Source: Solibacillus palustris (GTDB lineage: Bacteria; Bacillota; Bacilli; Bacillales_A; Planococcaceae). Taken from it: a DNA stretch of 64,000 nt. The notes below the pieces were generated by a model. It made no database searches and was not told the origin of the DNA. It saw nothing but the letters and a program-made list of their open reading frames with translations. Made by a program: the position numbers and the translations under genes. The stretch is taken from NCBI RefSeq assembly GCF_022549215.1, contig NZ_JAKZFC010000001.1, positions 992,001 through 1,056,000 of the forward strand, read 5' to 3'. This document shows positions 1 through 64,000 of the stretch, one piece after another (positions within the stretch are counted from its first letter, which is position 1; each line of letters opens with the position of its first letter).

Positions 1-99
1 TGTAGTAAATGGCTTTTTTGTATAGAAACCTTACATAAAAAGACTGGATACTTCCGAAAAACATTCGAAAAGTTAGATGAAATCCATCTAAAAAACATA

Positions 100-139
100 T
101 GTTAGTTTTTATGACATAGAATTGACAATGTATCTAACG
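100..139 (+). promoter_or_regulatory. Twin GlnR operator of glnRA
   Basis: Positions 100-116 match the GlnR/TnrA box TGTNA-N7-TNACA perfectly (TGTTA, seven bases, TGACA). A second, weaker box lies at 123-139 (TGACA, seven bases, TAACG; two mismatches) six bases further on, so the two boxes sit on the same helix face. The downstream box covers the likely -35 hexamer TTGACA (122-127). This layout fits autorepression of glnRA by GlnR under nitrogen excess, as known in Bacillus. Confidence 0.85.
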
Positions 140-149
140 TTGGTGTAAA
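122..149 (+). promoter_or_regulatory. Probable sigma-A promoter of glnRA
   Basis: A consensus -35 TTGACA at 122-127 is followed after 16 bases by TGTAAA (144-149, 4 of 6 matches to TATAAT). The -35 lies inside the weaker GlnR box. The -10 is poor, so the exact start point is uncertain. Confidence 0.5.
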
Positions 150-177
150 GTTAGAAACAAGAAAGGGAGGCGAGCTG

Positions 178-576
178 ATGAGTCGGGAGTTTCGAAGAGC
201 AATGCCGTTATTGCCAATAAGCATGGTTATGCAATTAACAGAATTAACGGCTAGACAAATTCGCTACTACGAAGAACACGAGCTAATCGTCCCTGCCAGA
301 TCAGAAGGGAACAGGAGGATGTTTTCCTTAGATGATATCGATGCGTTACTAGAAATTAGAGAATTACTAGAACAAGGCATTAATATGGCAGGCATTAAAA
401 AGGTGTTTGCGATGCGAAATAATAATTATGTTAGAAGTACTGACACGGTACTAATGTCAGATGCAGAATTACGGTCCATATTACGTGAAGAAATGCAACA
501 GGCGCAGGCGTCAAAAAAAACTTCGCTACGACAAGGTGACTTATCGCGTTTCTTTCAATATAAAAATGAGCAGTAA
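178..576 (+). CDS. glnR: GlnR, MerR-family nitrogen regulator
   Basis: 132-residue MerR-type DNA-binding protein with an N-terminal winged helix-turn-helix (about residues 15-80, including the RQIRYYEEHELI segment). The length is that of Bacillus GlnR. In that family GlnR represses glnRA and other nitrogen genes when feedback-inhibited glutamine synthetase engages its C-terminal tail. The ATG start is preceded by a strong AGGGAGG ribosome site. It is followed after 25 bases by glnA, forming the classical glnRA operon, and twin operator boxes lie just upstream. Confidence 0.95.
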   Translation: MSREFRRAMPLLPISMVMQLTELTARQIRYYEEHELIVPARSEGNRRMFSLDDIDALLEIRELLEQGINMAGIKKVFAMRNNNYVRSTDTVLMSDAELRSILREEMQQAQASKKTSLRQGDLSRFFQYKNEQ

Positions 577-601
577 CCATTAAAAAGGAGAGTGTTGAAG
601 T

Positions 602-1960
602 ATGACAAATCCAGTGGTAAATGGAACAAGAAAGTTAACTAAAGAGGATATCAAAAAAATCGTTGTGGACAAAAATGTTAAGTTTATTCGTCTTCAATTC
701 ACAGATATATTAGGTACAATCAAAAACGTTGAAATTCCAGTAAGCCAATTAGAAAAAGCATTAGATAATAAAATGATGTTTGATGGTTCATCAATTGAGG
801 GCTTCGTACGTATCGAAGAATCTGACATGTACTTACGCCCAGACTTAGATACTTTCATGATTTTCCCGTGGACAGCTGAAAAAGGTAAAGTAGCACGCTT
901 GATTTGTGATATCGCTCGTCCAGATGGTACACCATTTGAAGGAGACCCTCGTTCGAACTTAAAACGTATGTTAAAAGAAATGGAGGCCCTAGGTTTCACA
1001 GGCTTCAACTTAGGACCAGAGCCGGAATTCTTCTTATTCAAATTAGATGAAAAAGGGGAACCAACTTTAGAGTTAAATGATGACGGTGGATACTTCGATT
1101 TAGCGCCAACAGACTTAGGTGAAAACTGCCGTCGTGATATCGTATTAGAGCTTGAAGAAATGGGCTTTGAAATCGAGGCATCTCACCACGAGGTAGCTCC
1201 TGGTCAGCACGAAATTGATTTCAAATATGCAAACGCGATAGAAGCATGTGATAACATCCAAACATTTAAATTAGTTGTAAAAACAATTGCACGTAAACAC
1301 GGACTACATGCGACATTCATGCCAAAACCATTATTCGGTGTAAACGGTTCAGGAATGCACTTCAACTTATCTTTATTCCAAGGTGACAAAAACGCATTCT
1401 GGGATGAAGGTGCGGATTTACAATTATCAAAAACAGCGAGACATTTCATGGCGGGCGTATTGAATCACGTACAAGGTTTCACTGCGGTAACAAACCCAAC
1501 AGTAAATTCTTACAAGCGTTTAGTACCAGGATATGAAGCACCTTGCTACGTGGCATGGTCTGCGCAAAATCGTTCACCATTAATTCGTATTCCAGCTTCA
1601 CGAGGATTATCAACTCGTATTGAATTACGTTCAGTTGACCCATCTGCAAACCCGTACTTAGCAATGGCTGTAATTTTAGCAGCGGGCTTAGATGGCGTGA
1701 AAAACGAAATCGAACCACCAGCACCAGTTGACCGCAACATCTACGTGATGAACGCAGAAGAACGTGCAATAAATGGGATTGATAGCTTACCAGGCTCTTT
1801 AGACGCAGCGTTAGCAACATTAGCAAAAGACCAAATAATCATTGATGCTTTAGGTGACCACATCTATGCAAACTTTAAGGAAGCGAAAGAAGTAGAATTC
1901 GATATGTTTCGCACAACCGTTACACAGTGGGAACGCGACCAATATATGAAGATGTACTAA
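602..1960 (+). CDS. glnA: Glutamine synthetase, type I-alpha
   Basis: 452-residue ATP-dependent glutamine synthetase, which condenses glutamate and ammonia in the cytoplasm. Nearly every block of Bacillus GlnA is recognisable, including [16 protein letters not shown] near residues 62-78, GPEPEFFLF, the ATP/ammonia-site region [23 protein letters not shown] and the C-terminal REQY-like tail. The feedback-control Arg (Arg62 in B. subtilis) is present at about residue 70. About eight extra residues precede the usual N-terminus. The start is supported by AAAAAGGAG upstream. A strong terminator follows immediately. A diverged copy of its last 16 codons recurs near 2828. Confidence 0.98.
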
Positions 1961-2011
1961 TAAAAAGCGTTGGAGCTACTGGCTCCAACGCTTTTTTTAA
2001 CTTATTTCATT
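1912..2011 (+). repeat. Direct repeat copy 1: glnA 3' end plus terminator
   Basis: About 100 bases covering the last 16 codons of glnA, its terminator and 13 bases beyond are repeated at 2828-2928, on the same strand, with roughly 85-90% identity by eye. Most codon differences are synonymous. See the pseudogene entry at 2828. Confidence 0.85.
1962..1998 (+). terminator. Rho-independent terminator of glnRA
   Basis: 15-bp perfect stem (1962-1976 with 1982-1996), five-base loop, then a T tract. A near-copy with compensating base changes lies at 2878-2915. Confidence 0.95.
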
Positions 2012-2273
2012 TCCGCATGTTTATGCGGAATATGAGTATACGTATTAATGGTAGTAGTAGCAGAGTAATGCCAGGGTCTCTGACAAAAATACAGATATGG
2101 TTGATATTAATTGATCTAATCGTTCAGTTGTATTAATCGAAAAAATTTAATTTCAGCCGTTTGAAAAGGTTCTCATCACATAATACATCCTCTAGTCAGT
2201 AGTCAAAGAAACGGAGATTGTTTTTTCGCTAGTGAATTGAAGCAAATTGTGTAATATCGTAAGGAGAAAACAT

Positions 2274-2564
2274 CTAAGTCTTTTTAGCTTTTCTTTGTTT
2301 GTAAGCAATATAAGTGGTTTTTAAAGATGCGTAACTTCCAATAGCGGCATATCCATAAAACCAGCCCATAAATAAGCCAGCAAGTAAATTACCTCTATGG
2401 CTAATGAAAATAGAGATAAGTAAACCGATAATTAAAGCTATTGTCGGAATCCATACAGGCTTAATATGGAGTATCTTTTTTAACATTTGAGTAAGAATCA
2501 TTACAACTGGGATAGCTATTACGGCATCCCAAAAATTTGTATGTATTGTTGGGAATAATTCCAT
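2274..2564 (-). CDS. Small holin-like membrane protein
   Basis: 96-residue protein (from the internal ATG at 2564) with three hydrophobic segments: about residues 10-28, 38-56 and 60-80. A basic tail KQRKAKK ends it. Size, topology and the PTIALIIGLLISI-type second segment resemble Hol118-like phage holins, but no single diagnostic motif proves it. GAGGTG precedes the chosen start; the upstream ATG at 2576 would add four residues and lacks a good ribosome site. It is an orphan, with no endolysin beside it, and sits exactly between the two copies of the glnA 3' end. It may be the last gene of a decayed integrated element. Confidence 0.55.
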   Translation of the reverse strand: MELFPTIHTNFWDAVIAIPVVMILTQMLKKILHIKPVWIPTIALIIGLLISIFISHRGNLLAGLFMGWFYGYAAIGSYASLKTTYIAYKQRKAKKT

Positions 2565-2827
2565 AGTACACCTCATTACAAAGTACTTTTGTTATATTTT
2601 CAACTAATATCAATGCTTTTATACGTTTTAAATGAAATTCAGTCGTAACATAACCAAAATGTACCTTAAATAAAGTAAAATTCCTTTAAATACTTTTACT
2701 GTACAATGTGTCAAAATTTAATATTTCTTTAACACGAAAGCGAACGAAATCCTTCTGGAATAGCAAATGGATTTCGGTTTTTACATCAACTGTTAAAGGC
2801 GCATCACATATATTGATACAGAATCTT

Positions 2828-2876
2828 CACAACTGTTACACAATGGGAACGTGACCAAAATATGAAGATGACTTAA
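2828..2876 (+). pseudogene. Remnant or att-like duplicate of glnA 3' end
   Basis: This stretch encodes a glnA-like C-terminus ([15 protein letters not shown] then stop) with no body upstream. Compared with glnA it differs mainly at third codon positions (ACC/ACT, CAG/CAA, CGC/CGT), so it diverged as coding sequence. Only the last residues differ in kind. Either an old tandem glnA copy was deleted, or an element integrated into the glnA 3' end and left its boundary duplication. Confidence 0.75.
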
Positions 2877-2877
2877 T

Positions 2878-2915
2878 AAAAAATCGTTGGAGCGCCTGCT
2901 CCAACGATTTTTTTT
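2878..2915. terminator. Bidirectional terminator, diverged copy of the glnA terminator
   Basis: 16-bp stem (2878-2893 with 2898-2913), four-base loop, A tract on one side and T tract on the other. Relative to the glnA terminator, the G-C pair next to the tract has become T-A on both arms, so pairing is kept. It overlaps the stop codon of the minus-strand kinase gene and probably ends that operon. Confidence 0.9.
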
Positions 2916-5730
2916 AACTTATTTCATTGCTTTGACTCAATATGGTTACAAGCGTTTTAGAAAGTTCTTCAGGAGGATATGGTTTTGTAAAGTATTTATC
3001 TACTTTATACTTATCAACATATTCTCTAGTTTCATCTAATGCAGATGAAACAAGGATCGGGATATTTTTTGTTTCGTCTCGTTCTTTTAGTTGAGCGATT
3101 AAGTCCCAACCATTAATATCATCTCCAAGCATTAAGTCAATGATGATTGCGACAAGTGGTGTTTGAAGGGCTTCTTCAAAGGCTCTTTTAGGATTATCGT
3201 GGTAAATAACCGTGAATCCTTTACTTTTTAATTCTTCTGATAAAAGTAAGGCTAAACTTAAATCGTCTTCGATTATCATAACATTTAAACCGGTTTGAAT
3301 ATCAAAGTCATTTTCTTCAAAGCTAGTATTTAACGTGTTTTTTTGATTGAGCGGTAAGTTAAAGATTACGGTAGTACCATTACCTTCTTCTGATTCTAAC
3401 CAAATGTCCCCGCCATGTTTTTTTATAATTTCTCTACTAATAGATAGTCCTAACCCGGTTCCACCAATTTTTCGTCTGGACGTATTGTCAATACGTTTAA
3501 ATTTTTGGAACAGTTTTGGAATTTCGAGTTTAGGAATCCCTATTCCTTGATCTTTAATGCTAATTTGTAGCATATGATTGATATTTTCAAGCGTAATTGT
3601 TACATCTCCACCAGCAGGAGAGAATTTAATAGCATTACCTATCAAGTTAATAAATAATTGTACAAGTCTTTCTTGATCGCCAAGAATGTTGACGTATTTT
3701 GCCTTGTCAATTAAATGGACGTGATGCTTTTGCTCGTGACGGAAACGGTTAACGATGTCTATCGCCAATTCATCTACCGACAGTTGCTGCATCGTATATT
3801 GTTGCTTACCGGATTCCATTCTTTGTAAATCTAAGAAATCGTTAATTAAATTAGTTAGGCGAACGGCTTCTTTATGAATTGTTTCAATATATTTTTTTTG
3901 TCGCTCTGGTTTTACTTCTTTTGCTAATAAAAGCTCTGTAAACCCAAGAACACTAGATAATGGCGTACGCAACTCATGGCTGACAGTGCTTACTAACTCA
4001 GATTTCATTTGATCGATTTCGTATTCTTTTGTAATATCACGATGAACGAACATTGTGCCCATTTTTTCGTCATCTTTATAAACGCACGTTGCGTAGACCT
4101 CAATAAATAGCTGTGTGTTTTGAGAAATCGAATAACGGAAAGTTCGTGTATCAGTAAAATCCTCGACAATGGACTCAGTGAAAAACTGTGCTAATTCATC
4201 AGGCTGATCACAAATTTCTTGGAGATGCTTCAATGACACATGCTGGGAATCATTTTCATCGTTGTGCGAATCGATAATTGTAGACAGTGCCTTATTATTT
4301 AATACGACTTCACCTGCAACTGAAACGAGTTGAATCCCTTCGTTTACCGTATCAATAATATTTTGGTTAAGCTGTCTTGAACGTTCAACTTCTTCATACA
4401 TATGGATACGTTCAAAAGCAATGGACACGCGATTCATTAAGCCATTTAATTCTACTAGTTCTTGCTTCGTAAATGGATAGCCTTCACGTGTTGCCATTAA
4501 GACAGCGACAAGTTGCCCCTCTGAATTAAAAATAGATGAGTAAAGGTCATAGCAACAATAGTGGCTTTGTGCGATTTCTTGAGCATTTACTGGAATTTCA
4601 CGTGTGATGATAAAGGATTTTTCTTCTTGTAATCGGACTTGCTTATCGATATTAAAATTGCTAACAAGCTGTTCGGCTGTTTGCTCTGATAATCCTTTTG
4701 AAACATAAATATGGCTATCGATAAAATACAAAATACTTGTATCAAAGCTATAAATATCTGTTAAGTAGTTATGCAAGTTTTTTAATAACTGCTCTTTATC
4801 TAGCGTGAATGTTAGAACATGATTTAATTCGTTATATTTTTGCAATTGATCAAGTGAACGCTGTAATTGCTCTTGATTTCCTTGCAGTTCATCTTGCTGT
4901 GCGACTAGCTCTTCATTTTGAGTAGTGAGAACCTCTTCTTTTTCTTGAATCGAGAGGGTCATTTTATAAAAAGAATTTGCTAATATTCCGAGCTCGTCCT
5001 CTTTTTTTACAAGATCCCCAAGATCAATAAATCGCCCAGAAGCCAATTCATTTGTGGCATCTGTTAACTGTTCAATTGGCTGAATTAAATTGAAGAGTAC
5101 TCTGCGCATAATAATAGCGACAAATAATACAATGAGTATGCCTAATAAAATCGAGATTAGTGTAAATTGCTGTGCTTTCTTTACTGCTGTTGAATACAGG
5201 TTGTTTAAATTTACTTTTGTGTTCTTATCATATGTATTCGTATAAGAAATAAATTGATTAATGAGATCATTAGCACCGTCATTTGATAATTTTCGTAATG
5301 ATTCATAGTCATTGTCATCTACGTAGCTTAATGCATTCGGAAGGATAACGGCTTGATAATTTTCATTAAATTTTACTAATTCTCCATATAACTTTTTTTC
5401 CTCATCAGTTAAGTGAAGCATTGAAAATTGATTTAAATAGCTTTCAAACGCCGCGATATTTTCGTTCATTAATTCTAGTTCTTGGGGATTTTGAAACGCA
5501 TAATACCCTCTAGCTCTAAAAATAATTCCGTTATATGATTTGGCTAAGCCATCGACAATTTGTGCTTTTTCACTAACTGATTCAATTTCTTCTTTTAATT
5601 GATCATTTGTTGATTTCACATAAAGAACAAAAATAATCATAATGACTGAAAAAATGATTACTAAAGTTACGAGCATTTTAATAAATTGATTGCGAATATT
5701 TTTTTCGAGCAATGGAAAAGAATTAGACAT
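2914..5730 (-). CDS. Hybrid sensor histidine kinase with C-terminal receiver
   Basis: 938 residues. Order: transmembrane helix (about 20-38), CHASE3-like extracytoplasmic helical domain (40-190), second helix (191-209), HAMP (210-262), coiled coil (262-300), GAF (305-445), PAS (455-570), HisKA with phospho-acceptor His585 in SHELRTP, and HATPase_c with Asn699 (N box), DQGIG (G1) and GGTGLGLS (G2). A C-terminal receiver follows (815-935) with Asp865 and Lys916. It overlaps the preceding single-receiver gene by eight bases, implying translational coupling. The signal sensed is unknown. It is the last gene of a three-gene minus-strand operon. Confidence 0.93.
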   Translation of the reverse strand: MSNSFPLLEKNIRNQFIKMLVTLVIIFSVIMIIFVLYVKSTNDQLKEEIESVSEKAQIVDGLAKSYNGIIFRARGYYAFQNPQELELMNENIAAFESYLNQFSMLHLTDEEKKLYGELVKFNENYQAVILPNALSYVDDNDYESLRKLSNDGANDLINQFISYTNTYDKNTKVNLNNLYSTAVKKAQQFTLISILLGILIVLFVAIIMRRVLFNLIQPIEQLTDATNELASGRFIDLGDLVKKEDELGILANSFYKMTLSIQEKEEVLTTQNEELVAQQDELQGNQEQLQRSLDQLQKYNELNHVLTFTLDKEQLLKNLHNYLTDIYSFDTSILYFIDSHIYVSKGLSEQTAEQLVSNFNIDKQVRLQEEKSFIITREIPVNAQEIAQSHYCCYDLYSSIFNSEGQLVAVLMATREGYPFTKQELVELNGLMNRVSIAFERIHMYEEVERSRQLNQNIIDTVNEGIQLVSVAGEVVLNNKALSTIIDSHNDENDSQHVSLKHLQEICDQPDELAQFFTESIVEDFTDTRTFRYSISQNTQLFIEVYATCVYKDDEKMGTMFVHRDITKEYEIDQMKSELVSTVSHELRTPLSSVLGFTELLLAKEVKPERQKKYIETIHKEAVRLTNLINDFLDLQRMESGKQQYTMQQLSVDELAIDIVNRFRHEQKHHVHLIDKAKYVNILGDQERLVQLFINLIGNAIKFSPAGGDVTITLENINHMLQISIKDQGIGIPKLEIPKLFQKFKRIDNTSRRKIGGTGLGLSISREIIKKHGGDIWLESEEGNGTTVIFNLPLNQKNTLNTSFEENDFDIQTGLNVMIIEDDLSLALLLSEELKSKGFTVIYHDNPKRAFEEALQTPLVAIIIDLMLGDDINGWDLIAQLKERDETKNIPILVSSALDETREYVDKYKVDKYFTKPYPPEELSKTLVTILSQSNEIS

Positions 5731-6085
5731 CTAATAATTCCTCCACTAAGCTCAACAATTCAATCGGGCTAAATGGTTTGGAAACGAAAAAGTTTGCCCC
5801 TTTTTCTAATGCAATTTGACGATCTGACTCTTGCGCTTTCGCAGTAAGCATTAAAATTGGGGTGTTTTCTTTCACCTGTGCTGGAATGCGTTCAATGACT
5901 TCAAGTCCTGTCAAGTTAGGCATCATATAATCTAAGATGACGAGATCGTAAGGTTGTTGATTGATTTTATTGAGCGCATCTAATCCGTCCTCGGCTTCGT
6001 CAATTTCAAATCCTAAATCTTCTAACGTATCACAAATAAGCATTCTTAAAATCTCTTCATCATCTGCTACTAGTATTTTCTTCAT
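5723..6085 (-). CDS. Single-domain response regulator
   Basis: 120-residue stand-alone receiver (CheY/Spo0F-like fold) with acidic pair Asp8-Asp9, phospho-acceptor Asp52 in VILDYMMP, Thr81 and Lys103. It has no output domain, so it probably shuttles phosphate between the hybrid kinase encoded immediately downstream (eight-base overlap) and the histidine phosphotransfer domain of the upstream gene product. That flow of phosphate is inference from gene order. Confidence 0.93.
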   Translation of the reverse strand: MKKILVADDEEILRMLICDTLEDLGFEIDEAEDGLDALNKINQQPYDLVILDYMMPNLTGLEVIERIPAQVKENTPILMLTAKAQESDRQIALEKGANFFVSKPFSPIELLSLVEELLDV

Positions 6086-6106
6086 ATCGTTACCTCTTTC
6101 TAATTT

Positions 6107-7735
6107 TTACATAAACATTCGGTTAATTAAATTTTGAATTCGATTTGAGACATCTGTAATATTAAAAGGCTTCACAATATAGTCGTTCGCTCCATTTTTT
6201 AATGCTTCAACGACGTGCTCATTACCTTTTCTTCCTGTTAACATAGAAACAATAACTTCGTTGGACGTGTGCTCCTCCCTAATTTTCTTCAGCACTTCAA
6301 TGCCGTCCATATTCGGCATCAGTCCATCAAGTAATACAATGTATTTTGAATTCGGTTCATACCAATTTGAATTAAGGAAACTAAGTCCATTACTAAATTC
6401 CATCACTTCAATTTCATAGTTTTCGTTCATCGTCCAATTTTTAAAGTAGTTGGCGACCATGTTTCGAATAATGGATACATCATCAATGACAATAATTTTG
6501 ATATTTACTTTCTTTGTTACAACGTCGGCTATATTATCAAATATTACCGAGCGATCTCTACCAGATTGCTTCGCTTCATACAGTGCTTGATCGGCCTTTT
6601 CTAACATTTTTTTAGGGTGGAGAAGACATGCATTGGCCTCAATTAACCCTGCTGAAAAAGTTACATTGAATTTAACTCCATTCGCCGTGAAATCTTTTTT
6701 CACCATTGCTTGACGAATTTTTTCGATTAGGGAATAGGCATCTTGTACGGAAGTTTGAGGCAAGAGCATTACAAACTCTTCGCCACCATAGCGACAGAAG
6801 ATATCTTGTTCTCGCTTTAATTCCATCACCAATGCGGAGAAGCCTTTTAAAACTTCATCGCCGACTAAATGACCGTATGTATCATTCACTTTTTTAAAGT
6901 AATCTAAATCTAAAATTACAACTGAAAAAGGTGTTTGATTGCGATTGTATTGTTGAATTAAATATTCAAATTGTGATTCTAAAAATTTTCGATTATATAC
7001 TTGTGTTAATTCATCAATGATGATTGAGTGCTCTAATTCTTTTTTAAATGCTAATCGGTTCGTAACATAAGATATTAAAATTTTTTCATCAATTGGCTTT
7101 GGAATGAAATCTAATGCCCCTAATTCATATGCTTTTACATGATTTGCCTTACAGTCATTTGCACTAATAATCGTTACAAACATTCTGTCTTTTTTAACCT
7201 TTTTCAGCGTTTGTAAAATAGAAAACCCATTGCCATCTGGTAGCATAATGTCTAAAAATACGATAGCAGGCTTTAGTTCGTAAATTAACTCCAAACCACG
7301 CTTTTCATTATAAGCGATAATAACGGTATAACCGTTTTTTTCTAAAACTCTTTTCATATACGAAATAAAAATAATATCGTCATCAATGACTAAAATTAAT
7401 TCCTGATTTAACGTATGGTTTGGAATGGCGAGCTGTGTATCTTCATTCAATGGGTTGGCATTTGTTTGATAAAAATGAATGCCTTCAATGAGTGTGGAAA
7501 GAAAAGCCTTCCATTCGGTTTTAATCCACTTATTGTTACTTGTTTCATCTAGTAAATGTAATTTTTCATTCGCAATTTGCGAGAAATCATCTAACCCAAT
7601 AGTGCCAGCGGTTCCTTTTAAATTGTGAAGAAAACTATAAATTTCTCTTTCGGTAATAAACTCTTGCTCAGACCAAGTTTTAAATTTTTCAAGCATTTGT
7701 TTGTAGATTAATTGCTGATATTTTAAAGTATCCAT
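6107..7735 (-). CDS. HPt-REC-GGDEF-REC diguanylate cyclase
   Basis: 542 residues with four modules. An HPt-like helical domain (1-95) has the candidate phospho-His37 in FLHNLKGTAG. A receiver (113-225) has Asp162. A GGDEF domain (238-400) has an intact GGEEF active site at 317-321 and an RxxD product-inhibition site at 308-311, five residues before it. A second receiver (413-540) has Asp470. It should make cyclic di-GMP from GTP, with activity gated by phosphorylation. First gene of the minus-strand operon; GGAGAG precedes the ATG. A PilZ-type c-di-GMP receptor gene lies elsewhere in this window (39774). Confidence 0.92.
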   Translation of the reverse strand: MDTLKYQQLIYKQMLEKFKTWSEQEFITEREIYSFLHNLKGTAGTIGLDDFSQIANEKLHLLDETSNNKWIKTEWKAFLSTLIEGIHFYQTNANPLNEDTQLAIPNHTLNQELILVIDDDIIFISYMKRVLEKNGYTVIIAYNEKRGLELIYELKPAIVFLDIMLPDGNGFSILQTLKKVKKDRMFVTIISANDCKANHVKAYELGALDFIPKPIDEKILISYVTNRLAFKKELEHSIIIDELTQVYNRKFLESQFEYLIQQYNRNQTPFSVVILDLDYFKKVNDTYGHLVGDEVLKGFSALVMELKREQDIFCRYGGEEFVMLLPQTSVQDAYSLIEKIRQAMVKKDFTANGVKFNVTFSAGLIEANACLLHPKKMLEKADQALYEAKQSGRDRSVIFDNIADVVTKKVNIKIIVIDDVSIIRNMVANYFKNWTMNENYEIEVMEFSNGLSFLNSNWYEPNSKYIVLLDGLMPNMDGIEVLKKIREEHTSNEVIVSMLTGRKGNEHVVEALKNGANDYIVKPFNITDVSNRIQNLINRMFM

Positions 7736-8014
7736 TTACTTTCTCTCCATTAACTATTTTCTATATTACATAGTATAACCTTATGAACAAGAAAACTAGA
7801 TTAAATTAACCATATTACTGGCGAATTTTTGGAACTATTAAAAATTAGAACTCTCAAAAAAATTGACGAGGATAATACTACGTTACGGTAATTAGATTTT
7901 TATTTGATATTTGTAGCATAGCTATCTAACTAAAATTACTTTTGGTCTAATAAAAATGAAAATTCTGTGTTATTTTTAGATATAAGTGAAAAAAAACAAA
8001 AGGAAGCTAATAGT

Positions 8015-9598
8015 ATGAAAAGAAGCTCGTGGAATTTTCGTTTTTTTAAATACAATATGATTTTGGCCGTTATTATTATTTTTGTCGTGCTAATTTCAGC
8101 TTATTATATGTTAGGTAAAATCGTTGAAAAGGAGATAGGTGAGCGCGCTGTAAATGTAGCAGAGGTTACTGCACTTCATCCTGTAGTGATTGAAGGGCTG
8201 AAAAAAGATACGACATCACCCGAAATTCAAGAAATTGCCAAACAGATTCAAAAAAGCGCAGAGGCCGAATATGTTGTAATTGGTGATGAAAACGAAATTC
8301 GCTATGCACACCCTGTAAAAGAGAGAATTGGTCAACGAATGGTAGGGGATGATAACGAAGAGGCATTAATTCATGGACAATCCTATATGTCGATTGCAGA
8401 AGGGACTTTAGGTGAAGCGCTTCGAGGGAAGGCACCTGTTTTCGATGAAAATCGCAATATCATTGGTGTCGTGTCAGTTGGATATTTATTTGAGGATATA
8501 TTTTCAATGAATATTAATTATACGAAAAATTTATTGCTTGTTTTGGCAATAGCAATCGTATTATCGGTTCTCTTATCTAGTTATTTGGCAAATAAATTAA
8601 AAAAACAACTACTTAATTACGAGCCACAGGAAATCGTCAAAATTTTATCAGAACGAAATGTGATTTTAGAAACAATTCGTGAAGCGATTATCATGGTAGA
8701 TCGTAACGGCATCATTACATTAAGTAACCAAGCCGCAAATGATATTTTAACTAGTAATAATTCGGTAATTGGTGAGAATATTAAGCAAGTACTACCAAAT
8801 ACGCAATTACTACGTGTAATGGAAACAGGTAAAGAGCAGCTAAATCGTGTGATGACCATTAATGGAACAAAAACGTTGGTTAACCGTATACCACTTGTAA
8901 ATAATGGAGAGGTTTCGGGTGTAGTAGCAAGTTTTAGACCGTTTGAAGAGATTGATTTAGTCGCAAATGAATTATCACAAGTTAAGCAATTTATTGAATC
9001 GCTTCGAGCACAAACTCATGAATATAATAACTTTTTGTACACAATATCGGGTTTGATTCAATTAAATGAATATGAGGAAGCATTGTATTTGATTCATTCG
9101 GAGCGTCTAGGGAATCATGCATTAATTGCGTTTATCAATGAGCATATTAAAGATATGTTTATTAATGGTTTAATAATAGGATTTTATAATCGAGCGAAAG
9201 AGTTGAAGGTCACGCTTGTATTAGATGAAGATAGTAGTTGTGGAAAGCTTGGTCATCTTATGGAGAAGCATATGTTTATCTCGATATTGGGGAATTTAAT
9301 GACAAATGCATTTGAGGCAGTAGAACATTTGGAGGAAGAAGAGCGAATCATCCGCATTTATATTTATGAAAGTGAAAAAGAGGTTATATGTGAGATAGAG
9401 GATTCAGGGGAAGGTATTCGAGAAGATCAAATGAAAGAAATATTTAAATTGAGGAGCTCCACAAAAGATAAAGATACGAGGGGCTATGGTTTACATATTG
9501 TACAGGATAATTTAAAAGCGCTAAACGGCACGATTGCAATCGAAAAAGGCGATTTAGGTGGCGCATTATTTATTGTTTCAATTCCAAAAGAGGGGTGA
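8015..9598 (+). CDS. CitS/DcuS-type sensor histidine kinase
   Basis: 527 residues from the ATG at 8015, preceded by AAAGGAAG. The frame is open further upstream but lacks a ribosome site there. Helix 15-31, extracytoplasmic PAS-like (sCache) ligand domain 40-170, helix 172-190, cytoplasmic PAS about 210-315, then the SpoB-type dimerisation region with phospho-His335 in RAQTHEYNNF. The ATPase domain has NLMTNAFEA, EDSGEGI and RGYGLHIV. The family senses C4-dicarboxylates or citrate. The downstream tctCBA operon is the likely target, and tricarboxylates the likely ligands. Confidence 0.92.
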   Translation: MKRSSWNFRFFKYNMILAVIIIFVVLISAYYMLGKIVEKEIGERAVNVAEVTALHPVVIEGLKKDTTSPEIQEIAKQIQKSAEAEYVVIGDENEIRYAHPVKERIGQRMVGDDNEEALIHGQSYMSIAEGTLGEALRGKAPVFDENRNIIGVVSVGYLFEDIFSMNINYTKNLLLVLAIAIVLSVLLSSYLANKLKKQLLNYEPQEIVKILSERNVILETIREAIIMVDRNGIITLSNQAANDILTSNNSVIGENIKQVLPNTQLLRVMETGKEQLNRVMTINGTKTLVNRIPLVNNGEVSGVVASFRPFEEIDLVANELSQVKQFIESLRAQTHEYNNFLYTISGLIQLNEYEEALYLIHSERLGNHALIAFINEHIKDMFINGLIIGFYNRAKELKVTLVLDEDSSCGKLGHLMEKHMFISILGNLMTNAFEAVEHLEEEERIIRIYIYESEKEVICEIEDSGEGIREDQMKEIFKLRSSTKDKDTRGYGLHIVQDNLKALNGTIAIEKGDLGGALFIVSIPKEG

Positions 9599-9603
9599 TT
9601 GGT

Positions 9604-10293
9604 TTGAGCAAGCAGATCGAAGTGTTAATTATTGAAGATGATATACGAATCGCGCAAATTCATGAAAAATTTTTAAATCAAATCGAGGGATTTAAAACTA
9701 TTGGGATGGCACATACAATTGAAGAAGCAAAAATGTGGATAGAAACATTAAAGCCAGATTTGATTTTGTTGGACATTTATTTCCCAGATGGTCTAGGAGT
9801 AAGCATTATCGATATGATTGCAGAGCGCAAGATGCAGACGGATATTATATTAATTACGGCTGCAGCAGAGATAGAGATTGTGAAAAAAGCCTATACTAGT
9901 GGTGTGACGGATTTTTTATTGAAGCCAATTACTTTGCAAAAATTTACGTATTGTCTAGAGAAATATAAAGAGAAGCATCAAATTTTATCGTCCAATCAAC
10001 ATTTTCAAGCAGAGCAAATCCAAAAACTATGGGATCATTATTCCGTTCCAAAGATTGAGCAAAATAAAAGCCCAAAAGGAATCGATATAATTACCAAAAA
10101 TAAAATTATTGAATTTGTGATGACCATTGATGGAGGGATTACAGCGGAAAGCTTAGGTGCTGAAATAGGAATAAGTCGTACAACGGCGAGACGATATTTA
10201 GAGCACTTAATGGAAGAAAAGATTATTTTTGTCGAACATGTATATGGCTCGGTTGGTAGACCAGAGCGAAGATATTTTAGTACACGCAGCTGA
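9604..10293 (+). CDS. CitT/DcuR-type response regulator
   Basis: 229 residues. Receiver at 5-120 with Asp57 in LLDIYFPD, then a CitB/DcuR-type C-terminal helix-turn-helix (GAEIGISRTTARRYL) near 175-215. The TTG start at 9604 is favoured because AGGGGTGA lies at proper spacing. A GTG at 9595 overlaps the kinase stop and would sit on the ribosome site. Partner of the preceding kinase, and presumably the activator of the tct operon next door. Confidence 0.9.
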   Translation: MSKQIEVLIIEDDIRIAQIHEKFLNQIEGFKTIGMAHTIEEAKMWIETLKPDLILLDIYFPDGLGVSIIDMIAERKMQTDIILITAAAEIEIVKKAYTSGVTDFLLKPITLQKFTYCLEKYKEKHQILSSNQHFQAEQIQKLWDHYSVPKIEQNKSPKGIDIITKNKIIEFVMTIDGGITAESLGAEIGISRTTARRYLEHLMEEKIIFVEHVYGSVGRPERRYFSTRS

Positions 10294-10313
10294 TTGATTC
10301 GGCTGCTTTTTTT
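10286..10313 (+). terminator. Terminator after the two-component genes
   Basis: Eight-pair stem (one G-T wobble) that overlaps the end of the regulator gene, followed by TTTTTTT. It separates the regulator genes from tctC. Confidence 0.75.
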
Positions 10314-10401
10314 CGTGAACATTATGAACAAAATGAATTTTATGGAATTAAAAGTTAATATTTCACTAATATATAAAATTATCAACTTATCCTTTTTAAT
10401 A

Positions 10402-10417
10402 AAGATAGCGCTTACAA
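10402..10417 (+). promoter_or_regulatory. Candidate CcpA cre site
   Basis: The stretch around AGATAGCGCTTACA carries the palindromic AGCGCT core of cre boxes, with about two mismatches to the consensus. It lies about 35 bases before tctC, where catabolite repression of a carboxylate transporter would be expected. Sequence match only. Confidence 0.4.
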
Positions 10418-10448
10418 AAAGTGCAAAACATTTAGGGGGGATTTCTTT

Positions 10449-11471
10449 ATGTCATTCAAAAAGAAATTAATAGCACTATTTTCTGCAACTACGCTGAGCA
10501 TAGCATTAGCAGCTTGTAGTGATAGCAGTGATGGGGGAAGCAAATCAACAAGCGATTATCCGAAAAACAATATTACAATTGTTGCGCCATCTGGAGCTGG
10601 TGGGGGTTGGGATTTAACGGCTCGTGCAATCGGTAAAACAATGAATGAAACAGGTTTAATTGATAAATCGATTACAATCGAAAACCAACCTGGTGGTGGC
10701 GGTGCTGTATTTATGGCATCGTACGCAACGAAAGAAGCGAAAAACGATTATATGTTAATGGTGAAATCACCACCAATTTTAATAAACAATTTAAAAGCGG
10801 AAGGGAATAGTCCATATGGCTATAAGGATACAACACCGCTTGCACAATTAACAAAAGACTATGGAGCAATCGTTGTAAAAAATGATTCACCTTACCAATC
10901 AATTAAAGATTTACTCGATGCAATTAAAGCAGATCCATCAGCTTTAACTTTAGCAGGCGGCTCTGCTCCTGGCTCTATGGACCATTTAATAACAATTTTA
11001 CCTGCGTATGAGTATGGAATTGATCCGAAAGCAGTTAAATACGTGTCTTATGACGGCGGTGGGGAAGCAATGGCGGCATTATTAGGTAGCAATGCAGACG
11101 CAATCGGTACAGATATCTCGACAGTAACTTCATATGTAAAGAGTGGAGATGTTCGTGTATTAGCCGTAACTTCACCTGAAAAAATAGCAATCGAAGGCTT
11201 AGAAGAGGTTCCAACATTATATGATGAAGGCATTGAAACAGAGTTCACAATTTGGCGTGGTATTTTTGGACCGAAAGATATGTCTGAAGGTGCAAAAGAT
11301 TACTGGATCGAAAAATTAACAGCTTTAAATGATAAAGAAGAGTGGAAATCAGCGTTAGCACGTAATGGTTGGGAACAAGAATTCCGTGTAGGGGATGACT
11401 TTACAAAATTCTTAGAAGAACAAGAGGCATCAATTGTAGAAATTTTAACAGCTTTAGGTATGCAGAAGTAA
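10449..11471 (+). CDS. tctC: TctC, tricarboxylate-binding lipoprotein
   Basis: 340-residue extracytoplasmic receptor of a tripartite tricarboxylate transporter. A lipoprotein signal with lipobox LAAC (Cys23) is followed by the Bug/TctC fold, including the early APSGAGGGWDLTAR ligand-loop motif. A strong AGGGGGG ribosome site precedes the ATG. First gene of tctC-tctB-tctA. A hairpin directly after it may make the receptor more abundant than the membrane subunits. The substrate (citrate-like) is inferred from family and context. Confidence 0.93.
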   Translation: MSFKKKLIALFSATTLSIALAACSDSSDGGSKSTSDYPKNNITIVAPSGAGGGWDLTARAIGKTMNETGLIDKSITIENQPGGGGAVFMASYATKEAKNDYMLMVKSPPILINNLKAEGNSPYGYKDTTPLAQLTKDYGAIVVKNDSPYQSIKDLLDAIKADPSALTLAGGSAPGSMDHLITILPAYEYGIDPKAVKYVSYDGGGEAMAALLGSNADAIGTDISTVTSYVKSGDVRVLAVTSPEKIAIEGLEEVPTLYDEGIETEFTIWRGIFGPKDMSEGAKDYWIEKLTALNDKEEWKSALARNGWEQEFRVGDDFTKFLEEQEASIVEILTALGMQK

Positions 11472-11477
11472 TGAAAG

Positions 11478-11510
11478 AATGCGAGCAATTTAAGCTGCTC
11501 GCATTTCCTT
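11478..11510 (+). terminator. Intra-operon hairpin between tctC and tctB
   Basis: 10-bp perfect stem (11478-11487 with 11496-11505) and eight-base loop, followed by a mixed TTCCTTTT rather than a clean T tract. Probably a leaky terminator or mRNA-stabilising 3' end for tctC. Confidence 0.7.
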
Positions 11511-11525
11511 TTAGGGGGTAGGGGC

Positions 11526-11990
11526 ATGAATTTAAAATTCGATCAAATTGCGAGTATTGTCTTTTTAGCAATCGGGATTTTGGTAGTAGTAGAATCCCAA
11601 AAAATTTCTAGTAGTGCGTATGGCTCTACAATCGGGCCAAGTACATTTCCAATGGGGTTAGGGATATTATTGATTGGTTTAAGTGTGTTGTTATTCATTG
11701 AAACGATTCAAAATAAGAAAACCTATAAAATTGTGGAGGAACATGAAGATTTTAAATCGCCTAATTATAAGCGTTTTGTCATCATTTTTTTATCGGCATT
11801 AGGTTATGTATTATTGTTGGACGTATTAGGCTATTTAATTACGACATTTGTATTTTTGGTTATCGGATTCCAAGCATTAGAGCGTGGAAAAATACTGACA
11901 TCTATTATTATAGCGGCAGTGTTTTCGAGTGTTATTTACTTTGGATTCGTCAATGTATTAGGCGGTTCATTACCAGGATTACCATTCTAG
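11526..11990 (+). CDS. tctB: TctB, small membrane subunit of the tripartite transporter
   Basis: 154-residue integral membrane protein with four hydrophobic segments (about 8-26, 41-60, 80-100 and 105-150), matching the TctB family. It forms the membrane complex with TctA that moves the tricarboxylate delivered by TctC, driven by an ion gradient. AGGGGGTAGGGG precedes the ATG. tctA follows after 16 bases. Confidence 0.9.
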   Translation: MNLKFDQIASIVFLAIGILVVVESQKISSSAYGSTIGPSTFPMGLGILLIGLSVLLFIETIQNKKTYKIVEEHEDFKSPNYKRFVIIFLSALGYVLLLDVLGYLITTFVFLVIGFQALERGKILTSIIIAAVFSSVIYFGFVNVLGGSLPGLPF

Positions 11991-12006
11991 AGAGGAGGGA
12001 TACACG

Positions 12007-13533
12007 ATGGATACATTAGGATATTTATTTGACGGTTTTGCAATTGCATTTCAATGGTACAACATTCTTTTTGCATTATTAGGCGTAATTATTGGAACAG
12101 CCGTTGGGGTTTTACCGGGAATTGGGCCAATGTCAGGGGTTGCATTATTAATACCGGTAACTGCTACTTTAACGTCTGGTCTTCCATTAGAAGTAGCTGC
12201 GACTAGCTCAATCATCTTACTAGCAGGTGTTTACTATGGGGCAATGTATGGTGGATCTACAACATCTATTTTATTGAATACGCCTGGTGAGTCATCTTCT
12301 GTTGTAACAACATTAGATGGTTATCAAATGGCCAAACAAGGACGTGCAGGATCGGCTCTATCGATTGCAGCAATTGGGTCCTTCGTGGCTGGGATTGTAT
12401 CGTTAATTGGTTTAGTGTTATTAGCACGTCCTCTTTCAAAAGTAGCGATTAACTTTGGCCCAGCGGAGTATTTCTCATTAATGTTATTAGGTTTAGCGGC
12501 AGTGAGCGGTTTGGCAGGAAAATCAATTACGAAAGCATTAATTATGACGGTCATTGGCTTATTGTTGGGGACAATTGGGATCGATGTAGTATCGGGTATT
12601 GCTCGTTTCACGTATAACCAACCCGTCCTATTCAGTGGTATTGAATTTTTAACAATTGCAGTTGGTTTATTTGCACTTGGTGAAGTGTTTAAAACAATCT
12701 TTGAAAAAGACGTTGCAGACGAGCCAGTTGCCAAAATTAATCGGGTATTACCTACGAAGCAAGATTTAAAAGATAGTGCAGCGCCAATTGGTCGTGGTTC
12801 GTTATTAGGATTCTTCCTTGGTGTATTACCGGGTGCTGGAGCTACATTAGCATCATTCTTCGCTTATATTGCAGAAAAGAAGATTAGTAAAAATCCAGAA
12901 TCATTCGGTAAAGGCAATATTGCGGGGGTTGCTTCACCTGAGTCAGCAAATAATGCAGCTTCAGGAGGCGCAATGATTCCATTATTAACGCTAGGTATCC
13001 CGGGTTCAGGAACAACGGCGATATTAATGGGTGCATTCATTATGTATAATATTCAACCAGGTCCTCTCCTATTTTCAGAGCATCCCGATGTAGCTTGGGG
13101 TTTAATAGCAAGTATGTTTATCGGGAACTTAATGTTGTTAATATTAAATATGCCAATGGTAAAAATCTTTGCGAAGATTATTGAAACACCGAAGAAATAT
13201 CTATTGCCAATTATTATTGCCATTTCGATTTTTGGGGTATATGCCGTACAATATACAACATTTGATTTATTATTGTTATTAGCTTGTGGTGTACTAGGGT
13301 ATTTCTTTGCGAAAAATGATTTTCCGGTGGCTCCATTAGTACTAGCACTTGTATTGGGTCCTATGCTTGAAAATAATATGCGTCGCGCTTTAACAATTTC
13401 GAATGGTGATTATAATATTTTCTTCTCGAAGCCAATATCGTTAGTGTTCTTAGTTGCTGCTATATTATGGATTATTATCCCAATTATTTTAAAGTTACGT
13501 GGTAAAAATGTTATTATAAATGAAGAAGCTTAA
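12007..13533 (+). CDS. tctA: TctA, large permease subunit
   Basis: 508-residue polytopic membrane protein with the TctA-family signature GVLPGIGPMSG near residue 36 and a second GVLPGAGAT repeat near residue 270, consistent with the internal duplication of the family. Translocation subunit of the tripartite transporter. AGAGGAGGGA gives a strong ribosome site, and a terminator follows the stop. Confidence 0.95.
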   Translation: MDTLGYLFDGFAIAFQWYNILFALLGVIIGTAVGVLPGIGPMSGVALLIPVTATLTSGLPLEVAATSSIILLAGVYYGAMYGGSTTSILLNTPGESSSVVTTLDGYQMAKQGRAGSALSIAAIGSFVAGIVSLIGLVLLARPLSKVAINFGPAEYFSLMLLGLAAVSGLAGKSITKALIMTVIGLLLGTIGIDVVSGIARFTYNQPVLFSGIEFLTIAVGLFALGEVFKTIFEKDVADEPVAKINRVLPTKQDLKDSAAPIGRGSLLGFFLGVLPGAGATLASFFAYIAEKKISKNPESFGKGNIAGVASPESANNAASGGAMIPLLTLGIPGSGTTAILMGAFIMYNIQPGPLLFSEHPDVAWGLIASMFIGNLMLLILNMPMVKIFAKIIETPKKYLLPIIIAISIFGVYAVQYTTFDLLLLLACGVLGYFFAKNDFPVAPLVLALVLGPMLENNMRRALTISNGDYNIFFSKPISLVFLVAAILWIIIPIILKLRGKNVIINEEA

Positions 13534-13541
13534 GGGAGGAG

Positions 13542-13566
13542 AAGTCGTCAATTGGCGGCTTTTTTT
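13542..13566 (+). terminator. Terminator of the tct operon
   Basis: Eight-pair stem (13542-13549 with 13554-13561, two G-T pairs), AATT loop, then a run of T. Confidence 0.85.
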
Positions 13567-13608
13567 CGTATGGGCAGGACAATCTGAATAAAGAAAGGTT
13601 GGTAGAAA

Positions 13609-14583
13609 ATGAAAATTGTTCAACAATATGTACTTGGTAGTGCAGATGTATTGCAAGTAGAGGAAGTAGCAATACCAACAATTGAGGAGCATGAAGTGTT
13701 AATTAAAGGTTACTTTACAAGTGTCAATTTTGCAGATATTAAGGCGCGGACAGGAGTTAAAGGTGAGCCAACATTTCCTTTTACAATCGGGCTTGATTTA
13801 GTTGGAGAAATTGTGGAAAGTAATAGCGTGAATTTTAAGGTTGGTCAAAAAGTAATGGCTTTTCCGAAAAATGGCTCATACCGAGAATATGCTGTTGCGT
13901 CAGAGCAACTCACATTTTTGCTACCAGATGAAATTGATATAAAACAAGTTGCTGCGATGCCAACTGTCATGATTTTAAGCTATATTTTACTGACGCAAAT
14001 TGCACAAGTGAAGGAAAAGGATACGATTGTTGTACATAGTGCGAGTGGTGGTGTTGGTTCGAGTTTGATTCAGCTAGCATTAATAATAGGTGTAAAGCAA
14101 ATTATTGGCACTGTAGGATCGGTTCAAAAGGCGAGCTTTGTAGAAGGTTTAGGCGCGGATGCAGTTTATACGTATGATGATTTTGTTGAAGGGGTGAATG
14201 CGATAACGAATGGTAAAGGTGCAGATGTCATTTTTGATTCGGTAGCAGGTGAAGTGACTGCAAAGAGCTTGCATTGTTTGGCAAATTACGGAACACTTGT
14301 ACAATTTGGGAATAGTAGCGGTCAACCAGGAACGTTTTCAACCAATGATGTACATAATAGTTGCCGTAATGTAAAAGGATTTAGTTTGGGAACAACGAGA
14401 AAGGAAGATCCTTCACGATTAAAGCCTGTTGTAGAAAAAATTATTTCGTATATTGAAAAGGGTATGCTACAAGTTCCGATAGAACGTATTTATTCATTAA
14501 ACGACATACAAGAAGCACATCAATTGATGGAAAGTCGTGCACATCAAGGGAAAATCCTAATTCAATTGAACGATGGTGCGTAA
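13609..14583 (+). CDS. Zinc-type alcohol dehydrogenase-like / quinone oxidoreductase
   Basis: 324-residue medium-chain dehydrogenase/reductase. GroES-like N-terminal domain (about 1-125), then a Rossmann domain with the nucleotide motif SASGGVGSSLIQLA (about 145-160). No structural-zinc cysteine cluster is visible, so it belongs with the zinc-free NADPH:quinone reductase (Qor-like) branch. The substrate is unknown. GAAAGG precedes the ATG. Monocistronic by context. Confidence 0.8.
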   Translation: MKIVQQYVLGSADVLQVEEVAIPTIEEHEVLIKGYFTSVNFADIKARTGVKGEPTFPFTIGLDLVGEIVESNSVNFKVGQKVMAFPKNGSYREYAVASEQLTFLLPDEIDIKQVAAMPTVMILSYILLTQIAQVKEKDTIVVHSASGGVGSSLIQLALIIGVKQIIGTVGSVQKASFVEGLGADAVYTYDDFVEGVNAITNGKGADVIFDSVAGEVTAKSLHCLANYGTLVQFGNSSGQPGTFSTNDVHNSCRNVKGFSLGTTRKEDPSRLKPVVEKIISYIEKGMLQVPIERIYSLNDIQEAHQLMESRAHQGKILIQLNDGA

Positions 14584-14586
14584 AAT

Positions 14587-14649
14587 ATTGCTGGGCTCAC
14601 AATGGAAAACTATCCGATGTATTACGAGGTCTCATTGACAATTGACTAG
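14587..14649 (+). pseudogene. Fragment of an ABC permease gene
   Basis: An open segment ending in TAG encodes IAGLTMENYPMYYEVSLT, which closely matches residues about 86-105 (IAALTMDNYPMYYEASMH) of the permease encoded from 15358. About 53 bases are clearly related. The rest of the gene is missing, so this is a relic of a second permease copy. Confidence 0.7.
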
Positions 14650-14701
14650 CTAAGGTAGCCTCAAATAAAGAAACCTCGTAAACCAATTTGGACTAAAAAA
14701 A

Positions 14702-14989
14702 TTATCTTTCTTCCAATGTTAAAAGAATTAATCTGTAAATAATGAATGTCCCAAGGTATGCTCCAGTAACCAAGAAAATGGGCTTTAAAAAGAGGGCATG
14801 TATTGTTGTCATAAATACAGTATCATCAACAATTACTTGATAAATGGATGTAGCTGCAATATTACCAAAAATTATTGTCGATAGAACGGCAGCTATATTG
14901 AAAAACATGTTGAATTTATTGCTTGACTGTTTCAGGAAAAGCATTAAAACAGGGGCAACTAAGCTTGCCATAACTAATAAGAATTTCAA
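14702..14989 (-). CDS. Small membrane protein of unknown function
   Basis: 95 residues from the TTG at 14989, chosen because AGAAGGAGT sits at ideal spacing. The longer open frame upstream has no ribosome site. Three hydrophobic helices (about 2-20, 27-48 and 68-90). I recognise no family. It is transcribed against its neighbours and is followed by the permease-gene fragment. Confidence 0.6.
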   Translation of the reverse strand: MKFLLVMASLVAPVLMLFLKQSSNKFNMFFNIAAVLSTIIFGNIAATSIYQVIVDDTVFMTTIHALFLKPIFLVTGAYLGTFIIYRLILLTLEER

Positions 14990-15357
14990 AGTATCACTCC
15001 TTCTAATTTTCCCATTATGTCCTTGCTCATCTGTATATAAACAAAACAAATAACCGTAGCGAGTTCAGGTGCTACGGTTTCTTTTTGCTTAATGAAGTGA
15101 CAATTATTTATTGCTTAAAGGTAGAATTATATGGAAAAATGCAAACTGAAAAAATATTAGAAGAAATTTAAGTATTGAATAATGGTGGTAATAGTACGCG
15201 GCCACCAATTTATTAATATGCTAATTTTGGGTGGGAATCTTCGTATGTTACTTTCTTTCTATAATTCTATTAAGAATATTTGTAAATTACGAATAATTAG
15301 ATTATTCTAGTATAAGATACTAAATTTTCCAAAAAATGAATAGAAAGGGTGTTGTGT
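14990..15357. other. Gene-poor gap before the ABC operon
   Basis: It holds the ribosome site of the minus-strand small gene, a hairpin at 15052-15085, and AT-rich sequence. A weak promoter candidate is TTACGA (about 15287), 18 bases, TATAAG (about 15311). No convincing gene seen. Confidence 0.5.
15052..15085. terminator. Terminator-like hairpin
   Basis: 9-bp perfect stem (15052-15060 with 15071-15079), 10-base loop, then TTTCTTTTT. On the + strand no gene ends just before it. On the minus strand it would lie in the leader of the small membrane gene. Function unclear. Confidence 0.55.
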
Positions 15358-16473
15358 GTGCTTCGAGCGTTGAAGGTTGGGCTGTTGATTGAGCGCACCA
15401 ATCGTAAAAACTTAGTGGCGATATTAGCTGTTATAGTTGTCATGTTGGGCATGATGTTTTTCATCAAGGCGCAAGAGGTTGGGCAGCAGCTTGATGAAAA
15501 GAAGAGCGATTTTTACAATGGACGTGCTGCGTTGTCAAAGTTTCAGGTGAAGGATGCTTCAGAAGATGGAGATGGCAGTGATCTCTTTAAAAATTTGACA
15601 AAACAAAATAGGTCGATTGCGCTGCAAATTGCGGCGCTGACGATGGATAACTATCCGATGTATTACGAGGCGTCAATGCACACAGCGGAGCTTCGTAAAG
15701 AGGCGTTTGCTATGGAGGACTATGATAAAGTTGCAAATTTATTGCCAACGAAGCTTGAGAATGAGCTCAACTATATATACTTTAAACATTTAGTAGACTC
15801 CGAAAAACAAGAAATTAGTGATTTATCGCAGTACATACCGTTTTTACTTTATTTCTTTAGTATTGCGGGCTTTGGCTGGTATATCTTTATTAGCTTTTAT
15901 ACGAGCTCAATTTTGCTGGATGATTTTGAACATACAAGCTTAATGAAGGGCTATCCTGTACGTTTTGACCAATACATCCTATCAAAATGTATTATAGCAT
16001 TTGGTTATGTCTTAGCCTTTATTGCACTTATATTTATTAGTGCATTACCAACTTTAAGAAATGGCTTTGGAGATCTATCAGAGCCTGTACGTATTTTTTT
16101 AGGAGAACCAGCGATTGTTTCAAGTATCTCCTATATTGGACGTGCAGTTTTATACATGATTGTAATTTCGGTTTTTGTTATGCTCCTATCAATTATTTTG
16201 AACGTCTTATTAAAAAATATGTATTTAACGCTGTTTATCCACTTTATTTTATTCTTTTTACCAATTTTATTTCCAAGGCTTATTAGTATGCTCCCATTCA
16301 ATCCTTTTAATTTTATGAGCTTTAATGATATTTTATCAGGTCTTCCGGTTGATTTAGAAAAGTCAACGCTGATTACAATGAATCAAGGATTACTTATTAT
16401 GATCATTTGTATTGTTATCATGTTGTTCGTGATACAGCGCTTTTTCTCAACAGGAAAAATTAAACGGGCGTAA
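15358..16473 (+). CDS. ABC-2 type transporter permease
   Basis: 371 residues from the GTG at 15358, which has AAAGGGTG at good spacing. An N-terminal helix (about 20-38) is followed by an extracytoplasmic region to about 155. A block of five or so helices then follows (about 160-365), the ABC-2 exporter permease layout. First of three co-directional genes (permease, permease, ATPase; gaps of 12 and 11 bases). A fragment of a related gene lies upstream at 14587. The transported substrate cannot be inferred. Confidence 0.82.
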   Translation: MLRALKVGLLIERTNRKNLVAILAVIVVMLGMMFFIKAQEVGQQLDEKKSDFYNGRAALSKFQVKDASEDGDGSDLFKNLTKQNRSIALQIAALTMDNYPMYYEASMHTAELRKEAFAMEDYDKVANLLPTKLENELNYIYFKHLVDSEKQEISDLSQYIPFLLYFFSIAGFGWYIFISFYTSSILLDDFEHTSLMKGYPVRFDQYILSKCIIAFGYVLAFIALIFISALPTLRNGFGDLSEPVRIFLGEPAIVSSISYIGRAVLYMIVISVFVMLLSIILNVLLKNMYLTLFIHFILFFLPILFPRLISMLPFNPFNFMSFNDILSGLPVDLEKSTLITMNQGLLIMIICIVIMLFVIQRFFSTGKIKRA

Positions 16474-16485
16474 GGGGGACTAGCT

Positions 16486-17697
16486 ATGTGGGGATATTTT
16501 AAATTTGAAATTAAGCAATTTTTTACAAACAAAAAAAATCTTGCGGTATTCGCTTTACTAACATTTGCGGCTATTTTTTATGCGTTTAAGCTAGCACCCG
16601 CTTATGATCCAATTGAAAAGGTAGACTATGATGAAATTGAGGCAAGGTATTTAACGCGTGAGGAATTTTTAGATTCGATGTTTGGCAAAAATTTATGGGA
16701 ATATCATCAGTCTGTCGGATACGCTGTCGATATATTTAAATTCTTAAACCCATATGATAAGCAGCGTTTAGAAGCTCTGGATGAAGGTGATTTACGGAAA
16801 TATGCAGTAGCAACAAGGGATTGGTACTTTTATACAAATATCAACACATATCGTAATGATTTATTAGCATACAATCCACGCTATTATACGGAAGACAGAC
16901 GATTTGCTGAAGAAGAAGCCTATTTTGCCTATTTAGAACAATTTCAGCGCTATGATTCGTATAAAAGAGTGTGGTACGAGTTGACAATTGAAATTCTTGA
17001 ACAACGAACAGCACTTCAAACATTAGAACGCTTATTGAAAGGTCCTTTACCATACATTATTTTAATTGCCACGCTACTACTTACAATCGATATCGTAACC
17101 AAAGATCGTCTTCACCCATCCATTTTAAAGGGCTTCCCAATTGCAGATTGGAAGCGGTTATTAGTGAAGGCACTTGTGGGGTTAATTGGTAGTGTACTTC
17201 TTTGGATACCGATTTTTGGTGGAATAATCATTATTGGCTTCCAATTTGGTTTTGGTAATTTCGACTTACCTACCCCCGTATATGGCTATGACATGATTGC
17301 ACAAAATGAAGGTAAATTTGTGTATATGTCAATAGGCATGTTTTTGCTACGCTGCTTTTTATTATTAGCAGCATGGATGTTAGTTATCATTTCAGCAGTA
17401 CTATTATTTAGTATTTTATTCCGTCAAGAAATGCTCAATATGGTAGTTGTACTATTACTAATTTTTGGTGAACGCTTTTATACAAGTCGATCTATCGGCT
17501 ATTTCTGGGATGTCCAAAATTACCCTACATCGTATGTACAAGTAGGTAAAATCGTCTCAAAATATCAAAACTTCTATTTTACAACACCGAAATTACATGA
17601 CATGCTCGGACTAAAATTACTTTTAATTACTGCAGCAATACTAATCGTGCTAACGTTAGTGGTTTCGCTATCAAAGCGCTTTAAGCTAATTAAATAG
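16486..17697 (+). CDS. ABC-2 type transporter permease
   Basis: 403 residues. One N-terminal helix (about 18-36), a large charged tyrosine-rich extracytoplasmic domain (about 37-185), then a C-terminal membrane block (about 186-400). The architecture mirrors the preceding permease, so the two probably pair as a heterodimer with the downstream ATPase. GGGGG precedes the ATG. Confidence 0.82.
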   Translation: MWGYFKFEIKQFFTNKKNLAVFALLTFAAIFYAFKLAPAYDPIEKVDYDEIEARYLTREEFLDSMFGKNLWEYHQSVGYAVDIFKFLNPYDKQRLEALDEGDLRKYAVATRDWYFYTNINTYRNDLLAYNPRYYTEDRRFAEEEAYFAYLEQFQRYDSYKRVWYELTIEILEQRTALQTLERLLKGPLPYIILIATLLLTIDIVTKDRLHPSILKGFPIADWKRLLVKALVGLIGSVLLWIPIFGGIIIIGFQFGFGNFDLPTPVYGYDMIAQNEGKFVYMSIGMFLLRCFLLLAAWMLVIISAVLLFSILFRQEMLNMVVVLLLIFGERFYTSRSIGYFWDVQNYPTSYVQVGKIVSKYQNFYFTTPKLHDMLGLKLLLITAAILIVLTLVVSLSKRFKLIK

Positions 17698-17708
17698 GAG
17701 GGTCAAAC

Positions 17709-18620
17709 ATGATCGATATTCAAAATATTACAGTGCAGTTCGGTGACCGGAAAGTACTAAATGATATTGAGATACAGTTCAATCAAGGCGAAATGATTGG
17801 CCTAGTTGCACCGAACGGAACCGGTAAATCGACATTAATGAACGTCATTATGAATTATTTAACACCAACAAGCGGCAAGGTAGGGTTTCGTGATGGGCTT
17901 GTGTATTCTAGTAAAACGAACGAAGTAAAAATCCATCAATTCGTGTCAATGATGCCGGACCAAAGTGATTTGTACAACCATTTATCAGGTCGTGACCATT
18001 TAAAAATGTTTGCAATGATGTGGGGCTCTGACAACAAACTTATTGATGAAACAATTGAAGTGTTAAACATGGGTCATTACGTCAACAAAAAAACAGGTAC
18101 GTACTCACTTGGTATGCGCCAACGTTTATGCTTTGCGATGCAAATTGTCGCGAATACCGAAATTATGATGATGGACGAAGTAATGAACGGACTTGACCCA
18201 AATAATGTCGAAATCATTTCGCGTTTATTGATGAAGAAAAAAGCGGAGGGTAAGCTCATTATTATCGCGTCGCATTTACTCGATAACTTAGAAAAATATG
18301 CAGACCGTATTTTCTTATTTAATGAAGGAAAGCTTGTCGATGCGAACGAAATTATTGATGGATTTAGTCATGCCAAAATCAAAACGATTCGCGTGAAAAA
18401 CTTAGACGAATATATTAAACGTGACTTACAGCAAAGCTACCCATCAATAGAGCAGCAAACATTAATGAATGATATGACGCTGCTACATTTACCACATTCA
18501 GAGGCGAGCTTACTTAGTGAGATGACGACGTTTTTAGTTGAAAAAGATGTTACGGACTTTAACTTTGGTAAAGTAACATTAAATGATTTATATGCAATTT
18601 ATTATCATGAGGTAATATAA
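17709..18620 (+). CDS. ABC transporter ATP-binding protein
   Basis: 303 residues. Walker A APNGTGKST (about 36-44), signature YSLGMRQRL (about 136), Walker B MMMDEVMNGLDP (about 155-166) and the switch His in IIASHLLDN. The signature reads LGMRQ instead of the textbook LSGGQ, common among ABC-2 drug/peptide exporters. About 80 extra residues after the ATPase core are typical of such subunits. AGGAGGG precedes the ATG. Energises the two preceding permeases. Confidence 0.92.
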   Translation: MIDIQNITVQFGDRKVLNDIEIQFNQGEMIGLVAPNGTGKSTLMNVIMNYLTPTSGKVGFRDGLVYSSKTNEVKIHQFVSMMPDQSDLYNHLSGRDHLKMFAMMWGSDNKLIDETIEVLNMGHYVNKKTGTYSLGMRQRLCFAMQIVANTEIMMMDEVMNGLDPNNVEIISRLLMKKKAEGKLIIIASHLLDNLEKYADRIFLFNEGKLVDANEIIDGFSHAKIKTIRVKNLDEYIKRDLQQSYPSIEQQTLMNDMTLLHLPHSEASLLSEMTTFLVEKDVTDFNFGKVTLNDLYAIYYHEVI

Positions 18621-18624
18621 AAGG

Positions 18625-18658
18625 AACCTTCGTCAATATGGAATTGACGAAGGTTTTT
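18625..18658 (+). terminator. Terminator of the ABC exporter operon
   Basis: 13-bp perfect stem (18625-18637 with 18643-18655), five-base loop and trailing T run. Confidence 0.93.
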
Positions 18659-18716
18659 GATTTGTACGCTACTTATTTCTATGAATACATTGTTTGGACA
18701 ACTTAAAATAATACGG

Positions 18717-18745
18717 TTGACAATATACCTATAGGGGTATATGAT
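18717..18745 (+). promoter_or_regulatory. Promoter with embedded CstR operator 1
   Basis: TTGACA (18717-18722), 17 bases, TATGAT (18740-18745): a near-ideal sigma-A promoter. The spacer is filled by ATACCTATAGGGGTAT (18725-18740), a CstR/CsoR-type operator. Repressor binding there would occlude RNA polymerase until sulfane sulfur modifies CstR. Confidence 0.88.
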
Positions 18746-18797
18746 GAGGCGAGTAAAAGATTTATCAAAGTTCACGGAAATGAAAAGGGGAATTTGA

Positions 18798-20489
18798 ATG
18801 AAGAAAATTGTAATCGTTGGTGGCGTTGCAGGTGGTGCATCTGCAGCAGCACGAATTCGTCGTTTAGATGAAGAAGCACAAATTGTCATGTTTGAAAAAG
18901 GTCCCCATGTATCGTTTTCAAATTGTTCGTTACCGTTTTATTTAAGCGGTGTTGTAGCAGATTCGAAAAAATTAGTTATGATGAACCCAAACTCATTTGA
19001 AGCAAAATATAATATTGATGCACGTGTAAATAGTGAAGTTATTGCAATTAATCGTGACCAAAAATTAGTAACAGTAAAAAATGTAGTAACAGGTGAAAGC
19101 TATGAAGAAACGTATGATTTGTTAATTTTATCACCAGGGGCAAGTCCAATTGTACCAAAGCTTGAAGGTGTTGATTTACCGCATGTATTTACAGTCCGTA
19201 ATGTTGTAGATATTGAAAAGCTACACAATGCGATTATTGAAAAGAATGCAAAAAGCATTGCTGTTATCGGTGGTGGCTTTATCGGTGTGGAAGTGGCTGA
19301 AAACTTACGCTTAGCTAGTCGTAATGTTAGTTTAGTCGAGTTTGCTCCTCAAATTTTAACATCATTTGATGAAGATATGGTCCAAATTTTACATAAAGAA
19401 ATGATGGATCACGGTGTGGATTTAGTTGTTGGGGATGGTTTAGCGTCAATTAATGAGCAGGCCATTACGCTAAATTCAGGTAAAGTCATTGATGCGGATA
19501 TCGTGGTCTTAGCGATCGGGGTACGTCCTGAAACAACATTAGCGGTTGAAGCAAATCTTGAAATCGGTGAAACAGGGGCAATCGCAGTTAACCAAAACTA
19601 TCAAACGAGTGACCGTAATATTTATGCGGTAGGTGATGTGATTGAAGTATATCACCGCCTATTGAACAAAAAAACACGTTTAGCGCTTGCGGGACCGGCA
19701 CAAAAGCAAGCACGTGCGATTGCAGACCATATTTACGGCATTCCGAACCAAAATCGTGGTGTGATTGGTTCATCAAGCATTCAAGTGTTTGATTTAGCAG
19801 CTGCATCAACAGGATTAAATGAGCGCACAGCGAAGCAATTAGGCATACCGACAGAAGCGGTGTATGTTATTGCACCGGATAAAGTAGGTTTAATGCCATC
19901 TAGTAATCCGCTACATTTCAAGTTAATTTACGAAGTGCCTACAGGACGTATTCTAGGTGCGCAAGCGATCGGTAAAGGGAATGCTGATAAGCGTGTTGAT
20001 GTGATTGCGACACTCATTTCAATGGGCGGAACAATCGAAGACTTAAAAGATTTAGAGCTTTCGTATTCACCGATGTTCTCAACAGCAAAGGACGTATCAA
20101 ATATGGCGGCCCTTGTAGCATCGAACATTATGGCAGGTCGCTTTAAGCAAGTACGAGTTGACGAAGTACGCGGGTTAGTAGAATCAGGTGCTGTCATTAT
20201 TGATGTTCGTGAGCCAAATGAATTTGCAAACGGTGCATTAAAAGGTGCGGTCAATATCCCACTTGGTGAAATTCGTGCACGCATGAGCGAAATTCCAAAA
20301 GATGTACCGGTATACGTACATTGCCGTTCATCTCAACGTAGCTATAATGCAGTAATGGCACTTGAAAACAGTGGTTATGATAATGTTTATAACATTTCAG
20401 GTTCGTTTTTAGGGATTAGTTTATACGAATATTTCAACGATCAGCGTTTAGCACGTGAACCGATTGTAACAAGCTATAATTTTAAATAA
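18798..20489 (+). CDS. cdr: CoA-disulfide reductase fused to rhodanese
   Basis: 563 residues. FAD/NAD-binding disulfide reductase core with IVGGVAGGASAAARIRR at the N-terminus, the single active-site Cys43 in SFSNCSLPFY and a second Rossmann motif VIGGGFIGVEVAE near 155. A C-terminal rhodanese domain (about 455-545) carries Cys509 in HCRSSQRS. This is the CoADR-Rhd architecture known to reduce CoA disulfide or CoA persulfide with NAD(P)H. Its promoter carries a CstR operator, linking it to the sulfur locus downstream. ATG with AAAAGGGG upstream. Confidence 0.93.
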   Translation: MKKIVIVGGVAGGASAAARIRRLDEEAQIVMFEKGPHVSFSNCSLPFYLSGVVADSKKLVMMNPNSFEAKYNIDARVNSEVIAINRDQKLVTVKNVVTGESYEETYDLLILSPGASPIVPKLEGVDLPHVFTVRNVVDIEKLHNAIIEKNAKSIAVIGGGFIGVEVAENLRLASRNVSLVEFAPQILTSFDEDMVQILHKEMMDHGVDLVVGDGLASINEQAITLNSGKVIDADIVVLAIGVRPETTLAVEANLEIGETGAIAVNQNYQTSDRNIYAVGDVIEVYHRLLNKKTRLALAGPAQKQARAIADHIYGIPNQNRGVIGSSSIQVFDLAAASTGLNERTAKQLGIPTEAVYVIAPDKVGLMPSSNPLHFKLIYEVPTGRILGAQAIGKGNADKRVDVIATLISMGGTIEDLKDLELSYSPMFSTAKDVSNMAALVASNIMAGRFKQVRVDEVRGLVESGAVIIDVREPNEFANGALKGAVNIPLGEIRARMSEIPKDVPVYVHCRSSQRSYNAVMALENSGYDNVYNISGSFLGISLYEYFNDQRLAREPIVTSYNFK

Positions 20490-20845
20490 ATTACTCATAA
20501 TGAGTATTTTTCAATTCAAAATTTGGAACCAAATACATTTATCTAATATAATCCGTTCTGCTACGCTACGGGGGACGCTTTCCTGAGGGCGTGGCTCCAA
20601 AGCGTTGACAAACGTTTTGCGACGAGTAACCGCAGGAGTAACTTTGTTTTTTTCCGCGCACGCGCATGTCTCACGAGTTGCCTAACACTGCACCTAATCC
20701 AATATTTGTTAGTGAATTTATTCGGTATTGGTAAATTTTATATGGTGGGGATAATAAGTTTTATTTCCACCATAACTTTTCAGTTGACATATACCTAGAG
20801 GGGTATTATTATAAGGTTAAGCAAAACGAAGAAAGAGGTGAGCTT
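20490..20845. other. Gap between cdr and cstR
   Basis: A short hairpin with T run just after cdr (about 20491-20513) is a weak terminator. About 20560-20660 resembles a degenerate copy of a repeat common in Bacillales intergenic DNA (blocks such as CGCTACGGGGGACGCTTTCC and CGACGAGTAACC). The cstR promoter and operator lie at 20784-20812. No gene seen. Confidence 0.5.
20784..20812 (+). promoter_or_regulatory. Promoter with embedded CstR operator 2
   Basis: TTGACA (20784-20789), 17 bases, TATTAT (20807-20812), with the operator ATACCTAGAGGGGTAT at 20791-20806 filling the spacer. Same geometry as at cdr; implies autoregulation of cstR. Confidence 0.88.
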
Positions 20846-21106
20846 ATGCAATACGATGCAAAAGTAACAGCACGTATGAAACGAATTGAAGGTCAGCTTC
20901 GTGGCGTACTTCGCATGATGGAAGAAGAAAAAGATTGCAAAGAAGTCATCACACAGCTAAGCGCAATTCGTTCTGCAGTTGATCGAACAATCGGTGTTAT
21001 TGTATCCGACAATTTAGTTGAATGTTTGTCTAAAGAAACTGAAAATGAATTGGACAAAAACGAATTAGTCAAACAAGCAGTAGAATTATTAGTAAAAAGT
21101 CGATAA
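20846..21106 (+). CDS. cstR: CstR, persulfide-sensing repressor of the CsoR family
   Basis: 86-residue all-helical repressor. It keeps the two sensing cysteines at exactly positions 31 and 60, while the copper-ligand His of CsoR (four residues before the second Cys) is Asn56. That pattern separates sulfane-sulfur sensing CstR from copper-sensing CsoR. In characterised CstR, per- and polysulfides crosslink the two Cys and release DNA. It is the homologue of B. subtilis YrkD and sits before yrkE-like genes. AGAGGTGAG precedes the ATG. Confidence 0.92.
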   Translation: MQYDAKVTARMKRIEGQLRGVLRMMEEEKDCKEVITQLSAIRSAVDRTIGVIVSDNLVECLSKETENELDKNELVKQAVELLVKSR

Positions 21107-21130
21107 GGCTTTTTATTTTTCAATATTAAT

Positions 21131-21146
21131 ATACCTATACGGGTAA
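21131..21146 (+). promoter_or_regulatory. CstR operator 3
   Basis: ATACCTATACGGGTAA, an operator with one weaker half-site. It lies seven to eight bases before the ribosome site of the DsrE-like gene, closer to the start codon than the other operators. No clear promoter hexamers are visible. Confidence 0.7.
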
Positions 21147-21155
21147 GGAGATAAT

Positions 21156-21632
21156 ATGGGGAAGAAAAGAACAACAATCGTTTTATTTAGTGGAGATTAC
21201 GACAAGGCAATGGCAGCTTATATTATTGCAAATGGCGCGGCTGCTTATGATCATGAGGTAACAATCTTCCATACGTTCTGGGGTATCAATGCATTACGTA
21301 AAGAAGAACCAGTAGAAGTGAAAAAAGGTTTCCTAGAAAAAATGTTTGCAAAAATGATGCCACGTGGTGCTGAAAATCTAGGATTATCAAAAATGCAAAT
21401 GCTTGGTATAGGACCAAAGATGATCAAGCATGTAATGGAAAAACATAACGCGCTTACATTAACGCAGCTAATTGAAATGGCGCAAGAGCAAGACATTAAA
21501 CTTGTAACTTGTACAATGACAATGGATTTATTAGGGCTTCAAAAAGAAGAATTGCTAGACGGCATTGAATATGCAGGGGTTGCCGCATATTTAGCAGATG
21601 CTGAAGAAGGTACGGTAAACTTATTTATTTAA
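21156..21632 (+). CDS. yrkE: DsrE/DsrF-like sulfur-carrier family protein (YrkE type)
   Basis: 158 residues, DsrE2-like fold. The N-terminal strand TTIVLFSGDYDKAMAAYIIAN and the conserved Cys119 in LVTCTMTMDLLG mark the family. It probably relays sulfane sulfur as a protein persulfide between rhodanese, TusA and dioxygenase partners encoded around it. It matches B. subtilis YrkE in length and position after a CsoR-family gene. Ten bases separate it from the next rhodanese gene. Confidence 0.88.
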   Translation: MGKKRTTIVLFSGDYDKAMAAYIIANGAAAYDHEVTIFHTFWGINALRKEEPVEVKKGFLEKMFAKMMPRGAENLGLSKMQMLGIGPKMIKHVMEKHNALTLTQLIEMAQEQDIKLVTCTMTMDLLGLQKEELLDGIEYAGVAAYLADAEEGTVNLFI

Positions 21633-21642
21633 GAGGTGCTAA

Positions 21643-21984
21643 ATGGAAACAATCATTATCATTGCAGTTATTGTCGCATTTTTTGTGTGGCGTATGAAAC
21701 CGGCTAAAGGAGTTCAAACAATTTCTACAGCGAAAGCAAAAGAAATTATCAATGACAAAGATAAAGTGTTTATAGATGTACGAACACCAGCAGAATATAA
21801 GGCACGCAACGTTAGACAATTTAAAAATATGCCACTCGGTACGGACTTTTCTAAATTACCGAAAGATAAAGAAATTGTAGTCATTTGTCAGAGTGGTATG
21901 CGCTCTATGCAAGCATGTAAGCAGTTAAAAAAATTAGGTTTTGAAAAAGTAACGAATGTCCGTGGCGGCATGAGTGCTTATTAA
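21643..21984 (+). CDS. Membrane-anchored single-domain rhodanese
   Basis: 113 residues: N-terminal transmembrane anchor (about 3-17), then one rhodanese domain with active Cys82 in ICQSGMRS and the usual FIDVRTPAEY and VRGGM blocks. A sulfurtransferase at the inner face of the membrane that probably takes part in persulfide transfer with its neighbours. AGAGGTG precedes the ATG. Confidence 0.9.
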   Translation: METIIIIAVIVAFFVWRMKPAKGVQTISTAKAKEIINDKDKVFIDVRTPAEYKARNVRQFKNMPLGTDFSKLPKDKEIVVICQSGMRSMQACKQLKKLGFEKVTNVRGGMSAY

Positions 21985-21998
21985 GGGGAGACTATAAA

Positions 21999-22295
21999 AT
22001 GAAAACGATTTTACCACAAGAAGTACAGGGGAAATTACAAGCTGGCGAAGTATTAAATTTAATCGATGTTCGTGAAGTGGATGAAGTAACTGCGGGCCAT
22101 ATCCCTGGTATTACGCATATTCCACTTGGATTATTAGAATTCAAAATGAATGAGCTAGATAAAAAGAAATCATATATAATGGTTTGTCGTTCTGGTGGTC
22201 GCAGTGGGCAAGCAACAAACTTTTTAGCTTCACAAGGCTATGATGTAACGAATATGACTGGCGGCATGCTTGAGTGGGCTGGCGACGTAGAATAA
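21999..22295 (+). CDS. Single-domain rhodanese
   Basis: 98-residue cytoplasmic rhodanese with active Cys63 in VCRSGGRS, an LIDVREVDEV strand and GGMLEW at the end. AAGGGGAG precedes the ATG, 14 bases after the previous rhodanese gene. The two are not close duplicates: one has a membrane anchor and the active loops differ. Confidence 0.9.
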   Translation: MKTILPQEVQGKLQAGEVLNLIDVREVDEVTAGHIPGITHIPLGLLEFKMNELDKKKSYIMVCRSGGRSGQATNFLASQGYDVTNMTGGMLEWAGDVE

Positions 22296-22316
22296 TATTT
22301 TTTTTTGAAATGAAAT

Positions 22317-22332
22317 ATACCCTTATAGGTAT
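22317..22332 (+). promoter_or_regulatory. CstR operator 4
   Basis: ATACCCTTATAGGTAT, a good inverted repeat. TTGAAA (22305-22310) just upstream and TATTAT (22330-22335) overlapping its edge could form an internal promoter, though with a long 19-base spacer. Confidence 0.78.
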
Positions 22333-22347
22333 TATCGGAGGTTTACA

Positions 22348-22908
22348 ATGATTCAATCACATATGCAGTTAGATGCAAAAGGTCTAGCATGTCCAATGCC
22401 AATCGTCAGAACGAAAAAGGCAATGGTAGAAGTACAAGAAGGTCAAGTATTAGAAGTACAAGCAACAGATAAAGGCTCAGTTGCCGATTTAGCCGCTTGG
22501 TGTAAAACGGTAGGCCATCAATATATCGGTCATCAAGAGCAGAACGGGGTATTTTTCCATTACTTACGTAAGTGCAACCCTGAAACAAGTGATCAAGTTG
22601 AAAAAACATTTGAGCAAACAATTTCAATTGAACAAGTAATTCAAGCAGAAGGCACTATTTTAGACGTACGTGAAGCAGCAGAATATGCATTTGGTCATAT
22701 CCCTGGTGCAAAATCGATTCCAATGGGTGACTTGCAAGATTGTATAGCAGAACTAAATAAAGATGAAACTGTTTACCTCATTTGCCGTACAGGTACACGC
22801 TCAGATTTAGCTGCAAAACAATTAACAGAAGCAGGATTTACAAAAGTATATAATGTCTTACCAGGTATGACTGGCTATGAAGGCGAATTAGAGAAAGAGG
22901 TTAAATAA
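22348..22908 (+). CDS. yrkF: TusA-rhodanese fusion (YrkF type)
   Basis: 186 residues. TusA domain at 5-75 with the CPMP motif (Cys15), joined to a rhodanese domain at about 88-180 with Cys146 in ICRTGTRS. The fusion couples a sulfur-carrier cysteine to a sulfurtransferase cysteine. Length and order match B. subtilis YrkF. It has its own CstR operator and a CGGAGG ribosome site, and is one base from the next gene. Confidence 0.92.
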   Translation: MIQSHMQLDAKGLACPMPIVRTKKAMVEVQEGQVLEVQATDKGSVADLAAWCKTVGHQYIGHQEQNGVFFHYLRKCNPETSDQVEKTFEQTISIEQVIQAEGTILDVREAAEYAFGHIPGAKSIPMGDLQDCIAELNKDETVYLICRTGTRSDLAAKQLTEAGFTKVYNVLPGMTGYEGELEKEVK

Positions 22909-22909
22909 C

Positions 22910-23305
22910 ATGTCAAACAAAGTAGCGATTATCGCAGCAAACGGTGGTCTTTTCGACGCTTATAAAGTATTCAATATAGCAACAGCGGCAGCAGCATCAG
23001 AAAAAGAAGTAGAAATTTTCTTCACATTTGAAGGCTTAAACCTAATTCATAAAGAAGCTATGCATGCTTTAGCAATGCCAGCAGGAAAAGAGCATTTCGC
23101 AGAAGGTTTTAAAAACGCACAAGTTCCATCAATTCCACAATTAGTGGAAATGGCGCAAGAGTTAGGAGTAAAATTCATCGCTTGCCAAATGACAATGGAT
23201 GTAATGGGCTTAACGAAAGAAAACTTCGTGGATGATATAGAAGTTGGTGGCGCTGTAACTTTCTTAGAGTTTGCTAAAGACGCAGCACCAACATTAACAT
23301 TCTAA
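22910..23305 (+). CDS. DsrE-like peroxiredoxin-fold protein
   Basis: 131 residues of the DsrE2/DsrE-like family, with conserved Cys92 in FIACQMTMDVMG, the equivalent of Cys119 in the YrkE-like protein at 21156. The two share the CxMTMDxxG block and so are distant paralogues. Tight spacing after yrkF suggests co-translation. Likely another sulfur relay protein; a specific role cannot be assigned. Confidence 0.85.
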   Translation: MSNKVAIIAANGGLFDAYKVFNIATAAAASEKEVEIFFTFEGLNLIHKEAMHALAMPAGKEHFAEGFKNAQVPSIPQLVEMAQELGVKFIACQMTMDVMGLTKENFVDDIEVGGAVTFLEFAKDAAPTLTF

Positions 23306-23359
23306 TGAAATATGATAGGGAGGGCTCGCTCTCTCTATCAAAAAAATTTAAATGAAAAT

Positions 23360-23375
23360 ATACCTGTGGGGGTAA
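23360..23375 (+). promoter_or_regulatory. CstR operator 5
   Basis: ATACCTGTGGGGGTAA lies just ahead of the rhodanese-MBL gene and after a short hairpin-like GAGGGCTCGCTCTC stretch (about 23320-23335). Confidence 0.75.
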
Positions 23376-23382
23376 TTTAGTT

Positions 23383-24510
23383 ATGACAGTAACAACTTGG
23401 AAAGCGGCGGATGTTGCGCGCTATGTAATTGACAATAAAGATTTATTTATTTTAGACGTACGTAATGAAGACGCATTTGAAGACTGGAAAATTGATGGCC
23501 ATAAATTTGAATACTTAAACATTCCATACTTTGAGTTATTAGATGGTGTGGAAGCAATTTTACCAAAAATCCCTACTGATAAAGATGTATTAGTTGTTTG
23601 TGCGAAGGAAGGTTCGTCAATTATGGTAGCAGAAATGCTATCAGATGCAGGGCGTAATGTTGGTTATTTAGCAGGCGGTATGAAATTATGGTCAACTTAT
23701 TTAGAGCCTATTAAAGTAGGGGACTTAAACGGTGGTGGTGAATTATATCAATTCGTTCGTTTAGGTAAAGGCTGTCTTTCTTATATGGCAATTTCTGATG
23801 GTGAAGCGGCAATTATTGATGCAGTACGCTTTACAGAAGTATTCACGAAGTTCGCTGAAGAAAAAGGGGTAGAAATTAAGCACGTATTTGACACACACTT
23901 ACACGCAGATCATATTTCTGGAGGTCGTCACATTGCAGCTGCTACTGATGCAACCTATTATTTACCACCAAAAGATGCAGAAGAAGTCGTGTTTGACTAT
24001 ACAGCTTTAGAAGACGGATTAACAGTGCAATTAGGTTCTTCTCAAATTGAAGTTGGCGCACTTTATTCACCAGGTCATACAATCGGTTCGACATCATTTG
24101 TAATCGATGAAAAATATTTATTAACAGGCGATATTTTATTCATCGATTCAATCGGACGTCCTGACTTAGCTGGTTTAGCTGAGGACTGGGTAGGCGATTT
24201 ACGTGAGACATTATACAAACGTTACCGTGAATTAGCAGAAGATTTAGTTGTATTACCAGCACACTTCATGATTATTGAAGAATTGAATGAAGATGGAACA
24301 GTAGCGAAACGTTTAGGTGATTTATTCGCTGAAAACCATGGTCTAAACGTGGAAGATGAAGCAGTATTCCGCAAAATGGTTACTGATGGATTACCACCAC
24401 AACCTAATGCTTACCAAGAAATTCGTCAAGTGAATATGGGTAAAATCACTCCAGAAGACGAAGAGCAAACAGAGATGGAGATTGGTCCAAATCGTTGCGC
24501 TGTGCGCTAA
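23383..24510 (+). CDS. yrkH: Rhodanese-persulfide dioxygenase-like metallo-beta-lactamase fusion (YrkH/CstB type)
   Basis: 375 residues. N-terminal rhodanese-like domain (1-110, Cys73 in VVCAKEGSS), then a metallo-beta-lactamase domain with THLHADH at 171-177, His232 in SPGHTIGS and Asp250 in LTGDILF. His172, His232 and Asp250 match the single-iron triad of ETHE1-type persulfide dioxygenases. Related proteins (CstB, YrkH) oxidise persulfides. The rhodanese domain is at the N-terminus, the opposite of ETHE1-rhodanese fusions. A Cys four residues from the C-terminus (NRCAVR) lies in a segment that forms half of a 17-bp hairpin. Confidence 0.9.
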
Positions 24511-24525
24511 CGATTTGGACCAATC
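24480..24525 (+). other. 17-bp perfect inverted repeat around the yrkH stop codon
   Basis: 24480-24496 pairs perfectly with 24509-24525. The 12-base loop ends just at the stop codon, and the left arm encodes the last residues of YrkH. No T run follows, so it is not a standard terminator. It may protect the mRNA 3' end or act during translation termination. Confidence 0.8.
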
Positions 24526-24533
24526 AAGGGGAA

Positions 24534-24592
24534 CAAAAGCTAAAAACGCCACGTCGTGTGGCAACGCTTTTGTGACATGCATCGTGCATGCC
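24534..24592 (+). repeat. Structured intergenic module, copy A
   Basis: Outer stem CAAAAGC/GCTTTTG (24534-24540 with 24566-24572) encloses hairpin GCCAC-GTCGT-GTGGC. A second hairpin CATGC-ATCGT-GCATG follows. Linkers TAAAAAC and AAC are conserved with the other copies. It lies in the yrkH-yrkI gap. Two further small hairpins (24596-24608 and about 24656-24681) follow. Confidence 0.8.
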
Positions 24593-24741
24593 TCAAACCG
24601 TTGCACGGTACGCTAATTAGCCCAAGTAAAACAATTATGAAATGTTACACATACGCTTGCCTCACGCTCAAGAGGCAAGCAACCGTCTTGTACGGTAAAA
24701 TCGAAAACCGCTTACAAATTATACGAAAAGAGGAACTCAAC

Positions 24742-24969
24742 ATGAATATTACAAAAACTTTAGACGCAAAAGGCTTTGCTTGCCCAATGCCAATCGTGCG
24801 TACAAAGAAAACAATTGACACAATTAACTCAGGTGAAGTACTGGAAGTATTAGTAACAGACAAAGGTGCTTTAAGTGATTTCCCAGCGTGGTCAAAAGCA
24901 AGTGGACACACAATTTTAGAAACAAAAGAAGAAGATGGCGTACATTTCTTCTACATTCAAAAAGCATAA
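24742..24969 (+). CDS. yrkI: TusA-family sulfur carrier (YrkI type)
   Basis: 75 residues with the CPMP motif at Cys14 (KGFACPMPIVRTKK). Similar to the TusA half of the fusion at 22348. It accepts and passes on sulfane sulfur in the cytoplasm. The ATG at 24742 is preceded by AGAGGAA; the frame stays open far upstream through repeat DNA, which I do not count as coding. Matches YrkI by size and by position before a TauE-family exporter. Confidence 0.93.
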   Translation: MNITKTLDAKGFACPMPIVRTKKTIDTINSGEVLEVLVTDKGALSDFPAWSKASGHTILETKEEDGVHFFYIQKA

Positions 24970-24980
24970 CAGTGTTATAG

Positions 24981-25008
24981 GCGAGTAGGGCATTGTTCTA
25001 CTCGCTTT
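24981..25008 (+). terminator. Probable terminator after yrkI
   Basis: Eight-bp stem (24981-24988 with 24998-25005), nine-base loop, short TTT tail. Confidence 0.6.
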
Positions 25009-25050
25009 AACTTGATTCAGTGGGGTTCAAAGCACGACTGAATAGGGGAA

Positions 25051-25109
25051 CTCAGGCTAAGAACGTCTCGTCGTGCGGCAACGCCTGAGTGACCAATAGC
25101 GTGTTGGCC
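25051..25109 (+). repeat. Structured module, copy B1
   Basis: Outer stem CTCAGGC/GCCTGAG, inner GTCTC-GTCGT-GCGGC (one mismatch), second hairpin CCAAT-AGCGT-GTTGG. Linkers TAAGAAC and AAC. Confidence 0.78.
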
Positions 25110-25156
25110 TAAGCCCCGGCGGATGTCACAGATTTTTTAGGAGTTTTAAAGAGGAA

Positions 25157-25214
25157 GTCAGCCTAAAAACGTCACATCGTGTGACAACGGCTGACTGACC
25201 CACGTCCTGTGGCC
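25157..25214 (+). repeat. Structured module, copy B2
   Basis: Outer stem GTCAGCC/GGCTGAC, inner GTCAC-ATCGT-GTGAC, second hairpin CCAC-GTCCT-GTGG. Linkers TAAAAAC and AAC. Confidence 0.8.
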
Positions 25215-25285
25215 CCGAACTTGAAAAAAATCTGGACACAATTACGCCGAGGCGTAATTGATTACTTAGAAAGAAGGAAAAAGCA

Positions 25286-26071
25286 ATGCAAATCGATTTA
25301 TCATTCACTTATATTGGCGTCATTTTTGCGCTTGGATTTGTTGGTTCATTTATCTCGGGTATGCTCGGGGTCGGGGGTTCCATTATTAAATACCCGATGC
25401 TGCTGTACATTCCACCATTATTCGGTTTAGCGGCATTTACTGCACACGAAGTATCTGGTATTAGTGCTGTGCAAGTATTTTTCGCGTCAATTGCGGGTGT
25501 TTGGGCTTATCGTAAAAGCGGCTTATTAAATAAAGATTTAATCATTTACATGGGAGCATTCATATTAATTGGTAGCTTTATCGGTAGTTATGGGTCAGGC
25601 TTTTTATCAGAAGATGCCGTTAATATCGTCTATGGTTTACTCGCAGTTATTGCAGCGGTTATGATGTTTATTCCACGTAAAACCGTAGAGGATGCAAGCG
25701 TAATTACCTTTAATAAAGCATTGGCGAGCTCATTAGCATTAATTGTTGGGATTGGATCAGGAATTGTCGGGGCAGCAGGTGGCTTTTTACTTGTACCGAT
25801 TATGTTAACGGTATTAAAAATACCAACACGTGTGACAATCGCGACGAGTTTAGCGATTACATTTATTTCGTCAATTGGTGGTAGTGTTGGTAAGTTGATG
25901 ACAGGTCAAGTAGAATACTGGCCAGCCTTTTTAATGATTATTGCAAGTATCATTGCTGCTCCACTCGGCGCAAAAGCTGGGCAAAAAATGAACATCAAAA
26001 TTTTGCAAGCCTTACTTGCAATCCTAATTGGTGCAACGGCTATTAAAATATGGGTTGATATTTTGTTATAA
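25286..26071 (+). CDS. yrkJ: TauE/SafE-family sulfur anion exporter (YrkJ type)
   Basis: 261-residue polytopic membrane protein (about eight helices) of the TauE/SafE family, with the repeated Gly-rich [16 protein letters not shown] and [16 protein letters not shown] motifs of its two halves. Such proteins export sulfite, thiosulfate or sulfonates. Here the likely cargo is the sulfite or thiosulfate made by the persulfide dioxygenase. AGAAGGAAAAAGC precedes the ATG. A repeat element separates it from the rest of the operon. Confidence 0.9.
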
Positions 26072-26080
26072 CAAATTGCG

Positions 26081-26120
26081 AAGGGAGTGTCCGAGAAGTA
26101 TTTCTGGGACACTTCCTTTG
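26081..26120. terminator. Terminator after yrkJ, part of a repeat family
   Basis: 12-pair stem (AAGGGAGTGTCC with GGACACTTCCTT, one wobble) around a loop of about 15 bases. The sequence is related in inverted orientation to the terminator at 44223-44264. Confidence 0.8.
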
Positions 26121-26200
26121 CGCCGAGGATGGTGAGAATTTATTCTGACCACCGCAGAAGCACCGCCTCAAGCGGATTATTATTACACGAGGCTTGCACT
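26081..26200 (-). repeat. Terminator-linked repeat, copy 1 (inverted)
   Basis: Read on the minus strand, this stretch matches 44090-44268: the GTGCTTCT...GGTGGTCAG block, TAATAATCC and the GGGA-TGTCC hairpin all recur. At the spot where the later copy contains a 59-nt structured module, this copy has unrelated sequence. Confidence 0.7.
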
Positions 26201-26236
26201 GTCCAAAAAGTTGTGACTTTTTGGATAGCCTCAATG

Positions 26237-26276
26237 AAAAGAAGCGCTACTTCCCAATTTCGAAGTAGCGCTTCTA
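26237..26276 (-). terminator. Terminator of the CarD-like gene
   Basis: 14-bp perfect stem (26240-26253 with 26262-26275) followed on the minus strand by TTTTCA. A second hairpin, TCCAAAAAGT paired with ACTTTTTGGA (26202-26225), lies beyond. Confidence 0.85.
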
Positions 26277-26290
26277 TTATGTGTATATGT

Positions 26291-26809
26291 TTAATAATGT
26301 GTAGCTATGGTAGTGTTGGCTTGAATTTTTTTGTGGATTTGTTGTTCGATTTGAGCTTTTGATTGCTTTAATGTTAGCTCTAAAATATCAAATATGACCA
26401 TTGAAATTTGCTGTAACATTTGTGCATCTTGTGAAGTGAGTTTCTTTTCTTGTTGTTGTAATTCTTGCTCTTTGCGAAGAATTGTATTCATGAGTTGTGC
26501 GATTTCTAAATGATTATTTTTACCCAAAATTTGAGAATGATTGCGTTGGCGATTTGATATGCGTTCGTCCCATTCGCTCGCTTCATTGGAAAAAATGTCG
26601 AGAATTTTACTTGCCTCATCGTAGCTAAGTAATTTTTCAAGCTGACTGTTATCGCTATCTACCGGGTGATATAGTGTGACACCCGGTTGCAATTTTGACT
26701 GTATAACATAGTACTGCATCGGTGTTCCAGTGAAATTTTGTTCTACAATGCTATCGATTTGGCAAATTCCGTGTGATTTATACAAAGTAAGATCACCAAT
26801 TTTGTACAT
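26291..26809 (-). CDS. CarD/CdnL-family transcription factor
   Basis: 172 residues from the ATG at 26809, preceded by AGGAGGG; the longer frame lacks a ribosome site. The N-terminal Tudor-like RNA polymerase-interaction domain (MYKIGDLTLYKSHGICQIDSI, about 1-60) is followed by a helical C-terminal half rich in Gln and Lys. In characterised members this family binds the RNAP beta subunit and stabilises open complexes. Its regulon here is unknown. Confidence 0.87.
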   Translation of the reverse strand: MYKIGDLTLYKSHGICQIDSIVEQNFTGTPMQYYVIQSKLQPGVTLYHPVDSDNSQLEKLLSYDEASKILDIFSNEASEWDERISNRQRNHSQILGKNNHLEIAQLMNTILRKEQELQQQEKKLTSQDAQMLQQISMVIFDILELTLKQSKAQIEQQIHKKIQANTTIATHY

Positions 26810-26977
26810 GTTTATAGCCCTCCTAAATGTTGTTAATTCTATTATAAGTGAAATAAAATTTTGCGTCAACTAAGTTGACTTTTAACTTGATTCAGAAAAT
26901 ACTTATTTACTATAAGCAATGCATCAGGTATGAAATCCTCCAATCAGCAGAGTTTATAAGCGGGCTGAATAGGGGAA

Positions 26978-27036
26978 CAAAGGCTAAGGGCACCACGTCC
27001 TGTGGCAACGCCTTTGCAATCAACATCATGTTGACC
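26978..27036 (+). repeat. Structured module, copy C1
   Basis: Outer stem CAAAGGC/GCCTTTG, inner CCAC-GTCCT-GTGG, second hairpin TCAAC-ATCAT-GTTGA. Linkers TAAGGGC and AAC. Confidence 0.78.
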
Positions 27037-27087
27037 TAATGCCCCCGGTGGATGTCACAGATTTTTTAGTGGAGTTAATTTAGGATT

Positions 27088-27146
27088 TTAGCCTAAGTTC
27101 ATCGCATTCATGCGATAACGGCTAACTGACCTGCATCATGCTGGCC
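27088..27146 (+). repeat. Structured module, copy C2
   Basis: Outer stem TTAGCC/GGCTAA, inner ATCGC-ATTCAT-GCGAT, second hairpin CCTGC-ATCAT-GCTGG (one T-T mismatch). Linkers TAAGTTC and AAC. Confidence 0.75.
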
Positions 27147-27263
27147 CAAAAAAATCTAGACGAGAGTTAGCTGGGGTGTAATTGATAATAGTATTTGAAA
27201 AAATAAAAAAGGTTTAGTATGATGCTTGAGAAGTTATTGAACGGACAGTTAGGAGTACAACAC

Positions 27264-27677
27264 ATGAATGATTTAATAGAATTATTATATCGACAACGTA
27301 AGCAGTTACGCCATGTAGCAGAGACGATGTGGAACAGCAAATATGAATTACATTTAACAAGCTCAGAATGGTCTGTATTAAAGAGTATTTCTGAAGGAAA
27401 AAGAACCGTCCCAGAGCTTGTTGTTCAGCTTGATATTACAAAGCAGGGTGTACACAAGTTTTTACAATCTTTGCAAGATAAAGAGCTAATTAAAACAGAG
27501 CTTGTAAAGGGGACAAAGCTACAAAAAGTCGCTTCATTAACAGACAAGGGTCAGGATGCAATGCAAAAAAGTTTGGCACTAGATTATGAAATTTCGGAAA
27601 TGGTGCGCGCTTCAATCGGCCACGAGCAATACGAACAGCTTATTTCGATATTAGGAAAACCATTAATTTCTAATTAA
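27264..27677 (+). CDS. MarR-family transcriptional regulator
   Basis: 137 residues from the ATG at 27264 (TTAGGAG nine bases before). An upstream ATG at 27219 is possible but weaker. The winged helix-turn-helix region TSSEWSVLKSISEGKRTVPELVVQLDITKQGVHKFLQSLQ is flanked by dimerisation helices. No ligand or target is evident; the adjacent zinc-ribbon membrane protein is co-directional and could be co-transcribed. Confidence 0.82.
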   Translation: MNDLIELLYRQRKQLRHVAETMWNSKYELHLTSSEWSVLKSISEGKRTVPELVVQLDITKQGVHKFLQSLQDKELIKTELVKGTKLQKVASLTDKGQDAMQKSLALDYEISEMVRASIGHEQYEQLISILGKPLISN

Positions 27678-27732
27678 AGTGACACATTTTTCCTATATAA
27701 AACGTATTACAATAAAAAAGGAGTGGGACACT

Positions 27733-28170
27733 ATTAAAGAAAAAGAATTTATAACGCAAGAGCATGTTGCAACACGCAATAAATTTCGATCTTTAGGGCC
27801 GATTGTTTTAGGAGCAGGAATATTATGTGTGGTTATAGCAGGTATTGATTTTTTTACTTTAGATTTCTTTGAATCTCCTAAATATTTTTACCTATTTTTT
27901 ATTGGCTTACCATTACTTGCAATCGGCTTTAATTTAACTAGTTTAGGATATGGTTCGAAATTGGCTGCCTATCAAAGTCGTGAAATGGCACCAGTCGCAA
28001 AGGATACATTTAATTATTTGGCGAATGAAACGACAGGGAGCATTGAGAAAATTGCACAGGCTGCACAGAAGGGGAAAAGTACCGTGGTGGAGGCGAAGCA
28101 ATGCGGCAATTGTCAGGAATTGAATAAAATCGATGCAAAGTTTTGCAATGAATGTGGCAAGGCGTTGTAA
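27733..28170 (+). CDS. Membrane protein with C-terminal zinc ribbon, likely ATT start
   Basis: 145 residues if initiated at ATT 27733. Two membrane helices (about 22-40 and 50-75), then a linker and a C-terminal double-CxxC zinc ribbon (CGNCQELNKIDAKFCNECG). The frame stays open to a GTG at 27679, but that codon has no ribosome site. A perfect AAGGAG (27718-27723) ends nine bases before the in-frame ATT, and no ATG, GTG or TTG is near. Function unknown. Confidence 0.7.
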   Translation: MKEKEFITQEHVATRNKFRSLGPIVLGAGILCVVIAGIDFFTLDFFESPKYFYLFFIGLPLLAIGFNLTSLGYGSKLAAYQSREMAPVAKDTFNYLANETTGSIEKIAQAAQKGKSTVVEAKQCGNCQELNKIDAKFCNECGKAL

Positions 28171-28176
28171 TGAAAC

Positions 28177-28213
28177 AAGGAGTGCTCGATTTTCTTTCGA
28201 TGCACTCCTTTTA
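28177..28213. terminator. Bidirectional terminator between convergent genes
   Basis: Nine-bp stem AAGGAGTGC/GCACTCCTT with an inner TCGA pair; T-rich on both outward sides. Confidence 0.85.
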
Positions 28214-28217
28214 TGAT

Positions 28218-28916
28218 CTAAAGAATTCCTTTATCAGAAAAAACTGCGTCAATACCCAGTTGTTCCATTTGTTGTGCAATTTTTTTGTTATTAACTGTGT
28301 AGGTACGGACAATAATACCTTGCTGAATCATCCGCTGAATAATCGAGCGGATGCCATAATAATACGGAATATGGATGGCCTGACAATCAAAATTTCGTAC
28401 ATATTCATCAAGTTTTGTAATGAGTGAAGCAAATAACAGTGCACAGTTGACGTTTGGCTGAATTTGCTGGAAACGGGCAATTGTATCGTGATTAAACGAT
28501 GAAACAATAATTCTTTTATTTTGTTGGAATTTTTCAATGGTTTTAGCAACAAGTATTTCAATACCGGGATATTCAAACACATCGGACTTAATTTCGATAT
28601 TGATTTGGTGTTTGGTATCTTTGAAAATATCAAGAACTTCTTCCAATGTACAAATTTTTTCGCCTGCAAATTTTGCTTCAAACCATGATCCAAAATCATA
28701 GGTTTTTAATTCGGCTAATGTTAGGTCTTTTACAAAACCAGTGCCATTTGATGTGCGGTCGATTGATTCGTCATGAATAACGACTAACTGCTGATCCTTC
28801 GTTAAATGCACGTCAAATTCTACCCCCCAGCAGGAAAGTTTAGCAGCTTGTTGAAAAGCAATTGCAGTGTTTTCAGGGAAGCTAGCACTAAGTCCACGAT
28901 GGGCAAGAATTTTCAT
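28218..28916 (-). CDS. Glycerophosphodiester phosphodiesterase (GDPD family)
   Basis: 232 residues, TIM-barrel GDPD family. Catalytic and metal-site motifs are visible: LAHRGLS with PENT at the N-terminus, EFDVHLTKD (Glu and Asp ligands) and the second catalytic His in VIHDESIDRT. No signal peptide, so a cytoplasmic UgpQ-like enzyme that hydrolyses glycerophosphodiesters to glycerol-3-phosphate and an alcohol. AAAGGTGG precedes the ATG. Confidence 0.9.
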   Translation of the reverse strand: MKILAHRGLSASFPENTAIAFQQAAKLSCWGVEFDVHLTKDQQLVVIHDESIDRTSNGTGFVKDLTLAELKTYDFGSWFEAKFAGEKICTLEEVLDIFKDTKHQINIEIKSDVFEYPGIEILVAKTIEKFQQNKRIIVSSFNHDTIARFQQIQPNVNCALLFASLITKLDEYVRNFDCQAIHIPYYYGIRSIIQRMIQQGIIVRTYTVNNKKIAQQMEQLGIDAVFSDKGIL

Positions 28917-28928
28917 AATTGACCACCT

Positions 28929-29204
28929 TTAGCGTTCACATGCAATGCCATCATTGTCACGATCGCTTTTATCATTTTTTGTATATAATTCTGCTGAAAC
29001 GAAAGGCTTATATTTCGTTTTTCCGCCAATATTTTTAACAGTAGCGCTTTTGGCAATACCACCAGAATAAATGGCATTAATTTCTTTGCAATTTTTGTAT
29101 TCAACTATTTTTACTTTTGTCGATGCCTCTGCTTCAATTGTAGGAGTGGTAACACTTCCTATTATTGCAACACTCATAAAAATAGGGTAAATGTATTTTT
29201 TCAA
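28929..29204 (-). CDS. Secreted excalibur-domain protein
   Basis: 91 residues. A signal peptide (about 1-27, cleavage near EAEA) is followed by an excalibur calcium-binding domain with the conserved YKNC and the EF-hand-like DRDNDGIACER end. Extracellular and small; the family's function is poorly defined. It lies 12 bases upstream of the GDPD gene and is probably co-transcribed with it. AGGAGG-type site before the ATG. Confidence 0.85.
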   Translation of the reverse strand: MKKYIYPIFMSVAIIGSVTTPTIEAEASTKVKIVEYKNCKEINAIYSGGIAKSATVKNIGGKTKYKPFVSAELYTKNDKSDRDNDGIACER

Positions 29205-29243
29205 ATCAAAAACCTCCGCAAAATGTATTTTTCAACATTTTAC

Positions 29244-29282
29244 CAAAAAAAGAAACGAATTCACAAGGAGGATGTGAATTCG
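29244..29282 (-). terminator. Terminator of fabI
   Basis: 10-bp perfect stem (29256-29265 with 29273-29282) followed on the minus strand by TTTCTTTTTTT. Confidence 0.92.
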
Positions 29283-29291
29283 CTAAAATAA

Positions 29292-30059
29292 CTAACCCAT
29301 AATATGATAGCCGCTATCGATATAAATCGTTTCGCCAGTAACGCCACGAGATAAATGGCTAAGCATGACAATGGTCATATCTGCTACTTCTTCTTTACTC
29401 GTATTACGTTTAAGTGGTGCATTTTCTTCAATTTTATGCAGTATATCATTGAAACTTGGCACACCTTTTGCAGCTAATGTTCGAATTGCACCAGCCGAAA
29501 TCGCATTGACACGGATATTTTCAGCGCCTATATCAGCAGCTAAATAACGCATCGACGCTTCAAGTGCAGCCTTTGCAACACCCATGACATTGTAGCCTGG
29601 TAAGACACGCTCTGCTCCTAAATAAGACATTGTCACGATTGAACCGCCCTCTGTCATATAAGGCTTTGCAGCTTTTGCTACGGCAATCAATGAATACGCA
29701 CTTGTATCTTGAGCAAATGCATATCCATCACGCGTTGTTTCAACGAAGCGATTGTGTAAGTCCTCGGCGTGCGCAAAAGCAACAGAGTGTACAATTCCAT
29801 GAATCACACCAAACTGCTCACCAATTTGTGTAAAGGCATTTGCAATACTTGCATCATTGTTAACATCACATTCTACAATAGTAGCTTCTTGACCAGCTAA
29901 AATTTTTTCTATTTTACTCTTTGAGCGTTCTTTTCGATATGTGAAAATAACATTTGCTCCTACATCAAATAGTCGCTTTGCAATGCCCCAAGCGATACTA
30001 CGCTCATTAGCAACACCCATAACGACAACATTTTTACCTTGTAATTGTAGTAAATCCAT
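29292..30059 (-). CDS. fabI: Enoyl-ACP reductase FabI
   Basis: 255-residue short-chain dehydrogenase of the FabI class: N-terminal GVANERSIAWGIA nucleotide motif and the catalytic Tyr-x6-Lys pair in YNVMGVAK (about 156-163). It carries out the final reduction of each fatty-acid elongation round using NAD(P)H. Its promoter region holds a FapR operator. GGGGTG precedes the ATG, and a terminator follows. Confidence 0.94.
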   Translation of the reverse strand: MDLLQLQGKNVVVMGVANERSIAWGIAKRLFDVGANVIFTYRKERSKSKIEKILAGQEATIVECDVNNDASIANAFTQIGEQFGVIHGIVHSVAFAHAEDLHNRFVETTRDGYAFAQDTSAYSLIAVAKAAKPYMTEGGSIVTMSYLGAERVLPGYNVMGVAKAALEASMRYLAADIGAENIRVNAISAGAIRTLAAKGVPSFNDILHKIEENAPLKRNTSKEEVADMTIVMLSHLSRGVTGETIYIDSGYHIMG

Positions 30060-30086
30060 AAAGACACCCCTGTATAATAGTTATTA

Positions 30087-30103
30087 TTAGTACCAACTAC
30101 TAA
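30087..30103. promoter_or_regulatory. FapR operator of fabI
   Basis: TTAGTACCAACTACTAA is a full inverted repeat matching the FapR box (TTAGTACC...TACTAA), 28-44 bases upstream of the fabI start. FapR represses fatty-acid genes until malonyl-CoA rises. Confidence 0.9.
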
Positions 30104-30149
30104 TAATAACTATAACATTGCATGCGTAACGTGTAAATCATTTTCTAGG

Positions 30150-30196
30150 ACAAAATAAAAAACGATCTCTCAATTAAAAAAATCAAGAGATCGTTT
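30150..30196 (-). terminator. Terminator of fer
   Basis: 11-bp perfect stem (30160-30170 with 30186-30196) and A-rich loop, followed on the minus strand by TTTTATTTTG. Confidence 0.88.
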
Positions 30197-30204
30197 GAGT
30201 TTTA

Positions 30205-30495
<291 letters not shown>

Positions 30496-30555
30496 TTATT
30501 CTAAATGTGTTCTTCTTACATTTCAACATAATACTACGAAAATGAGGGATTTGAT

Positions 30556-31596
30556 TTGCTAATTCAACAAATTCTTTTAAAAATCTTACATACATTTCAA
30601 CAAGAACGTACTGTTTCCGCTGCTTTTCATCTACTAAAGGGTAAACGCTCTGGGCAAACGATTCAAGATGTAGGTCTTTATAAATTGTATCCGTTTTTTG
30701 GCCTTTTACCAAAATTACCACGTCTAAAATTTGATCAGCAAATTGATTTACTATTTGCTAAAAATTATATTGATATAGATGAAAATGGCTATTACAAAAT
30801 GTCTGAAATAGGGAAAGAGCTTGCGTCACAGCCGTTATCGATTACTTTTGATAGTTGGCACTATCGTGGCAATGAACATCTATTTTTCGGGCGGTTATCA
30901 CTTGTTGTACAGAGTTTGTCACATCAAGAAAATAACCAGAAAGCATTTATCCCAATTGAGCGAAACGATCAAATTCAAGGCTGGGTGCGTCAATTTTTAA
31001 TCGCAAATCGTTTTCAGCAACATTCACTACAATCTCAACTATATGAAGAAATGACAAGGTGTTTGACAAAATTATCAGTTGAAGAACGAGTGAAAGAAAT
31101 ACTCATCTTCCGATTAACGGGCTACAACGAACCCGGATTTACTTGGCAGCAGTTAGCATTTGGCTATCACATGCAGGAAATGGACGTGCAGCTCTATTAT
31201 ATTAGTGGTTTACACGCCTGGTTAAATGAAATCGAGAAGCAGTCATCCAATTATCCGTTATTATCACAAATTGCGATGGAAATTCGTGTGGAGGCATTGT
31301 TAACGTTGTCAGCAAATGAAACAGCCCAGCTCTTTAAAAAAGGGCATTCAATCGACGAAATCAGTCTTATTCGTCGTTTAAAATTAAATACTATTGAAGA
31401 TCATATTGTTGAAATGGCAATGAATGAACCGAACTTTTCTATCGATGAATTCGTTACAATGGAAGACCAACAGCAAATTTTACAGACCGTTGAAAATTAC
31501 GAAACAAAGCGTTTAAAAACATTAAAGGAAATTTTGCCGCATGTAAGTTATTTTCAATTGCGTTTAACATTGGCGAAAGGGGCGACAACGCAATGA
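30556..31596 (+). CDS. ypbB: YpbB, helix-turn-helix protein upstream of RecQ
   Basis: 346 residues, matching YpbB in length and position. The C-terminal part contains a helicase-associated helix-turn-helix (AQLFKKGHSIDEISLIRRLKLNTIEDHIVEMA). It overlaps recQ by four bases, so the products are probably made together and work together. The TTG at 30556 is the likely start (GAGGGAT upstream). Exact biochemical role unknown. Confidence 0.85.
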   Translation: MLIQQILLKILHTFQQERTVSAAFHLLKGKRSGQTIQDVGLYKLYPFFGLLPKLPRLKFDQQIDLLFAKNYIDIDENGYYKMSEIGKELASQPLSITFDSWHYRGNEHLFFGRLSLVVQSLSHQENNQKAFIPIERNDQIQGWVRQFLIANRFQQHSLQSQLYEEMTRCLTKLSVEERVKEILIFRLTGYNEPGFTWQQLAFGYHMQEMDVQLYYISGLHAWLNEIEKQSSNYPLLSQIAMEIRVEALLTLSANETAQLFKKGHSIDEISLIRRLKLNTIEDHIVEMAMNEPNFSIDEFVTMEDQQQILQTVENYETKRLKTLKEILPHVSYFQLRLTLAKGATTQ

Positions 31597-33032
31597 ATCT
31601 AGAAGCAACTTTACAGCAATTTTTTGGCTATGAAACCTTTCGACCAGGGCAACGAGAAATTATTGAAGCACTTGTAAACGGGCAAGATGTTGTAGCAATT
31701 TTACCGACGGGTATGGGGAAATCATTGTGCTATCAGCTTCCAGGATATTTGTTTTCAAAACCAGTGCTTATCATTTCACCGCTACTTTCCCTTATGCAAG
31801 ATCAGGTTGACCAGTTAAAGCAGCGTGGGGAAAAGCGCGTCGTGGCACTGAATTCGTTTTTATCACCAGAGCAAAAGCGTTATGCATTGCATTTTTTACA
31901 TGAATATCGCTTTATTTTTGTATCTCCGGAAATGTTGCTTCAGCCGCAAGTGAAAGCGCGTTTGGAGCAAGTGGAATTGTCTTTAATTGTTGCGGATGAG
32001 GCACACTGTATTTCACAGTGGGGGTTTGATTTTCGTCCTGATTATTTGCGAATTGGTGAAGTGTTACCGCAAATAAATCGGCCTCCAATTTTAGCATTAT
32101 CCGCAACAGCAACCGATTCAGTTATTGAAGATATACAGCATTATTTAATGATGCATGACCCATTTCGTTATATGCATTCGGTCAATCGTGAAAATATTTA
32201 TTTGGTGAAAAAAGCATTTTCTCATAAAGAAGAAAAAATCAATTGGATTATAGAGCATGTTACTAGCACATCCGGACCGGGTATTATTTATACGCAATCT
32301 CGAGCAAAAACAGAGGCACTCAGCTTGCATTTACTTGAAAGAAATATTGCCGCAGCAGCGTACCATGCTGGTAAGGATACGCAGGACCGTCAATTTATTC
32401 AGCAGCAATTTTTAACTGGTAAGCTAGAATGGATTGTAGCAACCAATGCGTTTGGTATGGGTGTTCATAAAGACAATGTCCGACAAATCATCCATGAAAC
32501 AATGCCGTCCACATTATCAAACTATATGCAAGAAATCGGACGTGCTGGGCGAGATGGTCAAGACGCGGTAGCATTCTTACTACATGCGGAGGGTGATGAG
32601 CAATATGCAAAATTTATCGGAACTGAGGATTTACCAAAAGAAATACATATTGACCGATTTATGCAAGTAATTGCAAGTGGAGAGCAGCCAAATGTGTTAT
32701 TGGCTCGCGGAGAATTAACTGAAGTCTCATTTCGTGTTTTAAATTACTGGCTACAGCAAGAGTCGCCAGAACAAGTTAAGAAGCGTATGCAAGAGATGCA
32801 ATTTAAAAAGTATGCTGAAGTGAATCTTGTGTTAAAGCTAATTGAAAACACGGATTGCATGCGTGAGCAAGTTGTCAATTATTTTGGGCAGAAGCTATTT
32901 CAAAAGCAGCAAAACTGTTGTAGCAATTGTGGAATTAATGTTGCACCATTTTTGAAGCCTCGCGAAGAGCGACAGGAAACACAAATGACGACTTGGCAGC
33001 AGCGTTTACAGCAAATATTGGTTCGAAACTAG
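31593..33032 (+). CDS. recQ: RecQ-family ATP-dependent DNA helicase (RecS type)
   Basis: 479 residues. Walker A LPTGMGKSLCYQ (about 36-48), DEAH box VADEAHCISQWGFDFRPDY, motif VI-type EIGRAGRDG and a C-terminal zinc-binding region with Cys in TDCMREQ and NCCSNCG. It lacks the HRDC domain, being the short RecS-like form rather than a 600-residue RecQ. Unwinds 3'-tailed DNA in recombination and repair. Translationally coupled to ypbB. Confidence 0.94.
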   Translation: MNLEATLQQFFGYETFRPGQREIIEALVNGQDVVAILPTGMGKSLCYQLPGYLFSKPVLIISPLLSLMQDQVDQLKQRGEKRVVALNSFLSPEQKRYALHFLHEYRFIFVSPEMLLQPQVKARLEQVELSLIVADEAHCISQWGFDFRPDYLRIGEVLPQINRPPILALSATATDSVIEDIQHYLMMHDPFRYMHSVNRENIYLVKKAFSHKEEKINWIIEHVTSTSGPGIIYTQSRAKTEALSLHLLERNIAAAAYHAGKDTQDRQFIQQQFLTGKLEWIVATNAFGMGVHKDNVRQIIHETMPSTLSNYMQEIGRAGRDGQDAVAFLLHAEGDEQYAKFIGTEDLPKEIHIDRFMQVIASGEQPNVLLARGELTEVSFRVLNYWLQQESPEQVKKRMQEMQFKKYAEVNLVLKLIENTDCMREQVVNYFGQKLFQKQQNCCSNCGINVAPFLKPREERQETQMTTWQQRLQQILVRN

Positions 33033-33117
33033 TAATTTTAGCACGAACCGTTTACTTTTTTGTAGATATTCGTCATAATATACGTAAATGTTTTAGTAGT
33101 TGGAGGGTTGAGAGACC

Positions 33118-33774
33118 ATGACAAAAGAAGATTACCGTGAGAAGGTAGAGGAGCATCGTCAAGAGATCGACTTACATAATGAGTCTGGTGCTAAATTGTC
33201 ACGTACTAGCCGTCATCAGAAAAAAGATAAGAAAAAACAATCGAATCCAATTATGACACTTTTAGTTGTTGTCTTAATTTTTATTCCATTGAGCATCTTA
33301 GGTTATGTATGGTTATTTTATGAGCCAAGTGCATCAGAAGCTGAAACTGTGGAAGAAAATAAAGATAATGTTGTCTTAGAAATTGTAAAACAGAACGAGG
33401 ATTCAACAAAGGATACGGCTGATGACAAAGGTGACGAAGAAAAAGCTGATGATAATAAAGATAAATCAACAGATACTGACAAAAAAGCCGAGCAAGAAAA
33501 AGAGCGTTTAGCGGCTGAAGAAGCGAAAAAAGCGGAAGAGGCTCAAAAAATTGCAGCCCAAAAAGCAAAAGCGCTAGAAGTTAAGAAAAAAGCAGAAGAT
33601 GCAGCAAAAGTACAGCAAAAAACGCATACCGTTCAATCTACGGATAATTTATACCGAATCGCCATAAAATATTATGGTGATGGAAGCCCGGCTAATATCG
33701 AAAAAATTAAATCGGCAAATAATTTAACAACGGATAGTATTTCAACAGGGCAAGTATTAGTAATAATTCCGTAA
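33118..33774 (+). CDS. ypbE: Membrane-anchored LysM protein (YpbE-like)
   Basis: 218 residues. A basic cytoplasmic N-terminus (1-42), one transmembrane helix (about 43-68), a long charged Lys/Glu/Ala-rich linker (75-165) and a C-terminal LysM peptidoglycan-binding domain (THTVQSTDNLYRIAIKYYG ... GQVLVIIP, 168-218). Position after recQ and architecture match YpbE. TTGGAGGG precedes the ATG. Confidence 0.85.
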   Translation: MTKEDYREKVEEHRQEIDLHNESGAKLSRTSRHQKKDKKKQSNPIMTLLVVVLIFIPLSILGYVWLFYEPSASEAETVEENKDNVVLEIVKQNEDSTKDTADDKGDEEKADDNKDKSTDTDKKAEQEKERLAAEEAKKAEEAQKIAAQKAKALEVKKKAEDAAKVQQKTHTVQSTDNLYRIAIKYYGDGSPANIEKIKSANNLTTDSISTGQVLVIIP

Positions 33775-33809
33775 AGTGTTCATTATTTATAGCTGTATAG
33801 AGGAATAGC

Positions 33810-33847
33810 AAAAGACGAAACGTGACAAACGCTCGTCTTTTTCTTTT
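33810..33847 (+). terminator. Terminator after ypbE
   Basis: Nine-bp stem AAAAGACGA/TCGTCTTTT with a 14-base loop and T-rich tail. Confidence 0.8.
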
Positions 33848-33866
33848 GATTGGAGGTTGATGATAT

Positions 33867-34634
33867 ATGGTTGTTATCACCATTATTGTGCTCGCTTTCA
33901 CTGTAATCATGTTGCAGATGTGGAAACAGGCCAATGAAAATAATGTTCGAATACATGAAGTAACAGCTGTAGGTACTGGTGAGCCAGTGCAACTCTTTTT
34001 TATTTCAGACACGCATGCACGAAAAATCAATGACAAAATGATACAGAATATTAAAGGACAGGTAGATGCAGTAATTATAGGTGGCGATTTTGTTGACCGT
34101 CGCACAACGAAACAAACACTACTGGAAAATATTCAACTATTAAAAACACTTGGTCCCATTTATTTTGTATGGGGCAATAATGATATAGAATTTGATGCAC
34201 AAAAACTACAGGCATTATTTTTACAACATGAAGTTACAGTCCTTGAGAACGAAGCGGTGAAAATAGGGAAAGATCAAAACTTTTCTATATGTGGGGTAAC
34301 GTTTAGCCCGAATTTGGAACAAGTAAAAGAAGCATTGCGTTCTTGCGATTTAAACAAAACAGCGTTTATTGCACATAATCCTGAACTTTTTACAAGTGTA
34401 CACAAGCATTACAAGCCACTGCTTAGCATTGGAGGACATTTACATGGCGGGCAAATTCGTATTTTTGGTTGGAGCATACAACCACATGGCTATTTTAAAC
34501 AACAAGGACGCTATTTTGAGCTTGTTAGCAATGGTTATGGCACGTCATTATTTCCAATTCGATTAGGAGCGAAACCAGAGTGTCATGTGATTAAAATAAT
34601 ATTCGAGCAAAATAAAACGTTTACCGTAAATTAG
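33867..34634 (+). CDS. ypbG: Calcineurin-like metallophosphoesterase (YpbG-like)
   Basis: 255 residues. N-terminal membrane helix (1-17), then a metallophosphoesterase domain with ISDTHA (DxH), GGDFVD, GNND and GGHLHGGQ motifs. The usual GNHD reads GNND, so the proton-donor His is replaced. That may lower activity or shift substrate. TTGGAGG precedes the ATG. Faces the cytoplasm or cell surface depending on topology; substrate unknown. Confidence 0.86.
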   Translation: MVVITIIVLAFTVIMLQMWKQANENNVRIHEVTAVGTGEPVQLFFISDTHARKINDKMIQNIKGQVDAVIIGGDFVDRRTTKQTLLENIQLLKTLGPIYFVWGNNDIEFDAQKLQALFLQHEVTVLENEAVKIGKDQNFSICGVTFSPNLEQVKEALRSCDLNKTAFIAHNPELFTSVHKHYKPLLSIGGHLHGGQIRIFGWSIQPHGYFKQQGRYFELVSNGYGTSLFPIRLGAKPECHVIKIIFEQNKTFTVN

Positions 34635-34677
34635 CAGTATAATAAGATGTATGGAACAATTTTAAGGAGATGTTAGT

Positions 34678-35643
34678 ATGCAAAAGGTAGATGCAATCAT
34701 AGTAGGTGGGGGCCCTTGTGGTTTAGCTGCTGCGATTGAACTACAAAATATTGGTTTAACACCAATTGTGATAGAAAAAGGGAATGTCGTCAATGCGATT
34801 TACAATTACCCGACGCATCAAACGTTTTTTAGTACAAGTGAAAAGCTAGCTATAGGTGATGTGCCTTTTATTATTGAACAGCGTAAACCAAAACGAAACC
34901 AAGCCCTAGTGTATTATCGTGAAGTGGTAAAGTCGAAAAAAATTCGAGTAAATCGTTTTGAAATGGTGAATCATGTTGAAAAACAAGGGCAAACATTTAC
35001 TGTAAGAACAGATAAAGAAACGTATGAAACGCCGTATGTAGTTATTGCAACCGGCTATTATGATCACCCGAATTATTTAAATATTGTAGGTGAAACTCTA
35101 CCGAAAGTGCATCATTATTTCAAAGAGGCACATGAGTTTTTCGATTTAAACGTATTAGTTATTGGTGGTAAAAATTCTGCGATTGATGCAGCATTAGAGT
35201 TAAATAAGGCTGGTGCACATGTAACGGTGGTGTACCGCGGAGAAGAATATTCATCAAGCATTAAGCCATGGGTATTACCCGAATTTTTAGGTCTTGTGCG
35301 TGACGGAGAAATTTCGATGCAGTTTAACACAATTGTTAAAGAAATCCGTGAACACGAGGTTGTATTAGAAATTGAAGGCAATGAACAAATGATTGCAAAC
35401 GATACGGTGTTTGCCATGACGGGTTATCATCCGGACCATAGCTTTATTCGTGCAATGGGAGTTGAAATCGACGATGAAACAGGACGCCCTACTTTTGATT
35501 TAGACACGATGGAAACAAATGTTGAAAATTTATATATTGCAGGCGTAATTGCAGCAGGAAATAATGCGAATGAAATATTTATTGAAAACGGTCGCTTCCA
35601 TGGCGGCATGATTGCCCAAAAAATTGCACAGCAAATGAAATAA
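34678..35643 (+). CDS. ypdA: YpdA, bacilliredoxin/bacillithiol disulfide reductase
   Basis: 321-residue FAD/NADPH-dependent thioredoxin-reductase-like protein. IVGGGPCGLAAAIEL at the N-terminus holds the Cys14 typical of YpdA instead of a CxxC redox pair; the second nucleotide motif is VLVIGGKNSAIDAALEL (about 158). In the family it regenerates reduced bacillithiol. GGAGATG precedes the ATG. Its presence implies a bacillithiol-producing host. Confidence 0.93.
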   Translation: MQKVDAIIVGGGPCGLAAAIELQNIGLTPIVIEKGNVVNAIYNYPTHQTFFSTSEKLAIGDVPFIIEQRKPKRNQALVYYREVVKSKKIRVNRFEMVNHVEKQGQTFTVRTDKETYETPYVVIATGYYDHPNYLNIVGETLPKVHHYFKEAHEFFDLNVLVIGGKNSAIDAALELNKAGAHVTVVYRGEEYSSSIKPWVLPEFLGLVRDGEISMQFNTIVKEIREHEVVLEIEGNEQMIANDTVFAMTGYHPDHSFIRAMGVEIDDETGRPTFDLDTMETNVENLYIAGVIAAGNNANEIFIENGRFHGGMIAQKIAQQMK

Positions 35644-35655
35644 GAGGTGAATACT

Positions 35656-36621
35656 TTGAAGAAAAAAGTGGCATTAATTACGACAGGTGGAACGATTGCA
35701 AGTACTCGCAATGATAAAAACAAATTAGAGTCAGGCAAGCTGGATGGCAATGCGATTTTAGCGATGTGTCAGCTTGAAAATGAAATCGATATTGAACTTA
35801 TCGATTTGTTTCAAATTCCATCAATGCATATGACTTTTGAAAATTTAAATCATTTAAATGAAACAATTCAAAAATTATTTCAAGATAAAACAGTGAGTGG
35901 TATTGTTATTACACATGGTACAGATAGCTTAGAAGAAACAGCTTATTTTTTGGAGTTAACGATTGATGATGAGCGCCCGATTATTGTGACAGGGTCTCAA
36001 AAGGCACCTGGCGATATTGGTACAGATGTTTATTCGAACTTGCGTAACTCATTATTAGTAGCCACTAGTGATGAAGCGAAGAATATCGGAACATGTGTTG
36101 TCTTTAATGAAAAAATTATTCATTCTAAATATGTGAAAAAGGTTCATTCTTCAAGCATTAATGGCTTTGGGGCGATTGGTTATGGAATGCTTGGTTTTAT
36201 AGATAATGATGAAGTCATTATTTATCAAAAGCCTACGCATAAAGAGGCATATACGATTCAAGAAAATTATCCAAAAGTTGAAATCGTACTTGCGTATTTA
36301 GGGGCAAGCTCAATAATGTTAGATGCTTTATATAATGCAGAAGTAGAAGGGATTGTCCTTGTTGGGGCAGGGCGTGGACAAATTACTCCAGATATGACAA
36401 GTGCGATTGAAAAGCTATGTCAAAAGGGTACGAAAGTCGTGCTCACAACGTCGACAGAAGAAGGACGTGTATTCCCGACATATGACTACTATAGTAGTGC
36501 CAACAATTTAAAAGATAAGGGTGTTGTAATGGGCGGAGATTTCGATCCGAAAAAAGCTCGCTTAAAGTTATTATTGATGCTAGCAAACGGCAACTCAAAC
36601 TTTGATTCATTTATGCATTAA
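35656..36621 (+). CDS. ansA: L-asparaginase, type I (AnsA)
   Basis: 321 residues from the TTG at 35656; AAGAGGTGA lies five bases before it. A GTG at 35647 falls inside that site. The first catalytic Thr motif is LITTGGTIAST and the second is VITHGTDSLEETAYFLEL with Thr-Asp. No signal peptide, so cytoplasmic. Hydrolyses asparagine to aspartate and ammonia. A terminator follows. Confidence 0.93.
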   Translation: MKKKVALITTGGTIASTRNDKNKLESGKLDGNAILAMCQLENEIDIELIDLFQIPSMHMTFENLNHLNETIQKLFQDKTVSGIVITHGTDSLEETAYFLELTIDDERPIIVTGSQKAPGDIGTDVYSNLRNSLLVATSDEAKNIGTCVVFNEKIIHSKYVKKVHSSSINGFGAIGYGMLGFIDNDEVIIYQKPTHKEAYTIQENYPKVEIVLAYLGASSIMLDALYNAEVEGIVLVGAGRGQITPDMTSAIEKLCQKGTKVVLTTSTEEGRVFPTYDYYSSANNLKDKGVVMGGDFDPKKARLKLLLMLANGNSNFDSFMH

Positions 36622-36623
36622 TG

Positions 36624-36664
36624 AAAAAACTCGGCATACAGTTCAACGTAGCCGAGTTTTTTTT
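36624..36664 (+). terminator. Terminator of ansA
   Basis: 12-bp perfect stem (36624-36635 with 36651-36662) and long T run. Confidence 0.94.
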
Positions 36665-36762
36665 ACATAAATGAAGTGATAAAATATGACCACATTTTCC
36701 CTCGCTGAACTAAATAGTGTTATAATTATAATAGTTGATTTTTGAGGAAAGGAGCCGGCGAC

Positions 36763-37431
36763 ATGTTCATAATCTTATCTGCAGCGATTGCGCCGGGTCT
36801 GGCTCTGTTAAGTTTTTTTTATTTACGTAACCAAATGGATACCGAACCAAGACGAGCGCTCCTGCATGCTTTTATCTTTGGCGCGATAATTACATTTCCT
36901 GTGTTGTTCATACAATTTGTAATAAAAGAAGAGCAAACGTTTAGTAATCCGTTTTTTATTAATGTCATTTTTACGAGTATATTAGAGGAATTGGTGAAGT
37001 GGCTTGTTATTTTTGCGGTAATTTTACGCCATGTAGAATTTGATGATCCCTATGATGGTATTTTATTTGGGGCGGCTGTTTCACTTGGATTTGCTACGGT
37101 GGAAAATGTTATTTATTTATTGTCATTTGGTTTAGACCAAGCATTTATGCGGGCAATGCTTCCTGTTTCGAGCCATGCGTTATTTGGTGTGGTGATGGGT
37201 TATTATTATGGGAAGGGAAAATTTTCGAGCGATGAAATTCAAAAGAAATTTATTTTTCTCGCATTGTTTGCACCATTGGGCTTACATATCATGTATAATT
37301 CAATTTTAATGCTAGAGGGTAGTTTTATTTATGCAATGTTGCCGTTCATGTTATTTTTATGGTGGTTTGCATTACGTAAAGTAAAATTAGCGCACGAACA
37401 TTTAATTGAACATTTGTCGAAAAAATTTTAA
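36763..37431 (+). CDS. prsW: PrsW-family intramembrane protease
   Basis: 222 residues from the ATG at 36763 (AAAGGAG upstream; the frame is open seven codons further). Polytopic membrane protein with the EELVKW (EExxK) motif near residue 75 and conserved His and acidic residues in later helices. PrsW performs site-1 cleavage of anti-sigma factor RsiW in Bacillus. Position before sleB matches ypdC/prsW of B. subtilis. Confidence 0.9.
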   Translation: MFIILSAAIAPGLALLSFFYLRNQMDTEPRRALLHAFIFGAIITFPVLFIQFVIKEEQTFSNPFFINVIFTSILEELVKWLVIFAVILRHVEFDDPYDGILFGAAVSLGFATVENVIYLLSFGLDQAFMRAMLPVSSHALFGVVMGYYYGKGKFSSDEIQKKFIFLALFAPLGLHIMYNSILMLEGSFIYAMLPFMLFLWWFALRKVKLAHEHLIEHLSKKF

Positions 37432-37445
37432 CAATAATAATAGCT

Positions 37446-37488
37446 AAGAGGTTATGTGAAGGAAATTTCTCACATAGCCTCTTTTTTG
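37446..37488 (+). terminator. Terminator of prsW
   Basis: 14-pair stem (37446-37459 with 37470-37483, one wobble) and T run. Confidence 0.9.
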
Positions 37489-37610
37489 TTGAATAGGAAA
37501 TAATAAGAACTTCAGATAGCTCACTTCTAAATGCAATTTCGCTTTGCGGTTTTTGAGTATGTATAATCTAAGATTTTTTTTCCATCCTATGTAAAAAAGG
37601 AGTGGACGAT

Positions 37611-38390
37611 GTGAAAAAGATTGCGTTATTAGGCATGCTTTTCGTTGTAGTGTTTGCACCAACGAGCTTGGCATTTACAAATCAAGAAATTCAGCGCGGC
37701 GCATTTGGAGATGATGTTATCGAATTGCAGGCGAGATTGCAATATATCGGATTTTACCATGGCGAGCTAGATGGCAAGTTTGGTTATGGTACGTACTGGG
37801 CGCTACGTAATTTCCAAGAGCAGTACGGATTGCCGATTGATGGAATTGCAGGACAGGCAACAAAGAAAAAACTTGCAAACAATTCTGATTATGATGAGGA
37901 ATATGTGAAAAAGCAAATACGGTTAGGAAACCGTTTTACGTATTACGGTGGCATCCCTCTAGATCAGCAAGTAAAAGGTGGTGGCGGTGGTGGTGGTTCG
38001 AATTCTACGACATCGATGCAGCTACCTCCTGGATATACGGAGCAAGAATTGCAAATATTGGCGAATGCGGTATATGGTGAGGCGCGTGGTGAGCCATATG
38101 AGGGTCAAGTAGCTGTTGCAGCAGTTATATTAAATCGCTTAGAGTCACCTGAATTCCCAGATACGATTTCTGAAATTATTTTTCAGCCGTTAGCGTTTAC
38201 AGCAGTAGCAGACGGGCAAATATGGCTAACACCAAATGAGCGTGCCAAACAAGCGGTATTAGATGCGATTAATGGCTGGGATCCGTCAGAAAACGCACTG
38301 TATTACTTCAATCCGAAAACAGCAACGAGTAAATGGATTTGGACAAGGCAACAAATAAAACAAATAGGCGAGCATATCTTTTGCGTGTAA
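37611..38390 (+). CDS. sleB: SleB, spore cortex-lytic enzyme
   Basis: 259 residues from the GTG at 37611 (AAGGAGTG upstream). Signal peptide (about 1-22), an N-terminal peptidoglycan-binding domain (about 27-90), a polyglycine/Ser linker (about 122-135) and a C-terminal SleB hydrolase domain with the catalytic Glu region VYGEARGE. A lytic transglycosylase that degrades cortex muramic-lactam peptidoglycan at germination. ypeB follows 12 bases later, as expected for the spore-specific sleB-ypeB operon. Confidence 0.95.
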   Translation: MKKIALLGMLFVVVFAPTSLAFTNQEIQRGAFGDDVIELQARLQYIGFYHGELDGKFGYGTYWALRNFQEQYGLPIDGIAGQATKKKLANNSDYDEEYVKKQIRLGNRFTYYGGIPLDQQVKGGGGGGGSNSTTSMQLPPGYTEQELQILANAVYGEARGEPYEGQVAVAAVILNRLESPEFPDTISEIIFQPLAFTAVADGQIWLTPNERAKQAVLDAINGWDPSENALYYFNPKTATSKWIWTRQQIKQIGEHIFCV

Positions 38391-38402
38391 ATAGGAGAGA
38401 AT

Positions 38403-39683
38403 ATGAAAAATTTAACATACTTATTAGGATTGTTTGTCGTTATTTTAGCCTTTGTTGCAGTTGATTTTTACAATCAAAATAAACAGTTAGAGCGTGCAGT
38501 ATATGCGGCGCAATCTCGTGATTTCTCGGCAGCTACTGAAAAATTATCACTGCTTCATACAGCTGTTGAGCAATCGCTACTGTTTCAAGACGAAAAAACA
38601 TTAGCAACGGAACTCGATTCGATTTGGCGTCTGAGCAGTGATCTTCGAAAATCTGTAGCGAATCTCCCTTTGCAACCAGACGTTCAAAATGAATGGATGC
38701 GTTATTTAGGGAAAATAGGTGATAGTGCCAAGCAAGCGACGAGTAAAGGCACATACGAGGATTGGCAACAAAAAATGACGACAGTCGCATCGAATTTGCA
38801 TGCATTTGCAGAGGAATGGAATATTGCGACCGTTGCTTTTTATAATAATGATGGAGATATGCAAAAATGGACGAACAATCAAACCCTAGCACTTAGTGAC
38901 TCTCCATTCGTTAATGCTTCCAAGCAATTGAAATCATATAATGAAACAGATTTTCCTCTAACTGCAAGTGAGTCAGATTATGAAAAAAAGCGAGACTTAC
39001 AGCATTTGAAGGAACAAAAAATTACAAAAGATCAAGCTGTTGAAACGTTTAAAAAATATTTCCCTAATATTGATGATGCGATTGTGACCATCTCGAAAAG
39101 TAAGGACGATGCCCCTTATCCGTTCTATCACATTCAATTTGTGCGTGGTTCACGGATTGGATATGCGGATATCACCGAGAAAGGCGGTCATTTACTATCT
39201 TTTTTAATGGAACGCCCTGTCTCAAAAGAACGGAAATCACATGAAGAAATATTAAATACTGCGCAAAACTTTATGCAGAATGTTGGCTACAGTGATGTCA
39301 CATTAAGTGAGTCTCGTGAAAATCATGAAGCATGGCACTTTGTTTTTACACGTACGCTAGAAGATAATTCACTTGTTTATCCAGATAGCATTCAAGTAAA
39401 GGTTGCAAAAGATACGGGTGAAATATTTGGTGTGAACGCAATGGAGTATATTCAGGAAGAAAAGATCCCAACTCAAGGTGAGATTCCAATAAAATGGGAT
39501 GCCTTCTTTGCAGATAATGTAGTAGTCGAAGAAACGAAGAAAATCTATACGACGAATGCAACACTTGATCTTCGAAAATGCTATGAAGTCATTGCACGTT
39601 CGAAAACTGATCAAAATGACACATATCGAATTGTTATAGACACCGAAACACATGATGTAATAAAAATTGAAAAAGTCCATTAA
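38403..39683 (+). CDS. ypeB: YpeB, germination protein needed for SleB
   Basis: 426 residues. One N-terminal membrane helix (about 4-22), a helical N-terminal domain (to about 195) and C-terminal PepSY repeats (about 205-420; blocks such as EQKITKDQAVETFKKYFP). In Bacillus YpeB and SleB depend on each other for stability in the dormant spore. It is slightly shorter than the B. subtilis protein. GGAGAGAAT precedes the ATG. Confidence 0.94.
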   Translation: MKNLTYLLGLFVVILAFVAVDFYNQNKQLERAVYAAQSRDFSAATEKLSLLHTAVEQSLLFQDEKTLATELDSIWRLSSDLRKSVANLPLQPDVQNEWMRYLGKIGDSAKQATSKGTYEDWQQKMTTVASNLHAFAEEWNIATVAFYNNDGDMQKWTNNQTLALSDSPFVNASKQLKSYNETDFPLTASESDYEKKRDLQHLKEQKITKDQAVETFKKYFPNIDDAIVTISKSKDDAPYPFYHIQFVRGSRIGYADITEKGGHLLSFLMERPVSKERKSHEEILNTAQNFMQNVGYSDVTLSESRENHEAWHFVFTRTLEDNSLVYPDSIQVKVAKDTGEIFGVNAMEYIQEEKIPTQGEIPIKWDAFFADNVVVEETKKIYTTNATLDLRKCYEVIARSKTDQNDTYRIVIDTETHDVIKIEKVH

Positions 39684-39773
39684 GAATATTGAAAAAACCA
39701 TTTGTATTCTATGGCTAAAATCCTAATCCCATGAGATAATAGCATTTATTATGTTACAGACGGGGAGGGGCAA

Positions 39774-40427
39774 ATGGAGCTGAAAATTGGAACTCAACTT
39801 ACATTGGAACCAACATATACTGAACGTGTTGAAAAATTTCGTTGTCGCGTTGTAGAAACAAAAGATAACATCATTTTTATTGATTATCCAATTAATGTTG
39901 AAACAAAAAAGACGGCTTTCTTAATTGATGGCGCACAATTTCGAGTTTTATTTAATACAGAAACAAAAGAAAGTTATTCTTTTAATACAGAAGTCTTAGG
40001 GCGTAGAGCTGGTAATGTGCATATGATTATGCTTTCGTGCCCACCTAAGGAGGACTTTCTTAAAATTCAACGTCGTGAATATGTTCGTGTTGAAACACCA
40101 GTCGATGTTGCGATTGATTTTAAAGGGCGTAAATATCAATTTGTCGCCGAAGATATTAGTGCTGGTGGGATAGCGATTCATCTTAAAACACCAGTTGATT
40201 TCAATGAAGGCGACGAAGTTCAAGCATTAGTCGTATTGCCATTTACAAATGGTGATATTCGCTATGTCGAAACGGAGGCGGTCATTGTCCGAATTTTTGA
40301 ACGTGATGGCTTTCAAATTGCTTCAATCCGCTTTACTGATACCGATGACGTGGATAAGCAGCATATTGTCCGATTCAGTTTTGAACGCCAAGTATTGATT
40401 CGTAAAAAAGAATTAAATGAGCTATAA
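39774..40427 (+). CDS. ypfA: YpfA, PilZ-domain cyclic di-GMP receptor
   Basis: 217 residues. N-terminal YcgR-like domain (about 1-90), then a PilZ domain with the two c-di-GMP signatures RREYVR (RxxxR, about 98-103) and DISAGG (D/NxSxxG, about 130-135). In B. subtilis YpfA (DgrA) restrains motility when c-di-GMP rises. The diguanylate cyclase encoded at 6107 could supply the signal. GGGGAGGGG precedes the ATG, and a terminator follows. Confidence 0.93.
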   Translation: MELKIGTQLTLEPTYTERVEKFRCRVVETKDNIIFIDYPINVETKKTAFLIDGAQFRVLFNTETKESYSFNTEVLGRRAGNVHMIMLSCPPKEDFLKIQRREYVRVETPVDVAIDFKGRKYQFVAEDISAGGIAIHLKTPVDFNEGDEVQALVVLPFTNGDIRYVETEAVIVRIFERDGFQIASIRFTDTDDVDKQHIVRFSFERQVLIRKKELNEL

Positions 40428-40435
40428 AAAATCTG

Positions 40436-40475
40436 AAAACGCACTTTGAAGTTCTATTTTCAAAGTGCGTTTTTT
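40436..40475 (+). terminator. Terminator of ypfA
   Basis: 15-bp perfect stem (40436-40450 with 40459-40473) and T run. Confidence 0.94.
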
Positions 40476-40550
40476 CATGAAATAGAACGTAAAAATCGAA
40501 TATCTATTTCCTATTATGTTACAATATCAACTGAAAGTAGGGATTAATTT

Positions 40551-41222
40551 ATGGCAAAAAAAATTCAAATTGCAATTGATGGTCCAGCAGGGGCAGGGAA
40601 AAGCACAATTGCAAAAATTGTAGCAGAAGCACTTCAATTTACGTATATTGACACAGGGGCAATGTATCGAGCGGTAACGTATAAAGCATTGAACGAAAAC
40701 ATACAATTACATGACGCACAAGCAATCGAAACAATGCTAAATCATACAACAATCGCATTACAACCTTCAGAACAAGGGCAATTAGTGTTTGTAGATGGTG
40801 AAGACGTTTCGCAGGCAATTCGTTCAAATGATGTAACTTCAAATGTTTCTGAAGTTGCAGCACATGCGAATATTCGTGAAATATTAGTTGCTATGCAGCA
40901 AAAATTAGCAGCAAATGGCGGCGTTGTTATGGATGGCCGAGATATTGCAACACATGTGTTAAAAGATGCAGAGCTTAAAATTTTCATGTCAGCTACCGTT
41001 GAAGAACGTGCGCGTCGTCGTTTCCTAGACAATGAACGTCGTGGAATTGAGTCGACAATTGAATTGTTACAACAGGAAATAGCATTACGTGATAAGCTGG
41101 ATAGTGAACGTGAGGCTTCTCCATTAATCCAAGCAGAAGATGCATTATTTTTAGACACAACGAATTTATCAATTGATGAAGCTGCACAAGAAATTTTAAA
41201 GTTAGCGCAAGCAAAAATGTAA
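40551..41222 (+). CDS. cmk: Cytidylate kinase
   Basis: 223 residues, P-loop nucleoside monophosphate kinase. IAIDGPAGAGKSTIAK at the N-terminus, the YIDTGAMYRAVTYKA CMP-site segment and the DGRDIATHVLKDA block are diagnostic. Phosphorylates CMP/dCMP. Start ATG, with AGGGATTA as a modest ribosome site. Followed by ypfD as in B. subtilis. Confidence 0.97.
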   Translation: MAKKIQIAIDGPAGAGKSTIAKIVAEALQFTYIDTGAMYRAVTYKALNENIQLHDAQAIETMLNHTTIALQPSEQGQLVFVDGEDVSQAIRSNDVTSNVSEVAAHANIREILVAMQQKLAANGGVVMDGRDIATHVLKDAELKIFMSATVEERARRRFLDNERRGIESTIELLQQEIALRDKLDSEREASPLIQAEDALFLDTTNLSIDEAAQEILKLAQAKM

Positions 41223-41342
41223 GATTTTTTTAGGTCAATCCAACACAGGAACATGAAATTTCTGAAAATAAAGGGATATTTTTTGTTTTTGTAGAACTTT
41301 TCGAATAAAATAAAAAGTGGAATATGCGAAGGAGGGTTACAT

Positions 41343-42488
41343 ATGTCTGAGGAAATGAATTTAGGGTCAAACCAGCTGTTTCAAGAAGGAGATATTGTAA
41401 AAGGTGTTGCTGAGCAAGTAGATGAGAAGTCAGTAACGGTTTCAATTGAAGGAGCACCTTTCGACGGAATTATACCGATTAGCGAACTTTCAAGCTTACA
41501 CATTGAAAAAGCTTCTGATTTAATCTCAGTTGGCGAACAACTGGATTTAATGATTACAAAAGTTGAAGAAGGAAATTTTGTGTTATCGAAGCGAAAAGTC
41601 GACGCGATTCAAGCGTGGGATCAGCTGGAAGTGAAATTTCAATCTGGTGAAGTTTTCGATGCAGAAGTAAAAGATGTTGTAAAAGGCGGGCTAGTTGTAG
41701 ATTTAGGCGTGCGCGGCTTCGTTCCAGCTTCACTTGTTGAAGATTATTTTGTTGAAAACTTTGATGATTACAAAGGAAAAACATTAAGCTTTAAGATTAC
41801 TGAATTAGATAAGGAAAAAGGTCGTTTAATTTTATCGCATCGTGCTGTAGTAGAACAACAAAAAGCTTCGAAAAAGCAGCAAGTGATAGATACTATTAAA
41901 GAAGGCGACGTTTTAGAAGGGACAGTTCAACGTCTAGCAAACTTCGGTGCATTCATCGATTTAGGTGGCGTAGATGGATTAGTCCATATTTCACAAGTGG
42001 CACATGAGCACGTAGATAATGTTTCCACTGTACTTTCTGAGGGGCAAGCGGTAAAAGTGAAGGTTCTTTCAGTTGATCCTGCAAACGAGCGTATTTCGCT
42101 GTCGATTAAAGATACGCTACCGGGACCATGGACAGAAATCGAACAAAAAGCTGCAAAAGGCTCGGTTATTTCAGGTACGGTAAAGCGCATAGTGACATTT
42201 GGAGCATTCGTTGAAGTATTTCCAGGTGTTGAAGGTCTTGTACACATTTCACAAATTGCGCATAAGCACATTAACACACCACATGAGGCATTAAAAGATG
42301 GCCAAGTGGTAGAAGTAAAGGTACTTGAAGTAAACGAAGCAGAAAAACGCTTAGCGTTAAGCATTAAAGCGCTACAAGAAGCACCTGAAAGTGAAGAAGA
42401 CTTCGATTACGAGTTACCGGAAGAAAACACGGGCTTCTCATTTAGTGATGTTATTGGGGACCAATTAAAAGGCTTTAATAAAAAATAA
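41343..42488 (+). CDS. ypfD: S1-domain protein YpfD (RpsA-like)
   Basis: 381 residues made of four S1 RNA-binding repeats, at about 15-84, 100-170, 186-254 and 271-341. The last two are the best conserved (FGAFIDLGGVDGLVHISQ and FGAFVEVFPGVEGLVHISQIAHKH). An acidic tail ends it. The Firmicute homologue of ribosomal protein S1, with four instead of six repeats. GAAGGAGGG precedes the ATG. Confidence 0.94.
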   Translation: MSEEMNLGSNQLFQEGDIVKGVAEQVDEKSVTVSIEGAPFDGIIPISELSSLHIEKASDLISVGEQLDLMITKVEEGNFVLSKRKVDAIQAWDQLEVKFQSGEVFDAEVKDVVKGGLVVDLGVRGFVPASLVEDYFVENFDDYKGKTLSFKITELDKEKGRLILSHRAVVEQQKASKKQQVIDTIKEGDVLEGTVQRLANFGAFIDLGGVDGLVHISQVAHEHVDNVSTVLSEGQAVKVKVLSVDPANERISLSIKDTLPGPWTEIEQKAAKGSVISGTVKRIVTFGAFVEVFPGVEGLVHISQIAHKHINTPHEALKDGQVVEVKVLEVNEAEKRLALSIKALQEAPESEEDFDYELPEENTGFSFSDVIGDQLKGFNKK

Positions 42489-42510
42489 AAGAGTCTAATA
42501 ATGAAATAAT

Positions 42511-42551
42511 CACACAACCTTTCTCGCATTAGAGGGAGGTTGTATTTTTTT
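42511..42551 (+). terminator. Terminator after ypfD
   Basis: Seven-bp stem ACAACCT/AGGTTGT with a long loop, followed by a T run; moderate. Confidence 0.6.
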
Positions 42552-42653
42552 ATGGATGAGAAACTAGACTACAATTCAGTTATGCGGTACACCACAAATT
42601 GCTACGAGAAATATTACGCGGACAAGTGCCCATTTGTTTCAAAACCAAATGCA

Positions 42654-42682
42654 TTTCGAATAGTGTGAAAAAATGATATAAT
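42654..42682 (+). promoter_or_regulatory. Candidate sigma-A promoter of der
   Basis: TTTCGA (42654-42659), 17 bases, perfect TATAAT (42677-42682), about 54 bases before der. The -35 is weak. A second TATAAT occurs a little downstream. Confidence 0.45.
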
Positions 42683-42735
42683 AGATAAATTCGTGTATAA
42701 TACAAGAAGATAGAGTTTGGAAGGATGAAGTACAG

Positions 42736-44046
42736 ATGACAAAACCAGTAATCGCCATCGTAGGACGTCCGAACGTAGGAAAGTCGACAATTTTTAACCG
42801 AATCGTCGGCGAGCGTGTATCCATCGTGGAAGATATTCCAGGTGTAACACGTGACCGTATTTATAGTTCGGCTGATTGGCTAGCACATGAATTCAACATT
42901 ATTGATACAGGCGGGATTGAAATTGGGGACGAGCCATTTTTAGAGCAAATTCGTCAACAAGCAGAGATCGCTATTGATGAAGCAGACGTAATTATTTTCA
43001 TGACAAATGGTCGTGAAGGCGTAACGGCAGCGGATGAACAAGTAGCAAGAATTTTATATAAAACGAAAAAACCGGTTGTTTTAGCTATCAATAAAGTCGA
43101 TAACCCAGATATGCGTCATATGATTTATGATTTCTATTCATTAGGTTTCGGTGAGCCTTGGCCAATTTCAGGTTCACACGGTTTAGGTTTAGGGGATTTA
43201 TTAGACGAATGTGCGAAACATTTCCCTTACCAAGATGAAGAGCAATATGATGAAGATACGATTAAATTCTCATTAATCGGTCGTCCAAATGTTGGTAAAT
43301 CTTCGTTAGTAAACGCATTCCTTGGTGAAGATCGAGTAATCGTAAGTGAAATTCAAGGAACAACGCGTGATGCAATTGACTCACCGTATTCATTTGATGG
43401 ACAAGATTATGTGATCATTGATACAGCAGGTATGCGTAAAAAAGGTAAAGTATATGAGACGACTGAAAAATATTCAGTATTACGTGCATTACGTGCCATT
43501 GAACGCTCTGACGTTGTTTTAGTTGTTCTGAACGCTGATGAAGGTATTCAAGAACAGGACAAAAAAATCGCGGGTTATGCGCATGAAGCGGGTAAAGCGA
43601 TTGTGATTGTTGTAAACAAATGGGATGCGATTGAAAAAGATGAAAAAACGATGAACCTGTTCACAGAACAAATTCGTGAGCATTTCTTATTCTTAGATTA
43701 TGCACCAATCGTATTCGTATCAGCGAAAACAAAACAGCGTGTACGTAACATCTTACCAATCATTAAACGTGTAAGTGAAAACCACGCAATGCGTATTCAA
43801 TCATCAATCTTAAATGAAGTAATCGAAGACTCTGTAGCACGTAACCCGGCGCCAACAGATAAAGGTCGTCGTTTACGTATTTACTACGCAACGCAAGTGG
43901 CAATTAAACCACCGACATTTGTTGTATTCGTAAATGAACCAGAAATGATGCACTTCTCATATGAGCGCTTCTTAGAAAACCGAATTCGTGAAACATTCGA
44001 TTTCGAAGGAACACCAATTCGTTTAATTACACGTGCTCGTGATTAA
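42736..44046 (+). CDS. der: GTPase Der (EngA), ribosome assembly factor
   Basis: 436 residues with two tandem GTPase domains: first P-loop GRPNVGKST (about 10-18) with DTGG, second GRPNVGKSS (about 182-190) with [10 protein letters not shown], each followed by an NKxD (NKVD, NKWD). A C-terminal KH-like domain (about 355-436) completes it. Required for 50S maturation. Usual length and position. Confidence 0.98.
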
Positions 44047-44149
44047 TAAATGGGACCTTCCAAAAAGTGTTTACCTTTCGGAAAGTGCCCATCACATGTA
44101 TTAATAATCCGTTGGAGACGGTGCTTCTAGGGTGGTCAGAAAAGTTGAT

Positions 44150-44208
44150 CGAATGCTAGAAACGTCACTTCGTGTGACAACGCATTCGTGACCAGCATCG
44201 TGCTGGCC
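44150..44208 (+). repeat. Structured module, copy D
   Basis: Outer stem CGAATGC/GCATTCG, inner GTCAC-TTCGT-GTGAC, second hairpin CCAGC-ATCGT-GCTGG, all perfect. Linkers TAGAAAC and AAC. Confidence 0.82.
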
Positions 44209-44222
44209 TCCAACCTAGGAGC

Positions 44223-44264
44223 AAAGGGAATGTCCCGGAATTACTTCTCGGACATTCCCTTTTC
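44223..44264 (+). terminator. Terminator between der and gpsA
   Basis: 13-bp perfect stem (44223-44235 with 44250-44262), 14-base loop, TTTTCTTT tail. Confidence 0.88.
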
Positions 44265-44331
44265 TTTCATAATGAAATTTGACTTAAAGATAACTGAAAA
44301 TAAAACTTTGAGTGAAATTGGGGGTTTTAAA

Positions 44332-45345
44332 ATGGAAAATGTAGTAGTTTTAGGGGCAGGCTCTTGGGGAACTGCACTGGCAATTGTATTAGCTGAAAAT
44401 GGCCATAATACGTTAATTTGGTCGCATCGTGAAGATCAGGCAAATGAAATTAATACGATGCATACAAACAAAAAATATTTGCCAAATACCGTATTGCCGG
44501 AATCATTAAGCGCAACAAGTGATTTACAGGTAGCGGCTCAACATGGCTCGACAATTGTAATGGCAGTACCTACTAAGGGGATTCGTGAAGTTTGTGGTAA
44601 TATTTCGCAATATTTAGAGCAGCAAGCGCTATTTGTACATGTATCTAAAGGAATCGAACCAGATTCATTAATGCGTATTTCAGAATTAATGGAAGAAAGC
44701 TTAGCGGCACATGCGGTAAGTGATATCGTTGTTTTATCAGGACCATCACATGCCGAAGAGGTAGTATTACAGCATCCGACGACTGTAACAGCGGCATGCA
44801 AAAACTTAGCGGCTGCCGAAAAAGTGCAAGACTTATTTATGAGCCAATATTTCCGAGTATACACAAACGATGATGTTGTAGGTGTAGAAATAGGGGGCGC
44901 ATTGAAAAACGTTATTGCGTTAGCTGCAGGGATGACAGATGGCTTGGACTTTGGTGACAACGCGAAAGCCGCATTAATTACACGTGGATTAGCGGAAATT
45001 ACACGTCTTGGTGTCAAAATGGGTGGTAATCCGTTTACGTTTGCTGGACTTACAGGTATGGGAGACTTAATCGTTACTTGTACAAGTGTGCACTCACGTA
45101 ACTGGCGTGCAGGAAATATGTTAGGTAAAGGTATGAAGCTTGACCAAGTGCTCGAAGAAATGGGTATGGTAGTTGAAGGCGTGCGTACTACTAAAGCAGC
45201 GCATCAATTAGCTATGAAATACGAGGTATCTATGCCGATTACCTCTGCACTTTACGATGTTTTATTTAAAGACATGGAACCAAAAGCATTAGTCGATTCA
45301 TTAATGGTTCGTACGAAAAAAAGAGAAATCGACGAAATGAGCTAA
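44332..45345 (+). CDS. gpsA: Glycerol-3-phosphate dehydrogenase [NAD(P)+]
   Basis: 337 residues from the ATG at 44332 (GGGGG upstream); the open frame further upstream runs through the terminator and is not coding. N-terminal VLGAGSWGTALA nucleotide motif, SGPSHAEEV, EIGGALKNVIALAAGM with the catalytic Lys, and LTGMGDLIVTC. Makes sn-glycerol-3-phosphate for phospholipids. Confidence 0.97.
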   Translation: MENVVVLGAGSWGTALAIVLAENGHNTLIWSHREDQANEINTMHTNKKYLPNTVLPESLSATSDLQVAAQHGSTIVMAVPTKGIREVCGNISQYLEQQALFVHVSKGIEPDSLMRISELMEESLAAHAVSDIVVLSGPSHAEEVVLQHPTTVTAACKNLAAAEKVQDLFMSQYFRVYTNDDVVGVEIGGALKNVIALAAGMTDGLDFGDNAKAALITRGLAEITRLGVKMGGNPFTFAGLTGMGDLIVTCTSVHSRNWRAGNMLGKGMKLDQVLEEMGMVVEGVRTTKAAHQLAMKYEVSMPITSALYDVLFKDMEPKALVDSLMVRTKKREIDEMS

Positions 45346-45618
45346 TTCATAATAGCTTGTAATGAACGTGAAAAATTTAATAATTTGTCACAAATCGGGA
45401 GGTAACATTAGGTGCTTCCTGTATTTTTTTGCCTAAAAAGGCTATAATTATTTGCGGGATAGAGTGAAAATTTGCTAGGTGGGTATTTTCCTTATCCAAC
45501 CGAGCATTAGACTTCACCAATCGGGCTTTTAAGGACAGTGGAACGCTCGCTAAATTGTCCTGTTTTGAAGTGGACCTTAGTGAGGGATAAATGTGAAATT
45601 AACAGGAAGGCGGTTTTA

Positions 45619-45885
45619 ATGTTGCAACATCTTATGCAAATGAGTCCATCGGTATATGTATTAGCATCAGCACGTGGTCCATTAGCAAGTATGCACGCAC
45701 TTGATGTCATGTGGGTCTCGTTTTATTCAATCGGCTTATTGCTTGTTTCGTTATTAATAATTTCGGCCGTTCGTAAATGGGTACATAATGCTTTATTATC
45801 TTTTCTTTTGAAATTAGTCGCGTATGTTATGTTTTTTATCGGAACATTATTAATGGTGCTTGTCATATTAACATGGCCAAACTAA
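45619..45885 (+). CDS. yphE: YphE-like small membrane protein (DUF2768)
   Basis: 88 residues from the ATG at 45619 (AGGAAGG upstream). Two membrane helices (about 30-50 and 60-83). A start at the internal Met25 (MHALDVMWVSFYSIGL) would give a length closer to the usual DUF2768 size. Position between gpsA and yphF matches yphE. Function unknown. Confidence 0.75.
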   Translation: MLQHLMQMSPSVYVLASARGPLASMHALDVMWVSFYSIGLLLVSLLIISAVRKWVHNALLSFLLKLVAYVMFFIGTLLMVLVILTWPN

Positions 45886-45901
45886 TGAAAGAGGGATACA
45901 T

Positions 45902-46621
45902 ATGAAAAAGTTATCGAAATGTTTTGTTGTTTTATCATTTGTTGTAGTATTGCTAGCAGGTTGTGGCTCACCGGCAAATTTTGATCAGTCGAGTTTGCGT
46001 CCTGATATTGATATGCTTGCGGGTGTACAACGTGCAGTTGAAGAATATCAAAAGGATACGGGCGTGTTACCGATAAAAACGCGAGATGAAGATACAGATA
46101 TTTTCATTAAATACTTAATTGATTTTGATAAGCTCGTGCCCAAATATATTGGTTCTCCTCCAGCGAATTCCTATGAAAAAGGCGGTATTTTTCAATATAT
46201 GATTTGGGATGCGGAGAACAATCCGACCGTCAAATTAGTGGATTTACGTACACCAGAGCGCATGCGTGAGATTAATATTCGTTTCCATGCAGCCGAGTAT
46301 CCGCAGTTTAAAGATAAGGTGCAAGAGCATGTATACACGATCAATTATGAGAACATTGGTTTTGAAGAAGAGAAAACGGTAAATAGTCCCTATTCAAACA
46401 ACCAATTGCCATTTATCGTAACAGTAGAAGGGGATATTTATGTCGATTATTCCATCGATTTATATAATTATATGAAAGATAATAATCTAACTGCGAAGCC
46501 TGGTGATGACATTCGTGAGCTATTGGTAGATAATTTCCCAGTAGTGCCGGCATATTCATTACCATATACAGTGGATGAAAATAATGAGCCGATTATTGTC
46601 TATGATCCTCTCAAAAAATAA
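45902..46621 (+). CDS. yphF: YphF-like lipoprotein
   Basis: 239 residues. Lipoprotein signal with lipobox LLAGC (Cys21) and a mature domain with no motif I recognise. Length and position upstream of spoIVA match YphF of B. subtilis. GAGGGAT precedes the ATG, 16 bases after yphE. A terminator follows. Confidence 0.85.
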   Translation: MKKLSKCFVVLSFVVVLLAGCGSPANFDQSSLRPDIDMLAGVQRAVEEYQKDTGVLPIKTRDEDTDIFIKYLIDFDKLVPKYIGSPPANSYEKGGIFQYMIWDAENNPTVKLVDLRTPERMREINIRFHAAEYPQFKDKVQEHVYTINYENIGFEEEKTVNSPYSNNQLPFIVTVEGDIYVDYSIDLYNYMKDNNLTAKPGDDIRELLVDNFPVVPAYSLPYTVDENNEPIIVYDPLKK

Positions 46622-46626
46622 TTTGT

Positions 46627-46658
46627 AAAATCTCGCACTGTACGTGCGGGATTTTTTT
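46627..46658 (+). terminator. Terminator of yphF
   Basis: 12-pair stem with one wobble around TGTAC, then TTTTTTT. Confidence 0.88.
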
Positions 46659-46738
46659 CATAGTATGGACGTTTAATTCATATGGTGTTAGTGAGCATTT
46701 TTGCAGTTTTTGATTTCGCTTAAAGAGGAGGCAGTGCA

Positions 46739-48217
46739 ATTAGCGAACAAATTTTCCAACAGTTGGCACAACGGACAAACGGTGATTTGTATATTGGGGT
46801 AGTGGGACCTGTTCGAGTAGGGAAGTCGACATTTGTGAAAAAGGTAATGGAGAATGTTATATTACCGAATATTGATAATGCAGAAGACCGGATGCGCGCA
46901 ATGGATGAATTACCTCAAAGTTCGCCGGGGCCGGTTATTATGACGTCTGAGCCGAAATTTGTTCCTGCACAGGGAACAACGGTTACATTTGGACAAAGTG
47001 CAATTCCAATGCGTGTGCGACTTGTAGATTGTGTAGGGTATGTTATTGACGGTGCGAAAGGTTATGAAGATGAGTCAGGTCCAAAATATGTCCAAACACC
47101 ATGGCATAATGAAGCAATCGCGTTTCAAGAAGCGGCCAAAATTGGTACGGACAAAGTAATTAGAGATCATGCAAATATCGGTATTGTAATTACTGCAGAC
47201 GGTACAGTAAATGGCATGAGTCGCGCGGCTGCTCAAAAAGCCGAAGAAGAAATTATCGGGCAGCTAACGGATATTGGCAAGCCGTTTGTCATTGTTTTAA
47301 ATAGTAACACGCCAAATAGTATGGAAGCACAAACGATCCGCAATCAATTAGCGGAGAAGTATGAAGTACCGGTTATTGCGACATCTATTACAAATATGCA
47401 ATTAGAGGATATTATGCATGTCCTTGAAGAAGCGCTATTTGAATTTCCAGTTAAAGAAATACAAGTAGAAAAGCCAGATTGGTTAGATGTGCTTGATAAC
47501 GAACACGAAATTAATGAAACACTTTCTTTTGCAAGTGCTCAGCTGCAAGATGATTTTATGAAAATTCGTGATGTTGAAGAAGCAAGTGCGATTTTACAAC
47601 AAATTGATTTTGTCGAAAGCTGTTCAGTGGAGTCAATTGATCCTGGGTTAGGTGTTGCGACTTTACGTGTAACGCTCTACAATGACATTTATAAGGACGT
47701 ATGTAAGCAATGGCTTGAAAAACCAGTAGATTCAAAAAAGGATTGGCTGTTATTTATTAAAGAAGCTTCAGAAGCTAAAAGTGCGCAGCAGCGTTTCCGC
47801 AATGCGATTGAAGAAGCTAAGGGTAGTGGCTACGGTGTGACATTACCAATGATGGATGAATTTGATCCGAGTGAGCCAGAACTGATTTCTCAAAATAATT
47901 TTTATGGCGTGCGTATGAAAGCCGTTGCGCCGTCTTACCACATTATTCGAATCGACATGGAAGCTGAGTTTGCACCATTAATTGGTTCGGAATTTCATAG
48001 CCAGCATTTGCTGAAGGATTTACAGCATGCGTATTCATATGACCGAAATGCGCTTTGGCAAACGCAATTATTTGGAACGCCATTACATGAGGTGCTGACA
48101 GAAAGTATTCGCTATAAGATGAAAGGCGTACCAGAACATGCTAAAAATCGTATGCGTTTAATGCTTGAACGAATGATTAATGAAGGTGAACGCGGCTTGA
48201 TTACGTTTATCATCTAA
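46739..48217 (+). CDS. spoIVA: SpoIVA, spore-coat basement ATPase, likely ATT start
   Basis: 492 residues if started at ATT 46739, equal to B. subtilis SpoIVA. Walker A GPVRVGKST (about 25-33), the SpoIVA TRAFAC-like ATPase core to about 230, a middle domain and the conserved C-terminus GERGLITFII needed for localisation. A strong AGAGGAGG ends seven bases before the ATT. The next usable codon, TTG 46763, would cut off SEQIFQQL, which aligns with conserved N-terminal sequence. Polymerises on the forespore membrane to seat the coat. Confidence 0.95.
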   Translation: MSEQIFQQLAQRTNGDLYIGVVGPVRVGKSTFVKKVMENVILPNIDNAEDRMRAMDELPQSSPGPVIMTSEPKFVPAQGTTVTFGQSAIPMRVRLVDCVGYVIDGAKGYEDESGPKYVQTPWHNEAIAFQEAAKIGTDKVIRDHANIGIVITADGTVNGMSRAAAQKAEEEIIGQLTDIGKPFVIVLNSNTPNSMEAQTIRNQLAEKYEVPVIATSITNMQLEDIMHVLEEALFEFPVKEIQVEKPDWLDVLDNEHEINETLSFASAQLQDDFMKIRDVEEASAILQQIDFVESCSVESIDPGLGVATLRVTLYNDIYKDVCKQWLEKPVDSKKDWLLFIKEASEAKSAQQRFRNAIEEAKGSGYGVTLPMMDEFDPSEPELISQNNFYGVRMKAVAPSYHIIRIDMEAEFAPLIGSEFHSQHLLKDLQHAYSYDRNALWQTQLFGTPLHEVLTESIRYKMKGVPEHAKNRMRLMLERMINEGERGLITFII

Positions 48218-48235
48218 CGTGTTTTAGCAAAATAA

Positions 48236-48395
48236 TTATTGCCTCTGGCGGATGTTATAGATTTTTAGAGGAGTTTTTAAGAGGAGGTCAGCCTAAAAAC
48301 ATCACATCCTGTGATAAAGGCTGACTGATTCACGTACTGTGACCCTACGCTTAAAAATCTGAACGCAATTACGCCGAGGCGCAATGAATAAAAAT
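48236..48395 (+). repeat. Composite intergenic element E (right half)
   Basis: Equivalent to the right half of element B: GGCGGATGTTATAGATTTTTAG, AGAGGAGGTCAGCC, one module, TTAAAAATCTGAACG and the GCAATTACGCCGAGGCGCAA hairpin. The left half with its module is missing. Confidence 0.78.
48287..48344 (+). repeat. Structured module, copy E
   Basis: Outer stem GTCAGCC/GGCTGAC, inner ATCAC-ATCCT-GTGAT, second hairpin TCAC-GTACT-GTGA. Linkers TAAAAAC and AAA. Confidence 0.8.
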
Positions 48396-48589
48396 AGGGT
48401 ATAAAGAGAATAGTAATACATGTACAGGATAGCTCACTTTCTAGGTGATTTGTCCTGTAATTTATGTTTTTATGTAAAAAAAGTTAATTTATCAGTAAAA
48501 CATGAATGAATTCAGTTGCGTAGCGGTTTTCAGTGTGTTACTCTTTTTACAGGATTTGATTCATGACCCTTTGAGAGGAGGTGAATGGT

Positions 48590-48862
48590 GTGAATAAAAC
48601 AGAATTAGTAAACTCTGTTGCTGAAGCTGCAGGTCTTTCTAAAAAAGATGCTTCTAAAGCAGTTGAAGCTGTATTTGATACAATTCAAGATGCTCTTGCA
48701 AAGGGTGACAAAGTACAATTAATCGGTTTTGGTAACTTCGAAGTACGTGAACGTGCGGCTCGCAAAGGTCGTAACCCACAAACTGGTTTAGAAATCGAAA
48801 TCGCTGCTTCAAAAGTACCTGCTTTCAAGCCAGGTAAAGCACTTAAAGACGCTGTAAAATAA
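48590..48862 (+). CDS. hbs: DNA-binding protein HU
   Basis: 90 residues from the GTG at 48590 (AGAGGAGGTGAATG upstream); a GTG three codons earlier overlaps the ribosome site. [21 protein letters not shown], the [22 protein letters not shown] beta-arm and the [16 protein letters not shown] end are classic HU. Nucleoid protein, often essential in Firmicutes. Confidence 0.97.
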
Positions 48863-48882
48863 TTCAGCCTCTAGAGTTACAT

Positions 48883-48920
48883 AGAGTAGTCCTCAGTTTA
48901 CTTGAGGACTACTCTTTTTT
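48883..48920 (+). terminator. Terminator of hbs
   Basis: 13-bp perfect stem (48883-48895 with 48903-48915), seven-base loop and T run. Confidence 0.95.
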
Positions 48921-49158
48921 CGTATGCAGCAGAAATAACCGAAAATAAATATAGAATTGTAGAAATATTTTGTACGTAAAGCATTTTTCTATAGTAACTA
49001 TGATAAAAATAGAAGAACTGTTTTGAACTTAAGCGCCATATGTGCTACGATTCAAGGGTATGTTTAAAGTTAATAAATAAATAAACACGGAATAGAAATG
49101 TAAGTTTTCATATTCAATAATACATAAAACGTTTTGGTTTGTAGGAGGAACTTTTTTC

Positions 49159-49728
49159 ATGACAAATGTCGATTTAAAGAAGATTGAAGAAGCAGTAAAA
49201 ATGATTTTAGAAGCAGTTGGTGAAGATGTTGATCGTGAAGGGTTACTAGATACGCCAAAACGTGTTTCAAAGATGTATGCAGAAATGTTTAGTGGTTTGA
49301 ACGAAGACCCGCGAGAATTTTTTAGCACTGTATTTCATGAAGACCATGAAGAATTTGTCTTAGTAAAAGATATCGCATTCCATTCAATGTGCGAGCATCA
49401 TTTAGTTCCGTTTTACGGAAAGGCACATGTGGCGTATATTCCAAAAGACGGTAAAGTAGCAGGGTTAAGTAAGCTAGGTCGCTGTGTGGAGTCTGTTGCA
49501 CGCCGCCCTCAATTACAAGAGCGTATCACTTCTACTGTAGCCGATACAATTATGGAAATGCTTGATCCAAAAGGTGTATATGTTGTTGTAGAAGCAGAGC
49601 ATATGTGTATGACGATGCGTGGACTAAAAAAACCCGGTGCTAAAACAGTAACAGCTGTTGCACGTGGTTTGTATGAAACAGACGATGTAAAACGTAATGA
49701 AGTTATTACGTTCATTCAAATGAATTAA
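49159..49728 (+). CDS. folE: GTP cyclohydrolase I
   Basis: 189 residues (MtrA in B. subtilis). Zinc and active-site motifs [11 protein letters not shown] (Cys-His-His) and the second Cys in [11 protein letters not shown] are intact, as is the GLSKLGR substrate loop. First step of folate synthesis from GTP. GTAGGAGG precedes the ATG. mtrB lies 142 bases downstream, as in the mtrAB operon. Confidence 0.96.
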
Positions 49729-49870
49729 TTAAATTAATATATGGTATGATAAGAAAAACACGTTTCGCACAAAATAGTGTAAAATGATGTCTAATCTTAT
49801 GTGGAATCAATAAAAATTAATATTTTTTATCCACTAGAAAAAGAATTCGAGATGTGGGGAGAACGAAACA

Positions 49871-50086
49871 ATGGCACAACCAGATTATATTATTATCGAA
49901 GCTGAAGAAGATGGCGTACATGTAATTGGTTTAACTCGTGGCACAGATACTAAGTTTCACCATTCTGAAAAATTAGACGCAGGTGAAGTGATGATTGCGC
50001 AATTTACAGAGCATACGTCAGCGATGAAAATTCGCGGTAAAGCAAAAATTCATTCAGTACATGGTGTCGTACAAAGTAAAAAATAA
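49871..50086 (+). CDS. mtrB: TRAP, tryptophan RNA-binding attenuation protein
   Basis: 71 residues, beta-rich subunit of the 11-mer TRAP ring. RNA-contacting residues are kept in the [29 protein letters not shown] stretch (Lys and Arg of KIRGKAK). TRAP bound to tryptophan wraps (G/U)AG repeats in trp leader RNA. No trp biosynthetic genes are in this window although the flanking aro/his/tyr genes are. Confidence 0.95.
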
Positions 50087-50139
50087 TCAGATACGATTTA
50101 GTATTTGAAGCTTGAAAACAGTGAAATGGAGTAATTTCT

Positions 50140-50883
50140 ATGAGTGCAACATCTATTACACAAGCCATCAACACGTTACAATCAAATATTTTACAGCATG
50201 TTCATCATAGAGCATTACTACAAAATGTTGGACAACCTACATTGCAACAAGAGCAACTATTTTTCATTCAATTTCCATTTCTAAACGAAACGCCAATGAA
50301 TGATGAGCAAATGAAAAGTGCGGTTGCTGTAGGGGTTGTACATGCATCGCTATTAGAGCATGAAAATGTAAAAGAAACCGAGAGTACAAGCAAACAGCAG
50401 CAACTAACCGTCCTTTCGGGTGATTATTATAGTGGACGTTATTATCAAATATTAGCTCACACAGGTAATATCGCATTGATTCAAAAACTTTCGCAGGGTA
50501 TCGTAGAGCGTTGTGAGCATCAAGTCCGTATTTACGAGCAGTCTCACACATTAGAAGATTGGATTGACAGCCTGACCGTGATTGAAAGTAAATTGATCGA
50601 GCAATTTTATGTAGTATACAACTTTACAACATATATTGAGCTCATGAAACAATCGTTAACAGTCATTCGATTACAAAAAGAGTTGAATACGTTGCAACAA
50701 GGGCAATCTGGCTTTTTGTATAAAGCATTTTTGCTAGATGGGCAAGCGTTTTCACGCGATGCTTTAATTGAGGCGTTACAACAGCAAATACAGCAGCGTA
50801 ATGAGCAATTGCAAGAACTGCTAAACAATACAAAAATTGATGAAGAGCTTAAGCAGACAATCGCGCAACTGATTGCGATATAG
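50140..50883 (+). CDS. hepS: Heptaprenyl diphosphate synthase component I
   Basis: 247 residues, HepS-family small subunit. No DDxxD motif is expected or seen. It pairs with HepT (51632) to form the chain-length-determining synthase for the menaquinone side chain. Order hepS-menG-hepT matches B. subtilis. The weak similarity typical of HepS makes assignment rely on both context and the pattern of N-terminal helices. Confidence 0.9.
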   Translation: MSATSITQAINTLQSNILQHVHHRALLQNVGQPTLQQEQLFFIQFPFLNETPMNDEQMKSAVAVGVVHASLLEHENVKETESTSKQQQLTVLSGDYYSGRYYQILAHTGNIALIQKLSQGIVERCEHQVRIYEQSHTLEDWIDSLTVIESKLIEQFYVVYNFTTYIELMKQSLTVIRLQKELNTLQQGQSGFLYKAFLLDGQAFSRDALIEALQQQIQQRNEQLQELLNNTKIDEELKQTIAQLIAI

Positions 50884-50907
50884 TGATACAAGGAAGGTTT
50901 TGAAAAA

Positions 50908-51609
50908 ATGGGAAAATCGAAAGAACAGCGAGTTCATGAAGTGTTTGAAAATATTTCAGACAGCTACGATAAAATGAACTCCGTAATTAGTTTCCAAATG
51001 CATATTGGCTGGCGTGATGATACGATGAAGCGTATGGACGTAAAAAAGGGTTCTAAATGCTTAGACATATGCTGTGGTACTGCTGACTGGACAATCGCCC
51101 TAGCAAAAGCAGTTGGCGAAGAAGGTACGGTAAAGGGACTAGATTTCAGTGAAAACATGTTAAAGGTCGGAAAAGAAAAAACGGCCAATATGAAAAACGT
51201 GGAGCTTATTCATGGTAATGCGATGGAATTACCATTTGAGGATAATACATTTGATTATGTAACAATCGGTTTTGGCTTACGAAATGTACCAGATTATTTG
51301 CAAGTATTACGCGAAATGAATCGTGTCGTAAAACCAGGTGGCATGGTTGTATGTTTAGAAACATCGCAATCTGAAATTCCAGGATATCGTCAGTTATTCC
51401 GTTTTTACTTTAAATACATTATGCCGATTTTCGGAAAGCTATTTGCCAAAAGCTATAAGGAGTATTCTTGGTTACAAGAATCAGCAAATGATTTTCCAGG
51501 TATGAAAAAGCTAGCGCAAATGTTTAAAGAAGCGGGCTTACAAAGTGTGACGTATAAACCATATAGCGGTGGGGCAGCTGCTATGCATATGGGCTTTAAA
51601 AAGAAATAA
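50908..51609 (+). CDS. menG: Demethylmenaquinone methyltransferase (MenG/UbiE)
   Basis: 233 residues, SAM-dependent methyltransferase of the UbiE/COQ5 family. [18 protein letters not shown] is the SAM-binding motif I, and [13 protein letters not shown] and [15 protein letters not shown] are UbiE signatures. Last step of menaquinone synthesis; placed between the two heptaprenyl synthase subunits. AAGGAAGG precedes the ATG. Confidence 0.96.
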
Positions 51610-51631
51610 TAGTGGGAGTAGGTTTTGACGC

Positions 51632-52606
51632 GTGGAAAAGATGAAACTAAAAATGCTATATGCGGATATTAAATCAGATATAGAAATCATCGAAAACGAA
51701 TTAGAACAAGCGTTGAATTCATCTTCACACATATTGAATAATGCCTCTATTTATTTACTACAAGGCGGCGGAAAGCGTATTCGCCCTGTATTTGTGTTAC
51801 TAAGTGCAAAGTTTGGCGACTATAATATTGAGCGAATGAAAAATATCGCCGTACCATTAGAATTGATTCATATGGGTTCATTAGTGCATGATGATGTCAT
51901 TGATGATTCAGATATGCGTCGTGGACGTGAAACAGTGAAGTCTCAGTATAATAACCGTGTTGCGATGTATACAGGTAACTTTATTTTCGGTAAAGCATTG
52001 CAATACGTTACAGATATTGAAGATCCACGTGTGCATCGGATTTTAGCAGAAACGATGGTAGAGTTAGTAAATGGAGAGGTTATTCAAATCGAGGATAAGT
52101 TTCGTTTAGATCAACATTTGAAAGATTATTTCCGTCGCATTAAGCGTAAAACAGCGTTATTAATAGAATCAAGTTGCGAGCTAGGAGCAGTGGTTAGTGG
52201 AGCTGATGAAAAAACAATTCGTCACTTAAAACGCTACGGCTATTTTGTAGGCATGAGTTTCCAAATTGTTGACGATATTTTAGATTTCACTGCAACCGAC
52301 AAGCAATTAGGGAAGCCTGCTGGAAGCGACTTGCTACAGGGAAATGTAACATTACCGATTCTATTAATGAAGGATGATCCAATGTTGGCTCCATACTTAG
52401 AAAAGGTAGCATCACATGGATTAACTGAACAGGAGCGGTTAGAAATGCTAGCACTTGTTCGTAAATCGACTGCTATAAAAGAGGCAACGAAAATTAGTAA
52501 CCTTTACTTACAAAAAGCATTAAGAGAAGTAGAGGCATTACCAAATCATCCAATGAAGAAAAAACTACGTGATATCGCGCTTTATATGGGTAAAAGAAAA
52601 TCGTAA
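51632..52606 (+). CDS. hepT: Heptaprenyl diphosphate synthase component II
   Basis: 324 residues, trans-isoprenyl diphosphate synthase. First aspartate-rich motif DDVIDD near 88-93 and second DDILD near 214-218, with GGGKRIRP and QGNVTLPIL. The GTG at 51632 is used; an ATG three codons later (MKLKML) is equally plausible. Catalytic partner of HepS. Confidence 0.95.
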   Translation: MEKMKLKMLYADIKSDIEIIENELEQALNSSSHILNNASIYLLQGGGKRIRPVFVLLSAKFGDYNIERMKNIAVPLELIHMGSLVHDDVIDDSDMRRGRETVKSQYNNRVAMYTGNFIFGKALQYVTDIEDPRVHRILAETMVELVNGEVIQIEDKFRLDQHLKDYFRRIKRKTALLIESSCELGAVVSGADEKTIRHLKRYGYFVGMSFQIVDDILDFTATDKQLGKPAGSDLLQGNVTLPILLMKDDPMLAPYLEKVASHGLTEQERLEMLALVRKSTAIKEATKISNLYLQKALREVEALPNHPMKKKLRDIALYMGKRKS

Positions 52607-52721
52607 AATATTTGAGCAAATTTCGGTATTACTCTAATATTTGTTGCAGTTTGAGTGCGGTTTTGGTAATATTTATCGGTAGGTGTAAAACCTTTTACTC
52701 AAATTTAAGGAGTGTTTAATA

Positions 52722-53141
52722 ATGGCAATCGAAAAAACTTTTTTAATGGTTAAACCTGATGGCGTTGAACGTCAAGTAGTTGGAGATATCGTAGACCGCT
52801 TTGAACGTCGTGGTTTCGAATTACGTGGAGCAAAATTAATGGTAGCTTCTCGTGAATTAGCTGAAGCACACTATGCTGAGCATGCTGAACGTCCATTCTT
52901 CGGTGAATTAGTAGACTTCATCACTTCTGGACCAGTATTTGGTATGGTTTGGGAAGGCGAAAACGTAATCCAATTAGCTCGTATCATGATGGGTGCAACT
53001 AAACCTGAAGATTCAAACCCAGGTACAATCCGCGGTGACTACGCTGTAACTTTATCTCACAACGTAATCCACGGTTCTGACTCTTTAGCGTCTGCTGAAC
53101 GCGAAATCGGTTTATGGTTCCCAGAAGGTTTAGCTGAATAA
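52722..53141 (+). CDS. ndk: Nucleoside diphosphate kinase
   Basis: 139 residues. [11 protein letters not shown] and the catalytic His in NVIHGSDS are intact, and the C-terminus ends WFPEGLAE. Balances NTP pools by phosphate exchange through a phospho-His. AAGGAG precedes the ATG; a terminator follows. Confidence 0.98.
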
Positions 53142-53154
53142 TCTAACCTATTCA

Positions 53155-53185
53155 AAAGCTATCACTTTAAGTGGTGGCTTTTTTC
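53155..53185 (+). terminator. Terminator of ndk
   Basis: About ten pairs including wobbles (AGCTATCAC with GTGGTGGCT) then TTTTTT. Confidence 0.8.
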
Positions 53186-53288
53186 TTATTTATTGCAACG
53201 AATAATCTCAAATAATGCTATAATATATCTGAATAATTGAACTAATTTTGATATATAACGTATCTAGTAGTAAAGGAGAGAATAGTAC

Positions 53289-53513
53289 ATGTTATGGGTA
53301 ATGATTATGGTAATCGCGGTTGTTGGAATTTTAACAGATACATATACTAAAAATAAAAAAATAGAACTCAAGCGATTAGACAAGGAAATCCAATTAGAGA
53401 AACTACGTCTAGAAAATTTTGATAAAGAGACAGAGAAGATGAAGCTAGAATTAGATTATACAAAGCAGCAGTTGTTAGAAACGAAACAACCATATAATAG
53501 TTTAGAAAAGTAA
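53289..53513 (+). CDS. Small membrane-anchored coiled-coil protein 1
   Basis: 74 residues: an N-terminal helix (about 2-17) and a charged heptad-like coiled coil (20-64). Its C-terminal half (ETEKMKLELDYTKQQLLETK) closely matches the next gene product, so the two arose by tandem duplication. AAAGGAGAG precedes the ATG. No family recognised; not present at this spot in B. subtilis. Confidence 0.75.
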   Translation: MLWVMIMVIAVVGILTDTYTKNKKIELKRLDKEIQLEKLRLENFDKETEKMKLELDYTKQQLLETKQPYNSLEK

Positions 53514-53543
53514 AGCAATGGATAGGGGAGTGTATTACTACTT

Positions 53544-53774
53544 ATGGAAGCTATTATTATTTTGTCTATAATTTTTGGTTCAGGTGCATTAATTGCTTTA
53601 ACTGCTATTTTGACTGCGCATAAAAGATCTAGTTTAAAGCTACAAATCAAAATGCTGGAAACGGAAACGCAACTTGAGCAAATTCGTATGGAAGGCTATC
53701 AACTAGAAACAGAAAAAATGCGATTAGAGCTCGAACATTCGAAACAACTTCTACTCGAAACTCGTAAGGATTAA
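53544..53774 (+). CDS. Small membrane-anchored coiled-coil protein 2
   Basis: 76 residues: an N-terminal helix (about 3-24) and a coiled coil (30-72) containing ETEKMRLELEHSKQLLLETR. Paralogue of the preceding gene, 30 bases away. GGGGAG precedes the ATG, although spacing is long. Possibly a pair forming a heteromeric membrane complex; function unknown. Confidence 0.72.
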   Translation: MEAIIILSIIFGSGALIALTAILTAHKRSSLKLQIKMLETETQLEQIRMEGYQLETEKMRLELEHSKQLLLETRKD

Positions 53775-53775
53775 A

Positions 53776-53880
53776 TCAATCACGCCTTGGCGAAATTGAG
53801 TCCAGATTTTTTTCAAGTGCGCTTAAAAAAATACCACAAAAAAGTCTGTGACATCCACCGGGGGATGAATCAAGTTAATA
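53776..53880 (-). repeat. Composite intergenic element F (inverted, module lost)
   Basis: On the minus strand this reads CTTGATTCA, CCCCCGGTGGATGTCACAG plus a T run, then GAAAAAAATCTGGAC and a degenerate terminal hairpin, as in element B. The 59-nt module that should lie between is absent. Confidence 0.72.
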
Positions 53881-53935
53881 TATGCAATCCCTATTTCAGA
53901 ATTTGGGATAATCGGCTATAATAGGCTTACGATAG

Positions 53936-54727
<792 letters not shown>

Positions 54728-54790
54728 CCGTTATTTTATTTTGTATGTCGTGAAAGCAGAACGTCAAATTGAATTTTGAGGCTCAAATTA

Positions 54791-54830
54791 ATGCGCTTTT
54801 CGTACAATCACGAAAGGCGTATTTTTGTTT
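54791..54830 (+). terminator. Terminator of cheR
   Basis: 13-pair stem (two wobbles) ATGCGCTTTTCGT with ACGAAAGGCGTAT, then TTTTGTTTT. Confidence 0.88.
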
Positions 54831-55001
54831 TAAGTCAATAATAATTCAATGATTTGCTTTTCCATGCATTATTTTTTAAGTTAAACGTTCAGAATATTCT
54901 AAAACAGTAAACGTATTTATGGAAAGGCTACTGCTATTTCAAATAAAATATGTTATAGTGAAAAATACATACTTTAGCGAGTTGAAGGGAGAAAGTGTTT
55001 T

Positions 55002-56183
55002 ATGCGTTATTTAACAGCAGGTGAGTCACATGGACCACAATTAACGACAATTATTGAGGGGTTGCCCTCACTTTTACCAGTTACTGCAGAGAAGATTAAT
55101 TATGATTTAAAACGTCGCCAAGGAGGACATGGCCGTGGACGACGGATGCAAATTGAAACAGATACAGTAGAAATCGTGTCAGGTGTACGCCACGGGAAAA
55201 CGCTAGGTTCCCCAGTGGCAATAGTTGTAACAAATGATGATTGGAAACACTGGACAAAAATTATGGGAGCTGAGGAGCTTCCAGAAGACATCGATCCAAA
55301 CGAAATCAAGCGTCAAATTTCACGCCCACGTCCAGGACATGCCGACTTAGTTGGTGGCATGAAGTATGGACACCGAGATTTACGTAATGTACTAGAGCGT
55401 TCAAGCGCGCGTGAAACAACGGTACGTGTAGCAGTTGGTTCGGTTGCCAAAACATTATTAAATGAGTTAGGTATCTCAATTGTTGCGCATGTAACAGAAA
55501 TTGTTGGCATTAAAGCGGATCAGGCACTTTTAGAAGGCAAATCAGCAGATGAAATTCGTGCAATTGTAGAAGAAGATCCGTGCTATTGTGTGGACCAAGA
55601 GGCTTCAGCAAAAATGGTAGAAGCGATTGACGATGCAAAAAAAGCAGGCGACTCTATCGGTGGCGTTGTAGAAGTAATTGTAGAAGGTTTACCAGCTGGT
55701 ATCGGTTCGTACGTCCATTACGACCGCAAATTAGATGCAAAGCTTGCCGCAGCCATGTTAAGCATTAACGCATTCAAAGGTGTGGAATTTGGAATTGGCT
55801 TTGAAATGGCACGAAAAAAAGGTTCGGAAGTTCATGATGAAATTTTATGGGATGAAGAAAATGGTTATACGCGTGCAACAAATCGCTTAGGTGGTTTAGA
55901 AGGTGGTATGACAACAGGTATGCCGATCATCGTGCGCGGCGTTATGAAACCAATCCCTACACTATATAAACCATTACAAAGTGTAGATATCGAAACAAAA
56001 GAACCGTTTAAAGCGAGTGTAGAGCGTTCAGATAGCTGTGCAGTTCCAGCAGCATCAATTGTGGCAGAGCATGTTATTGCCTGGGAAATCGCCAATGCCA
56101 TTGTTGAACAGTTCCACAGTGATCAATTACCGAAATTAAAGGCGCAACTAGACGCAATGCGTGCGTACACGAAGGAGTATTAA
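55002..56183 (+). CDS. aroC: Chorismate synthase
   Basis: 393 residues (AroF in B. subtilis naming). [59 protein letters not shown] and [15 protein letters not shown] are diagnostic. FMN-dependent conversion of EPSP to chorismate. First gene of an aroC-aroB-aroH-hisC-tyrA-aroA cluster. GAAGGGAG precedes the ATG. Confidence 0.97.
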
Positions 56184-56184
56184 T

Positions 56185-57276
56185 ATGAGAATTCCAGTTC
56201 GTGCTGCATCCCATTCTTATGCTGTTACGATTGGGAAAGGCATATTAAACGAAGCAGTCAAGTCTTTACATGATGTGTTCGCAAAGGCAGACAAAGTAAT
56301 TGTATTAACAGACGAAAACGTATGGGCAGCGCAGCAAGATTATTTTGAAGCGAATTTCCCACATGCGTTTCAAGTGATGGTTATGCCAGCCGGCGAAACT
56401 TGCAAAACATTTGATAATTACAACGCCGTTCAAACGTTTTTATTAGAACAGAAATGTACACGTAAATCACTGGTTATTGCCTTTGGTGGAGGTGCAGTTG
56501 GTGATTTAGCTGGCTTTGTCGCTGCGACGTATATGCGCGGGATTCCGTTCATTCAAGTACCAACTACCATTTTAGCGCATGACTCTGCAGTTGGTGGTAA
56601 AACAGCTATCAATCACGTACTTGGGAAAAATATGATCGGCGCGTTTTATCAGCCAGTAGCCGTTGTTTATGATACGAACTTTTTGCTAACGTTAAGTGAA
56701 AAAGAAGTGCGTTCGGGTATGGCAGAAGTAATTAAGCATGCATTAATTTCTGATGCGCAATGGGTAGAGGAACTGCTTGAAGGGGAGTATGTAACAGAGC
56801 TTCCTGAAGAACTAATGGCAAATTATTTAGCACATGGCGTGCAGGTAAAAGCAAATATCGTTGAGCAAGATGAAACCGAACAATCTGTGCGTAAGTTTTT
56901 AAATTTAGGCCATACATACGGGCATGCGATTGAAGCAGCTGCTGGTTATGGCCGCGTAGCACATGGTGAAGCGGTGATGATAGGTTTAGTATATTGCTTA
57001 TTATTAAGTGAGCGATACGGCAAAATCAATCATGCGTTTACGAAGCGTTTCTTACATTTTGCTGAGGAAAATGGCTATCCATTTGCAGCGGTACATGACT
57101 TTACATTTGAGCAGCTAACAGAATACTTAATGAAAGACAAAAAAGCAGATTACGGACAATTACAGTTTGTGTTATTAGAAACAATTGGCAAGCCATTTGT
57201 ACAAAAAGTAGAACTTATGGAATGCAAAGAAATAGATGAGCAATTTAGACAGTTACTAGTGGAGGTGCAAGCATGA
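56185..57276 (+). CDS. aroB: 3-dehydroquinate synthase
   Basis: 363 residues from the ATG at 56185, one base after the aroC stop (GAAGGAG upstream, inside aroC). NAD-binding and metal-site motifs GGGAVGDLAGFVAATYMRG, PTTILAHDSAVGGKTAIN and the His pair in FLNLGHTYGHAIE and AHGEAV are intact. Second step of the shikimate pathway. Confidence 0.97.
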   Translation: MRIPVRAASHSYAVTIGKGILNEAVKSLHDVFAKADKVIVLTDENVWAAQQDYFEANFPHAFQVMVMPAGETCKTFDNYNAVQTFLLEQKCTRKSLVIAFGGGAVGDLAGFVAATYMRGIPFIQVPTTILAHDSAVGGKTAINHVLGKNMIGAFYQPVAVVYDTNFLLTLSEKEVRSGMAEVIKHALISDAQWVEELLEGEYVTELPEELMANYLAHGVQVKANIVEQDETEQSVRKFLNLGHTYGHAIEAAAGYGRVAHGEAVMIGLVYCLLLSERYGKINHAFTKRFLHFAEENGYPFAAVHDFTFEQLTEYLMKDKKADYGQLQFVLLETIGKPFVQKVELMECKEIDEQFRQLLVEVQA

Positions 57277-57635
57277 TTCGAGGAGTACGCGGTGCGATTA
57301 CAATTCCAGAAGACAAAGCGGAATATGTTTGGGACGAAACAGTAAGACTTGTCAAAGAGGTCGCTCAAAGAAATAATATCGCACCTGAAGATATTGCATC
57401 GGTAACGATTTCAACTACCCCAGATATTCATTCAGCTTTCCCTGCAAAGTCAGTACGTACGATGGAAGGCTGGCAGTATGTACCGATTATGTGCATGCAC
57501 GAAATGGATGTACCAGGTGCGCTTCCATTATGTATTCGTGTATTATTACATGTAAATACTGAAACAGCGCAAAAAGACATCCTTCATGTATATTTAGAAG
57601 ATGCTGTGAAACTACGACCAGATTTAGTGAAATAG
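57273..57635 (+). CDS. aroH: Chorismate mutase, monofunctional AroH class
   Basis: 120 residues, the trimeric AroH-type fold with RGVRGAITI at the N-terminus and VPIMCMHEMDVPGALPLCIRVL containing the active-site Arg. Overlaps aroB by four bases (GGAGGTG ribosome site inside aroB). Converts chorismate to prephenate for Tyr/Phe. Directly followed by hisC; the trp operon found here in B. subtilis is missing. Confidence 0.96.
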   Translation: MIRGVRGAITIPEDKAEYVWDETVRLVKEVAQRNNIAPEDIASVTISTTPDIHSAFPAKSVRTMEGWQYVPIMCMHEMDVPGALPLCIRVLLHVNTETAQKDILHVYLEDAVKLRPDLVK

Positions 57636-57658
57636 GTTAGTTAGAGGAGACGTTGACA

Positions 57659-58759
57659 ATGAAGTGGAAACAACAATTATTCGATATGAAGGCTTATAAA
57701 CCAGGCAAGCCGATTGACGAAGTAAAAAAAGAATTTGGATTAGACGAAGTGGTAAAATTAGCATCAAATGAAAATCCATTTGGTAGTTCACCAAGAGTAA
57801 AAGCATTTTTACAAAGTGATAAATCGAACCATGCCATTTATCCAGATGGCTATGCGCAAAATTTACGTACAGATTTAGCAAACTTTTATGGGGTTGCTGA
57901 AAATGAATTAATTTTAGGGAATGGTTCGGATGATTTAATCGCCATTATTACACGTGCGCTACTTTACCCAGGAGTCAATACAGTCATGGCGGATCTTTCA
58001 TTCTCTCAATACTGGCATAATGCGGAAATTGAAGGGGCAGAAGTGCGTAAAATACCAATGAAAGAAGGTGTGCACGATTTAGATGCGATGCTTGAAGCAA
58101 TCGATGATCAAACGTCGGTCGTATGGGTATGTAATCCGAATAACCCAACAGGAACTCTTGTTTCTGATGAAGCATTAAGTGCCTTTTTAGCAAAAGTGCC
58201 AAGCGATGTATTTGTTGTATTAGATGAGGCGTACATTGAATATGTGAACGATCCGTCTTATAAAGATACCCTTCATTATTTCCGTGACTATAACAACCTA
58301 ATATTATTACGTACGTTCTCAAAAGCATATGGCCTTGCCTCATTCCGTGTTGGTTATGGTATTGCACAAGCAGAAGTAATTGCAAAGCTTGATCCAGTCC
58401 GCGCGCCGTTTAACAATACAATTTTAAGTCAAAAGGTCGCACAAATTGCATTAGCAGACCAAGATTTTATCGCAAGTTGCCGTGAGCAAAATGAAAAAGG
58501 GAAAAAACAATATGAGGCATTTTGTGAAAAGCATGGCTTAAAGTACTTCCCATCTCAAACGAACTTCGTAATGTTTGAAATTAAGGCAGATAGTGAAGTA
58601 GTGTTCAAAGAGTTGATGAAGCGCGGCTTTATTATTCGTAGTGGGGCGGCACTTGGTCTGGATGGCTATATCCGTGTCACAATCGGTACAGATGCGCAAA
58701 ATGCGAAGTTTTTACAACAGCTTGAAGAAGTATTAACGGAACAAGGAGTTTTCGCATGA
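57659..58759 (+). CDS. hisC: Histidinol-phosphate aminotransferase
   Basis: 366 residues from the ATG at 57659 (AGAGGAG upstream; the TTG at 57653 is too close). Class II PLP aminotransferase with KLASNENPFG, CNPNNPTG, VVLDEAYIEY and PLP-binding Lys222 in RTFSKAYGLASFRVGY. In Bacillus this enzyme also transaminates aromatic keto acids, explaining its place in the aro cluster. Confidence 0.95.
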   Translation: MKWKQQLFDMKAYKPGKPIDEVKKEFGLDEVVKLASNENPFGSSPRVKAFLQSDKSNHAIYPDGYAQNLRTDLANFYGVAENELILGNGSDDLIAIITRALLYPGVNTVMADLSFSQYWHNAEIEGAEVRKIPMKEGVHDLDAMLEAIDDQTSVVWVCNPNNPTGTLVSDEALSAFLAKVPSDVFVVLDEAYIEYVNDPSYKDTLHYFRDYNNLILLRTFSKAYGLASFRVGYGIAQAEVIAKLDPVRAPFNNTILSQKVAQIALADQDFIASCREQNEKGKKQYEAFCEKHGLKYFPSQTNFVMFEIKADSEVVFKELMKRGFIIRSGAALGLDGYIRVTIGTDAQNAKFLQQLEEVLTEQGVFA

Positions 58760-59853
58760 TTCGTAATGTTTTCGTAATCGGACTTGGGCTAATTGGAGGA
58801 TCTGTTGCATTAGCTCTACAAAAAGCGCCGAATACGAAAGTGTTTGGCTACGACTACCATGAACAGACAAGACAATTAGCTAGCACATTACAGGTGGTAC
58901 ATGAAGTTGTAGAAGACCCAGCTGAATTTGCCAAAGAGGCCGATGTAATTATTTTTGGAACACCAGTGAATAGTACACTTGATTTTATGGAACAGTTAAA
59001 AACATGGAAATTAAAAAAGAGTGTAATTATTACTGACACAGGTAGTACGAAGGCGCAAATTATGGAGAAGGCGCTTGAATTGCGTGAAATGGGCATTACG
59101 TTTATTGGTGGACATCCAATGGCCGGCTCACACAAAAGCGGGATTAGCGCAGCAAAGCCCTATTTACTTGAAAATGCCTATTATATGTTAACGCCAAATG
59201 AAGGCGAAGAAATCGAAAAGCTTGCAGCACTCGATAGCTTGCTGAAATTTACATTAGGGAAAATGGTCGTTGTTGATGCAAAAGCGCATGATCATATGAC
59301 TGCAGTTGTCAGCCATTTCCCGCATATTATTGCGGCATCACTTGTGCATCAGTTAAATTTTGAAAAGAAGGCATATCCGATGACATCTTCCCTTGCGGCA
59401 GGTGGTTTCCGTGATATTACAAGGATTGCTTCTTCAAACCCAGCGCTATGGCGTGATATTACGTTACAAAACCGTAAAGAGCTTGTTGGTCAATTGGATA
59501 CGTGGTTGAACGAAATGGGCCGTGTCCGTGATATTTTAGATGTAGGTGACGCAAAAGCGGTTGAAGCATACTTTAGCGAAGCACGAGATGTGCGTGATAA
59601 ATTACCGGTTGCTAATGGTGCATTGTATATGCCTTATGATTTATATGTGGATATCCCTGACTATCCAGGTGTTATTTCAGAGGTGACGGGCTATTTAGCA
59701 GAAGATAATATTAGCATTACGAATATTCGCATTGTAGAAACACGCGTTGACATATTCGGGATTTTAGTCATTAGTTTCCAAACAAATGATGACCGAGAAC
59801 GTGCAGCAAAGTGTATTGAACAAAAAGCAAATTTTGAAACGTATATTTCATAA
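58756..59853 (+). CDS. tyrA: Prephenate dehydrogenase with ACT domain
   Basis: 365 residues. N-terminal VIGLGLIGGSVALAL nucleotide motif, DTGSTKAQIM, GGHPMAGSHKSG, then the helical dehydrogenase domain and a C-terminal ACT domain (about 295-365) for tyrosine feedback. Overlaps hisC by four bases. Oxidative decarboxylation of prephenate toward tyrosine. Confidence 0.96.
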   Translation: MIRNVFVIGLGLIGGSVALALQKAPNTKVFGYDYHEQTRQLASTLQVVHEVVEDPAEFAKEADVIIFGTPVNSTLDFMEQLKTWKLKKSVIITDTGSTKAQIMEKALELREMGITFIGGHPMAGSHKSGISAAKPYLLENAYYMLTPNEGEEIEKLAALDSLLKFTLGKMVVVDAKAHDHMTAVVSHFPHIIAASLVHQLNFEKKAYPMTSSLAAGGFRDITRIASSNPALWRDITLQNRKELVGQLDTWLNEMGRVRDILDVGDAKAVEAYFSEARDVRDKLPVANGALYMPYDLYVDIPDYPGVISEVTGYLAEDNISITNIRIVETRVDIFGILVISFQTNDDRERAAKCIEQKANFETYIS

Positions 59854-59858
59854 TAACA

Positions 59859-59893
59859 ACATCTCGCTTTTCCGAAAGGCGAGATGTATTTTT
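59859..59893 (+). terminator. Hairpin between tyrA and aroA
   Basis: Nine-bp stem ACATCTCGC/GCGAGATGT (59859-59867 with 59879-59887) then ATTTTTC. A terminator or attenuating hairpin inside the aromatic cluster. Confidence 0.8.
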
Positions 59894-59909
59894 CTAGGGG
59901 GGATTAGCT

Positions 59910-61196
59910 ATGAGTTCAAAAATTTTACAATATAATCAGCCATCATTAGTTGGTGACATTACCGTTCCTGGTGATAAATCCGTTTCACATCGTTCTGTTA
60001 TGTTTGGCTCCATTGCAAAAGGTAAAACGACAGTTAGTGGCTTTTTATTAGGGGAAGATTGCTTAAGCACGATCGATTGCTTTAAACAGCTTGGCGTTAT
60101 GATTGAAGTAGATGGTACGAATGTGACGATTGATAGTCCAGGAATTGATGACTGGGAAGAGCCAAAGGAAGTTCTATACACAGGGAATTCAGGTACGACA
60201 ACGCGCTTAATGCTTGGGATTTTATCTGGTGCAAAGCTACATACAGTTATGACGGGAGACGCTTCAATTGGAAAGCGTCCGATGCGTCGCGTTGCGGATC
60301 CTTTACGATTAATGGGCGCACAAATTGCAGGTCGTGAAAATGGTCAATTTACACCGCTTGCCATTCAAGGAGGGAAACTCCAAGCGATAGATTATAAGAT
60401 GCCAGTAGCGAGTGCTCAAGTGAAGTCAGCGATTTTACTTGCTGGGCTTCGAGCGAAAGGTACAACGATCGTTCGAGAAAGTGAAGTATCACGTGATCAC
60501 ACAGAGCGTATGCTACGTCAATTTGGGGCAACAATTGATGTAACTGATGGGGTAGTCACTTTCAAAGGTGGTCAAACACTTACAGGTACGCATGTCAATG
60601 TACCAGGCGATATTTCATCTGCCGCATTTTTCTTAGTAGCAGGTGCAATCACTAGAGGTAGCCGTATTGTACTTAAAAATGTTGGCGTTAACGAAACACG
60701 TGACGGCATTATTGAGGTACTGCAAAATATGGGCGCAAAAATGGATATATCTATGAATGATGAAAATGCTGCTGAACCAACAGCGACAATTACAATCGAA
60801 ACATCGGAATTAATTGGTACAACAATTGAGGGGACCATTATTCCACGCCTAATCGACGAAATTCCGATTATCGCATTGCTTGCAACTCAGGCAAAAGGAA
60901 AAACAGTCATTAAAGATGCAGAAGAACTAAAAGTAAAAGAAACAAACCGAATTGATGCAGTTGTGAATGAGCTGAAAAAGTTGGGTGCTAATATCGAAGC
61001 AACAGATGACGGTATGATTATCGAAGGACCTACACCATTATCTGAGGGATCACTAAAAACATATGGTGACCACCGTATTGGCATGATGGGTGCAGTCGCT
61101 GCGTTAATCGCGCAGGGTAATGTAGAGTTAGACGATGCGGATTGTATCGCAGTAAGCTACCCATCTTTTTTTGAACATGTTGAAAAATTAATTTAA
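59910..61196 (+). CDS. aroA: EPSP synthase
   Basis: 428 residues (AroE in B. subtilis naming). [57 protein letters not shown] and [11 protein letters not shown] are EPSP synthase blocks. TGNSGTT is followed by an Ala-free motif, so class I versus II should be judged by full alignment. Adds PEP to shikimate-3-phosphate. AGGGGGGA precedes the ATG. Confidence 0.97.
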
Positions 61197-61198
61197 GT

Positions 61199-61236
61199 AA
61201 AATGCGTCCGTGCAAAATAGCATGGGCGCATTTTTA
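61199..61236 (+). terminator. Terminator of aroA
   Basis: 12-pair stem with two wobbles (AATGCGTCCGTGC with GCATGGGCGCATT) and T run. Confidence 0.92.
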
Positions 61237-61338
61237 TTTACGAATTATTCTTGTAATTTCTGAATATTCTAACAATGTAGTAGAATTTCTGACTATTAAG
61301 AGTTAATATGAAATAAAGTTTCAGAAAAGGGTGTCGTT

Positions 61339-62193
61339 ATGAAAGATGCGTTAACAAGAATTCGAATGGTTTATAACCATTTTAAGCCGGCGCAAAAGCA
61401 AGTTGCTGAATTCATTTTGGGAAATCCACAACTTGTGATGAATAGCTCGATTAAACAAGTGTCACTTGCAAGTAATTGTAGTGAAGCGACGATCGTTCGT
61501 TTTTGTAAGGAAATCGAGTTTGAAGGATTTAAAGATTTGAAAATGGGGATTTTAACATCTCTAAATCTTCAAAAAGAGACATTGCAACAAGGGATTCATA
61601 AGCAATTATTAAAAGATACAAATATTGAAGATTCTGTTGCAATCATTTCGCATAATAATCAACAAGCGATATTAGATATGTTGAAGCTAATGGATTATGA
61701 AAAATTAGAAAGTGCGATTGACCTATTATATAGTGCACGTTCGATTTATATTGCGGGTGTTGGGGCTTCTGCGCTTGTAGCACAAGATTTTTTACTGAAA
61801 TGTCAACGTATTAATAAGCAGTGTGAGGCGCTTCTGGACATGCATCAAATGCTTGTGAAATCGGTCCATTTAACAGAAGGGGATGTCATTTTTTTAATAA
61901 CGTATTCAGGCGAAACACCAGAAATAATAGAATTTGCTAAATTAGCAAAAGAAAAGAATGTACCTATTATTGCTTTAACAACATTTAAATTTAATACTGT
62001 TCAATCGTTGGCCACTATTAATCTATACGTTTCTGCAAGTGAAACAAATGAGCGGATAGGGGCGACGTCATCACGAATTTCTCAACTCAATATGATTGAT
62101 ATTTTGTTTACATGTATTGCACGCAAAGATTACGAAAGGTCGGTACAAATGTTTAAGGAAACAAAAGCAATTATTCAAAGAGAGGTGAAATGA
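61339..62193 (+). CDS. RpiR/MurR-family regulator with SIS domain
   Basis: 284 residues. N-terminal HTH (1-77; VSLASNCSEATIVRFCKEIEFEGFKDLK) and a SIS sugar-phosphate-binding domain (about 120-255; IYIAGVGASALVAQDF, LITYSGETPEIIEFAK). The stop is directly adjacent to the next start, so the downstream serine hydrolase is co-translated. With that neighbour and a peptide-binding lipoprotein, a MurR-like role sensing MurNAc-6-P in cell-wall recycling is likely but unproven. AAAGGGTG precedes the ATG. Confidence 0.88.
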   Translation: MKDALTRIRMVYNHFKPAQKQVAEFILGNPQLVMNSSIKQVSLASNCSEATIVRFCKEIEFEGFKDLKMGILTSLNLQKETLQQGIHKQLLKDTNIEDSVAIISHNNQQAILDMLKLMDYEKLESAIDLLYSARSIYIAGVGASALVAQDFLLKCQRINKQCEALLDMHQMLVKSVHLTEGDVIFLITYSGETPEIIEFAKLAKEKNVPIIALTTFKFNTVQSLATINLYVSASETNERIGATSSRISQLNMIDILFTCIARKDYERSVQMFKETKAIIQREVK

Positions 62194-63216
62194 TTGGTTC
62201 GTGAAATCGTTCAACAAGGAATATCACAACAGCTTTATAGTGGGGCAGTATATAGTGTCTGGCAAAATGGTATAGAGCAACACTCTGGAGCTGTTGGCGT
62301 ATCAGACCGAGAATCGAAAGAGGAAATGACAGTTGAGCATTTGTTTGATCTTGCTAGTGTAACAAAATTATTTACGACAACATTAATACTTCGGCATATT
62401 TCGTACAACCGGTTGAAGTTAGAAGATACGTTAGCGACATTTCAAATAGGACCTCAAGAAATATCGGATATCAGCATACGACAATTATTGATGCATCGTT
62501 CAGGTTTAGTAGCTTGGTATCCATTTTATGAGGATAAAATGCATGGTTTGAATTTTGAAGAAGTTTTACAAAGACTTCAAATTCTTCGTCCTCATAGTAC
62601 GCATGAAGTGGTTTATAGCGACTTGAATTTCATGTTATTACGGACAGTTTGTGAACGAATCGATTCACGCAGTTTTGAGCAACAAATGTACGATATTTTG
62701 TCTGAATTAGGCGATGAAGACGCATTTTTGGGTCAAGCAACATCTACTCAGCTAATTGTAGCGACAGAATATGGCAATCAAATTGAACAGAAAATGTGTG
62801 CAGAAAGGGGGTTGTCTAATCAACATTGGCGTGCGCAAAAAAAGGCGATAAAGGGGGAAGTCAATGATGGCAATTGTCATTACTTCTTTAATGGAATATC
62901 GGGTCATGCGGGGTTATTCGGTTCCAAAGATACATTATTAAAACTAGGGCAGCTTTATCTTAAAGGAGGTGATTCACTCATAGATGCTGAGCTCGTCAAA
63001 CATGTTTTTTGGGATGAAGAGGGTGGAAGAACGCTAGGATTTAGTAAGGAAGGAATATTCCGAAACGGGATAGGACATACAGGTTTTACAGGAACGATGT
63101 TATACATTGAACCAACAAGCAATTTAATTATTGTACTATTAACTAATCGATTACATGTTGATACACCTAGAGACATTAGTGAAATTCGTAAAAAATTGAT
63201 TGATTCGATTCATTAA
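62194..63216 (+). CDS. Beta-lactamase-fold serine hydrolase
   Basis: 340 residues from the TTG at 62194 immediately after the regulator stop (GAGAGGTGA upstream). Class C beta-lactamase/penicillin-binding fold with SxxK (Ser55-Lys58 in SVTK), YSD (Tyr141) and HTG near 290. No signal peptide, so cytoplasmic. Related enzymes in murQRP-amiE loci remove peptides from muropeptides, a plausible role here. It is not a resistance beta-lactamase by context. Confidence 0.87.
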   Translation: MVREIVQQGISQQLYSGAVYSVWQNGIEQHSGAVGVSDRESKEEMTVEHLFDLASVTKLFTTTLILRHISYNRLKLEDTLATFQIGPQEISDISIRQLLMHRSGLVAWYPFYEDKMHGLNFEEVLQRLQILRPHSTHEVVYSDLNFMLLRTVCERIDSRSFEQQMYDILSELGDEDAFLGQATSTQLIVATEYGNQIEQKMCAERGLSNQHWRAQKKAIKGEVNDGNCHYFFNGISGHAGLFGSKDTLLKLGQLYLKGGDSLIDAELVKHVFWDEEGGRTLGFSKEGIFRNGIGHTGFTGTMLYIEPTSNLIIVLLTNRLHVDTPRDISEIRKKLIDSIH

Positions 63217-63229
63217 CGGAGGGGTTTCT

Positions 63230-64000
63230 ATGAAAAAGTATTTGATATTCATTGTTAGTATGTTAGTCGCTATCTTATTAGTCGCTTGTTCAAATGACGA
63301 TTCTAGTACTTCAACAGATTCACCAAATACAAACTCAACTGAAGATAAAACAAATGATACAGCTTCAGACAATTCAGCAACAGCGAGTGAAATCAAAATT
63401 GCAAATGATCAGGAACCAGCAGGCTTAGATCCACATAAAGTTCCTGCTGCGTCTTCATCACGAATTTATTCTCAAATTTATGAAGGCTTATTATCTTTCG
63501 ATGAAAAGATGAATATCGTAGGTAGTTTAGCAACGGAATGGAATCAAGAAAACGAGACAACATATGTCTTTACTTTAAAGCAAGGCGTGCAATTCCATAA
63601 CGGACGTGAAATGAAAGCAGAAGATGTGAAATTTAGTTTCGAGCGTATTTTAGATGAAAATACGGCTTCACATATTCGTTCTTATTTTGCAGATGTCGCT
63701 TCAATTGAAGTAGTAGGTGATTATGAAGTGAAATTCACATTAAGTAAACCTAATGCGACATTTTTATCGAATTTAACACATGCAAGCGCGGTTGTTGTTC
63801 CAAAAGAAACGGTTGAGGCAAATGGTGATTTACAACAAAATGCTGATGGTACAGGACCGTTTAAATTAGAGCAATGGGTTCCAGATAACAACGTAACTTT
63901 AGTTAGAAACGAAGCGTACCATGTTGATGGTGAACCAAAGGCAGCAAAAATTGCTTTCTATACAATGACGGAAGAATCCGCTCGCTTATCGGCTATTCGT
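63230..64000 (+). CDS. Peptide ABC transporter substrate-binding lipoprotein (partial)
   Basis: The first 257 codons of a gene that runs off the window. Lipoprotein signal with lipobox LLVAC (Cys20), a Ser/Thr/Asp-rich linker (to about 52), then family 5 solute-binding domain (EPAGLDPHKVPAASSSRIYSQIYEGLLSFD, LATEWNQ, TYVFTLKQGVQFHNGREMKAEDVKFSFERI). DppA/OppA class. Coming after the MurR-like regulator and serine hydrolase, it may import cell-wall muropeptides. AACGGAGGGG precedes the ATG. Confidence 0.92.
   Translation, partial: MKKYLIFIVSMLVAILLVACSNDDSSTSTDSPNTNSTEDKTNDTASDNSATASEIKIANDQEPAGLDPHKVPAASSSRIYSQIYEGLLSFDEKMNIVGSLATEWNQENETTYVFTLKQGVQFHNGREMKAEDVKFSFERILDENTASHIRSYFADVASIEVVGDYEVKFTLSKPNATFLSNLTHASAVVVPKETVEANGDLQQNADGTGPFKLEQWVPDNNVTLVRNEAYHVDGEPKAAKIAFYTMTEESARLSAIR

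Follow-up and report, generated by a model that had tools for sequence, protein, structure and literature searches.

The Bacillaceae-1 motif of Solibacillus as a probable mobile hairpin module of mosaic intergenic repeats

Between genes in a 64,000-nucleotide stretch of the Solibacillus palustris genome (contig NZ_JAKZFC010000001.1, positions 992,001 to 1,056,000; hereafter the window), seven copies of a short module share an outer stem that encloses one hairpin and is followed by a second, with stem sequences that vary between copies, which raises the question of whether they represent a structured RNA or a DNA sequence handled as a folded single strand. All seven were found where the initial annotation had placed them, with the outer arms that it gave. 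The Rfam covariance model RF01690 (Bacillaceae-1), searched over the whole window, matched these seven modules and nothing else, in each case at full length and on the plus strand, with scores of 52.1 to 71.1 bits (E-values from 1.2e-6 to 4.4e-11) against a gathering score of 35 bits. The module family is already catalogued, as a motif without an assigned function (Weinberg et al. 2010, PMC2864571) that Rfam files as type sRNA, and the strength of the match rules out a new RNA family. The initial annotation had recognised no family, and the match that answers it, one to Rfam, is among the outcomes it had itself named as speaking against its reading.

The genome under study (G000) contained 101 RF01690 matches, 100 of them over the cut-off, and these used both strands, i.e., the plus-strand orientation reported for all copies holds for the window but not genome-wide. 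Matches were found in 16 of 16 Solibacillus genomes, at 3 to 107 per genome, including 93 in G001, the second S. palustris genome, and 103 in G007.

Rfam and the literature we draw on regard RF01690 as a presumptive RNA. In the present genome, by contrast, it forms part of larger mosaic repeats that turn over strongly within one species. The module sits in at least four scaffolds: A, which offers two positions (A1 and A2), B, C, and D. In the window, the scaffolds and modules are arranged as follows:

20552..20579, minus strand: similarity to the C-type scaffold at its 3' end, no RF01690 match
24524..24590, plus strand: module outside the A, B, C and D scaffolds, RF01690 68.8 bits
25006..25262, plus strand: A-type mosaic element with two modules, ends located, RNA fold z −4.45
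25041..25107, plus strand: module in position A1, RF01690 52.1 bits
25147..25213, plus strand: module in position A2, RF01690 71.1 bits, capping the CAGATTTTTT/AAAAAATCTG stem in the predicted fold
26087..26229, minus strand: pieces of a B-type scaffold (5' hairpin, middle, 3' terminator hairpin), no RF01690 match
26881..27186, plus strand: two-module element of A type, with additional hairpins on its 5' side
26968..27034, plus strand: module in position A1, RF01690 67.9 bits
27077..27144, plus strand: module in position A2, RF01690 54.5 bits
44053..44264, plus strand: B-type element made of a 5' hairpin, a module and a 3' terminator hairpin
44140..44206, plus strand: module of the B element, RF01690 62.9 bits
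48246..48389, plus strand: A-type stem located between spoIVA and hup, with a module at A2 alone
48277..48343, plus strand: module in position A2, RF01690 60.5 bits
53775..53880, minus strand: A-type scaffold without a module, ends located

Several of these loci differ between relatives. The module at 24524..24590 sits just past a gene ending at 24510 and has flanks that repeat the end of that gene both directly and as an inverted copy, with profile matches at the equivalent place in loci L174, L175, L187 and L188. The element at 25006..25262 begins directly behind a terminator T-run; it is missing in L175, and in the second S. palustris genome only its two ends are found, both modules being gone. 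In that genome, the element at 26881..27186 has diverged, with the A1 module mostly missing and the A2 module decayed, and the module-less scaffold at 53775..53880 has a counterpart (L209) that carries a module in the stem tip, a module-only difference at position A2. The B element at 44053..44264 and the stem element at 48246..48389 are both present in the second genome; in S. faecavium and S. merdavium, an ordinary terminator stands in the der–gpsA gap that the former occupies, and the latter is absent.

Across the genome, elements lie mostly in intergenic gaps, and a single gap was seen in many different states among the 16 Solibacillus genomes. B elements carry a hairpin and then a T-run on the module strand, and B copies lie directly against stop codons: among the B copies labelled by script, 22 have an opposing downstream gene, and for 20 of these the gap measured 54 to 84 nt. 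Type D elements are flanked on both sides by AATGG or GGAATGG, and at the corresponding place G009 and G004 have GGAATGG once. In Psychrobacillus (L148), a module is nested within another module.

We compared the two S. palustris genomes copy by copy. Direct alignment placed 86 of the 101 copies (15 were not placed) and found 55 present in the second genome, 30 absent and 1 unclear, each absence being a two-genome difference that is not polarised as gain or loss. The count varies with the method: projected intervals combined with a profile gave 60 shared, 32 absent and 9 unmapped copies, and relative to this count the alignment found C22:74679 and C1:1019077 to be present rather than absent and four copies counted as shared to be absent. 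By class, the absent copies comprised 14 A1, 4 A2, 11 B and 1 C (25 of the 101 copies had been left open by the labelling script and were assigned by eye from their flanks). In the reverse direction, 113 module matches in the second genome resolved into 64 shared, 7 absent from the genome under study (at four sites) and 42 unmapped, a tally restricted to stretches near the copies of the first genome and in which overlapping stretches repeat some matches.

Both whole elements and single modules differ in presence within this one species. Sites at which a whole A element is missing from the second genome are found at C39:180365, C22:74411, C12:94068 and C22:5720, and one reciprocal site, occupied in the second genome and empty in the first, was detected (a single site in L196, L217 and L218); no target-site duplication was evident at the clean A empty sites. 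Elsewhere the scaffold is kept and only the module differs, for A1 at C1:865551, C1:258979 and C38:115911 and for B at C1:1233707. Where B elements differ, the other genome has a terminator-like hairpin in their place: at 8 of the 10 B-class differences read in detail, the second genome shows a different hairpin of at least 10 pairs between the same flanks. From such presence and absence between genomes, we infer that the elements would have moved.

The module subtype tracks the position in the scaffold (among 67-nt copies, the 5' outer arm reads CGAATGC in 25 that belong to B and GTCAGCC in 9 of 10 at A2), so free hopping of modules must be rare. Most of the spread would accordingly concern whole elements, or proceed via conversion between copies.

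Next, we consider how the module is built and what its pairing reveals. After leaving out the 16 of 101 copies that are not exactly 67 nt and collapsing 3 identical ones, 82 distinct copies had 90.9% of their pair cells paired, compared to 75.1% in shuffles, and a covariation score of 0.428, compared to 0.162, with 0 of 500 shuffles as high in either case. The three helices were paired at 88.0, 92.4 and 93.4%, as expected of a two-hairpin layout with covarying stems. By these two measures the covariation of stems among copies is real; in the same 82 copies, neither pairs changed on both sides (13, compared to 11.1 in shuffles, with 42/500 as high) nor further pair types (29, compared to 27.1, with 103/500 as high) went beyond the shuffles. 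The common layout proposed initially applies overall, with departures at three copies: the first hairpin is mismatched at 25051, CAA replaces TGA at 26978, and 44150 reads TAGAAAC. The loops, described as fixed, are not. Loop 1 is mostly RTCGT (43/85 copies) or RTCCT (27/85), and loop 2 mostly ATCGT or TTCGT, with AGCGT in copy 25051 and GTACT in copy 48287 as exceptions. RTCGT is more frequent in loop 1 than RUCCU, the terminal loop sequence in the description of Bacillaceae-1. Much of the covariation lies between subfamilies, and pair cells are therefore not independent events.

We evaluated whether pairing is protected in copies that stay in place on 44 orthologous copies shared by the two genomes (of the 55 present, 8 of a length other than 67 nt and 3 carrying indels were dropped; an earlier run on 46 copies had the same outcome). 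Divergence was 5.9% in the leader, 5.1% in stems, 5.0% in loops and 6.0% in the junction. Among changes affecting pairs, 15 kept and 49 broke the pairing, a kept fraction of 0.23, compared to 0.31 ± 0.06 in a neutral simulation, so neither drift nor simulation gave any sign that pairing is protected in these copies. Since shared copies show no sign of such protection, covariation seems mainly to separate spreading subfamilies, and a general RNA function at each locus is not apparent. The initial claim that selection acts on structure would then apply at most to the lineages that spread, and not to these resident copies. The copy at 24534 is an exception that hints at constraint at some loci: much of its fold is kept across several species, and in G008 the outer arms differ on both sides (CAAATGC/GCATTTG for CAAAAGC/GCTTTTG).

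Stem covariation might alternatively arise by mutation, with no selection involved, if template switching copies one arm of a hairpin onto the other, a mechanism described in PMC8794818. This would fit the insert at 24534, which carries the end of the neighboring gene in inverted form, and the module-less A hairpins, whose arms match each other yet differ between loci. The same-species comparison gave little direct sign of it, with 4 changes on both sides of a pair for 1.9 expected in simulation and, after removal of the two copies that had diverged most, 1 for 0.7, and we regard this origin of the covariation as a possible but rather improbable one.

Less probable still is a conventional sRNA family, in which every copy would be an RNA gene or UTR domain selected for a host function such as protein binding. 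Covariation across copies, two near-constant loops and the persistence of the fold at 24534 are all compatible with such a family, as is a transcription-compatible orientation: by a crude longest-ORF caller rather than an annotation, 44 copies agree with both neighboring genes and 14 oppose them. However, another genome of the same species lacks 30 of the 86 copies placed, orthologous stems change like loops and their pairs break as under neutrality, and copy number ranges from 3 to 107 within one genus, so that this explanation appears unlikely.

Instead, we consider it very probable that the module is the hairpin unit of short, non-coding and non-autonomous interspersed repeats spreading in Solibacillus and its relatives. 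As the elements come and go between close relatives, their behavior resembles that of a small mobile element rather than that of a normal RNA gene. Of the two possibilities raised initially, a structured RNA or a single-stranded DNA substrate, a hairpin handled as DNA best accommodates the presence/absence pattern, the empty sites and the mosaics, while the agents named for it do not fit. Structure would be needed during propagation, probably as a folded single strand, in which case successful lineages would stay folded while resident copies decay. Insertions would persist mainly downstream of stop codons because they do little harm there, with type B presumably supplying its own terminator. 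Modules would most likely be gained and lost as hairpins replace one another at stem tips or arms, through template switching in replication or recombination between repeat copies.

No mobilising gene was found. A substrate of a Y1 (HUH) transposase, similar to REP/REPIN sequences with their RAYT or to an IS200/IS605 derivative, would account for hairpin modules, and the corresponding domain, PF01797, is present in 9 of the 16 Solibacillus genomes. The initial annotation had suggested looking for RAYT/TnpA-like genes, and PF01797 was not found in the other 7 genomes, among which are the copy-rich G000, G001 and G007. In the second S. palustris genome, 61 of 93 copies follow the direction of replication if the contig starts at the origin, a bias that could reflect no more than gene direction and is not decisive. 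We thus disfavor a Y1 transposase or RAYT as the driver and hold this scenario to be very unlikely. A decoy RNA that binds CsrA and is read from the reverse strand, the proposal of PMC4333381, is the least credible explanation and fails on either strand, since GGA occurs in none of the forward-strand loops of 85 copies and, on the reverse strand, in loop 1 of 28/85, loop 2 of 8/85, both of 2/85 and neither of 51/85, and since the hairpin and T-run of B elements lie on the module strand.

For mobile hairpin modules of this kind, the nearest known counterpart is, by analogy, the pneumococcal BOX repeat. As described in PMC3049150, BOX repeats of Streptococcus are modular and intergenic, with an internal hairpin module that can be absent or repeated; in S. 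suis the same inner module lies between different outer modules, and the repeats are enriched between convergent genes, with 125 elements in one genome. Going by this description, the likeness lies in interspersed, modular elements whose inner module is variably present in one scaffold. In contrast, BOX is reported there with terminal inverted repeats and target-site duplications, neither of which was seen for type A, and terminator substitution, as seen in our comparison, is not among the BOX features cited here. In the same account, SPRITE of Streptococcus pneumoniae resembles type B in being terminator-like, near gene 3' ends and strongly enriched between convergent genes, but is described as one duplex and then a U-rich tract, with no inner module mentioned. 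The 100–400 bp repeats bcr1–bcr18 of the Bacillus cereus group are also similar by description (bcr1 has 11 to 130 copies per strain and mobile features), yet they are presented as restricted to that group and tied to TTTAT repeats (PMC6542083). Bhal-1 of Bacillus halodurans, a 74-bp repeated stem-loop family with 36 copies (PMC2267715), could be Bacillaceae-1 under an older name, judging from its description.

A broader scenario, which we offer tentatively, is that of a transposase-free exchange of hairpins in which cassettes spread by replacing existing hairpins (terminators, stem tips, stem arms and each other), continually re-tiling the terminators and 3' regions of Planococcaceae, with the Rfam "sRNA" as one such cassette. 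Should the reading as a mobile hairpin module hold, an annotated small RNA family would be better interpreted as a component of mobile DNA, and its long-standing lack of an assigned function would be accounted for. Strong covariation within a genome that has many copies need then not imply RNA selection at each locus, and the substitution of terminators by a terminator-bearing element would provide a countable system for the replacement of bacterial terminators and 3' regions.

The seven copies (24534, 25051, 25157, 26978, 27088, 44150 and 48287) described in the initial annotation were recovered when we read the window sequence, and their overall layout held; however, loop sequences differ between copies, a hairpin is mismatched in one of them, and the linkers, described as uniformly TAARRRC, AAC and TGA, show exceptions among the seven. 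The module had been assigned to no recognized family, but an Rfam 15 search of the window returned exactly these seven copies as Bacillaceae-1 (RF01690), at 52.1 to 71.1 bits (cut-off 35 bits). Each match is 67 nt long and starts ten bases 5' of the module as first drawn, the extension being a leader with a conserved GGAA; the RF01690 loop consensus is RUCCU. We found 101 matches in the genome, 100 of them above the cut-off, and 3 to 107 per genome across the genus (16 of 16 genomes). In a sample of the order, at least 202 of 261 genomes contained matches (up to 18 candidates scored per genome), every genome among the matches listed coming from one family, while a thin phylum sample gave matches in 2 of 119 genomes, this genome being one. 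The source organism lies near Solibacillus; the closest named relatives we found were Solibacillus faecavium and S. merdavium, with Der 97% identical. Bacillus subtilis, the positive control, gave matches, and eight previously unannotated Bacillaceae-1 are reported there (PMC8208703). The 2010 publication of the family (PMC2864571) lists it as an RNA that probably does not regulate in cis.

Next, we printed the flanks of all 101 copies and classed them by reading, which gave 38 A1, 15 A2, 39 B, 6 C, 1 D and 2 others (A to D being larger mosaic scaffolds, A1 and A2 the two module positions in type A). Type A elements start near TTTAACTTGATTCAG, followed by one or more 5' hairpins and position A1; 3' of A1 come a stem, CGGCGGATGTCACAGATTTTTT ... 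AAAAAATCTGGAC, with a module (A2) or a plain hairpin at its tip, and the end of the element, AATTACGCCGAGGCGTAATTGAT. A long hairpin of the CTGTCCAAAAAGTA...TACTTTTTGGACAG type opens the type B elements, which carry the module on a stem and end 3' in a terminator-like hairpin, typically followed by a T-run. The type D repeat, which lies upstream of rimM (this name, like der, gpsA, spoIVA, hup and tusA, is what we take the gene to be from its translation), is rich in GC. Two window elements folded far better than shuffles (z of -4.45 and -4.60). Also on the minus strand of the window are a C scaffold's 3' end and two scaffolds lacking a module:

26087-26229, minus strand, B scaffold without module (matches to scaffold pieces)
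53775-53880, minus strand, A scaffold without module (matches to scaffold ends)

By gene directions from a simple ORF caller, both neighbors run with the module for 44 of the 101 copies and against it for 14, while the neighbors converge for 31 and diverge for 12. Convergent placement applies to 22 of the 39 B copies. Among the 22 script-labelled B copies with an opposing downstream gene, that gene's stop codon lies 54 to 84 nt away in 20, a distance close to that spanned by the B 3' part, so that B fills the gap.

We then compared the genome with a second one of the same species (G001), in which DNA 300 to 500 bases from modules differs by 3.1%. Direct alignment of wide stretches placed 86 of the 101 copies (55 present, 30 absent, 1 unclear) and left 15 unplaced; a projected-interval count, run first, had given 60 present, 32 absent and 9 unmapped, with six copies switching sides. 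Since modules are the counting unit, two-module elements are counted twice. Whole elements occupied here had empty sites in G001 at C39:180365, C22:74411, C12:94068 and C22:5720 (contig:position), A2-only elements at C1:784888 and C1:920039 were also absent, and one reciprocal site (L196, L217, L218) was occupied in G001 and empty here. No target-site duplication was evident at the whole-element empty sites between these two genomes. At 25006-25262 in the window, G001 retains just both ends of an A element.

Other differences concerned the module only. At C1:865551, C1:258979 and C38:115911, G001 has the preceding hairpin's matching 3' arm where the module would be, and at C1:1233707 a small AGAATAAATTCT hairpin stands in for the module in its B element. 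Conversely, the scaffold at 53775-53880 has a module in G001. One of a module pair is absent from G001 at C1:544412 and C33:239629, as is one of two adjoining B copies at C39:230285, according to the alignment. Of ten further B-class absences examined closely, eight showed terminator substitution, with a different hairpin of at least 10 pairs between the same flanks (that at C39:194176 resembling the B 5' hairpin), the ninth was C1:1233707, and the tenth opposed a truncated B to a short hairpin.

We also compared other species. The tusA-like gene is followed by a plain terminator-like hairpin in most of 20 stretches; in both same-species genomes the A element begins where this hairpin's T-run ends, and four relatives (G004, G005, G006, G009) have a module-less A-like element there. 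The der-gpsA copy is absent from S. faecavium and S. merdavium (L093, L094), which have a plain terminator instead, and the spoIVA-hup copy is likewise absent. The gap upstream of rimM takes many states across 16 genomes, with profile matches to the module in 3: D plus module in both same-species genomes, D plus a short loop in its stead in G002 and G003, an empty site with a single GGAATGG in G004 and G009, a reversed A scaffold with a forward module in G007, and other elements or none in the remainder. The D element (L303) is bordered on both sides by AATGG (GGAATGG in some relatives), which, next to the single GGAATGG of two empty relatives (L311, L314), resembles a target duplication. In G007 (L318:1285-1343), the module lies opposite to its A scaffold, as though the stem tip were inverted. 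In Psychrobacillus sp. OK032 (L148:10111-10174, minus strand), a module is nested in another's first hairpin, in place of the 3' arm. In Lysinibacillus (L102:12448, L106:3516 and 12475, L110:12108, L130:8713), a second short hairpin of the GCTGACGCTTCGCTTTCGC...AACAT type, tandem in L110, lies within the module's last loop; the reverse of a similar sequence occurs in Solibacillus type A 5' hairpins.

The initial annotation read covarying stems as selection on structure. Covariation was borne out: across 82 distinct 67-nt genome copies, standard pairs filled 90.9% of pair cells versus 75.1% in shuffles, the covariation score was 0.428 versus 0.162, and pairing fell to 27-40% once partners were shifted 1 to 3 columns. 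Both-sided-change pairs (13 vs 11.1) and further pair types (29 vs 27.1) fell within the shuffle range. Arm variation was sorted by subfamily, 67-nt B copies having mostly CGAATGC-type outer arms, A2 copies mostly GTCAGCC, and A1 copies chiefly CTCAGGC, CGAAGGC or CTTAGGC. The covariation is real, with fewer independent events than pair cells; since template switching can both create and repair stems (PMC8794818), part of it could have its source in mutation.

Over 44 copies orthologous between the same-species genomes, differences numbered 26/437 in leaders, 76/1491 in stems, 22/439 in loops and 34/568 in junctions; more distant flanks (537/17340) are largely coding and thus no neutral yardstick. 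Among changed pairs, 15 were still paired and 49 paired in one genome only. The kept fraction, 0.23 versus 0.31 ± 0.06 in a neutral simulation at the flank transition rate, indicates that the pairing of the average resident copy has no visible protection. At 24534, however, the outer stem and most of the hairpins are kept in G013, G015 and G008 (adjoining gene 85, 82 and 80% alike, respectively), with both-sided differences in G008, which may point to constraint, or re-copying, at some loci. The last hairpin there is decayed in G001, and G011 has a truncated copy with another module beyond. In the insert at this site (24480-24620), the end of the preceding gene recurs both inverted and as a direct repeat; in some relatives the inverted arms differ yet still match one another.

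A Y1 transposase, the type of the RAYT/TnpA-like genes named in the initial annotation, was not found, PF01797 having no match in this genome. The proposal that the Bacillaceae-1 reverse strand binds CsrA (PMC4333381) does not fit here because GGA occurs in both loops in just 2 of 85 copies. From presence and absence, we infer that both elements and modules move. Hairpins may be swapped for hairpins, via template switching or recombination between copies; such exchange would account for the substituted terminators, the gain of modules at stem arms, the nested and reversed modules, and the inverted gene-end copy at 24534. The accessible part of the open-licence literature yielded no description of Bacillaceae-1 within mobile repeats. 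The pneumococcal BOX repeat comes closest in kind: it too is modular, is enriched between convergent genes and, in Streptococcus suis, has one inner module within different outer modules (PMC3049150); the bcr repeats of Bacillus cereus are a second analogue (PMC6542083). On this reading, the Bacillaceae-1 module is a folded building unit of non-autonomous mobile repeats.
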